DNA of 64,000 nt from Utricularia gibba. Lineage: Eukaryota > Streptophyta > Magnoliopsida > Lamiales > Lentibulariaceae. A program made the translations under genes and the position numbers. The notes under the pieces are model-generated. The model saw only the letters and a list, made by a program, of their open reading frames with translations. It ran no database searches and had not been told where the DNA came from. Positions 1 to 64,000 of this stretch are shown here, piece after piece (position 1 is the stretch's first letter; every line of letters starts with the position of its first letter). Location of the stretch: NCBI GenBank assembly GCA_002189035.1, contig NEEC01000013.1:2790001-2854000 (forward strand), given 5' to 3'.

Positions 1-1070
1 TTATGGTAATATAGTTGATGAGCTACATTTATCCATTTCTGGAATATAGTATGTTTTACGATGTGTAAATTAATATATTTGAAATTGAATTGCAAATGAT
101 ATAATAAATGATGAATTTTGAAAACAAAAACGAACATTTATCGTTGGTACAACTAATATTCAAGTATCTCACGAAGCATGGACCAGTGGTCATCGATGAT
201 CAAATTGAATTATTTAAATTGCAGTGGGCTTGTAAATATTGGAATTAAAATTATTAAATTATTAGTGAACTACCTGCCACTTATTTTTTATAATAATTGA
301 CCGTACATTAAAGACTAGAATCTTATATTGTAGGAATCCTGTTGAAAAGAAAATGATTATAAAAATAAGAAAGAATTTAATAATATAAGAAGTGGCAGTG
401 GAGTAACCGTTTTGTTGTTGTTTTATTGCGGAAGTGCAAGGAACCTAGAGGGGGAAACCACGTAGCACAAAACACCAGCATCGCCACATGCCTCCACATG
501 AAAGAGTTTCGTTACTTGTAGGTCAATTATAGAGCTCGTATGGAAGAATCCCGATTGTTTTTTTGCTTCTTGTTGTATTATGGGAGTGGGTAGTGGTATC
601 AGGGAAGCAAATCTCGGACAATAAAACGGTGTGGGCTGACGGCTGTCTGGAGAAAGAAAAGGGAAGTGGAGGGCGGGGGGAAGGAAAGCTACTGTTTTTT
701 ACGCATTCGGTTACTGACTTTGGTTTTGAGGGGTTTTGGGAAGGGGAAAAGATGTTGATGGGAGTTGAGGCTGAGTTCAGTCGAGTTTGCTTCTCGTGTA
801 TGTGATGTCCATTCTTCTTTGTCCTTCCAATCAACTGTCTAGATTCCAAGCTGTTGTCCGTCCATTCATGATGAAGATAGATGATAGCCCGCCTTGTCAT
901 TAATGCGGATTTTACAATTTGGCAGATCCGTGTGGTGGGTTTTTGCATTTTTTCGAGATGTACAATGAAGATTTCTTTTTTGTTCTGTAATTAGAATGCG
1001 GGAGTGAAAGACGGCGCCTTCTGGCTCTTGTTTCTTTTCCAGATCTGCAGTTGTCTGCGTGTCTGAAGTA
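1..1070. promoter_or_regulatory. AT-rich upstream region and 5' leader of the STICHEL-like gene
   Basis: No gene is supported here. The first 400 bases are AT-rich and featureless. The stretch from about 480 to 1070 is GC-richer and directly precedes the STICHEL-like start codon. A polypyrimidine tract ending in CAG at about 1031-1042 looks like a 3' splice site, so a leader intron is possible. Open frames on the minus strand at 523-948 have low-complexity composition and are not supported. Confidence 0.4.
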
Positions 1071-4000
1071 ATGGGTTCAGTGGATAAGGATTCCTGTGGC
1101 GGTATTTATCCAAGCAACCTTCATCTGAAGAGAGAACTAACTCAAATTCGCAAAGCTGCCAGAGTGTTGAGGGACCCCGGGACTTCTTGTGCTTCCGTGA
1201 AGCAGACTCCTTTTTCTTCGAAAACACTTTCCAAGCAACGTCACTATGGTTACTGCGAAGGTAGCCGTGGTTCTCGGATTGCAGGGCAAATTGAGAACAA
1301 TGATGATAACGTAGCTGATGGAAAAGGGACCTTGAGTGCGTGGGAGAAAGAGAAGAGGATCTCCCTGTGTAACTGGGAGAGGGATTTAAGGGGCAGGCAG
1401 AATGGGAAAGTATTTGATGATGGGATTAGTGAAGGGCAGGAGTTGTTTTCAGGCCGTGATGAAGAAATGGACGCGGTTAGCTTGAGTGATGCCAGGTATG
1501 GTGGTGGCAATGAGTGCAAGAGTGATACTTGGTTCAATGAGAAGTATGCTTCTATGGGACTGAAGTGTAGAGAGTCCAGTTTCACTCCTCCTGTTCGCAG
1601 AGCGATCAAGCAGAAGCCAAGAAAAAGTTGTTCTGGAGTGCGTGTGAAGCATCAGAACGTGAAAACGGAGAAGCAAAAGGCATGGAGTAGACATGGGAAA
1701 CGCAATGCGGATGGTGCGTCTTGTGTAGGTTTGCCAAGAGACGATTTTAGGAATTTGGTCTGTCAGTTGGGGGACACTGAGCAGGACTATGAGAACTATG
1801 AAGATGTGAAAAGAGAGTCTGCAACTTCACCTTTTCTAGCTGGATTCAAGAATACTGGATGGAAGCATTCCTCGATGAAATTTTTAAAGGGTCGTGGGAA
1901 GGATGATGATTCCATTTCTTTCAGTACCCCTGCACTGTCCACGAGCTCTTACCACAACAATGCAGTTGTAAATCCTTGTCCCGATTCGTGGGATGCAGCA
2001 ACAGGTTCTTTGAATGATGCTGATGATGAAGTAGATGATCAGTGGGATTTCCTGGGACGCAAGGGATGTGGTATTTCTTGCTACTGGTCCAAGAGGTCAA
2101 CCCCGAAGTCCAGAGGAGGGTATGGGAGTTGTTGCTCACCATCCCTTTCTGAGATCTTGAAAAGGAAAGGCAGCAGCATGATGTGCCTAAAGCAGCATCC
2201 CAGAAAGCATAATTGTTCACCTTTAAGTTCCACGAATAGGAGACTTCATTCTGGAACATTAGCTCAAAGCCTCGTCCCACTTCTTTCTAATGGTAACAAC
2301 AGGCGGAGGCTGTCATCATCAGATAGTGGGAGTAGCGACAATGATAGCTCGATGAATCTCAGAGAGCTTCACCTTGAAGCAATCAGCCCCTTGGATCGAA
2401 GAAGACTGTCTTCAGCTTGTAGAAATCAACAAGGTTCTGAACTACTATCTCTTTATGATCAGGTTGATGATGAAAATACAAGAAGCTTGAGCCATAAATA
2501 TAGACCTATTCTTTTTGATGAATTAGTTGGGCAGAATATAGTTGTTCATTCACTAAGGACTGCAGTTTCAAGGGGCAGAATCGCCTCGGTTTATCTTTTT
2601 CATGGTCCCCGGGGACAGGGAAATCTTCAACAGCAAGAGTGTTTGCTGCCGCACTAAATTGCCTTGCCATTGAAGGGGCAAAGCCTTGTGGGGTGTGCAG
2701 GGCATGTAAAAACTTTGTATCTGGTAAGAGCAGCTACCTGTTAGAAGCTGATGGATGCAACAGAAAAGGAATCAGCAACATGAGGAATCATATGAAAAGC
2801 CTCTTGGCTGCTCATCCATCATCTTTTAAAGATTTCAAGGTTTTTGTTATTGAGGAATGCCATTTGTTGCCGTCAAAGGCATGGCTGTCGTTTCTTCATC
2901 TTCTGGAAAAACCATTTCCTCGTGTTGTTTTCATATTCATTACAACAGATGCTGATAGTATACCACAGAGTATATTGTCCCGCTGCCAAAGACATCTTTT
3001 CAGCAAAATTGCTACTGGTGAAATAATAGCTCGTCTAATGAAGATATCTGCCAGTGAGAACTTGGACATAGAATCAAATGCGCTAGAGTTGATTGCTTCC
3101 AATGCAGATGGCTCCCTTCGTGATGCTGAAACCATGCTAGACCAGTTGAGTTTGCTGGGAAAGAGAATCACCATCTCCTTAGTCAATGATCTTGTGAGTT
3201 CACTTTGCCCTCTCTTTCCTTGAATTCGGTTTAGAAGAAATATTGTCCTAAATACCATGTGATTATACAATGCAGATGGGGGTGTCTCTGATGAGAAATT
3301 ACTGGAGCTGCTGGAGCTTGCCATGTCATCTAACACAACAGAAACTGTGATACGAGCGCGTGAGCTGCTGGACTCAGGTGTCGATCCTGTTGTTCTTATG
3401 TCTCAGATGGCAACTCTTATCGTAGACATGATTGCTGGAACTCGTGCTGGTGCTGTAGGAAAGTTTGGTTCTTTTTTGAATGGACAAAGCTGTAAGTAAT
3501 CCACTTGTTTGTAAATAAAAACAGAGTAACCCCTGAGTTCCATGTAAATGCTTTTGGTTTATTTCAGTGACAGAACTAGAAGTAACCAGGCTGAAGCATG
3601 CATTAGCCGTTCTCTCTGATGCAGAGAAGCACCTCAGATTTTCACCTGAGCGTTCTACTTGGTTTAAAGCTACCCTTTTGCATTTGGGTTCTCTGCCTGC
3701 ATCAGATCAAAGTCATTCAGGAAGCAGTCGAAGGCCAAGCTCGAAGGTGATCGGAGAGGACCACAGCTGTGTGCTCAGACAAGGCACCCCTTTGAACAGA
3801 AGATCTGATGCTCATTTGATAGCGGGACATTCACCTTCTCCAAACCCAACATCGGGTCCTCGGAGCTCGACCGGCAAAGATGGTGCAGTTAATACTTCTA
3901 AAAATGAGCCTGCTGAAGCAGCAACCTCTCTGCTAGATGAACGGCCAGTCTTCAAATGCATGGACTCGAAGATGTTGAGTAACATTTGGAATTGTTGCAT

Positions 4001-5053
4001 CGAGAACTGCCGTTCCAGTACACTGAGACAGCTTCTTCATGCGAATGGAAGGCTTGTGTCAATTTCTGAAATCAAAGGTGAACTCACTGATCTAAATCTT
4101 TCAGAAGTGGTTGATGGTTTTATGCATAGTTTTGTGATTTGTCATGCAGGTGGCCTTCTCGTACATATAGCATTCTCAGACAGGAACATCAGAACCAGAG
4201 CTGAAGGCTTCATTAGCAGCATCACAAACTCTTTAGAAGTTGCTTTGCAGCAAAATGTGGAGGTTAAGATCATCCTTTTACCCGAATCTCTTGTCCTGGA
4301 GCCATCCAGGGCATCGACTGGTAGAAGTTTCAATCCTGTGGAGAACCAGGAGTATTCCAGGGATGCCTGGATGGGCACTCCACAAGAGAGCAAGCCTGAC
4401 TTGCCGGATCAGCGAATCGAATCCATCATCCATGACCAGAGAATGGAAGCCACACGGCTGCAGGCAATGGAGAAGAACACACCTGGTTCTGCAGTCCGTG
4501 TCAGGCCTGAAAGGAATCAAGTCCTGCCTCAGGATAATGGGTTGGATTCGGTGACCTCAGATGTTCCCCTCCAAAAATGGAAAGGTGAGCTGGATCAGGA
4601 GATCAAAGCCTTCAGAATCAGCAACGCAGCGGTGAACCAGAAAGAACAACAAACACTCCAGAGAATCAACTGTCGCCCTCCCAAATCTCCATGTTTGTTG
4701 CAAAATAGAAGCTTGGTGAGCAATTTCAGCTTGGACAACATGTAAGTGAATAGCCCATGAAATCACAAATGTCAGAGTTTTGCAGCTAGTCTCATAGTAA
4801 CCATGTCTACAGGGGATATGAATCAGGATCAGCAAAACCACCAGGCTGTGGTGGAATATTCTGCTGGAACAACAGGAGGCCTCAAGGAAGAGTTAAGGTA
4901 AAGGCATCAACTTCATACCAAATTCAGCTTCGGTTTGATCCCACCAAACCCTCGTCGCAAATGCAGGGAAAAATGAGCAAGAACAAGAGCAGCCAGATTT
5001 CATGTTTTGGAGGGTGTGGGAAAGCAGGAAGAGACAGAGAACACCATAGATGA
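1071..5053 (+). CDS. STICHEL-like protein (DNA polymerase III gamma/tau-like AAA+ protein), frameshifted in this sequence
   Basis: Homologue of Arabidopsis STICHEL, the plant protein that controls trichome branching and contains a region like the bacterial clamp-loader gamma/tau ATPase. Exons are 1071-3193, 3276-3491, 3568-4741 and 4813-5053. A possible further in-frame 69-base intron lies at 4898-4966. The N-terminal 470 residues are basic, Ser-rich and poorly conserved. The AAA+ region begins near residue 478 with HKYRPILFDELVGQ and includes a Cys-rich zinc-binding stretch (CGVCRAC). Two single-base deletions interrupt the frame: one inside the Walker A motif at 2607-2614 (CCCCGGGG before ACAGGGAAA) and one in the G5 run at 3278-3282. 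Adding one base at each gives phase-consistent exons and a protein of about 1251 residues, close to the family length. The rest of the gene is intact, so I treat it as functional with sequencing errors. A pseudogene is the alternative. Confidence 0.85.
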
Positions 5054-5796
5054 CAGCCATTTGTTCCTTAGATTGGGACTAATCCTAATCCGCCCTTTTG
5101 TTGGTTTATAAGACAAGACTCAGAAAAACTGCTTCTTTCGAGCATGTATCTTTCAGCTCGGCTGCTGGTTCCCATACATGCGAAGCATTGGATGCTCTTT
5201 TAGGTTGCTCCTTTCGGTGTCGGTGTTATCTAAATAAAGTTGTAATAAAAAAATAAAAAATAAATGTAAATACAGTATATATAATCATATATATATATAT
5301 ATATACATTAATGAATTAATTTTAAAACGGAAAAACCTCTATTTTTTGAGAATAGGAAATATGTATGTGAGTTGGGCTTGACAGGCTGGAAAAACGGGTA
5401 ATAAAATTATTTAATATCTCAATTTAATACTGGTGGAATTTTATAAAGATCCCCTCCCTCGTTAGGCATAAATTAGGGTTACCTGTGAATCTGGCTGCTG
5501 AAGCCGCCGCGTGAAGTCTTGGGGTTCTCGAAAGGACGTCAACGGCGTTTCAGCGTTCTTGCCACGGGATAGCTCCACGGCGTCGCTTCCGCAAGGCGAT
5601 TGTTGCAGCGACAAAAGGCGGTTATTGCTTTTAAGGGATTTGATTTTGAGGTAACGTATTTTCTTTTGGATTTTTTGATGGGGAGAAGTCATTTCTGTTT
5701 TTTTTTTTTGTGTTTTACATTGTTTTTCATGTTTCAGTTGAATTTGGAATTGCTGGATCAAATCATAAGGGTGCGTTCCGTTGAGGCTAGAGAGCA
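5054..5796. other. Intergenic: STICHEL 3' region, AT microsatellite, RRN3 5' leader
   Basis: The 3' end of the STICHEL-like transcript is followed by an AT-rich stretch that includes a TA dinucleotide microsatellite at about 5286-5306. The last 300 bases are the probable RRN3 leader. They contain GTAACG at 5650 and a pyrimidine tract ending in CAG at 5738, compatible with a leader intron. Confidence 0.45.
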
Positions 5797-8700
5797 ATGG
5801 GTGCACCTGTTGTGAACGAGCTCAGTTTAGCAGATGTTGAGTTGGAGGACCATGTACGTGCTGCGCTGAAGGCTGCTGCGCAGGTATTAGTTCATGTGTT
5901 TATTGTGATCCTTATAATGTAGAGAACCATAACTTGCTAATTGTGGTTTCTACTTTCGTAGGGTAATAATGATTTTTACAATCAACTTCTGGGTGTGATG
6001 CACTCTAAGGAACGCCTTTCTGCAGAGGAGGTTGCTCTTCTTGTGGTATGTTGTTTGCCCTATAATATTTGGTAATTATGCTTTGGTCTCTGATTTCATT
6101 TTTTTATATGAGGCAGACATGTCTGAGGGCTGTTAGTGGGGCAGTTTCATCTATTGACATTGTGCATCATCACGCTCTCCTGGCTGCGGTAGTTACTGCA
6201 TTCGATTCTTACTTAAGTTCTTTCAATTTTTTATATTTGTAACTTTAATGCTTTCTGGCATATCAGGTACTCGGAATGAGTTTCTGGGATTATGGAATCG
6301 ATGTCATGGATGTGCTTGTAGAGTTCATTGTGTCACTGGTATGCATGGTGCATTAGCCATCTCCTTCCTAATCATGGCTATGACTCTAATGATATTTTTG
6401 TGTTTGGATACTGCGAATAGGCTTCGTCAAGTGGGGAATCTGTTGACTTATGCTTGGAAATGCTTGTATCCAATTTTATGCCACGTTCTGCGCGTTATTC
6501 TGAAGAGTATTTGAAGAGACCTCAAGGTTTAGCAAAGAAAGCCCAAGTCCTGGATCGGGTTCATTCTACCTTAACAAATATTGCAAATATAGTTCCATTT
6601 TCACCTGTTCGGCTTGGAATAATAGTCAAAGACAAAATGCCAAGTATTCTCCAAAAAGAACATGTGAGATCACTCCTTCCAACTCCTTATTTAATTTGTT
6701 GTCTTTTACTTATTTTATGTTATTGGAGGCCCTGGGAGGAACCCCAATTGCCCTCACTCGTACTTGTTAGTTTCCACATTCTAGGGAATGAATGCGTTGT
6801 TTTTTTTTGTTAGCTGTGTTTTCTGAAGCAGCTAATGGAACCTTACATGAGTTTATATGCGCAATAACGTTCTATGAGCCTCTTAACTTCCACCATTGGA
6901 ACATTTTTGTGAGGAATATCCTGGTTTCGGTTAGATTCTGATGTAGGGCCTGTACTCTGATGCCATGTTGTTACTAGAACATAAAAAGGAAGTTTGATTT
7001 CTTGACATTTTCTGGAATGTACTTTGTTGTTTTATATGCACATGGATCAAATGATCCACATTGTCACATTACCCGTGACAAAAAGCTTATCTTGTTTGTA
7101 TCATAGTTTATGTTTAGCCATAACAGGTCCTTGAATTGGTATCAAAAGTTAGATTGCCCAGTGACTGCCTTATGGTGGCTACTGGATGCAGATTCCGCCA
7201 GTGGATTTAATCAGAGAAGATTTTTTCAGCAGTGGGTCATGGCATGCCATGGCCCAGATGCGCTTCCCGCACCACTTTGATTATGGAAAGACTCCCAAAT
7301 ATGGGTCATGCTCCTTGGATGATTCTTTTTGAGACATCCAAGTGGGTTATGAAAAAAATGCCCCTTAGCCCCTTTCTCTTCTCTATAAAATGAGTTTCAG
7401 GTATTCTGCTGTAGTCACCTTTTGTATAGCTTGTCATATTAATCATTCAAGTGAACAGTTGTCAGTGTGAGGTTTTGTATTTCAACGTGCTGCTGGATTT
7501 AAAGGCAAGACCTTTACATCAGATTCCATGGCTGTCCCTCCCAAGCCAGAGGGATGTGCTATATTAGCGAAAATACTTCACTTTTTTAAAAATTGAATAT
7601 GGATAGAGCAATCCATAATAGACCCTTAAAATGCCCATTGACTACCCTGCTGTGACTACTTGGTTGCTCCCAAAGGTTTGAATGCCAGTGACTGCCTTGT
7701 GGTGACTGACTACTGGATGTTCCTCGTTCTCACTTTTGATTGTGGATACCCTTAAAATGGCTTTTCCTGGATGGTCGTTCTTGAGACGTCCAAGTGTTTA
7801 TGTAAAAAACTGCCCCTTTTGCCATTTCTTCTTCCTCTTTTTTCAGGTGCCATGTTGCCCTTTTTTCCCATGCATCCTTGCCTCCCACTTAAATTTTATG
7901 TGCAAATTTAAACTCTAGAGTTTATCCTTTAGTAACGCTTACAGGGCGAGCATATTGGCTTTTGTTTTCACTGATGTTACATATACAATAAATCTACATA
8001 CATTGTTATGGATGTTTTGTAGAACCCCGGCCACTTTTTGGTTCTGATTAGTGTTATAACTGAGTACTAGGATATGATATTGTTTCTTTTTTATTTGTAG
8101 TTGATGTCTATGTATGTGGAGAATATACTGATACTGGAGGGTGGTGTGATGGGAGACATTCTTGGTCGCACAGTTCTCATTGCCCTAGTTGACAGACTCA
8201 TTGACCTGGATGTAAGTGAATCAGCGTCCTAACTGGTCTGTGATTTGCGAGGTTGCTGCGGTATGAACTATGTTTTCCCTTGCAGGTAGAACTCACATGG
8301 GACGATATTCTGCAAGAAGATTTCTGCAAGGGTGTCTTTGATATGGATTTGGAGGACTTTGAGGGACATGTGGAGTATCATAATGATGATTCCTCTGAGG
8401 TTCGTTGCCTTGACTTCTTCTCAAAATGCTAGTTAAACTTTTTTGCGGAAAGGGTTAGAGACCCAAAATCCATGTTGTACATTAACAAGATGAATACTTT
8501 CCAGATGGCAAGAGAAGCATTATTTCAAAATATTTTTTGCGGAAGCAACGTAGTAGTTGCACAGAAGTTAGATAGCCTGATGGTACTTACGTTTGAGCAC
8601 CTTCAAGCCTGTTATGATTCTGGGCGTTTATCTCAGGTATAGTCTTGCATTGTGTATAGCTTCTTTGATTGCTCCTTGGAAGCTGAAATTGTTTTAATCC

Positions 8701-10205
8701 TCTAAATGCTTTAGGTGTTTGACACCCTCATTCTGTCATTTAAGAAGACCATACTGACAGCCTATAAATCTAAGTTTGCCCAGGTAACTTAGATTTCTGT
8801 GCTTCAAATCATTGTTTTTTCCTGGACTTTATGTTTTTGCTTTCGCAGTTGCTTTCTCCCCTCACTGGTTATTTACCTCCTATTTGCGCAGTTTATTATG
8901 TTCTATGCTTGCTCTCTGGATCCTGAAAATTGTGGGGAGTTCTTTGCTAATGAGGTGCTCAATATATTCTTGGGCAATGAAAACCCCGAATGGAGGTAAG
9001 AACTGTTTAATGGAGCCGGTTTTAGAACATCTTCATTCCTTGTTAAGATCCTCAAAATACTTGCCTTTTCTGTATGCTTTTTGAACTGACCTTCACTTTT
9101 TGTGTTGCAGAATGAGCGCTGTTGCCTATCTTGCTAGTTATTTATCACGGGCAAAGTTTCTCTCCGCCCATTTTGTGGCTACTATCCTAGAAAGGTTATC
9201 AATACTGCTTACTCTCCGCTCCTTCAGGATGAATGACATAAATACTGAATACCTTGTGTAATATTTACTATACCACTTTTCAGGGTGGTCGATTGGTGTT
9301 TTCAATACTGCAAGGTCCATGAGGGCAGCAGCTATCCTAAAAACCATAGTGTATTTTATGCTGGATGTCAGGTAGGTAATTATAGCTTTCCATGATTTTT
9401 GTCTGGTAAGCTAAAGATGCATGCTTTTTCATAATCTTATTTTCTAGTGTTTTTTTTCTACCTTACCTACCAAGTCTTCCCTTGCAGGCAATCATGTATG
9501 TGCTTTGCTTTCGCATGAAACAAATGCTTGTTATCCCTCGTTTTAATTCTGGGCGGCTATTAAAGCGTATCGAGGACATCTTGGGACATCCATTGAAACC
9601 CATGCAGGTAAATGCATCTAGTTATCTTGTCGACCACTTATTCCCTCTTTTTGATGCATGTTCTGGTATGACCATAACTTGGCACTGCGATGGATACCTC
9701 CCAGGTTTGCCTGCCGTCTATCGTAGAGGAATTCGTCCATCTGGCAAGGAAAGCCAGTTTATTCCCTTCCCTTGAAACCTTCGTTTGCCAGAGCCGCATG
9801 GATCTAGAAAACTGCCGGAGTTTTGGCGGAGTACAAAGGCTAGACATGTTCTTCCCATTTGACCCCTGCTTGTTGAGGAAAAGTGACAGGTTTGTTTACA
9901 TCCCACCTCCTCTAGTCTGAACCTCGCCTCAGATCCTTCTCCGGCAATGATTGACCTCATTCCTCCGTATGAACAGATACATACGCCCAAGCTACGTGTA
10001 CTGGTCGATGGTGAGAAGCAGTTACGAGGAGGACGACGATGATGAGGAAGAAGGAACCCATGCAGAAGCGGAGGAGTTACAGAGCGGGTTTGATGAATTT
10101 GAGTGCTCGCTGGATAAAATGTCCATCACACCTACACCCGGTAACGGTAGTATGCTGAAAATGCCCTCCAGGATCAGACCTTCAACAAGCCCAGAGTCAT
10201 TGTGA
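5797..10205 (+). CDS. RRN3: RNA polymerase I-specific transcription initiation factor RRN3 (TIF-IA)
   Basis: RRN3/TIF-IA binds RNA polymerase I and recruits it to rDNA promoters in the nucleolus; it is the growth-regulated step of rRNA synthesis. The gene has 15 exons: 5797-5883, 5962-6045, 6117-6188, 6267-6338, 6421-6663, 8101-8211, 8286-8399, 8505-8636, 8715-8783, 8892-8995, 9111-9194, 9284-9371, 9488-9607, 9705-9889 and 9977-10205. These join without error into 597 residues. The order of helical HEAT-like segments and landmark strings such as PFDPCLLRKS and SYVYWSMV near the C-terminus match the family. The acidic run EEDDDDEEEG lies in the last 70 residues. The start ATG is the first one after the leader and opens with MGAPVVNELSL. 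Intron 5 (6664-8100) is about ten times longer than the others and is described separately. Confidence 0.93.
6664..8100. repeat. Long RRN3 intron with diverged internal duplication and tRNA-primer-like motifs
   Basis: This intron contains two diverged direct copies of a block of about 150-240 bases, at roughly 7156-7400 and 7684-7850. Both read CAGTGACTGCCTTRTGGTG, then ACTGGATG, a TTTGATTRTGGA stretch, GAGACRTCCAAGTG and finally AAAAAATGCCCCTT-like bases; a weaker third start is at about 7629. Two motifs resemble the initiator-methionine tRNA primer-binding site of plant LTR retroelements: TGGTATCAAAA at 7137-7147, and the opposite orientation CTCTGATGCCATG at 6955-6967. The likely source is an old, rearranged retroelement or insertion. 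No open reading frame of an element survives. Confidence 0.5.
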
Positions 10206-11179
10206 CTGTGAATTCGCATAGCCGTCCGTAGTTGGCATCCTTGTTGTGTAGTACTACAGAACAGGCACAGGATGATGACGAGTGCGGGAACGTTGCTGGC
10301 CAATTTTGTGCCCTTTCTTACCAGCTAACAGACTTCCTGCATTACCATATGTTTCTCTTGGACATGATTCGTCGAAATCCGTGCTTTAGAATTGATTGGT
10401 TAACTGATGAGCTGAATCTGTATTGATTAATGATGATATGATGTATGTTTTATTTTATTAAATTCGAATAATCTAAATCCATTTTAAAATGGGTTTTATT
10501 GGTTCTTTCAGGAATAGAGTATTCGATTTAATTAAAAACAAATCCAAAAAGCCATACGCAAAAGGGAAGGGTGTCTTTCACATCCATTTTGTTCAATTTT
10601 TTAAAAATGGGAATTATTCGGTTTAACTAAAAATGAACCCGACACCGGAAACCCGAAATGTTACCCAAAATGGCATCTTTCACGTCCATTTTTGGACGGC
10701 ATCCCTCCACCCAGGCCTCATCTTCTTCGGATGCTCATGGGCCATTCGTGCACCTCAAAAGTCGATCAACTATTTCAAACGCATGGTGAATTAATTAAGC
10801 GGATTAAGTAGCTGGTTTGACCAATGAATTTGGGTGACGTGGCCCGACGAAGTTGGAGTTTTGTTTTGTATTGGGACTCAAGAAGGATTCTCGGTTGCAG
10901 GGGAGAAAAAGGCAAAGACTGGAGACTTTTTTCCCGGAGGGATGTTCATTTTCCAATTCAAGCTCCAGCGGATCCTTTGTCTTTTCTGCCAACGTGGTTT
11001 TTGCGTTTAATACAACTGGTATTGGGATTTGGTGTGGCAGCAAAGTGCCTGCTGGGTAACTGCATTGCCTGAAAAGTCGCTATCTTTCGAAGTTTTCGTA
11101 GGTGGGTAGTGGCCGTGGACCGTCGATGACATTGCGGGCTGCTGCCTCTTCTCTTCTGTTTAACGGTTCTCCGGTGAAG
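10206..11179. other. Intergenic region between RRN3 and the methionine S-methyltransferase
   Basis: The RRN3 3' end is followed by AT-rich DNA to about 10660. From 10800 onward the composition becomes that of a leader. No RNA gene or repeat is recognisable. The pair of overlapping open frames at 10804-11072, one on each strand, resembles no family I recognise. Confidence 0.4.
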
Positions 11180-14100
11180 ATGGGAAGCGAAGAGGGATCC
11201 TTTGGATCGGTGGATGAATTTTTAAGAAAGTGCAAGGTGTCGGGTGATGCAGCCTACGCAGCTCTCCGATCGTTGCTTGAGCGTCTTGAGGACCCGAAGA
11301 CCCGTGTTGATGCCAGGGTTTTTCTCTTTAAACTCCAGCAGTTGTTCGCGTCCGAGGAGGATTCAGATCGTTGTCTCCAGCACTACCATTTCCAAATCCA
11401 GGATGTGCATCTCGAGCAATATGAAGGTGCGTTTATCGATTATCGTTTATCGTTTATCGTGGTTTTGTCGCTCGGTGCTGTGTTTTTCTGAAGTGGGTTT
11501 TGCAGTGGGGGATGACAAACTCACGATCTATGTATCGTGTGCTGGTATCGGATGAAGTCTAGTTCACCAAGTTGATTAAGCAGTTTTTCTTCTCTTATAG
11601 ATCGATCCTTCCAGTGAAGTTCGGAATGTATTGTTCATCATAATTGTTTCCGCTGTTAGTTTAATGACTTTTTTACAGGTTTTCAAAAGAGGAAAAAACT
11701 CACAATGATGGTAATACCCAGCATCTTCATCCCTGAGGATTGGTCCTTTACCTTTTACGAGGGACTCAACCGACATCCAGACTCTATCTTTAAGGACAAG
11801 ACAGTTGCTGAGCTTGGCTGTGGAAATGGGTGGATATCAATTGCCATTGCGGAGAAGTGGTCACCCTTGAAGGTTGAATCTATTTTTTGTTGCGTAGTTC
11901 AGTTTAAATAGTATCGTAATAACCTGGAATTATTTTTCAGGTGTATGGGCTTGATATCAATCCAAGAGCAGTTAAGATTTCGTGGATAAATCTATATTTG
12001 AATGCTCTGGATGAAACTGGCCAACCTATTTATGATGGTGAAGGGAAAACTCTTCTGGACAGGGTTATGTTTTTTGAATCTGATTTGCTCTCATACTGTA
12101 GAGACAATAAGATTGAACTGGAAAGAATCGTTGGATGCATTCCACAGGTATGCTGAATTACATATCATTCTTCTGCAGTTTGGTTTTGTTTTCCTGATGG
12201 TTCTTTTCTTATTTGTATTCTCCTGGTTGCAGATTCTTAACCCGAATCCAGATGCCATGTCCAAAATAATCACAGAAAGCTCCAGTGAAGAATTTTTATA
12301 CTCTCTTAGCAATTACTGTGCCCTTCAGGTTGAAGTTCGTTGTTTCACATTTGCCTTGTTTATTCCTACTTGCAGCCAATCTCTTTTCACAAAGTATTTA
12401 CACTCAGAATATGGGCTGAGGTGCTTTGATGAACCCCTCTGTTGGCAACGTAAAAGAAAAATAAAAAATCCTAGAGCATGTACTTTTCTATAACGTGGCT
12501 GCATTATTTCTATTCTTTTTTCAAATGCATTCTTACCTCTATGGAGGCATGGGTTTCATGAGCCTGATTTTGCTGATTTTGCTATCATTTGTCTGGATGG
12601 CTGATTTTGCTGGCATGTTGACATTTTTCTTGACCTTCCAAGGGGTTTGTCGAGGATCAGTTTGGTTTGGGGCTAATTGCAAGAGCTGTTGAAGAGGGAA
12701 TATCAGTACTGAAACCTCTGGGTATTATGATATTTAATATGGGAGGTCGACCAGGTCAAGCTGTGTGTAAGCGTTTATTTGAGCGTCGTGGTCTGCGAGT
12801 TAACAAACTCTGGCAGACTAAAGTTCTCCAGGTTCTGGTTTCTACTCTTTTTATTTCTAGTAAACCATGATTGAAGTAAAATCTGTCGGAAGATCTCTTG
12901 TTGCAGGCTGCTGATACAGATATTTCAGCATTAGTTGAAATCGAGAAGAATAGTCCACATCGTTTTGAGTTCTTCATGGGTCTTGTTGGAGATCAACCCA
13001 TTTGTGCAAGAACAGCATGGGCCTATGCCAATGCTGGTGGTCGTATTTCTCATGCATTATCTGTCTACAGCTGTGAACTGCGCCAACCTAGTAATGTATG
13101 GAGGTTATTAAAATGCTTTACAGATTTCTAACATCTCATCAGGATAGAGGGGACTGTCTTTGGGATAATGTATACAAATAATGCTTTATCTGATATGACA
13201 GGTGAGAAGGATTTTTGAGTTTCTGAGAAATGGATTTCATGATATCAGCAGCTCTTTGGATTTATCCTTCGATGATGACTCAGTGGCAGATGAAAAAATT
13301 CCATTCCTAGCTTATCTTGCTGATGTTTTGAAAGAAATTTCATTTTTCCCTTATGAACCTCCTGCTGGGAGCAGACGATTTCGCTCTCTTGTTGCAGGAT
13401 TCATGAGAACATATCATCACATTCCACTTACCATGAATGTAAGAAAGTTTTCTGCTTCAGATATCTTTTTCCTTTGCCATCCGAACTCAATGTTTTCCTG
13501 CTTTAATTTTTCCATTCAGTTGTAATTGTTCTGAATGAATTTCAATGAATTTTGTTTATTCAGTTTTAGCTAAGTTTGTTTGCTTGGTATAATTGCCTAT
13601 TCTTATTATCTTTTTGTGCTAGAATGTTGTTGCATTTCCCTCAAGGACTGTGGCAATTGAAAGTACCCTGCGGCTCCTGTCTCCACGCCTTGCCATTGTT
13701 GATGAACAGCTGTCTCTTCATTTGCCAAGGCAATGGTTAACTAACCTTAATATCGAGGTATGACAATTGTAAACATCCATGAGGGTCACTTAGATTGCTT
13801 TTCTTATAAAAAAATATCCTATGCAGAAGATTGAAGGATTAGAATCTCCAAAGGAAGCTATCAGTGTTATTGAGGCACCACGCCAATCTGATCTAATGAT
13901 AGAACTAATTAAAAAGCTGAAGCCAGAGGTTGTTGTTACTGGCATTGCGGCATATGAGTCGGTAACTACATCGTCTTTTGAGCATCTTTTACAAATCACA
14001 AGAGAAATTGGGTGCTGGCTGCTGTTAGATGTATCAGACCATTTTGAGCTATCTAGCCTCCCTACATCAAATGGGGTTTTCAAATATCTTTCTGGGAGCC

Positions 14101-16082
14101 CCCTTCCTTCTCATGCAGCTATAGTATGCGGCTTACTGAAAAATAAGGTATGACTTATCAATGCAGTTTTTCTGTAGCTGCTTGCATTTGCTGTGCGTGC
14201 GAAACATGGATTTTGGGCTGCCACCCAGTTCCTCTTTTGTAATCTCAAAAGGCTTTTATACATCACAGGTTTATTCAGATTTAGAGTTGGCGTTTGTAGT
14301 ATCCGAGGACGAGGCTGTACTTGAAGCATTATGCAAGACTGTGGAGCTTTTACAAGGCGGTACACCTATAATTAGTCAGTACTACTACGGTTGTATTCTT
14401 CATGAGCTTCTGGCTTTTCAGCTCGCTGATAGGCGTCCACCTTCTCAGGTTCGCATAAATCAGAGATGATTAATTTAGCGCTCAGTTTTTCCCTTTCAAA
14501 GAAGCTGCCACAGGAATCAAATTTCAATTTGATGTGTGAAACTCAGCTTGTTTTCTTGTTGTGATTCCTCCTAAATTTTACTTGAGATGAAGTTGACGGG
14601 TGGATTGCTAAGTGTCTATGCTTTCAACGATGTTTTCCTCCATTTCTTTTGTTAGTTTCAGAAACACTGTAATGCTGGTGCCACATGGACTGAATTGCTG
14701 ATTGACATTGATGAGTTAACATGTCCTATTTCCTCCTTTTTTTCAGAGAATTAGTGGAAAGGAAGGATCATCTGTCCCCCTTTCCATTCTCTCCAGAATG
14801 GAAGGTGCTGAGCTATCATTGAATGAGAGTGATGAAAACCAGGTTCTTCACATGGATATTGATCAAAGCTTTTTACCATTAACAAAGCCTGTCAGGGCTG
14901 CAATCTTTGAGAGTTTTGCAAGACAGAATACAACTGAGGCTGAAACAGATGTCACATCTGGTATTCGTGAGCTGATACGAGACAGTTATGGCTTCCCATT
15001 TGGTTGTGATTCTGAATTCACATATGCTGTTTCCACTTTGTCTCTTTTCAATAAGCTGGTGATGTGCTGCATCCAAGATGGCGGTACACTTTGCTTTTCA
15101 ACCGGTTCAAATGGGAATTATGTTTCTGCTGCGAAGTTTCTGAAGGCAAACGTAATGGTTGTTTCGACTGAACCAGATGATGGATACAAGTGGACAGAAA
15201 CAACACTTCGTGCTGCCATAGAAACCATTGAAAGACCATGGATTTACATTTCTGGGCCAACCATCAGTCCCACGGGCTTAGTGTACAGTAACGAAGAGAT
15301 CACTAAACTGCTATCCGTCTGCGCTAAGTTCGATGCAAGGGTGATTTTAGATACATCATTTTCTGGGGTGAACTTCAACTCGAAGTGTGAAGAGGTCTGG
15401 AATTTGGAGCCCATAATGCAGAAGCTTTCATCTGCTAACTCTTCCTTCTGTGTAGCTCTTCTTGGGAGCTTATTTTCAAAGCTCCTGACTGGTGGGATCA
15501 GGTTCAGCTTTCTCCTTGTCAACCAGCCGTCATTCATCGAAATGCTGCATACCTTTGGAGGATCAAGCAAACCCCACCGCACAATCAGGTATGCGGTTAA
15601 GAAACTATTGGGATTGAGAGGTGAGCAGAAAGCAGATTTACAGAAGGCCCTCTCACAGCAGAAAGAGATACTTGGAACCAGATATAGCCAACTGAAGCAG
15701 GTAAATAGCCATCCTATCCATCTCAACCAAAAGAAGTGCGCTATAATCACCATCTGTTGCTCCTCCATGTGTCTATATCCGACAGGTGCTCGAAGGCTGC
15801 GGTTGGGAGGTGTTGGAAGCCAAAGCAGGCATATCCTTTTTGGCAAAGCCATCGGCGTACCTCGGGAAGACAGTTAAGTTTCAAGAGGGAAGCAGTTGGA
15901 AGGAGGTAAAGGTGAATGACTCCAACATCAGGGAAGCAATCCTCAGGAGCACAGGGCTGTGCATCAAAAGCTGTGTGTGGACCGGAGTTCCCGGATTCTG
16001 CTGCTTCATGTTTGCCCTCGGAGACACCGATTTTGAGCGCGCACTCGACTGCATCACCAAGTTCAAAAGCTTGCTTCAGTAG
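11180..16082 (+). CDS. MMT: Methionine S-methyltransferase
   Basis: Cytosolic enzyme (EC 2.1.1.12) that transfers a methyl group from S-adenosylmethionine to methionine, giving S-methylmethionine, the mobile sulfur compound of the plant SMM cycle. Exons: 11180-11426, 11679-11872, 11941-12147, 12233-12328, 12643-12831, 12907-13095, 13202-13438, 13623-13757, 13827-14147, 14269-14448, 14747-15700 and 15786-16082. They join cleanly into 1081 residues, the usual family length. The N-terminal third is a class I methyltransferase; motif I (VAELGCGNG) is at residues 125-133, and an FNMGGRPG string marks the end of that fold. The C-terminal two thirds is the aminotransferase-like domain typical of this enzyme. 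An in-frame upstream ATG at 11126 would add 18 residues. I prefer 11180 because MSVDEFL-type N-termini begin near here and no targeting peptide is expected. Confidence 0.95.
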
Positions 16083-16705
16083 CACACTGCAGGTATCATC
16101 ATCCCTGGCTTGCTGCATGCGCCTTATTTCCTTCTGTGTGTGATTTCAGTCACTTATTTCCCTTACAAGGGTTCAATGGTGGTTGAGCCTCCTTGGTAAC
16201 AAGTATGGCCTCCTCACGGCTGACAGTTATGTTTGTCGGATGAGCAGCTGGTAACTGTCAATTTGGAATCCAACACGACCCATCGAATGGTTTTATGCTA
16301 AAACATGTATTAATATTAACTAGAAAATAATATTAAAGCTATTTGAAAGTAAGTTATATTTTAACATAAGCGAGAATATGTATTATTATGTTAATATTAT
16401 TTTTTATCGTTTCGAAGCAGAATATATTTCAGTTTGATTGAACTATTGATAAATTGATTAAATCAATCCATTTGTAAAGTAATAATAAGAGGAAGAAGAC
16501 GACGATTTGGGCCGTGTGCGTTAGTGTATTAATGATTATGGGCTTGTAATTTGGATTTGAGCCGATGTATTGAGGCCCATATCGAGTTTGGTTGGAGAGA
16601 AAAGGAGGAAGGGGCGCTTTTCTACATGAAGCCAACTCCGATTTTCCGTGGATTCGTCTGCAAATCTTCTCTTCTTGGAGAATCAGAACCTGGAGGCGGC
16701 TGGAC
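16083..16705. promoter_or_regulatory. RPT5 promoter with site II boxes
   Basis: MMT 3' region followed by AT-rich DNA to about 16480. Three TGGGCC/T-type site II boxes lie just upstream of the RPT5 start: TGGGCC at 16508-16513, TGGGCT at 16539-16544 and the reverse form GGCCCA at 16574-16579. Such boxes are bound by TCP factors and are common in promoters of growth-linked plant genes. That they act on RPT5 is inferred from position. Confidence 0.55.
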
Positions 16706-19467
16706 ATGGCGACGCCGATGGCAGAAGACAACTTCGAGGATGATCAGCTTTCTTCAATGACGACTGAGGACATTCAGCGGGCTTCTCGTCTTCTCGATAA
16801 TGAAATACGAATTCTGAAGGTCTCATTCTCGGCTGCTCTTGCTTCGATATGGATGGCATTTCAGTTGATAATTGAATCCTTTTTTTTCTTTGTTTTTTCA
16901 GGAAGAGCTACAGCGTACGAACCTGGAGCTTGAGTCGTTCAAGGAGAAGACGAAAGAGAACCAAGAGAAAATCAAGCTGAACAAGCAGCTACCTTACTTG
17001 GTCGGAAATATTGTTGAGGTACTCGTGTTTGACTGGGCATTTGTTTCTTCCTTAGGTTTTTCTTAAATGTCCGTTTTAGGCCCGAGAGGAACGTGTCGAT
17101 GAGATGGGAGGTGTTGTTTTTACTCTCTTCCTGTTTCCGGAGTGATCGAGATAAAAGTTACTCTGTAATTATAATGATGTATTAGATGTCCATATAGCCT
17201 CATTAAGATTTTTTTTCATTAAGTAGGTTTTTTAGGTTAAATGACATTTAAGGTTTACATTATGTTGTTGCTTAGTCTATGCATGTTCATCTTATGCTCT
17301 GATAATTTTTTTTTATTTTTTATTTTTACTTTATCATGAGAAGTACTTCCGTATATCAGAATACTTTATCTATATTCTTTCTTCAGATACTTGAAATGAA
17401 CCCAGAGGAAGAGGCTGAAGAGGATGGTGCAAACATTGATCTTGACTCACAAAGGAAGGGTAAATGTGTAGTACTCAAAACAAGCACACGCCAGGTGTGT
17501 AACATGTCTCTTTGCCTACATTGACCTGTTTCAGATCTCGTGATGTACTTTTGTTGAAGAATCGAAGTATTTATTGCTTTGTAGACAATTTTCCTCCCTG
17601 TTGTTGGCCTGGTTGACCCTGATAAGTTGAAGCCCGGTGATCTTGTTGGGGTGAATAAAGATAGCTATCTCATATTAGACACTCTACCATCTGAGTATGA
17701 CTCTCGTGTCAAGGCTATGGAGGTTGATGAGAAACCAACGGAAGACTACAACGACATTGGAGGCCTGGAGAAACAGGCATGCGTCTCTTGTTTAAGCTAG
17801 ATATGATTAGATACAGTAGAGTGCTTTTTCGATAGACATTTTTTTATTCCACCCTTTCAGATTCAAGAGCTGGTCGAGGCAATTGTTTTGCCAATGACAC
17901 ACAAAGAAAGATTTCAGAAACTTGGAATTCGCCCACCGAAAGGTGTCCTCTTGTATGGTCCTCCAGGGACAGGGAAGACTCTTATGGCTCGTGCCTGTGC
18001 TGCACAAACTAACGCAACCTTTCTGAAATTGGCTGGTCCTCAACTTGTTCAGGTATGGAGGACATCTTCACATTCTTTTGTCTTGTTACTATTAGATTCA
18101 CCTGATCATTCCATAATATCCATCGCAAGCATATCCCATGCTACACTAAAGCAGGATAATTCAGTTCTCGGAAATATCTACTCTGTAGGATTTCTTTTCG
18201 TTTGAAACATGTTATTCTTGCAAATCCAACATCATCGAAACCACGGCCAGTTTTGTTGTTGTGGTTGTTCTCAACTGCGCCTATATGATGTGAAGTCCAT
18301 GGACATCTGACCTTTAAATGCCTGTTCACCTAGTTTTTAATGCTACACATCATATCTGTTTGATATCGATTATTTCTCGTTGTTTCTGTTCAATGCACAA
18401 TCATTTGCTTGCGTTTTTTTATTTTTCTGTGTTTACTCAAAGTAGTAATTTTGTGTGTAGATGTTCATTGGGGATGGAGCAAAACTTGTCCGTGATGCTT
18501 TTCAACTCGCCAAAGAAAAATCTCCATGCATCATCTTTATTGATGAGATTGATGCTATTGGTACCAAGCGTTTTGATAGGTAATTAGTTAAGTGAGGGTT
18601 AATAATTGGTTTCAAGAAAAGGGGGGCATGACTCCGCCTATCAGTGGCCATATCCTAAATCCATGATGCCCTAGTTGATGTAGTCATTCAGCGCTCAGGC
18701 GTTGAGTGGAAACCCTCATTTTTCTTATTTGATTCATGATTGCCTTAAACCTTCCAGTGAAGTCAGCGGGGACAGGGAGGTGCAAAGAACCATGTTGGAA
18801 CTGCTTAATCAGCTCGACGGTTTCAGCAGCGATGAACGGATCAAGGTTCGTATTTCCTACCTTGCCCTCTATTCTCAGTTTTGGCTGTTCGACAGGCTTA
18901 ATGATACCTAGCACTGTCAACTTCTTATCCTGGTATTAAACATTTCAGGTGATAGCAGCTACTAATCGTGCGGATATCTTAGACCCCGCGCTGATGCGAT
19001 CTGGCCGTCTGGATCGTAAAATCGAATTCCCCCACCCAACTGAAGAAGCTAGGGCTCGCATTTTGCAGGTAACAGGGAGCATTCCGCTTATTCTCTTTTG
19101 TGTGAGAGTCTTGAAGTTTCCATCTTGAAGGCCTTGGCTTTTTCCTTGTCTTTTGAATCCTAGATCCACTCTCGAAAGATGAACGTTCATCCTGATGTCA
19201 ACTTCGAAGAGCTCGCCCGCTCAACAGATGACTTCAATGGTGCTCAACTCAAAGCTGTCTGTGTAGAAGCTGGCATGCTAGCACTTCGCCGTGATGCAAC
19301 AGAGGTCTCTCTTTTCTCTACAGCACACACACAGAGTGATGCATAGGATCTCCCAGCACTTTTTAACTTTTCCTGTTTGATTTTCCTAGGTGAACCACGA
19401 AGATTTCAACGAAGGCATCATACAAGTACAAGCCAAGAAGAAAGCAAGCTTGAACTACTACGCCTAA
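16706..19467 (+). CDS. RPT5: 26S proteasome regulatory particle AAA-ATPase subunit RPT5 (6A)
   Basis: One of six ATPases in the base ring of the 19S regulatory particle, which unfolds ubiquitinated proteins and feeds them to the 20S core. Exons: 16706-16819, 16902-17018, 17387-17494, 17585-17776, 17861-18052, 18461-18579, 18758-18845, 18949-19068, 19164-19304 and 19390-19467, giving 422 residues. It has an N-terminal coiled coil (residues 20-70) and an OB-fold region. Walker A GPPGTGKT is at 210-217 and Walker B IIFIDE at 265-270, followed by the arginine-finger SGRLDRK. The C-terminus is NYYA, the expected tail that docks into the 20S alpha ring. The intron after exon 4 begins GC rather than GT (17777-17778), a rare but known donor class. 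Neighbouring gene GRP23 converges on it from the other strand. Confidence 0.96.
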
Positions 19468-19843
19468 ATGCATTGAAAAACAAGTCAACCTTCAGTCACA
19501 ACTCCCTCTTGAATTTGACCCACGGGTCTAAATTAGACGTGGTGTAAAGTCTTTATCAGTCAAAAACAAATCTCTTTGCTTATTAACTTTTAGTAGACTT
19601 GATTCATTAAAAAACAAGCCCATTGCCTGATCTTTATCACAACTTTTAGTAGGCTCGAGAGCACAGAAGCAGATGCAAGAAGGAACATTATAATGGATAA
19701 TGTCAAGGTATGCTGGAGAAGCCACATGCATTTCTATCACAGCTCTTTTCAAATACGAAGAAATCACCAGCTCTGGCAAGTGACAAAATTACCTAAGATA
19801 CCAAATATGTTTACTTGGGACCTTGCAGATGATCTCCAGGTCC
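19468..19843. other. Convergent 3' ends of RPT5 and the GRP23-like gene
   Basis: Only 376 bases separate the RPT5 stop and the stop of the oppositely oriented PPR gene. The sequence is shared 3' untranslated DNA; transcripts may overlap. Nothing else is recognisable. Confidence 0.6.
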
Positions 19844-22375
19844 TCAACCAGCCTGTTGCCCTGCCATCTGTGGAGCTTCTACTACCTGCTCCGGCACCTG
19901 CTGTTCATAAGCATACTGTTGTTCCGTTTGCATCGGCTGATACGTTCGTTGGCTCCATTGTGATTCCGTCGTTGGCATTGGCTGATATGATTGTTGAGCC
20001 CATTGCTGCTGCTGTGCAGTCTCCATGGGTTGATGTGATCGTTGATTCCATTGATTAGCATAAGATGATACCCTCGGTGTTTGCCATGACGGTGCAGGAG
20101 CTCTGCTGCCCAGCTCTTCCATCACCGGTGGTCTTGCTGGCCCCATCCTTGGGGGCCTCGTGGACTTGAATAAGGTGGTCTTGGGCTCGACTGTTGAATC
20201 TGAAACTGGTTGAAAATAGCCTCTATTTCTGCTTGCCGATCCACTGATCCAAAAGCGTTCAATACAAATTCCCTCAGTGATGCAGTAGTTCCCACTCCAT
20301 GGTCTGCCATCTCCTTGATCAAATTGGCACTGGCATCAAAATGGCCTTCATCAATAAGGCCCCTGAGTACAGTGTCATACGTAGTAACATCTGGTTTCGG
20401 CTCTCTTTCGACCATTTTCGCCAAAATCGGTAAGCAGTTGCCACTCATACCCTTCTGAATCATGTAGCTAAACCATTTGTTGGCATAAGGGGGATGACCC
20501 TAAGCCCTGCCTCAACCATCTTGGTAAATTTCTCCAACATGTTATCCGCCATGTCCAGCTCTATATAAGCCTCGATCAATGTTTTGTAGGTATTGACATC
20601 GGGCGATAACGACTTGTCGCAAAGCTGCTTGTAGTACTCTTCGGCTTTATCCATCATTTGGAGTTCGGACATCCTAGCTATCATGTTGTTGAAGCCAGCC
20701 ACATCCATCTGAAAAGGTTTGGATTTCACAGCCTTACCAGACCTTTGGAATACATCCATTGCTTCCTCAACATTTCCTTCTTTTAAGCATTCATTCACCA
20801 TCATGCTCACAGTGTCTGAGTTCACTGCCTGGAAAGTGGGAGGCGTGTGATCATCCAACATGCCATGGAACAAGTCCCATGCTTCTTTCTTTCTTCCATG
20901 CTTCAGGAGTGTTTCCAACAGCACATTTCGAGTCGCTGGAACCATCCGGTAATTTCTAGCCATCAGATCCCTGTAAGACTCCATTGCCTCCTTGGGCTTT
21001 CCCTGATTGAAAAACCAATCCATGAGGGTGGCATTTACAACGCCATCATAAACCGTGCACCGTTCCTTCAACTCATCAAACAACTCATTAGCTTTCTCCA
21101 GGTTTCCTGCATTCAAGTAGCCAAGAATCACATTGTTAAAGACCAGGGAATCAGCACCATGGCCCTTATGCAACATTTCACGAAGCATGCTCACTGCTTC
21201 TTCCAGCCGACCGGCATCAATGAGCCCCTTTGTAAGGTGGCGATATGTGACTGCTGAAGGGCTATAGGGAGCATTCTCTAGGATGCATTCATACACTTTC
21301 AGTGCTTCATCTACCTCATTGGACTCACAGTGGGAAACAATGAGATTGTTGTAAGATACAACATTTGGTATGATCTCAAACTGGCGAAAGAAATACTGGA
21401 ACAGAGCTTTAGCGTCACTGTACCGCTTGGCTCGATACATTGCTGCAATAATAGCGTTGCAGGTGAACACTGTGGGCCGAATGTACTGATACGCGGACTG
21501 GCGAGCGACATATGAGGCAGAGTCGAGGTCTCCGGCACGGATGAGGGACTGAACGCGATTGTGCAGGTTTAGCCGAGGGCCGACAAGTGCAGAAGTGGAG
21601 TCAGGAAGCCGAGGCTTGTCAGGGCTGTTGGCGTTGGGGGATTTGGCTGACTGGGCCGCAGAGCATAAAGAGGAGGCTCTATCCGAAGCCGCCTCTTTCT
21701 GCGTCGGCGTTCTGCCGCGGCTTCCTCTGCTGAAGAGAAGCCATAAGACCGTTGGGAAACAAAGGGAGGTGAGGTGCCTCCGGTAGCCGAGTTTGTGGCC
21801 GTAAAATTGGGGAACTGGAAGTTGCTGGAGGGGTTTGAAGCAGGAGAATTGTGGCTGTAGGAAATAGGGAACCCGGAGTGAGTAGGACCTTGAAAGCCAG
21901 TCCCATCAACTGCGGGGGGATTGGAGAGCGGCGGATAATTTTCTACGGGGGACTCTGCAGTACGACCGGAATTGGAGTAATAGGCGTAATTTCCGGTCGA
22001 AGTGTCCCCCGAATTGGAGAAATGAGTATAATTTCCTGCAGCGGGACCCCCGCTGGTGCCGGAATCGGAAAAATGAGAGTAATTTGCTGCAGAGGGCACC
22101 GCCGTGGTGCCAGAATTGGAGAAGTTTGAGTAGTTTCCGGCCACCGGGCCATGGAACGTTGAGACATACGGATGGCCGTTTCCGGGTTCTGGCTGTGCAG
22201 GGGGAGTTCGATGCCCCCACGGGTCGATCGGCGTCCCGGCAGCGGAGGTAGAACCAATATGCCCTCTGGGATCATCAACACCATTCGCCTGAGGAGGAGA
22301 GTTATATGAGAACGGTATCGAGGAAATATAACGCCGGAGTGAGGGTCGGAGAAGGAGGAGGCGGTGGAGATGCAT
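19844..22375 (-). CDS. GRP23-like pentatricopeptide repeat protein with Gln/Trp-rich C-terminus, frameshifted in this sequence
   Basis: Resembles Arabidopsis GRP23 (At1g10270 type), an essential PPR protein of early embryo development. It is a single exon, as usual for PPR genes. The N-terminus (MHLHRLLLLRPSLRRYI) is Arg-rich without acids, suggesting a mitochondrial targeting peptide. Next comes a Ser/Asn/Tyr-rich repeat segment (residues 30-150), a basic ERRRRKRRLR patch, and P-type PPR motifs from about residue 270 to 760. The tail has repeated WNQRS/WAQQS/WSQRT units rich in Gln, like the WQQ domain of GRP23. Three single-base deletions break the frame, each in a run of five G on the plus strand: 21636-21640, 20489-20493 and 20151-20155. 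With one base added at each, the length is exactly 844 codons plus stop and no other stop occurs. I therefore regard the gene as intact and the breaks as probable sequence errors. Confidence 0.8.
21950..22140 (-). repeat. Degenerate coding repeats in the N-terminal part of the GRP23-like protein
   Basis: Four to five diverged units, roughly 20 residues apart, each carry a core of the form NY-[STA]-x-[FY]-S-[ND]-SG (for example ANYSHFSDSG, GNYTHFSNSG, GNYAYYSNSG). The repeat is visible in the DNA as recurring blocks around GGAGAAATGAG-like words. It is a low-complexity, rapidly evolving linker between the targeting peptide and the PPR tract. Confidence 0.6.
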
Positions 22376-23038
22376 GACGACGGTGGCCAGAAACCCTAGA
22401 CCAGACCACTGAGCGAAACCTTTAAACCCTGATTTTAACTATTTTAAATTTCCTCATTTTTACTTATTAGTTAAAATAAAAAATTTCCCTCAAATAAAAT
22501 TGCGTACTTTTAAGAAAATTGATATTCTTAGGTGGATCCTGTGAAACAAGCGATTTCTTCTGTTAGGGGGATGAGAGCGACCGCTACACTGAGCGAGGTT
22601 TGTTCACCAAGAGAGCTTCTGCGGTCGCCGGCTTTGTTGAAGCTGGTTAATGTTTCTGTGATTTGACCGAGGTGCTGCTTCTGTTTTCGAGACAGATTAC
22701 TTTCATTGTGGTGACATTTATACTAAATATTACGTATTCGCTGCATTTTGGGTTTGGACCGTTAATCCCTTTGTGCCAGTTCTTTAGATCTGCTTTTTTG
22801 CTATCGCTGGATGATGTTATTGTTTGAACAATGTATCTGTGATATCTATAGTTGCGATTGACCTCGAATGTGTGGGTAAGTGTGATTTTGTTATGATCAT
22901 TTCAGGAGTCTAGTTTTCTTTAGTAGTAGTGGTGGTAGAATCTTCGGAGGAATGATGGTAGCTTCTTCTCATATTCAAATCGTATTGTCTCGATGTTGTT
23001 AAAAGAGCTTATCTGATCATGTTTAAAATGTGTTTTAG
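22376..23038. other. Upstream of GRP23-like gene; leader region of the delta-COP relic
   Basis: Divergent space between the minus-strand GRP23-like start and the plus-strand coatomer delta relic. AT-rich DNA at 22435-22540 is probably the GRP23 promoter. From 22550 the sequence may include the dead 5' leader and first intron of the relic, because the first recognisable relic exon begins directly after a 3' splice site at 23038. Confidence 0.4.
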
Positions 23039-24021
23039 GTTGTACTTGCACCTTCTATCATCCGCAAATCAGGAAAAGGTAGCCTCCTGGTGTGCTTTTG
23101 TTTTCTGTTAACTGAGTTTTATTATTTTTCCATTTATCTAGTTCGTAATTTCTGTAGTCGGATGTGTTCATTTCACTTGCTCTGTATTTTGCCTTTCCAT
23201 TCCCCATATATTTTTTCATTGTAGTTCTTATGTTGGTTCAAAAAGCCTTTTATTTCATAGCATGTTCACTTGATTCTTGGTTCATCTTTTTTTTATAGGC
23301 TGTTCTTTTTCTGCTGAGTCTTTATCTGTAGTTTGATCAGAGGTGTGATATTCTATGAATCAGCTCGCATTTAGAGGCAGTTGATATGTCTCGCATACGA
23401 GTTGAGGGTTACCTTGCAGCATCTCCAAAATTGGTTGGAACAGGGAAACAGCACGCATTTTTTGAGATTGAAAATGTCCGATCTATACAACCTTGGGAAT
23501 TCAGCAAGTATGATGAAATTATGTTTTGCAACTTATTTTTGCATGTTCTACGGGATGGGTGGGGTTTTTTTTCTGTTGCTCGCAACAGCCTGAGATGCTT
23601 TGGATAGCGTATCATGTGTTTTTATTATGAAACTCAATGCAACGACTGAACATCTCGGTGATGTTTGCAGGTATGATCCGAGAAAGTCTTGCTCAGATTG
23701 CTCGGTCCGTTGATCTCATCGACAGCTCAAACAGCAAGTTAGCCTTAAGAACTACTTATAGATGCTTGTTGCGCTGGCTCTGAATCTCACTGGGAACCCA
23801 AATGGAGTTCACCCTCCTAGCTGTGATCCAGCGAGTCTGTTTCCCATTTCAGTTCAATTTGCTTCTACCACCGCTTTCTGCGACCTCAAGGTGAGACGTA
23901 TCGTGACTCAATGTTGCATCGAAATCCTGAAGCTGCTCAGTATTCTACCCACCAAAGGCCGCAATCCTCCCATTTTCTCACAGAGGCGGCTTTTCCTATT
24001 ACAGAAAACTACCAAATTGTC
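23039..24021 (+). pseudogene. Coatomer delta subunit (archain) relic: N- and C-terminal parts only
   Basis: Delta-COP is a subunit of the COPI coat of Golgi vesicles, normally about 530 residues. Here only its two ends remain. At 23039-23078 an exon encodes VVLAPSIIRKSGK after a 3' splice site. At 23386-23478 there is [10 protein letters not shown] followed by [10 protein letters not shown] and the ENVR motif. Then the long middle part (longin remainder, linker and most of the mu-homology domain) is missing. At 23671 the reading resumes as YDPRK with frameshifts. At 23796-23890 comes SLFPISVQFAST and DLKV, and at 24000-24021 ITENYQIV, the family's C-terminus, in another frame. Introns are retained, so this is a decayed duplicate, not a retrocopy. 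It cannot make a coat subunit. Confidence 0.75.
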
Positions 24022-24308
24022 CGAAGTCACCACGATATTTCCTTCCACAATTCTACTAGTCCAGGGCCAGGACCTTGAGACCGGATTACGCTCTCTTTGG
24101 TTTGAACGTAGTAGTGACTGCTTGTGCAATTGCATGAAATTTGATTTAGATATTAAAGTGTCCATGTTTACCTTTCGTTTCACAGCCTGCTTGATAAGAT
24201 GAAATCCTATGTAAAGAGCAGGGTACATTTGTGCGTGTATCCAGTGAACAGAACGGAACAGCAAAACTGAGAAATCACACAGCCAGAGCCAAGGAGGAGT
24301 TGAAAATT
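24022..24308. other. 3' flank between the delta-COP relic and the membrane-protein gene
   Basis: Short convergent region. It holds the 3' untranslated end of the minus-strand membrane-protein gene and no further recognisable feature. Confidence 0.45.
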
Positions 24309-25481
24309 CTACAAAAGTGAGTTCAGTTCCTGTGGGGCAGCTGTCATCATGCGCCAGCCAAGGGGTCTGGGAGAATCCGGAGAAGAATTGGGGCTAGTTG
24401 CAAAGAGACTGAGCTCCAAGAAGCTACCACCACAAGTTTCATCTCTCCGCATCGACCGGAACGAGATGGAACCCCGGACATCGGAAGACCCTCTACCTGG
24501 ACTGTCATCTTCGAAAGGTATTAGTGGAATGGAGTCATCATTCGGCTCATCTCTTGTCCTTCTAGCTTCTATATCCTCTGGTCTCTGCAGACTTGTTAAA
24601 GCTAGAGAATCTGCAGCAGGAAGGCAAACAAGAAGGCAGATCCCCACCACCATGCAACATAAAAGGGAAAAAAAGGCTAAAAACACAAGGGCATCAAATA
24701 CAAAACTTCCTGGCTTGGGTAACACAGACAAGCCGAGGAGAAGAACTCTAAATGGGAAAAGGCTACAGCTCGTAAGGATTAATGTATAAACTCTCCATAG
24801 AAGAACCCTGTTGATGACCCAGTGAAGTATCTGCTTACCGAGCCACAACAAGTAGCAAGTTAGGATGACAGCAAAAAGACCAAGTAGGATGGTGCCAAAG
24901 AGAGGGTAGGTGCAGGCAGCCAGGCCGTTCCCGGGATTGGAAGCAGCTGTTTCTATGAAATACGAAGGCAGATTTTGGGGATGCTGCCTAGACCTTGGTT
25001 CAATTAAGACGACAGCCAGCTGAAGGATTAGCATCGGGAGGCCGAAAAGAAGAATAAAGACTAGTGTTTTCCCAGTCCAGTTCTGGCTTAAAGGTGCAGA
25101 ATTCTGTAGTGATGCACGAAGGAGAAGAGCAAGGGTGAGAAAGAGGCATGGTTCCGTGAATCCCAGGTTCAGGACAATGTAGCAACTGCAAAGATTTTCC
25201 TGCCCCTCTGAACTGAGGGAACCAAATATTCTGCCACTGCGCCTCAACAGACTCAAGCGAATGATTTCACCAAGACCCCAACAGAGAGCAAAGCATACGT
25301 ATACAACTCTGATGATCCAAGGTCTGCCGAAGTAACTAAGATGAACAGAACCTGCAGTGCCGATCCTCCTGTGGAGGTAGACTGAATAGATGACACTACA
25401 CAGGCCTAGCAGGATCAGTATAGCTACAAGAACGATGGTCAACACACCAAGTGCATCAGCGACACTACTAGTCAGGAGCAT
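24309..25481 (-). CDS. Seven-helix membrane protein of unknown function
   Basis: Not assigned to a named family. The single coding exon gives 390 residues from the ATG at 25481; a longer open frame upstream lacks an ATG. Seven strongly hydrophobic segments are visible at about residues 10-35, 55-75, 95-125, 135-160, 185-210, 225-250 and 260-290. The last 90 residues are hydrophilic, acidic and Ser-rich (for example PFEDDSPGRGSSD), probably facing the cytosol. Between helices 2 and 3 is a basic loop RLSLLRRSGR. No enzymatic motif is seen. Proteins of this shape have sometimes been listed as candidate plant G-protein-coupled receptors, but the sequence alone does not show that. A leader exon probably lies near 26045-26260 with a spliced intron ending at 25537 (TTCACAG on the minus strand). 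Confidence 0.7.
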   Translation of the reverse strand: MLLTSSVADALGVLTIVLVAILILLGLCSVIYSVYLHRRIGTAGSVHLSYFGRPWIIRVVYVCFALCWGLGEIIRLSLLRRSGRIFGSLSSEGQENLCSCYIVLNLGFTEPCLFLTLALLLRASLQNSAPLSQNWTGKTLVFILLFGLPMLILQLAVVLIEPRSRQHPQNLPSYFIETAASNPGNGLAACTYPLFGTILLGLFAVILTCYLLWLGKQILHWVINRVLLWRVYTLILTSCSLFPFRVLLLGLSVLPKPGSFVFDALVFLAFFSLLCCMVVGICLLVCLPAADSLALTSLQRPEDIEARRTRDEPNDDSIPLIPFEDDSPGRGSSDVRGSISFRSMRRDETCGGSFLELSLFATSPNSSPDSPRPLGWRMMTAAPQELNSLL

Positions 25482-26590
25482 TACCCAAAGCACACAATCC
25501 ACGCATGCTCTCCACCAGCATGGATACAATAAGTTTCACTGTGAAGTCAAGGGAAACAAGCTGGGGACTTGGGTGTGCCACAAGCTTGTACTAGAACTTT
25601 ATGGCATCGCCACCTGGAAAACCCTTCACAGAATGAACAGCCACAGAAAGCACATGTTAGCCGTACTTCATTACAGCAGAATGCAATCAAAATCAGCTAG
25701 ATTATGCACCAATGTGCCATTCACAGCACTCCCACGCATCCTTTCGTGTATTATATGTATTTACAAGCCAGAGTGGAAAAGCTAAGAAGCAAACTCCGAT
25801 TCGTCAAGAACCTCATTTTTTTATGACTCTCGTAACCCTAGCACGCGATATAGCCAATAAGAAGCCTCTAAGATTCACATCAGGCATTAAGTCTCCAGCC
25901 TCTGACTTATCGCCGGAAACCCTCCCCACGAACCAGAAATTAAGCTAAAAAATACTCAACCCGGTAGCCTCGCAGCTCAAGAAATATTCACTGAACGAGC
26001 ACAACAAGGTTCAACACCAACAAACAAGGATGTTCAGAAAGTAAGTGGAGCTCACGATACGAGAATCTGCGATCCAGGCGACGAAGAGACCAGGAGGATC
26101 GGATCTGAATCTGAGCACTGGAAGCCCAAACCCTAGCAACGCGGAGAGGAGCGAGCAAATCGGAGAGTGCGTGCGGGAGAGGCGGAGGAATCGGGAGATC
26201 TTCACTAGCCGGGAGGGGAGGGGGAGGCGGAGGAGTCTATTCTTGTACTAGAAAGAGAGAGAAAAGACGACAGTGAGGACCTCGTTGCTGACAGGCTGTC
26301 GCCAGCTAATAATACCACCAATTTCTCGCAGAAATAATAAAGTATTAATAACAAGCTAGGCTGATGCTACCCTTTTAGCATAGCTGAAGCTGAGTGGGTT
26401 TGTTGCTGTCTTGTAACTCTACTTCAACCTCAACACTCCAACCCGGATCCAACCAAAATGCACGCCATCATGCCCACATGGTGTCTATCTTGACCCGTTA
26501 CCCGACCCCAAACCCGATATTACCCATTTAAATCTTTTTTCTTTTAAAGGGCGGTTTGAAAACTGAAATCCCATGGGGAGGAGGCCCGAC
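25482..26590 (-). promoter_or_regulatory. Leader intron, leader exon and promoter of the seven-helix protein gene
   Basis: On the minus strand, 26250 to about 26055 reads as a pyrimidine-rich leader with the common plant leader word CTAGGGTTTGGG, ending in a donor-like CGTATC/GTGAGC. The intervening 500 bases to 25537 would be the leader intron. DNA from 26260 to 26590 is the probable shared upstream region between this gene and the RABA relic. No other gene is supported. Confidence 0.45.
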
Positions 26591-27735
26591 GATGGGTATG
26601 ATTCCTAGTTCAGAGTCGTTTTGATCGGTGATTCCAGCGTCGGAATGTCCGATTTGCTGTCTCGATACGAGTTCTGCATGGAATCCAAGTCCACTATCGG
26701 CGTGGAATTCGCGGCAGGTCCGATTTCCCTGCCTTTTTCCTCGTAGATTTCTACTTTTTCGGCTGTTCGGTACTTGGTTGTTACTCTTGCTAGGATTCGC
26801 TTTGCAAGTATTTCTAGTTTCGGAATCTATGCATTGCGCATTGAGATGTGAATTTGGATGAGATTTTCTTTTATTCGGAGATTGGGTGTAAAACGAGTAA
26901 AGCGTGGCTCTGAAAACGATTGGATTACTTTTAGTTACTCAATCCTTGCTTTGATGAAGTTCAGTTGCCGAAATCGAAGATGGAATCACCGATCTCAAAC
27001 GTGAAAGAGATCATTTGGAAACTCATTGAGATATCTTACTGGAATGGATTCAGACTCAATAAACTTGATACAATCTTCCTCAAAAGTTAGAAACACAGCT
27101 TGAGAATTTTTACTCTGTTGTGTTTGTGCATTTTATGCGGTAGAGCAATCGTGGTACTGTAGCGAATATGGAAGTCTCAAAATATTCATATGCATGCATG
27201 CCCATCTTCAGTTGTTGTGGATCCAACTGCAAAACTGGCGCCGTTTGATATTTCATGGCGGGATTGAATGTGCTATCCATATTTACTTATGAAATCGTAG
27301 TTCATGTCTGGTCTTTTCCTCTTCATAGGTTAAAGGGCGTACTGTGAAATCTCAGATTCGGGACACCGCTGGCCAAGAGAGAGATATAGAGCCATAACAA
27401 GTGCATATTACCAGGGAGCTCTTGGAGCTCTTCTCGTGCATGATGTTATTAAGCCAACTATTTTCGAGAACGGGATCATGCTGACTCGAACATCATCATC
27501 ATGCTCATTGGAAATGAAACTGATCTCAAGCTTCTGAGAGCTGTGAACACTGAAGATGCACAAGGCTTCGCCGAGAAGGAAGGTCTTTCGTTCATTGAAA
27601 CCTCGGCCCTGGAAGCCACCAATGTGGAGAACCATCCTCTCGGAAATGCATCAAATCATCAGCAAGAAGGGCCTTCCATCAAGTCAGGCAGCGCCAACCA
27701 ACATCGAAGAAGGCAGAACTCTGTTCCATGAAGGC
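26591..27735 (+). pseudogene. RABA (Rab11-type) small GTPase relic
   Basis: RABA proteins direct vesicle traffic at the trans-Golgi and plasma membrane. The first exon (26591-26714) retains the frame VVLIGDS and [12 protein letters not shown], but the P-loop reads GDSSVGMS instead of GDSGVGKS. Both an invariant glycine and the catalytic lysine are lost. After a retained intron of about 600 bases, the second part (27330-27735) reads [16 protein letters not shown], then a two-base AG duplication at the QERYRA position shifts the frame. Further pieces ([43 protein letters not shown]) appear in different frames. The Cys-Cys prenylation end is not found. A dead duplicate with its intron preserved. 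Confidence 0.85.
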
Positions 27736-28113
27736 ATCATGCTGTTCTGCATCTTAAGGGTTTGTATCCTTTAATCTCCAAATTTCCCTCATATCGTTGC
27801 GCCTTCTTTGATCCTTCAGTTTCCTGCTATTTGAATCGTGTTCTGCTTCCTGGGAGTTGCAACTGCCATTACAGTTTTTGTTGCATGTCGATGCAATGAG
27901 TTCATAGGCTTCGCTTGAAGTTCTTAGTCATTACAGTTTTTTTTTTTTTATTTTACTTAATTGTTTTATGAAATTATGGAATTTGAAAACTTATTATTAA
28001 TATACTCGACACTCAGCCATGATGCCGCCTTCCCGAAGTGTATCTATCAAACCCTTGGGTCTTCAGATCTGAGAGGCGGCGGGATGAATCTCTCATGTCG
28101 ATAGAGACTGGCG
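27736..28113. other. Intergenic and leader of the TruA-like gene
   Basis: AT-rich DNA with a T11 run near 27938. No gene. The last 100 bases are the probable leader of the pseudouridine synthase gene. Confidence 0.4.
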
Positions 28114-30222
28114 ATGCGCAGCGAGCACTCGAGCATGTTGATGCAGAAGTGTTCCCGACAGCCGGACAATCGGGAGACGGAATCAACTGGACGCCCGCCG
28201 AAACTGGCCAGATTTGGATCCGAAGCCGAAGAGGAAGAAAACGAGGAACGGAAAGAGTGTTCGCCGTTCAATATGAACCCGAACGTATTCACGAGATATC
28301 TGGTTGCCGTTGAATATATCGGGACTCGATTTGCCGGCGCACAGAAACAGCCCTCCGCTCGAACCGTGGTTGGCGTTCTCGAGGTTTTACTTCTTTCGAT
28401 ACGCTTTTATTTCTATTTAGGGAATGTGAGGGCTTAGTTTGATCCGAAAGCTTGCGATCTTTGTGATGTTTCATTTTGTACTCCCAGGAGGCGTTCCAGA
28501 AGTTTATCGGGCAACCGGTTTCCATTTTTTGCTCTAGTCGAACCGTGAGTTTTTAATCGTTGTTGCTTCTGTGTTTCTGGTGGTTTGTGTGATCTTTTCT
28601 TTGTTTGATTCCTATGTTTCCTTCCAGGATGCTGGCGTTCATGCGCTTTGCAATGTATGCCATGTAGACGTAGTAAGGATAAGCAAAAGAAAACCAGGAG
28701 AAGTGGTTAGTCATCTTGTCAAACCCTACCGAGGGATATTTCTCTCTTTTTTCTATTTCGGTTAATTGGTTAATGACTTTTTTTTTGTATCTAGTTACCG
28801 CCTCATGATTCTTCAGTAGTCAAAAGAGCTGTTAATCACTTTCTACAGGTATGATACGTCCCGTAGTTTATTTTTACTTGCTTTGATTCACCTCATGATT
28901 CTCCAGGAGTCAAAGGTGTAGTGTTTGGTATCTAATGTTTGCTCTATAGCTCTTTTTTGTAAATTGTTTGAATCATATGATAATACTTAACCAATCATTT
29001 CAAAATTTCTGGTGTGCTTGTACTCTGATTACACTGATCAAAGTTATTTTTCTTCGTTTTTTTGGGGCCAGAAAAATGAAGGGGACATAGTGGTAATTGA
29101 TGTTAGATGTGTTCCAAATGATTATCATGCCCGATATAAAGCTCTGGAGCGCAGGTAGGTATCCGCAAGCAGCTCTCACGAAATCTTGTTTGCAAAATGG
29201 CAATTTTGGATGGAGCACATACATCTTAAACATCTTAATGAAAATGTGTTTTGTGTTTTCTATCTCTGTTCTTTGAGACGAGGTATTACCATACTTATCG
29301 TGCCGTGTAGGTACTTCTACAGACTGATCTCAGGTGGGGAGTCCTTGTCATTATTTGACAAGGATAGGGCATGGCACGTGCCTCAGGAACTCGATCTTTC
29401 AGCCATGGAGGTGAATTGTCGAACCATTTATTCATTCTGCATGTTTATTGATTGGTATTCTTCCCATGATTTTTGGAAGATCTTTTGCTACTTCGCTATA
29501 CAGAAAGCATGCCAAGTACTTGCAGGGCATCACGATTTTAGTTCATTCCGTTCTGCTGGCTGTCAGGTTTGTACAACCCAATCCGTTTCACCATAACATG
29601 TGCTTTGTCAATTAATATTCTGCATCGTATTCGTTGACAGGCGAAGTCACCCATCAGAACGTTAGATGAATTATCCGTCACTGAGATTGCTTCATGTCCA
29701 TTTACTTCAAATTGTGCAGAAAGTGCTAACAGCAACACATTTACACCGCCTGATTTTTCTGGCTCCACAGAGATTCCCTCTGGGATGGCCAACAAGCCTC
29801 CCGAAGAATGTAATCATGTCTTTGGCTCTCGGAGAAGGCAACGCAGTTTCATGATTACTGCGCGAGCACGCTCTTTCCTTTACCACCAGGTTTCTAAACT
29901 TCATTCTGCTCAGAGCTGCCGGGTGGTCACTTCCAGGCCTAAATGTGTGCCATGCGTTTTTTCTTACTCAGGTCAGACTGCTAGTTGGAGTCCTGAAGGC
30001 AGTGGGAGCTGGTGACCTCACAGTCTCAGATGGTATTGACAAAAAATGAATTATGTGATGATCGATCTTTCAACTAGTTGTCATTTATGTGACATGATGC
30101 GCCATTTGCATTCAGTCCAAAGAATCCTGGAGGCGAAGAACGTCGCCGCGGCAAGCCCCATGGCCCCTGCCTGCGGTCTCTATCTCGCTCATGTAAAGTA
30201 CGATCTGACTCCCGGTAAGTAA
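28114..30222 (+). CDS. TruA-like tRNA pseudouridine synthase
   Basis: Isomerises specific uridines of tRNA to pseudouridine. Exons: 28114-28383, 28488-28544, 28628-28705, 28795-28848, 29072-29154, 29311-29410, 29504-29566, 29641-29889, 29972-30032 and 30116-30222, joining into 373 residues. The catalytic aspartate is D110 in the TruA motif SRTDAGVHAL; exon 3 begins exactly at this codon. The RYFYRL and GHHDFSSFRSAGCQ strings and the SFLYHQVRLLVG helix complete the fold. The first 60 residues are acidic and unlike the bacterial enzyme, and there is an insertion (residues 250-300) between the two conserved halves. No clear organelle targeting peptide is seen, so location is open. Confidence 0.9.
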
Positions 30223-31319
30223 TCTTATTGGAGGATTAGAAAACGCATGATTTCTTCCGTCACCGGTCATTCGTTAGACGTCTTGTTTCGTATTAGATTG
30301 GTGTGGTTCGTTTGGCTGGTGGCATGAATGTCATTAGATGACTTACATTATTTGAGTACGCATTATTTGGATTAGAAGAATAAAATGTTTGTTTTGTATT
30401 TATACTAGATTTCATAAGATATTCTTTGATTCTAAGTATTGATATTTTTTTAATATTAAATAGTGTGTAATTTATAAAACACATAAAGAGTGGTTCACGG
30501 AGTTAAAATAAAAGTAGATTTAATTTATTTAGATTTTAGTAAATATTATTTCATTTTATGTATAGTATTTTGGTAGAAAATGATATTTATTATAATCGTA
30601 TTTATCTGTCATTTTATTTATATTTCTGTATAATGAAAACCGAAAATTTATTTGATGAATAAATTTTGATATGTATTTTGGCTATTATTATTTTATGAGG
30701 ATTCTTTAATTTCATCGACAAATATTTATATGAAAACTAATTACCTTATTTGATCAATAAAAAAATTAATTATTCTACATTAATTTTATCTCAATCTAAT
30801 CAAATTAAATGAGTTTCGAAATATCTAATTTAAAATATTTTATGTATTAAAAAATATCTAATTATGTGCACGTTGGTGTTTATACAATTAAATCCGTATA
30901 CTAAGCATCCTGTGACATTTAAGCATAAATAAATATTCTTCGATGAAATTAAATGAAATACCATTCACCTGAAGTTATTTAAAATTTATAATTCATATGA
31001 TAAAATTTATTAATACGATCAATCAAATTCATGTAAATATTAAAATCTTTAAATATCACCAATAAAAAATAATTTAAGAGATTGACTTTGATTTGAAACT
31101 TATAAACATTTAACCGCGAATAAAAGAAGGTATAAACATATAAATACGCCTTCAACCAAACAAGCCATTAGTTAAATGCATGCCTATGAAATTGCAATCA
31201 TTCCTAAGGCCTATCATTGCATGTATGTTATAAGCCCCGAAGCCGTTTGAACTCATTGAAAACAAAGAAGGCGAGCGGAAGCACGTAGTTAGAAATTTAA
31301 TGAAGGCACGATATCAAGG
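30223..31319. other. AT-rich intergenic DNA
   Basis: About 1.1 kb of strongly AT-rich, low-complexity sequence between the TruA-like gene and the RBM22-type relic. No open frame, RNA gene or repeat unit can be supported. Confidence 0.55.
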
Positions 31320-32544
31320 ATGGGAGGAATACCTTCGGATTATCATCCCCTACATTATCCCCGCAAAGTAGGCTGCTGCCATCGGACTCACCACTGAATA
31401 AATTATCGGAATAACCCGCCAACATAAAGGGTTCTTGTGCTCCAAAGAAGGCATTTCTCCAACCTTGCTAATTACCTTCAGCGCCACAGGATCGTTGACT
31501 CTGCAAGCACCATGATCAAATGGAAAACCCTTACGATTCCTATGTAAGACTGATCAGCAGGAAAGCTCATTTGGCACACTGAATTTCGGGATGTGAAAAA
31601 TTCCATGTTGGAGTAACTCACCTTCAACAGGCATTTCATGCCTGTAACGGCACTCTGATCCTCCAGTAAATTGACCTCGAATGTAGAAACTGCAAATTTG
31701 CGCTTGATTTCCCTTGTACTAAGGTGTTGTTCTCTGGAACTTCAAGATAGTGTCATTTGGGCGAACCTCCCGATATGAGGATTCATAATCTACTCCAGCT
31801 CTCGTCTGCACATAAATGCATTTAGTAAATACTAATGCATATAAAAAAACATCATTAAATCAAAACGATGCATTTGAAACCTGAAACCCAACACTGAAGA
31901 GAAACAAGTCTGAGCTCGATAACACAAAACAACATTGAACTGTGTGTGAAAACAAAATAAGGATTCAAAATTCGAAACTGAAAATTACCGGCGATCATGC
32001 TCCGCTGCAAAGTACTCCCGATTTACATCACACTTTGGAATAGCGTCATTCGAATCAATACTCAGTGCAGTGTCCCGAACATGAACAGGAACCTATATCC
32101 GAGATCCAAAAGGCAAACATGACAAACGTTCTTTAGCTGAAAGTTTGACATATCTCCGTTTTCTTATATTTTGCATCACGACCAGGCCTCCATCTGACAC
32201 TCGTTATCAGAATTAGCTTTTATCTGCGGAACAAAAAATCAATAACCACGTTACAAGCTATAACGTTAAAACTCTTAGATACTTACTACTAAAATTTCCA
32301 GTGCTGAGGAAACTTGAATGACTCTGGGGGAAGGGGAAGATCCATAGTGCAACCTTACCGATCGGTTATAGGATCAGCATAACTGCGAGCACAAAGCGCG
32401 TAAGAACCCTAGATCTGGAAAAGTTGCATAACATTCGAACATAAGGAATATCACCGAGAGAAGATTCGCAGATTCGCAAATTTTTGGGAAGTCCGACCGT
32501 TCCGAACCGTCGGCTTCAGCGTTTCTCAGCAGTCTATGAGCCAT
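31320..32544 (-). pseudogene. RBM22-type CCCH zinc-finger / RRM splicing-factor relic
   Basis: Intact relatives (plant C3H proteins like human RBM22 and yeast Slt11) are spliceosome components. The relic begins with MAHRLLRNAEADG at 32544-32506. It then has an 8-base tandem duplication (GCGAATCT twice, near 32470-32487) that breaks the CESCLGD zinc motif. Later pieces in order: KANSDNEC and RWRPGRDAKYKK near 32160-32240; LKNVCHVCLLDLGY; VHVRDTALSI; NREYFAAEHDRR at about 31990; then, after a retained intron, RAGVDYESSY and NDTILKFQRTTP followed by an in-frame TAG where Tyr is expected (about 31733); ICSFYI; RYRHEMP; and VNDPVAL near 31480. Most of the RRM is unrecognisable. Frameshifts, a stop and deletions make it non-functional. 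Introns show it is not a retrocopy. Confidence 0.8.
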
Positions 32545-33068
32545 CGCGCTCTATATGGCCTCCTCCTCTCCTTCAAGTCATCGACAGAACAGGAAACCAT
32601 CAAACTTCAAAGTACAAAATAAACGAACGAACACGGCGAACGCAAAAGCAAAAGGCGGATGGAAGATCGCGAACGCAAAAGGCGTCTTTACCTTACCTTA
32701 CAATCGTTGGTCCTCCATTATGATTCCCGCCAATGGAACACCGCGAACGCAGAAGGCGAAGCTGCCGATTTCAAGGCGGAGGGCGGAGAATTCGAGAAGA
32801 GGACAAAACCCCAAAGGCCAAAGCTGACAGTGAATGGGCGGGAATCAACTAAACATTTTACAAATATATATTTACAGATAAACTAAAGATATTATAAAAT
32901 AAAATTATTAAACTGACAAGCGGATCGAGTTAATCAACGCATTTCCTCCTCAATCGCCGCTGATTCAGCCATGATTAGTTTTTGAGAGAAAAAGGCATTT
33001 TATTGGCATGCGACAGGAGAAAGGAATGGAAACCCACGCTCTCCACTCTCCAGTTTACAGTTACCAAC
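32545..33068. other. Intergenic with a short repeated word upstream of the RBM22-type relic
   Basis: The word CGAACGCAAAAGGCG or near variants occurs three times (about 32638-32657, 32668-32683 and 32743-32758). No gene is supported. The DNA from 32880 is the probable promoter of the short DUF688-like gene. Confidence 0.4.
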
Positions 33069-33536
33069 ATGGAAGTCTACGGCGATGCTTTCAAGAAACC
33101 AGGGACCGTACCGTTCAATTGGGAGATCCGTCCTGGAATCCCCAAACTCGGAAAGGATCAAGAAGAATCTCGGATCGTGAATCAGGCGAGAATCAGCAAA
33201 AAGCTAGCTCCTCCTCCACCGCCGCCAACGCCTCTGAAGTCTCCACCGTGTGCGCTTTTCGGATCATCGGGGGCCATCGTCCTTGCTCCGCCGGTGGTCA
33301 TGTCTTCCGCTAGGTGTTCCCCATCCCGCGCGGGGAAGATTATAAAGCTTCTGAAGCAGAGAATGGGGAAAACGACGTCCCCACGCGTTGAGGACGTGGA
33401 TTGCGGCTTCTGGATGGATATCGGAATCCCAATACAGCGGTGGTCGGTCTCCAGTGAGGAGCAGCCTGCTTCTCCGACGTCCTCTTCGTTTGGTTGTTAC
33501 ACAAGTGAAGCAGAGTGGATCATCGGGCTGTTCTAG
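33069..33536 (+). CDS. Short DUF688-like protein
   Basis: A single-exon gene of 155 residues. The N-terminal string KKPGTVPFNWEIRPGIPK is the hallmark of the plant DUF688 group, whose function is not known. A proline run (PPPPPPTP, residues 60-67), a basic segment (KIIKLLKQRMGK, about residues 95-106) and a Ser-rich acidic tail follow. The ATG at 33069 is chosen because the conserved block starts 8 residues later; an in-frame upstream ATG at 32982 would add an unconserved 29-residue extension. No membrane segment or signal peptide. Confidence 0.7.
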   Translation: MEVYGDAFKKPGTVPFNWEIRPGIPKLGKDQEESRIVNQARISKKLAPPPPPPTPLKSPPCALFGSSGAIVLAPPVVMSSARCSPSRAGKIIKLLKQRMGKTTSPRVEDVDCGFWMDIGIPIQRWSVSSEEQPASPTSSSFGCYTSEAEWIIGLF

Positions 33537-33752
33537 AGCTTTTGTGCCTGTCCACTGTAAAATAAAAATCACTCAACAAAAAAACAAGTGATTTTATTGA
33601 GATTTTTTTAAAATTTTCAAATAAAAAAATAGTAATAAAACCGCTTCTCAATCCCAGTAAGTAGTCGGATTCGGGGCGGCTTACCACACACGGACGAAAA
33701 CGACCGGGAAGAAAACCGTCATTCCCTCGTGCACCGGAATCCAATTTGTGAG

Positions 33753-34725
33753 ATGTCTATGGCGGCGAACTATCCGCCGTATATCCAGTGTTGTCCGCAG
33801 CGCCAAGTTTCCGATGCGTCTTGCTCTCCAGTCGCTGCTGTACTATTTCGTCGCCCTAAGGCGCCCGCTGTAGGTTTTCTTTCCTCATCTTCAATTGGTT
33901 GCCCCCTCCCGAAAACAGTCTTTAACCTCGATTCGCTAAGTCCTTGATCGGATCGTGATTAAGCTTTGTAGCCTTCTCAGGCATCCAGCTTCAGGAAGCT
34001 CGGTCACCAGCGTCGTCGCATTTCACGGTGTCCGAGTTTCGGTTTCACCGGTTTTAGGCGACCAGGTCCCCATTTGCATACTTCTTCCCACATATTGGCA
34101 AATTGGAGACTGGATTACTAACTCCAATTTCTTCGTACTTTTTCATGCTTGATCAGTCATACAAGCTGTTGCAACGCCTGAATCAGCTGTGGAATTGCCC
34201 CTGACAGCTGAAAACATCGAAACTGTGTTGGATGAAGTTCGCCCTTACCTTATTGCAGATGGAGGCAACGTTGCTCTACATGAGATTGATGGGAATGTTG
34301 TGAGACTAAAACTGCAGGGAGCATGTGGTTCCTGTCCAAGTTCTGTGATGACAATGAAAATGGGGATTGAGCGACGGTTAATGGAGAAGATACCTAGCAT
34401 TTTTGCTGTTGAATCCGTTCCAGATGAGGAGACAGGGCTTGAACTGAACGAGGAGAACATCGAAAAGGTAATTCTTCTGTCTTTGGGGAGCTCATACATC
34501 AGATGCATCAAGTGCTTGGTTGATACCTTTCAGGTACTTGAAGAGATCAGGCCATACCTTGTCGGGGCTGCTGGTGGTGAACTAGAGCTTGTGGGTATTG
34601 AAGAGCCAATAGTTAAGGTGAGAATTACAGGCCCTGCTGCTGGTGTGATGACTGTTAGAGTTGCTGTAACTCAGAAACTTAGAGAAAAAGTCCCAGCAAT
34701 TGCTGCAGTCCAGTTGTTGTCTTAG
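33753..34725 (+). CDS. Plastid NifU-like iron-sulfur cluster scaffold (NFU1/2/3 type)
   Basis: Transfers assembled Fe-S clusters to plastid client proteins. Exons: 33753-33869, 33981-34050, 34157-34467 and 34534-34725, giving 229 residues. Residues 1-65 are Ser/Arg-rich with few acids, as a chloroplast transit peptide. The first NifU domain (76-150) has the cluster-binding cysteines C119 and C122 in [10 protein letters not shown] second NifU-like domain (165-228) lacks the CxxC pair (GPAAGVMT in its place), exactly the double-domain layout of plastid NFU1-3. The relic of ATP phosphoribosyltransferase ends 270 bases downstream on the other strand. Confidence 0.92.
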
Positions 34726-34989
34726 ATGCTGCTTCTTGGCCTGTGTTTATAATGTCTGTGAAAACTGAGATCATATCTCCATACAAAAAATTGCACAACC
34801 AACAAGATGAATGTTGCAGCTTCCCTGATCATAATAACGATTCCTGATCCAATACACATGACAAAAGAGAACTTAGCTAATCTCAGAGTTGATGATACAA
34901 AAAGGAGTCATAATAACAATTCCTGAAAAGTCAATGCCATCTCAGAGTCACCTTATCTAGGACATAAGTCAAGGGTGAAATCAGAACCC
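34726..34989. other. Convergent 3' region of NFU and the HISN1 relic
   Basis: Short 3' flank. Nothing further is recognisable. Confidence 0.4.
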
Positions 34990-36182
34990 CACTAATCTGC
35001 AGCACATAGGAAAGATGAGTTAGGTTGGTAGAAATGGCTAAAGGATTTAGTGCCACTAATCTCCTTGAGATTGTTCTCCTTCAGTGTGGTTCCACTACTC
35101 ACAAGATCTACGATAGGATCAGGTGTCCCCATCTGCACGAAAAAGGAGAAACAGCGAGAGTGGAAAATGAAATAGATGTCATAGAATGTTTTGCCACAGA
35201 TATAGAATAAGGAAGCTGAAGATTTACTGCAGGAGCTGCTTCAAGGGTTCCGTCAGCCGTTGAAAATGTGACATACTTTAGCCCATTATCCTTCATGAAC
35301 TTCGAAGCCAGCTGCAGGTACAGGTACAATAATTTGCACCAAGCAAGATCATAAACTGAGTGATACTTGCAAAACCACAGTTATATTAATGAAAACACAA
35401 TCATACGTATGTGTAGCTCGTAGCTACTGTCAGAGGTCTCTCAGGCATCCACTGGGGAGCCTCCACCAGTTCTTCCAAAGAGTTTATGTTCTCAAAGATG
35501 CCATAATTTGGAACCGGATAACACAAAAGGCATTATGGATGCACAGCATGAAGCTTCAAACTCCTTACAAACAGTGACAACCGGCATCCCCAAACTGAAG
35601 AGCATCATGGACGATAATAAGATCCTCATTCCCGTGAAAATATGACAGGGAGAAAAGTAAGAGGGAAACCTAAAACTCAATCCATTAAAGGGTACCAAGT
35701 TAGCAATGGTCTGCATAATACATTTCATCTCTGATGCCTTAGTGAATGATGAGCAGCATTGTTTCATGACTAACAAAGGAAGATCATAACGTACGACTCT
35801 GTACAGGAAATCTTTTGCCACTCACAGAGGAATCTCCGCAAAATACTGACGCGCATTCACCTGCTTCACCGCAAATTGACATTCCTTGACAACACCGATA
35901 CGAAGGAGATGAACGACACGTAGCCGAACAACAATTTGCACAATGAGCCAAGATTTCCACCTTGAGAAGATCGAGAGTATCGGTAGCCACGGGGGCCTTG
36001 CTCGGCAGCCCGAAACGCACTTTAGTTCTTTCGTGAGGCTTCTTATTATCGACACTCCGACGACGAAGACATCCGGCGCGGCAGAGGCGCGATAAGGAAC
36101 GGCGAACGTGAATGAGCGGCGGACGAGGGTGAGCAACACGAGGCCGCAGGAACTCAGGGACAGGTCTCCAGGTTAGCGACAT
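34990..36182 (-). pseudogene. ATP phosphoribosyltransferase (HISN1) relic
   Basis: Intact HISN1 catalyses the first step of histidine synthesis in plastids. The relic starts at MSLTWRPVPEFLRP (36182) with a transit-peptide-like segment. Next comes RTKVRFGLPSKAPVATDTLDLLK, where the usual GRM after GLPSK is altered. The second exon, ECQFAVKQVNARQYFAEIP, follows a retained intron. A later exon near 35630-35430 carries NEDLIIVHDALQFGD, frameshifted by extra bases, then NYGIFENINSLEEL and MPERPLTVATSYTY. Two more exons at 35294-35220 and 35140-35020 encode KFMKDNGLKYVTFSTADGTLEAAPA and DLVSSGTTLKENNLKEI. The block between exon 2 and the HDAL block, and everything after NLKEI (about 140 residues including the regulatory domain), are missing. 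Dead duplicate with introns. Confidence 0.82.
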
Positions 36183-36640
36183 TGTTGATTGCCAAATTCG
36201 CAAGGCGCCACAATCTCTTTGTCACTATAAAGGCCTACTGCTCTTCAAGATTGCCACAGAGGCGCGTATTTTCCACGCTCCACTTGTAAAGTATTATTTT
36301 ATTAGGAAGTATAATTGAATAAATGGGCCTCAGCCCAATCCAGGTGATTAATATTCTGGGCCGTGTTCTGGCCATGGATTTCACCTAGGGCAGCCGCATT
36401 TGGGCATACTAGGGTTTCCGTATTCTGTATAAATCAATCTCATCGTCTGTGTTAGTTGTGCATCCTGATTCTCATTCGCCCCTCGTCGCAGGTTTCTCGT
36501 TGTTTGATGTCTGATGCATTGAGATAATGCAAAATCCTTGTTTTTTATGGGAGTAACTGTTAACGATTAATGTGTTCTAAATTCGTGCCTTTTATGCTGA
36601 TCAGGTCAGGAGCTTGCAGCGTTAGTGTCCAGAAAAAAAG
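36183..36640 (+). promoter_or_regulatory. eS12 promoter and leader: site II boxes, telo-box, TATA-like element
   Basis: Site II boxes TGGGCC at 36324-36329 and 36358-36363, with an inverted GCCCA at 36333-36337, precede a telo-box core TAGGGTTT at 36410-36417 and a TATA-like TATAAAT at 36428-36434. This combination is typical of plant ribosomal protein genes. A leader intron probably spans from about 36492 to a 3' splice site near 36604 or 36632. Confidence 0.65.
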
Positions 36641-37956
36641 ATGTCTGGGTAAGTTGAAATCTTGCGCTTTTAGGCTTTCGCATTTCACTTCACCTCTTGG
36701 ATGGTTATATGGACTATGCACTTTTAGTGTTTTGTCAGAAAAAAAATTTTCGTCTTTGAGTAGTTTGCCATATTTTTGGCGTGGGTCTTAGTGTGCGATT
36801 GTAAAGTTTCAGTAAGATGCATTATTTATCTGAGTGCTTATTTTTTTTGTCGTCTGTTTGACGTATGATGATTGAGTTTGTTTTTAGTAAAATTAAATTT
36901 GTTTTGTGCAACAGTGAGGATGCAGTTGTAGTTGCAGAGGCCCCAGGACCTGCCCTTGGGGAACCTATGGACATAATGACAGCTCTTCAACTTGTGCTGA
37001 GGAAGTCCAGAGCTCATGGTGGCCTTGCCAAGGGGCTACACGAGGCTGCCAAAATTATTGAAAAGCATGCTGCTCAGCTCTGTGTCTTGGCAGAGGACTG
37101 TGACCAAGCAGATTACGTTAAGCTGGTGAAGGCACTCTGCGCTGATCATAATGTTAGTTTGATAACGGTGCCAAGTGCTAAAACCCTCGGCGAATGGATT
37201 GGTGTAAGTAAAAGCTTGCTCCAGCTTTTTTTGCTATTTCAGGAATATTCTCATTTCCTATCCTGAATTTTGTTTGGTCAGTGATGCGTATACTGTGGGT
37301 AGGCACATGGGTCTGAAGTTTGGCTCTTTGGCTCATGTTACTAAGCCTTAGGGATGAATGCAGCACCCAATATTGATCATTCCTTTTTTTGAATTTGGAT
37401 AGGTCTCACAAATATCTTCCCAAACATCAGAAAAGGAAACAAACTTTGTTATGGGCTTGTTTAATCATTTTCTTAGTTTGAACCATCCACGCACAAAAGC
37501 CAAAAGATGATTATGGATTTAATTTTCTCACGACGGTCGTCTGAGACATTCTGTCGATTTTGATGCTACAATCCATTTTTCTGATGGTTTTACTCCCTTG
37601 TGAGTACACCTTTTCTTTTATATGGTCTATTTCCAGGTTGTAATATTTACAGGGTATTTATTACCTGCTCCATGAGTATTAGCTTTAAAGATTTGATCCT
37701 TCCTGATGGCTTCATATAACCTTTCCGAAATGCCTGTTTACTCTTTCAGCTTTGCAAGATCGATTCCGAAGGCAAAGCTAGGAAGGTTGTGGGATGTGGT
37801 TGTGTTGTTGTTCATGTAAGCGCTGGTAGACTCTGAGTCTTCTTTTGCTGATTGGTTTATATGTTAACAATAAAAACTTGCTCTTATAATCTGCAGGATT
37901 TTGGGGAGGAGACTCCGGGCCTTCACATTGTTCAGGAGTATGTGAAATCGCACTAG
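36641..37956 (+). CDS. RPS12: 40S ribosomal protein S12 (eS12)
   Basis: Small-subunit beak protein of cytosolic ribosomes, with an L7Ae-like fold. Exons: 36641-36648 (only eight bases: ATG plus five), 36915-37203, 37750-37815 and 37897-37956, joining into 140 residues. The strings DIMTALQLVLRKSRAHGG, CVLAEDCDQADYVKLV and KTLGEWIG are family landmarks, and the protein ends in YVKSH. The unusually short first coding exon is fixed by the phase of the next exon (Gly codon split GG/T). Confidence 0.95.
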
Positions 37957-38207
37957 ATGGTTCAAAGGCACTTGTTGCTGCTATCAACCCCCCTTTATTT
38001 CATTCCGCTCTAGCTGTTTTGGAGCTTAGACTTGTTGAGGGATTGTGAATTTCGCCTAAGAAGGCTTTCTGAAGTTTACCTTTTACATGTCTTACGGCTT
38101 AATGCTTCTTTCGAGGAATCCAAGAGTGCTTCTTTCAACTTGCATGAAAACGTCAAACGGTAGAACAAGAATATAAAATGCATGTTGGATGCAGAAATGT
38201 AATGCAC
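37957..38207. other. Convergent 3' ends of eS12 and YY1
   Basis: 250 bases of 3' untranslated DNA between two oppositely oriented genes. Confidence 0.5.
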
Positions 38208-40139
38208 CTAATCCTCGTATTCGGTTTCTTCATCATCCTCAGCATGGGCCCAACCGTTTCCCACGTTGTCACGCTCCTCCTCGGTTTCCTCACTATCTTC
38301 TTCCTCACCGGCCTCCACTGCACGCACAGGCCAAGTCTTTTTGGGCACACTCACGTTGGTCACTGAGGTTCTGCGAGCTTTGGAAGGAGGCAGCTTCAGA
38401 TTTGGCTTCGCCCTGCTGCCCTTCTGAGCTTTACTGTTCCTACTGCTGCGTTTGGTGGCGGCATATCCATCTTGATCACTGCCTTCATCGTCATTTTCAC
38501 CATCGTTGTTCTTGTGATTATCATCGGGAAAATGACCAGGGTGCTCTCTCCTCAAATGAAGATTGAGCTTGTACTCGTGGATGTAGGCCTTCTCACATCC
38601 TTCATAGGGGCACCCATGCGGGCGCTCAGCCGACGGTGGGCCGGAAACTCCAGATGATTTTGTACTTTTAACTGACCTCTCTGTTGGAGTATATTTTGGT
38701 GGATCCAGTATGGTTGGCTGATGCTGCAATAAACTTCAAGTTAGTTCACAAGATTAAAGTCCACGGAGAAGGCCATAAACACCAGAGCATTTAAACCCAA
38801 ATCCGGAAGGGACATGAACTTTCTTGTACAAACCTTTTCGTGATGAGATGCAACATGGTTTTTCAGCTTGTATTCCTGAGCATAGCGCTTCCCACACTCG
38901 GGTATGGGCAAACATGATAATTCTCTTGAGAATGTGTCTTCATGTGTGACCTCAGATTAAAGTCCAATGAGAAGGCCTACAGAACATTTTGGACAGAGCA
39001 TGCTTAGCAAATGAAACAGAATATCGCGGTGGATACATAATAAAAAAACAATAGATATAAATGCATTAAAGCAAGAGAAGGCAACAAGAAGGTATTAGTC
39101 ATAAAAGACACAATACACACAAGATAGGGGAGAGGCATATCTTCCAACGTAATGATCACCGGCATTTTAAAATCCACCCATGTTATTATAATCCATTATA
39201 CCTCTAAACTGCACAGAATGACTAATAAGCCTAACAAAAGACTCACATAGTTCTTTGAGAAGGTAGACTTATTCACCTTACCGCACCCTTCATGAGGGCA
39301 AACATAATCGCGCTCTCCAGTGTGAATTAAATAATGCCTCTTGAGTTTCGAACTATCCAAAAATTTCTGCGAATACCAGGCACTGATAAGTACTCACAAG
39401 ATAGAGACCCAACATTAGAATTCTTCTATAACGGCACACATGCTCCGATTCATCTACAACACATCTAGAAGAATATACACAGAGATCTCCCAAACAAAAT
39501 GAAATGTCTGTGATATCCTGAGAACAACAAACAAGCTTGACATTTTTAATGATAAAATGTGAATGCTTTCTCAAAAGGACTACCTTCCCACAATTCATGT
39601 ACTGGCACACATGTTGTCTCTCCCCATGAATATGAGAATGCTTTCTCAAAGCTCCAGCATCAATAAAAGTTTTCCCGCATCCTTCATAGCTGCAAAGAAA
39701 AAGAACTTCTGTTGTTGGCTCGGGCTCAGGCTCTGGTTCTAATCCTTTCGGATCTTTCAACTTCTCTTTTATGGCATTCAACGTGGCCTCTGGTGAAGAT
39801 TAATATAACTAGATTAATCATCCAAAACAAAACAAGACTCCGATACTGAAATTATGACTAATAGCTTTCAGAATACCGTTGACCCATTTCAGAACAAGGC
39901 ATTTCCCACCAGTGGAGATAAGGTCTTGAGGAACCCTTAAAAAAGAGGATGCATAAACAGGGTAAAAATCAACAGAAACGAGAACAGGAAACGCGTGCCA
40001 CTTTAGAAGCAGAAAGTAGAAATCATACGAAAAAACTGATCAGTTACCATTCCTTAAACCATTTAACAGGGGGAGCGAGGCTCCTGGACTTGGGCATGGG
40101 GCGTCGGTCAAAGAACGAACGGGTAACATGAGAATCCAT
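38208..40139 (-). CDS. YY1: YY1-type C2H2 zinc-finger transcription factor, one frameshift in this sequence
   Basis: Plant YY1 homologue, a nuclear C2H2 factor known in Arabidopsis to act in ABA signalling and with Mediator. Exons (minus strand): 40139-40048, 39935-39877, 39789-39584, 39366-39277, 38976-38834 and 38723-38208. Zinc fingers: CSYEGCGKTF...H, CQYMNCGK/KFLD...H, CPHEGCGK/AFSL...H, a fourth beginning CPYP, and a last CPYEGCEKAYIHEYKL. The C-terminal 110 residues are basic, then acidic, ending DDEETEYED, as in Arabidopsis. Exon 5 lies between two phase-0 introns but is 143 bases long, so one base is missing. It must be missing near 38900-38902, because there the frame switches from CPYP to ECGKRYAQEYKL. 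With that base the protein is 368 residues. Confidence 0.87.
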
Positions 40140-40771
40140 GAGCGCCTCGGTGATTAAGCAGAACCGCACTTCATCGGCAGAAGAAACAAGGATTGGGGTT
40201 CCGACTAACACAGCAGCCGGATCAAATTTTGCAGGCAGAGAGAGAAAGAGGAGACCGGCAAAGGCTTCTGGGCTTCGTTGAGTCCCCCTCGTATTACAAT
40301 GCAACTGCCACGTTCTTGCAGGCCGAATTCCGTGAACTGGGCCTGCCTGGCTTTTTCGACACTCTTCCCCCCATACATTTTTTTTTTCAATATAGATAGA
40401 TAAATATTTAAAAAATTATCAATCTATTTTTACCTAATTTTCATATCATTTAATATTTACGAAATGATCCGATAAACCCAATCTTTCTAACCGCGACACG
40501 ACCCGTATTAGATTCTGCCAAACCTGGACGAATCCTTTGCCATGCCAGCCATCCTCGGAAGGGAAGGCGACAGCAGCACGAGCAATGAGAAAACTGAAGG
40601 GACTCGGACAGGAAACAAAATGTGGAGTGTGAAGATGAGCAGCAAGAAGAGGAGATGCAAGGCGGTAGTCACCAACATTGCTAAGACATGAAACCAGAGC
40701 CGGGGATCCCAAATTCAAAGACTGCATGCAACACAGAATGAACTCTTCCAACATTAAGCTTGATGATGGAG
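40140..40771. promoter_or_regulatory. YY1 leader and promoter
   Basis: Upstream of the minus-strand YY1 gene and downstream of eS28. GGGCC at 40339-40343 is a possible site II-like box in the YY1 leader. AT-rich DNA at 40380-40460 may be the core promoter. No gene is supported. Confidence 0.35.
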
Positions 40772-40969
40772 TTAGCGCAGCCTCCTGGCCTCTCTTTCGG
40801 ACTCCAGCAAGGTGAGGATATCACCCTCGCGAACTGGGCCCTTGACGTTCCTCATGATGAACCGGTTCTGATCATCCACGAACTTGACTCTCACTTGAGT
40901 GACCTGTCCTCTCGACCCTGTTCTGCCAATCACCTTCACCACGATCGCATGCTTGATCTGAGAATCCAT
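40772..40969 (-). CDS. RPS28: 40S ribosomal protein S28 (eS28)
   Basis: Cytosolic small-subunit protein near the mRNA exit channel. A single coding exon of 65 residues, the exact family length, with [20 protein letters not shown] and the C-terminus SEREARRLR. The ATG at 40969 is preceded by AAGCTTGTTAGAG/CAG, a likely 3' splice site. A leader exon with donor CTGAG/GTGCGT lies near 41365. Runs in the same direction as YY1 downstream and MRS2 upstream. Confidence 0.96.
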
Positions 40970-41912
40970 TGCTGCCTGCTCTAACAAGCTTCAGCAAGCA
41001 TAAAACCATCAGTACAACAGATTTCTCCAAATGGTGCAAGAGACCGCGACAGCGCATCAAAAAGTTATAATGCACAAAGAATCAGTCATCAAGGAGCTGA
41101 ATTTAAACCTAATTGGACCTTAATCCCCCATACAGAACCGTGTCAAAATGCCCCCAAAATCAACCAAAAAAGCTTTTTTTTTTTCAGTGAAGCATCCCCA
41201 ATCAATCCCAGTACGAAGATACGCTTTGAACCAGTGAGCAAGAAAATCATAAATCCCAATACTAAGATACGCCTGATCTTGAACTAGTGAGCAAGGAAAT
41301 TATAAACTGCATCCGCATACGCGAAGAAAGTAACACCTTCGCATTAAAATAGACAAAAGCACGCACCTCAGAGATCAAATTCAGATTTCCGAAGAACGGC
41401 AGCAGTCTACAGAACAATCCCTAGATGAGAGAGCCACCATCACTATATCAAGCATGTAATTGGGCCTAGCCCAATAACGCACATCCACCTGCTTCTAGAT
41501 TGCGTTGCGCATTTAATTAAATTCCAATACTACTTTCAAGAAAAACCGTTTTCCTTTAGTTTTTTTATAAAAAATAAATAAATTAACAAATCAAATTTAT
41601 ACAAGAAATATTGGCCTTTTGGAAATTGACAAAATGATGATGATAACTCTAAGAATATATTTAGAACATTTCTTGGTTACGTTGTTTCTGTAAGGACGCT
41701 CCCAAGCAAACGCATATGCCACACCAGCAGTTTCCTGAGTGTGTGCATTGTAATGGAGCTCGGTGCCTAGAGAAACAACGGGATCATCTATAAATATGGC
41801 CATGGGTACTCACAGTTAGCTCCATGGGCAACTGAAGGGATCGGATTCATTCCTCTGTAGGTATTATTTAGAAGACACAGCTAAGTATGGTGTGGAGATG
41901 TATGACTTGGCT
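40970..41912 (-). promoter_or_regulatory. eS28 leader intron and promoter; 3' flank of MRS2
   Basis: On the minus strand the eS28 leader exon is near 41420-41366 and the leader intron runs to about 40975. A near-palindromic pair of site II boxes (TGGGCCTAGCCCA, 41461-41473) lies just upstream of the leader. DNA from 41500 to 41912 is AT-rich and ends in the MRS2 3' region. Confidence 0.55.
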
Positions 41913-43712
41913 TCAAGATCCCAGGAGCTTATTCCATCTGGCGTATCCCAGGACAAGAATGAAGCAAACCAATGAGATGACCGTCATCAGGCCGACGGCC
42001 TCGCCGAAGATCCCGTTGATGCTGTAAAGAGTGCAGGGGATGTTCATCCCGAAGATCCCAGCGAAGAGGGTGTCTACAGCTACAGCGAAAGAGGTGATGG
42101 TTAGAACCAGCTGAAGTTGAATGAGCTCGTTTCTCTTGTTGTCCAGCTGGATGTTCACATAGTCTTCTGTGTCGTCGATGTATTCACGCACCTGCAGGTT
42201 CACAAAGGCATAGCGAAATGTGATGATCCAACAAAATCAATAGTGATTCCGGTGGAGATGGAGGAGGCAGCCGGATTACTCAAAGGAGCTTACTGAAAGT
42301 ATTTTATTCCGTGTGCCATCCAGTTGCATGAAATATGCTTCCAGCAGCATTTCGAGGTCCTCCACATCTTGGTTGTGTAGCGTGTTGCTCAAAATACTGC
42401 CGCTTCTTGTAGAACCAGTGCGGCGAAGCTGAGAGACATAAGGGATCATCGTGCTATTTGATGCATGAGCCGCAGCCATGGCCTCAGCTTGCTGGTTCTG
42501 CAACCACTTCCTTGTTACGTACAGTTGAGCCATATCTTCGTTGTCATCCAAAAGGTGTTCTATTTCATCCCTCACCTATAGCACATGTGAAACACTTGAC
42601 CTTAGACCATGTATAAATCGAAAACCTGAAGATAAAGATCTGCCTTATTATGGACAGAAACGTTCCAGTGTTCAAAATCTAAAGAATGATGAACGGTTTA
42701 CCTTTTGAACTCGTGCAAGCAACCGAGTAAGGTTGCTTTTCAAGCTTCGAACATGCTCAAGATTCTTGGTGCTTACATTTCTAGCCAACTCATCTAGAGC
42801 AGGATAAGCATCCCTCTCGAGTTCAGCAACACTGGAGTCCAGGAACGAGCACACAACCTCTAATGCCATTTCCAGAACCTGAAACTCAAAGGGCAGTTCG
42901 TCTTGCAACCCTTCAGCAGCTTCAGGCCCTGGAAACCACTTTCCATCTACTGGAGATACAAGTTGATTATCTTGCGGGGGCTGCCTAGTAGGACTCTTCA
43001 GTGGTAATTGTCGCCTGAGTTGATCAACGAAGGGAAGCACCTCCTGGCGCAGTGGATCAAGGAGTAATAGCTCTTCAGCGGTCACTATGGCTCTTATAAA
43101 CTCCAAGTTGACAATAATGGCTTTTTCCCTTGCTGAAAGGGGGAGACAATGCAACATGAGGCAACATTTTTTGTCACACAAAACAATCTCTCAACCCACA
43201 AAAGTAGAATATATTTTCAAGGGGACACTAGTTTGGAAAAATTTTCATGATCACATGCATTAGTAGAGCTTATGCAGATTGATCGACAAATATACACATT
43301 AACCATGGCCCTTTGTAGCAATTAAAAACAACCAGTAAAGGAAAGGATGAGCAGGTGCCACACGAATCGAGGCATGGAAAGGATATAAAAAGAGATCCCC
43401 AGACAAAACAAAAACAAAAAAAAAAGGAAGCTTTTTTCCTCACTAACCAAGGATGCTTGAGGACTGAGAGAAGATGGGCCCTAAGATCCTCAAATCCCTA
43501 GAGGGCAACGAAGCCCGCTTAATGATAAAGTTCTTATCGCATTCGATGAGTTCGGACTGCCCAGCCCGATCCATCCTCATCCAGAGACGCGAACCGGAGG
43601 CCTTCTTCTTCACAACAACCTTGCTCGTGGACGGCCCCTCCACCACCGAAGACGGCGGCGGAACAACCTGGGTGGCGGTGGTCTGTTTCCTGCGGAAAGT
43701 CAATTTCCCCAT
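41913..43712 (-). CDS. MRS2/CorA-type magnesium transporter (MRS2-4-like)
   Basis: Membrane channel for Mg2+ of the CorA-MRS2-ALR1 family. Exons (minus strand): 43712-43448, 43132-42702, 42575-42294 and 42191-41913, joining into 418 residues. Conserved strings [43 protein letters not shown] and [15 protein letters not shown] precede the signature GMN at residues 374-376, which ends the first of two C-terminal membrane helices (352-373 and 389-410). The protein ends [11 protein letters not shown]. The N-terminus is short and basic. The exon layout and the MGKLTFRR start resemble the MRS2-4 clade. The target membrane (ER, plastid or plasma membrane) is not decided by the sequence. Confidence 0.94.
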
Positions 43713-44542
43713 TTCCACCGAATTGCTCTCGTAACCAACCACCTGGAATCGCAAAAACAGGCACCTTCACGGGCAGAATGATCGATATTCCCCAGCAGAT
43801 TCCTGGTATTTCATCCATAAAATACTGGAAACTGCTCTCAACACTTGATCTCTTGGATCTTCTTCTGGAGTGGAGCCTGGTGTTTTAGAAATAAACAAAT
43901 AATCCCACTTAATAAATATATATTTTAAGGTTATTGACTATTTTATATTCAATTATTTTTACACGCGTCAAACCCTATGAATCAGGGTAGTTATAGATTG
44001 GGCCGTTTCCCAACCAGTCCAATCCACTTGTTAATCAAGATGATTAGAGGTGGAAAACCGGTTCCACCCCCAAACTGCATTTAGCGCACGTGATCGTATT
44101 GCAAATTACAATTCGTAAACATGTTAGAAGATGAACTACTCATTTTGCATCAAAGATAGATTTGAGGTTGGAAACTGCTCGAACCGAAATCGAACCAATA
44201 GTAATTAAATTTTAAAATGTACTATGCTTATTGTCAACATTCTAAATCTAATGCATGCTTTGCAATACGTTTTGAAGAATAATATATTCTAAATTAGAAT
44301 AAGGGGAACAAACTATGCTCAGAAGTTAATAAATATAATAAATTGTACTTTAAAATAATTATGAGTCAAGGACACAATTAATAATTTACTTATTTACATA
44401 TATTCCGAGAATTTTATTTCCATATCTGCAAGATCCTCTCTTGGTAATGGAGTGGCGGATGCACAGTAGGGTGATGACGAAGCAGCCAACGCAAAAATTT
44501 CTGAGTGACAAGAGGTGATCGAGGGGGGAGGGGGGGATCGGA
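43713..44542. other. MRS2 leader/promoter and 3' flank of the four-B3 gene
   Basis: The MRS2 leader occupies roughly 43713-43880. The remaining DNA is AT-rich. A G6AG7 purine run at 44523-44536 lies just beyond the B3 gene's stop codon, which shows that runs of six or more G can be present in this assembly. Confidence 0.4.
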
Positions 44543-45672
44543 TCAGTGAGTGACGGAGAAGACGAGGGATCCGTTCTCCCAGCGAAGCCTCATCTCTCTC
44601 CCGACCTGCAGTCTCTTTTCCCGGATGATCTTCCCCCATTTACCTACAAGATTGTAATAGCTTCCGCGCCATTTCAACTTCATCACATAAACCTCGCCCG
44701 TATCATCATCTCGTGCATCGATTTCGAGTTGCCGCTCGTTCCTCAGTTGCTCCCGAGCCTGAGCCGACCAGTAGAACAAGATATGGTCCTCCACGGGCTT
44801 GCCCGGAAGAGTTAGGAATGGGTGATTGGTGTCGACGTCGGACAAGGTGAGAACTTTCTTCACAGGCCAGTTATCAGATGCGGCTGCTGTTAGGACATGG
44901 CCTTCTTCTGGGACTGAGAAGTATAGACAGTTGTTTCGCCATCGAATCCTTATCTCCTGACCAGCGCCAAGACCTTTTTGCCTAATTATGTTGCCCCACT
45001 TCCCCATGAGGTTGTAGTAGTTGCCTCTCCATCTCAACTTCATGGCATGTACATCCCCTGTTTCATAATCACGGGCGTTTATCGAAACTTGCTCTTCCTT
45101 TCTCAGTCTTTCCCTTTCTTGAGGCAGCCAATGGACAAGAATGTGATCTTCGACTGACTTACGAGGCAGGGGGAGGAAGGGGTGATTTGGATCAACATCA
45201 GAAGATGTCAGCATCTTTTTAATAGGCCAGTGGTCCTGTTCCACCGGCACCACCGGCATTGGAGCCGGTGGTTCTGGTACCACAGCAGGCATCTGGTGCT
45301 GAGGAACTGAGAAATGCAAGCACCCATTATACCAGCACAGCTTGATTTCCTGGCCTACATCCAGAACTTTGCCTCGAACAACTTTCCCCCATTTTCCAAT
45401 GAGATTGTAATAGCTACCACGCCACTTCAATTTCATCACATACATCTCACCTGTGTCATCATCCTGCGCATTGATGCCCACTTGGCTCTCTGAGCGCAAG
45501 GTTTCCCTCTGGTCTGGAGTCATGTATACCAGAATATGAGTTTCTACTTGTTGCCGGACAAGGTCAAGAAAGGATGGGTTATGTCAACATCTGAAAGTGT
45601 CAATGCCTTCTTAATAGGCCAGTGATCCTGCACCTCAGGTACGGTATCATGGTAAGGTGTTCTCCTCATTTC
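44543..45672 (-). CDS. Protein with four tandem B3-like DNA-binding domains, one frameshift in this sequence
   Basis: Four successive units of about 95 residues share W-P-[IV]-K-K-x-L-T-x-S-D-V-D near their start, HPFL, V-E-x-H-I-L, ARD-x-(D/E)TG, then MKLKWRGSYYNL-x-GKWG and a final W-x-N-x-C/S-L-x-FSVP. This layout matches plant B3 domains of the DUF313 group, which bind DNA in the nucleus. Unit 1 covers 45672-45300 and the last ends at the stop, 44543. The frame breaks once in unit 1 at about 45554-45557, where HPFLTLSGNK runs into a stop. Adding one base gives LSRQQVETHILV, matching the other units in length, and a total of 376 residues divisible from the ATG at 45672. A leader exon probably lies near 45880-46080. 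Which gene it regulates cannot be told. Confidence 0.72.
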
Positions 45673-47478
45673 ACCAAATCGAAAAAGTAAGAATATACTA
45701 GGAAAATGGCCTGTGAGGTTCCACAAGAAGCGGAAACTCTGCAGATGACCGATCACCCAAATGAAAAATTGAATCTTTTAGCCAATCGAATAACGAAGCC
45801 AAAGGGATTGAGTGATTCCCAAGTCACATACAGAACCAAAGCCACTTGATCAACATATGCATACCATCGGAATGCTCGCTCCAGCACCAATCGAAAACCC
45901 TAGATCCCAGCAAGGGTCGCGAGGACGAAGGCTAAAACAAGACCTCCAAACCACAACTTCTGAGGAACACCGGCGGCCTCCCGACGATCAACTAAAAACC
46001 GCGGCCAGCCGCCGTGGTTCAGCCCAGAGGAATTTGGACAGGAGACAGATTCTACGGAGACACGGTGGAAGAAAGAGAATCCAACACTGAGAGCGTGAAC
46101 GCGCGAGTGAAATTACCGTTCCGTCCCTTCTTCACTAATTTACTAGTAACTAACCAATCAACACCTAATCTCTTGACTAAAGCTACCTCCGATACCTTAT
46201 TTTCAGAAAATTATTTTTTTACTTACCGATAATCCTTACGTCCTCATCGAAACTCAGTTGCTGATATCGATTATCAAATGAGATTGAAATTAAAAAAAAA
46301 AGATTGTAATAATTGTCGTGGTTCTGACCGGGTGAGCGAACCAACGGCACCAACTGAATTGACAATAAATTAGTGGAGGACTTTTTAGGCAGGGTGAGTG
46401 GTGGTTTCCACAAATGATGAATATAAATAAGTAATCCTGAACCTGTATGTCGACTTTCCGTCTTGTCTGTTTGAGAGCTTGAAGCTGGATTTAAGCCCAC
46501 CTTGGGATGAAATTGAAGCCCTCGTCACCGATTTTGTGTGCTGCTGCGTGAAGGAGAAGGTGATTGGTGTTTCTAGCCTTGTGGGTTTTGTTTTTAGTGG
46601 TGTCTGGGGTTGACCCACTTTCATTTTCTTCTGTTGGCTGTGATCTGCTGCTCCAGCTGCTTCTATGTTTGGAAAGTTATTTTTCCAGCAGAAAGATGAT
46701 TGACCCTTTTTCTTTTTAAAAATGGATCTTTGATCCTGTGGCGCTTGTTCGACCACGATGCTGTTTTCTTTCTGAGCGTTTTAATTCAACCGTTTTGTGC
46801 CGTTCTGAGCACTGAATCTTCTGGGTTTGGTTTCAGAATTTGCTATCCGGGTACATACAGCTTTTTGTGTTGTGAGGTATTCCTTTCTTTTTAATCTCTG
46901 TCTTTGATTTTTGAATTTGTTTAGGGGGTTTTTATGACTACACGATCCTTATGAGAAACTTCAGATACGCGTGCTGCGCTTGAAGATCTCAGCTGCAGAT
47001 TTAAACTTATGTTTCTAGGAGATTCGATTGGCTTATCTGCAAGTATGCTCCCGGCGGGTTCAGAGTTTTCCCGGTAATTCTAAACTCCATAGTTGCACTG
47101 TACTGCCTGTGGTGATAACTGTGCATTTCGGCGGTTAAGTTACATCAATGTTCCTGGTCTCTGAGCATATGCTTTAAACGCTCCTTTGGAGCTTGTGTAT
47201 GATTGGGATTCTGAAAAAGACCAGTTTTCCCCGTAGTAAAAACCATGCTTTGTTTTTTTAGTGGACATATGAAAACTAGGTTTACATTGAGATGTTTTTC
47301 CTAAGCTTCATTGCATCCCTCACTAAAACATTTGCTTTTGTGTTCTTACCAAAATTCTTTTTCTGAATGTGTTTGGATCCACAGGAGCTTCTCAAGTGCT
47401 CGATATTGCTAAAGACAGATACCACATCTGAAGGCATCAAGAGGAAGTGTTGCTATTCCGTGTGTATTGGAGATCTCT
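45673..47478. promoter_or_regulatory. Divergent upstream region of the B3 gene and the Tubby-like gene, with long TULP leader
   Basis: The minus-strand leader of the B3 gene lies around 45880-46090. AT-rich DNA at 46130-46290 is the likely divergent promoter. From about 46450 to 47478 the sequence is the TULP leader, with a donor-like AGAAG/GTGATT at 46558 and a 3' splice site CCACAG at about 47378-47383. Long spliced leaders are usual in Tubby-like genes. Confidence 0.45.
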
Positions 47479-49118
47479 ATGTCTTTTCGAAGTTTAGCTC
47501 ATGACTTGAGGAGCAGTTTTCGGAGCTTGTCAAGGAGGAGCCTGGATGTGAGGCTTCCTGGACACAGTAGGGGAAAATCACATGGTTCATTTCATGATTT
47601 GAATGAACTTCCCTCAGTTATTCAAAATAGTCCCTGGGCTAATCTCCCCCAGAGCTGCTTTATGATGTGATCAGAAGATTGGAAGAGAGTGAGAGCACAT
47701 GGCCGACGAGGAAGCATGTCGTCGCCTGTGCCGCTGTTTGCCGCACTTGGAGGATCATGTGCAAAGAAATTGTTAAAGCCCCAGAATTATGTGGAAGGCT
47801 TACATTCCCAATTTCCTTGAAGCAGGTGTTTTTCTTTTTTTCCTCTCATACGACATCCTGCTCGAAAGGCAGTTCATTTGGTAATGTAGTGACGTGTGTT
47901 TCCTCGTGTCTTGTCTGATCTGCAGCCTGGACCTCGTGATGGAGCCATCCAATGTTTCATCAAGAGAGACAAGTCTCATTTAACCTACCATCTGTTTCTG
48001 TGCCTCAGCCCTGGTGAGTGTAGATGAAAATGTGACTTTTTTCTGCTTGTTGTTCATTCACATTGCTGATGTTCTGCTCCTCTTGTCCAAGTTCTTGATC
48101 TTCTTGTCTTCAAATCCACTTGTCTCTTGTTCTACTCCTCTTCTGTATCTTCTCTATCAGTACGCTTATGTGCGTGCACTCGCCTGCTTCCTGATGCTGA
48201 TTTGCCCTGCAGCTCTACTGGTTGAAAATGGCAAGTTTCTTCTCTCTGCGAGGCGAACTCGTAGAACCACTTCTACTGAGTACATCATCTCCATGGATGC
48301 AGACAACATTTCGAGATCGAGTAGCACGTACATTGGAAAGCTAAGGTACTCCCCATTTTCTCTCCTGGGATTCTATGCTTCTGTGAGACAGTTAACTGCA
48401 ACGTCTTTTCGCAGATCGAATTTCCTTGGCACAAAGTTTATCGTTTATGATACGCACCCCCCTCACACGTGTGCACAAGTCTCGCCGCCGGCTAGATCCA
48501 GATCGAGCCGCAGGTTTTATTCCAAAAAGGTCTCCCCGAAGGTGCCAACAGGGAGCTACAGGATCGCCCAGATTAGCTACGAGCTGAATGTGCTGGGACA
48601 AGGGGGCCGAGGAGAATGCACTGCATCATGCACTCCATCCCCGCTTCATCCATCGAGCCCGGGGGAGCGCACCGGGGCAACCGGAGCTTCTCCCACGGCC
48701 GCTGGAGGACTCCTTCCGGAGCATCTCTTTCTCTACATCGCTGGATCAGTGCTCGGAGTTTGGCAGCTCAAGATTCTCGGATATGGGGGTCCTAAACGAA
48801 GGCGAGGATGATCGCAAGACGAGGCCGTTGGTTCTGAAGAACAAAGCCCCTCGTTGGCACGAGCAGCTGCAGTGCTGGTGCCTCAACTTCCGGGGACGCG
48901 TCACGGTGGCGTCCGTCAAGAACTTCCAGCTGATCGCGGCCACGCAGCCTGCCGCCTCCTCTACGCAGGCGGCCCAATCAGACCATGACAAGATCATCCT
49001 GCAGTTCGGCAAGATCGGAAAAGATGCGTTCACGATGGATTACCGGTACCCACTCTCTGCATTCCAAGCTTTCGCGATCTGCCTGAGCAGCTTCGACACG
49101 AAACTGGCGTGTGAATAA
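47479..49118 (+). CDS. TULP: Tubby-like F-box protein, three frameshifts in this sequence
   Basis: Plant TULPs combine an F-box, which docks to SCF ubiquitin ligases, with a C-terminal tubby domain that binds phosphoinositides at the plasma membrane. Exons: 47479-47825, 47926-48013, 48213-48345 and 48415-49118. The N-terminus has MSFRSL and [12 protein letters not shown], then the F-box (WANLP, then [15 protein letters not shown]), then the tubby barrel ([38 protein letters not shown]). It ends FDTKLACE, the tubby C-terminus. Single-base deletions occur in the C5 run at 47646-47650, in GGG at 48595-48597 and in the G5 run at 48661-48665. Correcting them makes every exon phase-consistent and gives 424 residues. 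The gene is probably intact in the plant. Confidence 0.88.
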
Positions 49119-50006
49119 AAAAGATGGAACCTTCATCTCCTATACTCTGCCGTCAACTTCCATTTGTAGTTCACACAACTCCCCCGGAGAGAGTGATGAG
49201 TGATGCTTCGAATTTTGGATTGGGTCTGAAAATCAAAATATTAGAGAAATCTCGGAAGTATAAAAAACTTTAAAAAAATTCTGGGAATTATTTCCTGAAA
49301 ATTCGATCAAATTTAAAATTATTCAAAATTAGAAAAACAAATATATTTAAAATGTATTGTGAGTTTTTTTTTATTATTATTTCGACATGGAAAAAAGCAA
49401 GCCGGTGTTTGCTTCTCGGTTTCAAAGACTCCGCCTTTGATCGAATGACAGCGATCAAATGGTTGGATCTTGTTTGTTTTCCGAAAGTTTGCAATCGAAC
49501 TTCGAATTCCTCAGTTGTTGTGTAGACGTCTCTCTTTTACACAGCTTGCTCTCCTCTGTGTCTTAGCTGTCAATTGGTTGGTGGGGCGGAGTCCATGCCC
49601 TCAACGCAGGCTCCCAGTTGCTGATATTGTTTGCTTTTCGCACTTGGAACCCTAGACCTTTGATTCCGAGAGGTAAACCATCTCTTTTGATCGCCTTTTT
49701 TTCTTTCGTTTTTTGCAGTCCCATTCCGTGAACTTCTTTTTTCATTTTTCGTTGGTATATTTCGTTTCTTGTAATGCGCTGTTCATCTGGGTTTTCATTA
49801 TCGCACACAATTGCTGATTTTCGTGTGGTTAGCGATATTTCAACTCGTATCTGCTGGTGGAGTTTATCATCTATGTCAGGAATGTGTTTTGTCTGCAGGA
49901 TGTTGATGGAGATTAGTTAACACTCGTTATTGCTAATTTGTTGAACGCCTTGATAATCTTGTTTCTTTCAGGTTCTTGGGGGTGATCACTAGCAGTTTTG
50001 AACAGT
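49119..50006. other. Intergenic and leader of the ROH1-like gene
   Basis: AT-rich 3' flank of TULP to about 49440, then the ROH1-like leader, including a probable leader intron ending at TTTCAG near 49971. No gene is supported. Confidence 0.45.
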
Positions 50007-51161
50007 ATGCCTTCTTCCACAATGCTATTTCCTTCATTTCGTGGCCCCATTTCTACGTTCAGAAGCGAGCAGGTGCATTCGGAACCGAGCCGTCAATCCG
50101 AAATCCTGAACCTGGCTTCGTTCAATGCGCAGGTGGTTTCTCGCTTCCGTTGTCTTTCAGAGACGAGCGATGATGAATTGCTGTCGCTCTCTTGGATGCT
50201 TATGCTGCTAGATGCTTTCGATGGTTGCCTCGAGGATTTCCGAGAAATATTGTGTGGTAACACAAGGGTTCTCTCGAGACCTCCTGCTGATAAGCTTGCT
50301 GCAGAGTATTTCGATAGATCCATCAAGACAATGGACATTTTCAACGCAGCAAGAGATGGTGTTGAGACCATCCGCTTGTGGCAGAGGCATCTGGAGATTG
50401 TAGCCTGTGCTTTTGACACGAAACAAAAGACAATCAGTGAAGGTCAGTTCCGTCGTGCTCGGAAGGCCGTCATGGATTTAGCACTCGTGATGGCACATGA
50501 GAAGGATTCAGCAGGTTCCATATTCTTGAATCCAGACCGCTCATTTGGACAAAAAGCCAGAGGCCATCGCCGTCGCCATCGCTCCGGCTCCTCAGGCGGC
50601 CACTCTAGATCTCTTTCATGGAGCGTCTCTGAATCATGGTCAGCATCCAAGCAACTGCATTCCATTGCAAGTAACTTACTCCCGCCGCGTGCGAATGAGA
50701 TCACAACCACAGATGGCTTCGCCTTGCTGGTCTTCTCAATGAGCTCCATCCTGATGTTCGTGTTATGGGTCATCGTGGCTGCCATCCCTTGCCAGGACGG
50801 GGGCTCCCTGGTTCACATCACAGTCCCTCGTCAGTTGCCATGGAGCTGGCCCCTCTTCTCGCTTCACAGTCGGATAGTCAAGGAATCGAAGAGGAGGGGT
50901 GGGCGCAACTCCTGTGGACTGCTAAAGGAGATACATGAAATGGAGAGGTATGGGCATCAGATGATGGACTTGGTCGATGCAGCGCAGTGGGAGGAAGCCA
51001 GGGACGAACTGAGGGCGAATGCGCAGGAGCTTTTGTCCATCTGCAGCTTCTTCAACGGAGGGCTTGATGCTCTTGAACGAAGGCTGCGAGAAACGTTCAG
51101 AAAGGTTGTGAGCTGCAGAAACGAGGGCCTTGGGTTGTTAGGGAAGGCCACAGAGCCTTAA
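50007..51161 (+). CDS. ROH1-like protein (DUF793, BYPASS1-related)
   Basis: Plant-specific protein; Arabidopsis ROH1 interacts with the exocyst subunit EXO70A1 and influences secretion in seed coat. A single coding exon of 384 residues. The conserved N-terminal region (DELLSLSWMLMLLDAFDGCLEDF, residues 50-72) and the central helices (FDRSIKTMDIFNAARDG) match the family. A basic RRRHRSGS stretch and a hydrophobic segment (about 236-260, FSMSSILMFVLWVIVAAI) precede a second helical domain ending in ALERRLRETFRKVVSCRNEGLGLLG. The ATG at 50007 starts MPSSTMLFPSFRG. Function in this plant is inferred from family only. Confidence 0.85.
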   Translation: MPSSTMLFPSFRGPISTFRSEQVHSEPSRQSEILNLASFNAQVVSRFRCLSETSDDELLSLSWMLMLLDAFDGCLEDFREILCGNTRVLSRPPADKLAAEYFDRSIKTMDIFNAARDGVETIRLWQRHLEIVACAFDTKQKTISEGQFRRARKAVMDLALVMAHEKDSAGSIFLNPDRSFGQKARGHRRRHRSGSSGGHSRSLSWSVSESWSASKQLHSIASNLLPPRANEITTTDGFALLVFSMSSILMFVLWVIVAAIPCQDGGSLVHITVPRQLPWSWPLFSLHSRIVKESKRRGGRNSCGLLKEIHEMERYGHQMMDLVDAAQWEEARDELRANAQELLSICSFFNGGLDALERRLRETFRKVVSCRNEGLGLLGKATEP

Positions 51162-51758
51162 GCAGCCTTCAAGGTACACAGTAGTAGTACTAAAAGAAGA
51201 GGTTTGGGTCTTCTTTAACTTGTTTTTTTTTTTGTAATTATTTTTTATAAACATTTTAATAATGTTTTATATGAATTAATTTTATTAATATTTAACATAG
51301 TTTAAATAATATTTCATATCCTTTCTGTCAGTATTTACTCCACTCTTGAACCCGCTAGACCGAGACAGAACCAGGCAGGGTGCCGGTTCCCAACCATGCT
51401 TGAACCCAACGGTTCACCTAACAACAACTGGTTAGGGTGCCGGGCCCGGCCCGGCCCCATAACAAAACAAGAACAACGTCATCGGGGCCCACTTACAAAC
51501 GGGTGGACACCGACCCGGATCCAGTATCAGTTTTCTTACAAGTAAACAACTCATAATAACAGACTGGACTTCAACAGAGACTGCACAGACATACGAACCC
51601 GAGTTGCGGCAAGCGCTGCAATTCCTCCCTCCTCTCATCAGGTACTAAACAAACCTGGCTGCTGCTGGGGCATTTTGTCGAGAGTACTGAGTCATTGTGC
51701 TGGCCCTCGAGTTTGAGCCTGCCCTGTTTTATTGGTTTTCTACAAAAAGGGGGCATCA
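51162..51758. other. Convergent 3' ends of the ROH1-like and bZIP genes
   Basis: AT-rich DNA to 51320, then a GC-rich stretch with GGTGCCGGGCCCGGCCCGGCC near 51436. The latter is partly self-complementary but shows no element structure I can name. The bZIP 3' untranslated region occupies the right side. Confidence 0.4.
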
Positions 51759-53070
51759 TCACCAGGTCATCGAGTTTCTTCTGTGCAGAACTGTAGGTGG
51801 TTTTTGCCTCTCGGTGATGGGAATCACCGTCTCCATAAGCTGCAAGCACATCATTTTTGGATAAATGGGACGCAACAGAGGGGTATGCTCATAGACACAT
51901 CATTTAGGGAACCCGATGCAGACACATCGTCTGATACCATTTTCAAGATAAGACAGCATCACCAGCAATCCATTGAACTGGAAATGTTATTCCAAAAGTC
52001 TAAATTGGGCAAGCCATTGATTACATTACCATCAGTGGACTAGCTCAATGATCACTAAACTTTGACATAGAGTATTTTGTAGCTCCTAAGAACCGGCGGA
52101 TTTTGTACGGGATGGATAAAGGGGAGATCGGAAAAAAGTGTACCTGCTTGTATCTCTCCCTCTTCATCTCAGCCTGCATTTGCAATAGGAAAGGTTCGTT
52201 TGCCTGCCTTATTCACATAATGGGAGTTCACAAATAGGAAACACTATGATTACCCCTTGCCTCAAAAGCCTGGCATTATCCTCCTCTAGCTGTGCCACCA
52301 AGGATTCCAGTTCCACCGTATGGGCCTTGATAAGCAAAAAGCGAATGATTGAGAATAAGAAAAGCAGTGATTCGAAGGCCACTGAAACAAGAAAAGTGGG
52401 AAATGAGACAAGGAAGGTTAAAAAAGGGAACCTGCTTGCGTTCCCTGGATCTGGCGGCGGATTCCCTGTTCTTTATCATTCTCCTCTGCTTCTGTTGGGT
52501 GGCCTTATCCATGGGGGCGTCCTCCACCACCGCCCTCCGTTTTCCCCTTCCACTCGACGGGGGCGCAGCCACTCCGTTGGCAAAGTCCACGCCATACCCA
52601 TTCTGCAGACACACCCCCGCTCCAGGAGCGTACTGCACAGCTGGGGCACCCGCCGCGGGACTCATCAGGGGACCATCCATCCCAAAAGGTGCAGTTGGCG
52701 GAGCCACAGTCAACGCCACCGGGATCCTAGCATCTTCATCGATCATCACCCCAGCTGTGACAAGTAAATCGTTCAGCGTCAACAGCGGCTTCCCACCGCC
52801 GCTACCCCCAACACGAAGAGTATCCCAACATTCCTCGTCCGCCGCCTTACCCACGCTACCATTCCTCACCCCTCCTCCAGTAGCGGCACCGTTCCTCCCC
52901 AGCACAAATGCATCCGAATCGGAATACATATTCAGAAGCAAATCGTCCATGCAGACCGAGGCAGAGGCCCGAGTGTTACCAGACATGAGATTCAAGCTAG
53001 GAGTCGGGTTCTCCGGTGGAGGATCCTGATTGGGCGGTGACCTTGACGCCATCACCTTCGATGACGCCAT
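51759..53070 (-). CDS. Group A bZIP transcription factor (GBF4/EEL/ABI5-related)
   Basis: DNA-binding regulator of the ABI5/AREB clade, which acts at ABRE/G-box motifs in ABA responses. Exons (minus strand): 53070-52432, 52325-52254, 52173-52144 and 51839-51759, joining into 273 residues. The basic region MIKNRESAARSRERKQ ends exactly at the first exon boundary (residue 213). The zipper continues in exons 2 and 3 (AHTVELESLVAQLEEDNARLL, then AEMKRERYKQ), and the tail is LMETVIPITERQKPP...TW, as in GBF4-like proteins. A conserved LTLNDLLVTAGVM box, a group A phosphorylation motif region, lies near residue 96. The zipper is short, so heterodimerisation is likely. Confidence 0.9.
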
Positions 53071-53504
53071 AAGAGGAGGACTCTACCCAGCTTCCGATTC
53101 CCTAGTTTTCCAACAGCAAAGAAAAAAGCCCCGTTTAAGACTACAACCAAATCGAAAAACCCATCTCGCGTGACCAAGTTTCAGACGGTGGACTTGCAGA
53201 GCGAGATGCCAAACAAAAACAAAAAGTGTAAAATACAAAAAGTCGGAGGAAACTGAACGCAATTTCCTCCCCTTGTTGTCCGTTAGCTCCCTCACTCCAA
53301 TTCACCTATTTAACACATTTTGGATACTCCGGAAATCACATATTTCATTCCTGTGTACTAATTTCTCATTCAATTCTAGTTCCAAAAATCAGAATATAAA
53401 TTTAATTATGAAAGAGGCAAATACCCCTATAATTAGATCTTAATTACTCCTTAATGCATGCAAATTTGGTTAACTGGTGTTCTGATGAGAAGATTTTGAG
53501 CTTA
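53071..53504. promoter_or_regulatory. bZIP leader and promoter
   Basis: The 5' leader of the minus-strand bZIP gene extends to roughly 53290. AT-rich DNA follows. No clear TATA or named box. Confidence 0.35.
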
Positions 53505-54879
53505 CTCATGATGAACTTCAAGGGATGTATCGAAGGGTTGCTCATTCCAATTGTGAGAAACTTCACCAGAGAATTGGTCTCTCTGCAGTCCAAATGTCAG
53601 TTTTGAATCCTGGTTTCCATCTGCTATACAGACTGAAGTGCTCAATCTGAGGTCACGAGGAATTCAAAATAAGCATAAAGACAAGTTCATATGTATCATG
53701 GCTAGCTAGGCGTTTACCTTTATAACGAAATCAACCAGACAAATCGGTGAATCAACTAAGAACGGGCACACGCTAAAAACCAGACCATCATGAAAGATAT
53801 CTCATGAGCCCACGAACTATCAATATATAGCTTACCGTTTGTGGCATTATCTCCCTTAATTGGAAGAAAAAGAGAGCAGAAAACAAGCATCCCGTTTGTG
53901 TAGTTCTCAGATGTGATTCTGGATGATAGAAAAATCTGCAACCATCAAATGATGATCAAGTTGTGGTCATTTAGGAATGCTTCCCTCAAGCATGTGAGTT
54001 GATCAATCCTCATGATAGATTCGAAAGGTGTGTCTGGTTTCTGGTGTGGACATGGAGCAACATACAGCACGAATGAACTTTTGGACACTCCATTGTTTAA
54101 GTATCTGGATAGAAACAAAAGCAACACAGCCGCGACGGGATAAGACCATAATTGTTGAACTTCATGCAGAGATCAGACAATCAGCAAAGCATTTCATCCC
54201 TTTAGGACCAGCTGCTCATGCCTACTATCAGGGAGTCAAGTATGCACCATGTGGAGGCAACCGCCAGACGTAGAGCCAAACACATCCCGAATGAACCTGC
54301 GAGCAATGCATTTGCTTAAGTATCCGTACAGCCACAATGCATGAAGACAGACTACAAATTTCTAAGCCTTCATTCAGTTTGCAGTTTCAGCATACAGCCC
54401 ATCGACTGCAGATGGGTTTAACGTCAACTTCTCAGCTTGTTACTGCATTCCGGAGGACCGGAAGGCGCCGTTTTCAGTTTACTTGAAGGTCAGTCATAAC
54501 ACTTACAAGTTAAATGACGTCACCACTGGAGATGTTTTTGTCAGTAAGGAAGTCATCTTCTTCACAAAAACCTAGAGCTGCTATTACTACTGAAAAATCA
54601 ATCGAATAGTTTAGCCCAAGAAACGTAGCATAGAGATGATAACTAACGGCGAGCAAGCGCAATGTAGTCATTGATGTGGATGCGCCCAAGGAGAACAGCA
54701 CAAGCGGCATTCATGTTTAAAAGGAGAAACGAAACCTCGAGGTTTTGCGAACAGTAAATGAACACAAGAGATGAAAAATGGTTTAAGAGCAAAAACATAG
54801 ATCCGATCGTAGATTATGGAGGCCGAACCTGCCTCACATCGGAAAACTCCATCGACGGCACGCCACCGCTGCTGGCCAT
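53505..54879 (-). CDS. Unrecognised multi-exon gene, structure uncertain
   Basis: I do not recognise this gene. On the minus strand an ATG at 54879 opens MASSGGVPSMEFSDVRQ and ends at a donor (CAG/GTTCGG) at 54829. Coding-like segments with good splice sites follow: about 54085-53950 (RYLNNGVSKSSFVLYVAP...), 53939-53838 (after TTGCAG, IFLSSRITSENYTNG...DNATNG, then GTAAGC), and a last one ending in FDTSLEVHHE with TAA near 53505. The order and joins are guesses, and a segment around 54700-54640 (VLLGRIHINDYIALARR) may also belong. There is no transposon or repeat signature. The gene diverges from uL3 and shares its upstream region. Confidence 0.35.
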
Positions 54880-56964
<2,085 letters not shown>

Positions 56965-57238
56965 AATTGTTGCCCCATGGTTCATGGCTCAAGGCGTAGA
57001 AGTTCTACGGTCAACTTAACTTTGCTTTATTTCACTTGGTTCATGTCTTCGGTGGATTCTCCATCTTGTTTTGTTTTGCTCGTTGAAGTTTTCCAGATTG
57101 TGGTAATATATGAATGCGGAACTCTTTTTGACTCTTCCATAGTTTCTGGTACATACTTTCGACAAGATGGGCTCCTTCAAAAGGATTTGCTTTGCAACAT
57201 GGGTACTTCCAGGTTCTTTGTAAAGGGGACGTGATGGA

Positions 57239-58476
57239 TCAAGGAGGAGGGAGTACGTAGGACGGATCAGCCATCTTCAAGATGAAGAGATTGCCCTTGT
57301 CGCCTCTGGATACCCTGCCACAGTTAGAAGATTTAGCCTTCATGTTTGTTAATAATCCTGCACTGTCGATGGGTTCTCATTGAAATTTGAGAGAATCCAG
57401 AACGTTATGTTATGTAAGGCGTGATCATACCTGAGTTCTTCGTCCAAGTAAGTGATCTCGAGAGATCCCCGAGCTCGATCCGGAGCCTTAACCGGTATCT
57501 GCTCCGCAAGTGGACAGATTTGTAGTGTGTATCAGTAGAGTGCGAGATGGTGGTCATAATGTTACACAAGTTGGGTGTGACATACCAGACCAGCAATCTT
57601 GAAGTAGTCGAATTTTACAGCCACCTTCTTGGGGCTCAGAGGAGTTAGATCTGCTGTTACCTGAAGATGACGGTATGCCATTCCACTATTAAGAGAATCC
57701 ATTGTTTTAAGGATATCCACAGGATGAAACTTGCCTGATTAAAAAATGGCCAAGACTCCATGTTTTGAGCACGCAGCGTATTGGTGTCGATCACTTGATA
57801 ATTTACTCTAGACCTTAGGAACTTTGGCCTCTGCCCAAGAACCAAGGGATGAGTACACCACAAAACAAGGTTTACTCCTGCAAACTTCATCTCCCACCGA
57901 TGCAGAAAAGTATTGTTACCTTCCTCTGCAGAATGGATTCCGAAGTTGTGTAGATGAGTTCCCACTTTCCATTGAGAAGCTCGGATTTGAGCGGCTGTTT
58001 CGTGGGATTAAGCGCCTCCAGTTCTTGAACAATCTAACAAAAATGTCCCACAAGAAAACGATATGAAATCCCCTCCACTTTGAACACACAGTATACTTAC
58101 ATAACCAACTTTCTTGATGTACTAAGGCATTTAACAAATTGGAAGAATTCAAAAAACGGGAACTAACCGACTCAATGTTTTGCTGGTCTTCAGGGGTGGC
58201 CTCAGCGCCGCGATCAAGGGAAGCAATGGATTCAAAAAGCTCCTCCTTTACGGCCTCAGCGCTCCTGTTCCGGCTTTTGCTCAAGAAACCGGAGAAGAAA
58301 GAGACGTGGGTCCTCCATTTTTCAGAGCCTGGAGAGGCTGTGAGAAGATTGTTATCTGGATTTGCAGCAAGCCGGTGATCTGCGGAGCGACGAAACTTGA
58401 TGGAGTTAAAGGCGGGGATGAAGCTCTGGGCGGCAACTCTTGGGAGAGCAGGCGGAAGCTTAACCGCCGTGGCCAT
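57239..58476 (-). CDS. Plastid-lipid-associated protein / fibrillin (PAP4-like)
   Basis: Fibrillins coat plastoglobules and thylakoid margins and help in lipid traffic and stress tolerance. Exons (minus strand): 58476-58168, 58033-57920, 57830-57735, 57660-57586, 57498-57431 and 57314-57239, joining into 245 residues. The first 80 residues are Ala/Ser/Arg-rich, a transit peptide. Then come the PAP_fibrillin landmarks [59 protein letters not shown] and the C-terminal [28 protein letters not shown]. The lipocalin-like fold is thus complete. The intron after exon 3 has a GC donor (CAG/GCAAGT at 57734). Closest in layout to the Arabidopsis PAP3/PAP4 group. Confidence 0.93.
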
Positions 58477-59817
58477 AGTGTTGCTGGTGTGTGGCCACCT
58501 CACAGCCTTTCAAGACCTGTCCCTTATCCTTTCCACCTGTCGGAGATTAAACATAACAATTCGAATATTTATATAACAAATTATTGTAAAACTAGATCTC
58601 AATAGCCAAGTGACCGCGGCAGCGGTGAAAGATCCGTTCTTTAAACATGAACGGGATCAGAATGCACCTCTTAAACCTGCGTAACAATGGCGGCAATCTT
58701 CTGTTATTCATAAGAAATTTGAAGACAAAGAAATTGACAACAGGAAGTAAGGTGTAGCACATCCATACAAGTTTTTGCCAGTCGAAATATTGCTTCAGAT
58801 GACAATCTGTATTAAGGAAGACAAAATGCAGATTCTCATTGAACATATAGATGCTCAAACAAGAAAAAAACCAGATAGTTTCTTGCTTCATTGTTAGATC
58901 GCGTATCAGCTTCTCTGCAGGCGCACAAAACCAATGATTCTTCGAGGTTAATCTGGAATTAATTCAAATTCACTCTGCCATTGAAAAAATAAAGAATTCG
59001 ATTCACGCATGAAAGGCAAATGCCTTCATTGTTAGATCGCGTATCAGCTTCGTCTCATTCGGCGGTCCATTTAGCCAAATGCCTTCACTCCGCCGCAGGT
59101 AGCACAGCAACACCGTGATGGCGTCATGTCCGAGCGCTACCAGATTCTCTCTCTCTTTCTTGAAGATCAAGAAAGGCAACTGCTTGAGGCCCATTAATTC
59201 ATCCAGAAGAGCCCGTTTGTTATACCCAAATATGATGGACAATCAACTTAGGTCCAGGCCCAAAAAATACGTACATGCAAATACACTTATGCAAACCAGT
59301 ACACCAGAAACAATTCACTACCAATACCAGAGGAAAGAAGCTGCAGCCGACGGCATGAGCGTGTGCTTCTTGCTGGTGATGGTGGGCATCAAAGACTCGA
59401 GTTTCTCTTATTCTGAAGGAATGACGGTAGCAGCAGGTCAACTCAGAAAGCAAGATAGATTGCAGCAGTTGAGGGTGTTCATGGTATTCCAGATGGATGG
59501 AAGAGGATGATGGCGGATCTTCGAGTCCCGGATATCAATTGCAGATAAAGCAGCAGATGAGAGTACCGAGAGCACTCGAAATGCAGGGATTTCACAAAGA
59601 CAACAACATAACGCAGAAACATCAGATCCCTGCTGTTTAGTAGACTACAAACACAGAGAGCTACCAACATGTTGCACGATTCTTGGATGGTGCAGGGATG
59701 ACAGTTTTACGGGAATTCAAAGATAAGTGCCCAGACAAGACTAACTAACCCCGATTCACCAGATCTGGATCTTAAGCTTCTCTGGAAATTCAAAAAACAG
59801 ATGGATCTAGAACTAAC
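58477..59817. other. Intergenic region with a short direct repeat; uncertain open frames
   Basis: No gene can be supported with confidence. A minus-strand frame at 59242-59003 (80 residues, with LPFLIFKKERENLVALGHDAITVL) has coding-like composition but no recognised family. The 21-base word ATTGTTAGATCGCGTATCAGC, or near copies of it, occurs at 58890-58912 and 59027-59049, and AAATGCCTTCA recurs at 59018 and 59077. The region may be a decayed gene or 3' parts of the CYSTM-type gene. Confidence 0.4.
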
Positions 59818-60126
59818 CATGATTTCAAGAGAGTCGAACTCCAGGATTGGTGTTGTTGCTGTTGCGGCTGCGGCTGCGAGTACACCGCCGGGGGACATCC
59901 CGGAGGTGGATATCCCGGCGGTGGATATCCCGACGGTTGATATCCCGGTGGTGGATATCCCGGCGGTGGATATCCCGACGGTGGATACCCTGCAAACCCG
60001 AATCAAGCAAGCATTTAAGAACACTAAAAATCAAGTTCGTCTGCAGAAGAACCAAGAATGAGGAAGCTAACCTTGCGGCGGAGGAACGCCGACCGGCTGT
60101 TGGTACTGGTGATAGCAGTAACTCAT
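59818..60126 (-). CDS. CYSTM-type protein with YPPPG repeats, C-terminal exon not resolved
   Basis: Small plant proteins of this type carry a Gly/Pro/Tyr-rich N-terminus and a Cys-rich C-terminal membrane segment at the plasma membrane and are linked to stress tolerance. Exon 1 (60126-60072) encodes MSYCYHQYQQPVGVPPPQ. Exon 2 (59989-59818) encodes six to seven YPPPG/YPPSG/YQPSG units, then QPQPQQQQHQSWSSTLLKS, ending in a split codon. The expected last exon, with a CLAALCCCC-like segment, is not clear. Downstream frames hold LVALCVCSLL (near 59665) and SALCCCLCEIP (near 59615), each imperfect. So the gene either has a diverged end or is broken there. Confidence 0.55.
59888..59990 (-). repeat. 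15-base tandem repeat encoding YPPPG units
   Basis: About seven copies of a 15-base unit (plus-strand form GGATATCCCGGCGGT, with small changes at two positions) lie head to tail inside exon 2 of the CYSTM-type gene. On the minus strand each gives one pentapeptide. Near-identity between copies suggests recent slippage; copy number probably varies between individuals. Confidence 0.85.
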
Positions 60127-60556
60127 GGATAACAGCACAGATTTTCGATTCGGCAACCGATGTCCACCGACTCCACCACTCCTGCGCACTATTTCCCTCC
60201 CACGAAGACTACGTAGTCGTCGAAGACCAAGACAAATATTCCGCTGAGTCAACTCACCAAGTCTCTACTTTCCAACCACCTTTCCTTTCTATTTATTATA
60301 ACTCCTTAAAAATTAATATTTGTGGGGTTTACCGTTATTATATTCCAAACTGGAACGTGTCAAGAAATAACATAGACAGTAAGGAGAAAGCATTGAGGAA
60401 TTTTTTTTAAAATTAAAATACCAATAATATTATCTTCTATATTTAATCACATTATTATGTGGTCCGTACTAAAACACAGAGGGTGGTGAAGCGAGAGTTT
60501 CACTCTAACACAGTGATTGAAAGTTTTCACTGCTTACACGTGTTGGTTTTCGGGTC
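60127..60556. promoter_or_regulatory. CYSTM-type gene promoter and TIN1-like 3' flank
   Basis: Leader of the minus-strand CYSTM-type gene to about 60250, then AT-rich DNA and the 3' untranslated region of the next minus-strand gene. No named element. Confidence 0.35.
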
Positions 60557-62100
60557 TCAGAGGGTGAAGGGACTGGGAGGCAGATGAACGATGGGCACCT
60601 TGGACATGGAGACATTACCCACGAGGGCATCAGGAGTAAAAGTATCCTCTGACAGCACCGGTGGTTCCACCGGGTGAACGCTCTCCGGCACAACCTTGTT
60701 GCCGACAACCTTTGCTAGTACCTCGAAGTGCATTTTCAGACTGTGAGGCTTTGTTCTCCATTCTGGGAAGCCCACTAGATCTGTTGCCTTCACCTTCTTT
60801 TCAACTGCAAACCCTATCTTGACGAATGTCTGGGCTGACACATCTGCTTTCACAAGTTTGAACGAGCCCTTCTCAGTTGCCCTTTTGCCGAGTACAGAGG
60901 AGAGCAGTGCCTCGAACCCAAGTAATCTCGAGTTTGCACCGGTGATGGAGGTTATAGGCCAAAGGGTGCTGAATTCGTCCGGCGTGAGAAGTGCCGTTGC
61001 TCCGCCGTGTAGATCAATAGGTGAGGATGCTCCAGCTTCACCTCCCATGACTTTCTTTTTTGATGCAGAGGAAAGCTCAACGAGACCGGGGGCAAGGCGC
61101 TTTAGCTTCAGTCTGTTTGTGGAAGATGCTGACGATGATGCAGGGGAATTCAGAGATGTCGGGCCGACGATACACAGGGAGAGAACAGAGCCGTCCTCGG
61201 TTCCGACAGCGTTTCGAAGGTACTCAGCTAGAGTTAGAAGACCCGAGGCAAAACCGCTGGTACCCCTATTCAGGGGAAGAGGAAATTCAATGGGATGCCG
61301 TAGGCTAACTGATCGAGCACCCTTAACAGTGACAACTGCACCCTCTGCCAGAATCACTTTCTTCAACTCACCGGCGTCCACATCATTCTGAAAGGCAATC
61401 AATCAAATGAACAGACTCAAACAGGGATGTAAAATTTTGTGTAGTATTCTCAAAGGTTTAATTTTTACGCAGAACTGAGGCACCCGCAAATAAACTAAGC
61501 AGTACACATTGTATGCAAAACGAGAACTCACAGGGAGCGAAATCCGCATGTCTTTGGCATCCTGAATCCAGAGTTCCATTGGGCCTGCCAATTGAAAAGG
61601 TGCAAGAACAGGTGTCTGGTTGCTAATCAATTTCCTCTCGGCCAATCCATTTTCTTCACCAGGTCCAGTATAGGGCTCTGTTTGGAAGATCGGTAAATCA
61701 ATGTATTCCCAACTGCTCACATCTTCAAGCAACCTAAAAGGAAGAACTTTATTATCGATCTCGACATCAAACTCGTACTGTATCGACTTCCCCACCATCG
61801 CATCCCTAAGATTAAAATCTGAAATCTTCAAATCATCTGACTGAAAACCGAAACCCTTGACAATCGCCTCCTTTAGATCCTAATACAATCAAAAGAGCCA
61901 GAAGTTCCTTATACTAATCCAAGAAAGACAAAGAAAAAGGAACTAACATCATCACAACAGCTTACCGAAATCGCTTTTGTGTATGGAAGACCGAAATCAG
62001 AGCTGTAAATAAAGGCTTCCGCCTTCGCAACATGTTGAACCACGATCAAGACCAGACAAGAAAACACGATCACCTGCCGCGATCGTACCCTCAAATCCAT
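60557..62100 (-). CDS. TIN1: TIN1-like (tunicamycin-induced 1) secretory-pathway protein
   Basis: Arabidopsis TIN1 is a plant-specific protein induced by ER stress that affects the pollen surface; its molecular activity is unknown. Exons (minus strand): 62100-61966, 61879-61532 and 61387-60557, joining into 437 residues. Residues 1-28 are a signal peptide (VIVFSCLVLIVVQ then AKAEA). Landmarks follow: FIYSSDFGLPYTK, YEFDVEIDNKVLPFRLLEDV, APFQLAGPMELWIQDAKDMRISLP, ELKKVILAEGAVVTVKGARSVSLR and the C-terminus SMSKVPIVHLPPSPFTL. No ER-retention signal is seen at the end. The ATG at 62100 is preferred over an alternative non-ATG extension because it begins the signal peptide. Confidence 0.88.
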
Positions 62101-63074
62101 CCCCAAATCCAAAAAACACTCAAGATGCCCTTCAAACGCGAGAACTAATCCACGAATCTAGCAGGGAATTGGGAGGATTCCGGAAATTTCTGGAGAAACT
62201 CAACGGAATTGGACGTTATTATTTTCTTCCCTTTCCCAAAAAAAAAATCAGCAAGTTAATTCGGTGGTCCAATGCACCGCGTGGAGTGATTACGTGGAAC
62301 GCAGCATCCAATAAATTCAGACATTGATGTGGCCCCTTCTTTCATTGGTTGCTCCTTGACCCAAACACATTCTGTGGGCCCCTTCCGTACGCAATTCAAA
62401 GGGTAAAATCGGAAGAATAAATAACATGCTTTGACTTGGGTATAAGTTGTTTCACTGCGGTTTGTGAGTTCCGAATTTAGATTCTTCCTTAGATGTAGGA
62501 GTGCTGGACATGATCTCCTTCAATGTGCAATGAGAGCGTGGCCCCAGGCTTCATCATCATGAAGTACGGGCTCGCTTGATCGCATTCATACCTGGTACTC
62601 CTTGTAGATATATGGGCATGGAAGGTTTCAAGAAAAAACTAACCTGTGCAATGTTTCAGGTACCCAGAAACTCCTCCTACCAGGGAAGCTCTGTTGGTAG
62701 TGCTTGAACAATGCGGGTGAGCTTAATGAATGCTTGAACATTTAGAAGCGTGCTTAGTTCCTAGTTAGCTGATAACAACGGCTGCTTCGCAATATTTTAC
62801 TCAATCATGGTACTTGCATTATTCTGGCTGGTGATCCAACCGAAAATGTAGCTTGTCTGCGAGAGAGATTTGTCTACCTAACTCCTTTTACTTGCTTTTT
62901 GTAGTGTGAGCTGCTATACCAGCGGCATTCAATTCTGGGGAAGTTACATGAATAATTTGTGATCTAGGCCGTGAGAATGGGGGCCTGGCTTCCAGTTTCC
63001 AGCACTATAAAATGCTGGAGGAAGCACATCTGGTTTTCAAGCTGAACCAGTTATTTGAGTTGTTGATTGCTAGG
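62101..63074 (+). promoter_or_regulatory. TIN1-like upstream region and promoter of the secreted Pro/Gly-rich protein
   Basis: The divergent space between two genes. The left 170 bases are the TIN1-like leader. On the right a clear TATA box, TATAAAA, is at 63006-63012, 63 bases before the ATG at 63075. The stretch between is unremarkable; no gene is supported. Confidence 0.6.
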
Positions 63075-63515
63075 ATGGCCTGTTACAAATTTCTCCTTGC
63101 GTTGGCTCTCGCTGCCGTCTGTTTTTCCGCTGTCTCTGCGGCGGGCAATCGCCGCCTCCTGGCTCCGGTGTTCCCTGGACTCCCTGATCCCACCAGCACA
63201 ACCCCTAGATTTCAGGGCGCCACAGAGCCTGGCAGTTCAGTCCCTGGCTCGACATTCCCTGGTAGCATAGGCTTTGGCCCGACGACATTTCCCGGTGGGT
63301 TCCCTGGTTCATTCCCTGGTGCGGGATTTCCAGGTACTCTGATGCCGGATTTCGCAACACCCCTGTTCAATCCACAGGTCCTCCCTCCTTTCCTCCGAGG
63401 CGCCTCCCTGCCGAATGGTGGCAATGCTGGCTACCCTGGTGGTTCTCCGGTGTACGCCGGTACCGGGCCATACGGACTCTACAATAATCCACCCCAGATT
63501 CCAACTGTTCCTTGA
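63075..63515 (+). CDS. Small secreted Pro/Gly-rich cell-wall-type protein
   Basis: A single exon of 146 residues. Residues 1-25 are a signal peptide (FLLALALAAVCFSAVSAAG). The mature part is rich in Pro, Gly, Phe, Ser and Thr, with repeated FPG words (FPGLPD, FPGSIG, FPGGFPGSFPGAGFPG) and no cysteine pattern, like short putative cell-wall plasma-membrane proteins of seed plants. An AATAAA polyadenylation signal is at 63613. An in-frame ATG at 63012 exists but lies only at the end of the TATA box, so 63075 is the start. Role in the wall is inferred from composition. Confidence 0.8.
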   Translation: MACYKFLLALALAAVCFSAVSAAGNRRLLAPVFPGLPDPTSTTPRFQGATEPGSSVPGSTFPGSIGFGPTTFPGGFPGSFPGAGFPGTLMPDFATPLFNPQVLPPFLRGASLPNGGNAGYPGGSPVYAGTGPYGLYNNPPQIPTVP

Positions 63516-64000
63516 ATCCGTTATGGTTCCTAGAGCTCCTTAGTTTCTTGTGTGTTGCGTGATGTCCTGTTGCCTTTCGCATTTTGCTTTGTTTCCCGTG
63601 TGATGTATCCAAATAAAGAAGTTCGTGTAGTCTGTTGGTGATCATAATATATTTCATATTTTGTTTTGCAACCTACGCTAGAAAGAAAAACGTTCTGCAT
63701 CAAACTCTAAAGGGAGGGGGCTCACAGAGCCCACAACCCATTGTTAACCACAGGGATATCCATTTTAACGTTCAGAAGCTCGAGTAGTCTACAGATAGAG
63801 GCGAATGAAAAACAGATAAAAAAACCCATCTTTCTTGCCTTTTTTGAATCTGGTTCATGGGTCATACATATTACAGGAGTAAAGCCGTAAGCCATTGATG
63901 ATCGTAAGGTCTTCATGGAGTACTGGAACCCCGGAAGAAGAATGGCTGCATTCGCAGAAAAAAAGAACCCAGATTCATTTCATATCATTAAAGCGAACAT
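63516..64000. other. 3' flank of the Pro/Gly-rich gene; right window edge
   Basis: 3' untranslated DNA to about 63620, then AT-rich sequence. A minus-strand open frame at 63916-63722 could be the end of a gene lying to the right, but nothing in it is recognisable. Confidence 0.3.

Follow-up and report, generated by a model that had tools for sequence, protein, structure and literature searches.

An assembly of Plasmodium falciparum made with HGAP and Quiver carried about 25,000 indel discrepancies until it was corrected with short reads, and homopolymers accounted for 93% of the indel discrepancies (PMC5964635). The Utricularia gibba genome was likewise assembled with HGAP, at 88x (PMC5793159). 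The frame losses described here resemble the P. falciparum errors in being small homopolymer indels that produce apparent frameshifts in intact genes, and in that species most were removed by short-read mapping. They differ in position and direction, as the P. falciparum errors lay mostly in tracts of more than 14 bases in an AT-rich genome, whereas in U. gibba short G/C runs hold the apparent coding errors, almost all of which are deletions. A second parallel is provided by nanopore assemblies (Kastor, PMC12007338), in which most indel errors are false deletions, chiefly after four to five equal bases, although there the reads were nanopore reads and A/T runs dominated. Frameshifted pseudogenes, like our loci, are recognisable genes that have lost their frame, but a mixture of lesions is expected of them, such as that found in a Rab-type GTPase copy in the same stretch of DNA.

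The window analysed here is a stretch of 64,000 nucleotides (C375:2790001-2854000) of the U. gibba genome (100.09 Mb in 516 contigs). A preliminary description had listed ten single-base losses of frame in five otherwise intact genes and named systematic under-calling of G and C by the assembly as the probable cause. Inspection of all six frames around each site confirmed every one of the ten; each is a change of -1 with no intron between the frames, and the count is a lower bound (at least ten), small exons having been traced only in part. We consider it highly probable that these are consensus errors left over in a long-read assembly and that the plant carries one more base per site. The duplicated counterpart of the window, on the opposite strand at C412:385001-475000, was aligned to it, and its copies of the STICHEL, YY1 and TULP genes are exactly one base longer at each site, as is a relative on contig C2 for the B3-like gene. 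Overall, the affected genes are one base short of a paralogue or of the family at every tested site, and they show no other lesion.

Two of the breaks lie in the STICHEL-type AAA gene on the plus strand. The first, at 2607-2614 in exon 1, interrupts the Walker A motif HGPRGTGKSS, where an added N (CG[N]GGGACA) restores the frame; alignment to the duplicated copy places the gap at 2611, opposite a T. The second, at 3278-3282 at the start of exon 2 (MG[N]GVSDEKL), is placed at 3280, again opposite a T, with ATGGGTGGTG in the duplicated copy versus ATGGG-GGTG in the window. An alternative placement of the lost base outside the run, as MG[V/L]VSDEKL, was ruled out by the duplicated copy, which reads MGGVSDEKL. 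The GRP23-type PPR gene on the minus strand lacks one base at each of three C5 runs, at 20151-20155 in its C-terminal part, at 20489-20493, and at 21636-21640 in its N-terminal part. An N at the three sites joins three pieces, the longest of which is 481 aa in raw form, into a single frame of 865 aa in which PPR repeats are detected. No counterpart of this gene was found on C412, and its site calls rest on the continuity of the open frame.

The YY1-type zinc finger gene (minus strand) is broken at 38900-38902, where CC[N]GAG within HVCPYPECGKRY corresponds to TACCCCCATTGTGGG in the duplicated copy; the alignment puts the gap at 38899/38900, opposite a C. Similarly, the first complete repeat of the B3-like repeat gene (minus strand, 45554-45557) reads TC[N]CGGCAACAAGT against TCTCGGCAACAAGT in the C2 relative, which places the gap and has a T there. 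The loss reported at this site is present, but the codons are Ser-Arg (TC[N] CGG) and the loss adjoins a C pair. Three further breaks lie in the tubby-like (TULP) gene on the plus strand. In exon 1 a base is missing at a C5 run (47646-47650) within the F-box sequence LPPELLYDV, placed at 47648 by the duplicated copy (CTCCCACCAGAG), which has an A. In exon 4 one base is missing at 48595-48597, placed at 48597 by CTGGGGACG versus CTGGG-ACA with a G in the paralogue, and another at the G5 run of 48661-48665 (EPGG[N]SAPGQPE), which the same alignment places within 48661-48668. Once joined, TULP shows an F-box together with a full Tub domain (1-256/256, E=2e-108). The expectation that one base per site would regain the frame was thus borne out, with N giving uninterrupted GRP23 and TULP proteins and continuity in STICHEL, YY1 and B3.

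Less firm is the proposal that six sites are runs of five G or C that a sixth would restore. At six sites a G/C run of five or more does remain, but a six-base run is one possibility only, because loss of an interrupting base (GGGTGG to GGGGG) leaves a run identical to that left by shortening G6 to G5. Comparison mostly does not fix the identity of the lost base, and the paralogue bases (T, T, A, C, G and T) differ by site.

The G/C context was evaluated against a null model in which each base of 35.6 kb of coding sequence was deleted in turn and the run left at the junction was measured. A random coding deletion leaves a G/C run of at least five in 0.57% of cases and an A/T run of at least five in 1.37%. 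The window breaks left such a G/C run in 6/10 cases (expected 0.06; P=6.8e-12) and an A/T run in none, and a run of at least three in 9/10 (expected 0.9). The B3 site was scored as G2 in this test; the preferable reading, C2, leaves the result unchanged. Localisation of the breaks uses protein frames and so allows some freedom of choice, with the STICHEL, TULP and YY1 alignments fixing the place within a few bases. This enrichment, together with the mixed damage of the Rab pseudogene, upholds the earlier argument that random decay would not give such a spectrum.

The Rab-type pseudogene (26400-27725, plus strand) carries a nonsense codon, changes of +2, -25 and -11, and other indels, while its C412 partner reads through. 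Real decay in this window therefore looks different from the ten frame losses, and none of the mixed lesions of this control (stops, insertions, longer gaps) was found in the five genes. Likewise, as the preliminary description had it, none of the ten breaks is an insertion; the sole coding insertion seen in the window copy is that of the Rab pseudogene. Differences between the window and C412 concentrate at the third position of codons, before as well as after the tested breaks. Past the first TULP break, substitutions amount to 0-5% at the first two codon positions versus 27-49% at the third, and the part of YY1 after its break shows this three-base pattern too, in another register. Such periodicity indicates that the out-of-frame parts have been evolving as coding sequence, and the loss of codon-position constraint by which a pseudogene would be recognised was not seen at the tested breaks in the C412 comparison. 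It is supporting evidence only, because a young pseudogene (part 2 of the Rab copy) keeps its periodicity too. The C412 copy has -1 losses at G/C of its own, one in STICHEL (aligned to window position 4564) and one in a bZIP gene (window position 52959).

These comparisons bear directly on the possibility of true pseudogenes, with all five genes in decay since a whole-genome duplication, which we regard as highly improbable. The genome does contain duplicated regions and real, fresh pseudogenes such as the Rab copy (26.4-27.7 kb), and STICHEL, YY1 and TULP each have a C412 partner. However, all ten lesions are single-base deletions, with no nonsense codon, insertion or longer gap as in Rab; no duplicate of GRP23 was found on C412; and the identical type of lesion occurs in actin, HSP90 and HSP70 genes.

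The latter came from a search for breaks in five families (HSP70, HSP90, actin, KCS and GRAS), a break being scored where two family matches abut in different frames at contiguous family positions too close together to hold an intron. Of 26 stretches whose DNA was read, four were set aside (L069 as divergent, L080 as -2 judged from family length, L081 as a true pseudogene and L082 as an intron). By hand counts, which are approximate, there were 23 further intron-less breaks in ~19 of ~75 large-exon genes, all of them -1. Of the 23, 21 are compatible with a base lost in or next to a G/C run, examples being actin at C1:8287632, GRAS genes on C142, C255, C375 and C412, and HSP90 on C451; in one KCS gene (L058) the loss may lie inside GCGCG and not in a G run, judging by the family motif MGGAA. 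The remaining two, the first break of an HSP90 gene (L072) and an HSP70 break on C304/C241, are A/T-compatible, so that the absence of A/T contexts, which had been asserted for the window and holds there, does not extend to the genome. Assignment of this HSP70 break to a G6 run was ruled out by an intact neighbouring copy, which locates it in the T-rich codon that follows. The two HSP70 loci are near-identical, with 16 substitutions over 4.5 kb and one frame-losing deletion common to both. That deletion may be real and inherited, judging from these two sequences, and the error explanation need not hold for each -1 break.

Mutations naturally concentrate in homopolymers, and the breaks could be real one-base deletions due to unusually frequent slippage at G/C runs in the lineage of this plant; some would be heterozygous or tolerated. 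The HSP70 deletion common to two diverged contigs is in keeping with this. Nevertheless, natural slippage also inserts, and no insertion occurs among 35 breaks (10 in the window, 23 in the other families and 2 in the C412 copy); moreover, about a quarter of the surveyed large-exon conserved genes would be broken. We therefore judge real slippage slightly less probable even than pseudogene decay. Less probable still, in our estimate, is a genuine excess of one-base G/C-run deletions that extends through the lineage, affects functional genes and is compensated at transcription or translation. Restoration of the proteins by programmed ribosomal frameshifting or transcriptional slippage, for which the physical slipperiness of G/C runs might speak, is scarcely credible, since dozens of unrelated sites would depend on it, some with runs of only two or three bases, in genes whose paralogues need none.

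Consensus error as the source of the breaks was also examined through redundant contigs. Contig C316 (38 kb) repeats part of C412 (848374-858373 compared) at 99.6% identity, and all 13 gaps in these 10 kb are deletions in C316, where natural alleles would be expected to split evenly (two-sided P about 2e-4). The one-base gaps comprise four at G/C and five at A/T. C316 is probably a poorly covered contig, and the one-sidedness of its gaps indicates that the assembler's errors are deletions, A/T included.

Called run lengths give a less direct view. The loss was described as partial, and nine G/C runs of at least six are indeed called in the window; of the three six-base runs quoted in support, that at 44523-44528 is correctly placed, and the others are actually at 675-680 and 37988-37993. 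Three of the nine lie in frame within genes and are called correctly (21914 in GRP23, 48457 in TULP and 55535 in RPL3). Should all six five-base sites really be six bases long, roughly two thirds of the true six-base coding runs in the window would have been shortened. A comparison of five- with six-base runs had been proposed as a test, but the called G/C run lengths form a smooth spectrum with successive ratios of 0.219, 0.228 (4 to 5), 0.205 (5 to 6) and 0.192, and no six-base deficit is visible. The test is insensitive here and would miss the under-calling, because no shortfall shows in the called lengths by themselves.

Systematic under-calling, the explanation first offered, fits all of the following: breaks of -1 only, their position at G/C, codon periodicity on either side of them, similar breaks in housekeeping genes across the genome, differences between redundant contigs that run one way, and the published assembly method. 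The platform would be PacBio continuous long reads assembled by HGAP with Quiver at about 70-88x. Single-molecule reads would miscount bases in or beside G/C runs, the consensus step would settle one base short, and the shorter count would be kept without accurate short-read repair. Under-calling of this kind would be genome-wide, partial and nearly one-directional, and the extra base would be present in the plant's own DNA, as the paralogue and family alignments suggest. The class of artefact is already known and involves no new biology; the breaks almost certainly belong to the assembly and not to the plant.

With such errors many healthy genes would look broken, inflating counts of lost, truncated and split genes taken from the U. 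gibba reference, and claims of gene loss in this species warrant checking with short reads. A truncated DCL3 has been published for U. gibba, with 5' RACE (PMC8333044). A DCL-like locus at C213:2761967-2762970 has two RNase III domains and no Dicer-dimer match, although a missed match is possible; this arrangement agrees with the published truncated DCL3 and is not accounted for by a simple loss of frame. Within the window, a C/D-box snoRNA Z161/Z228 (Rfam RF00328, 67.5 bits) was detected at 37497-37589 on the plus strand, within the region of an L7Ae-type gene.
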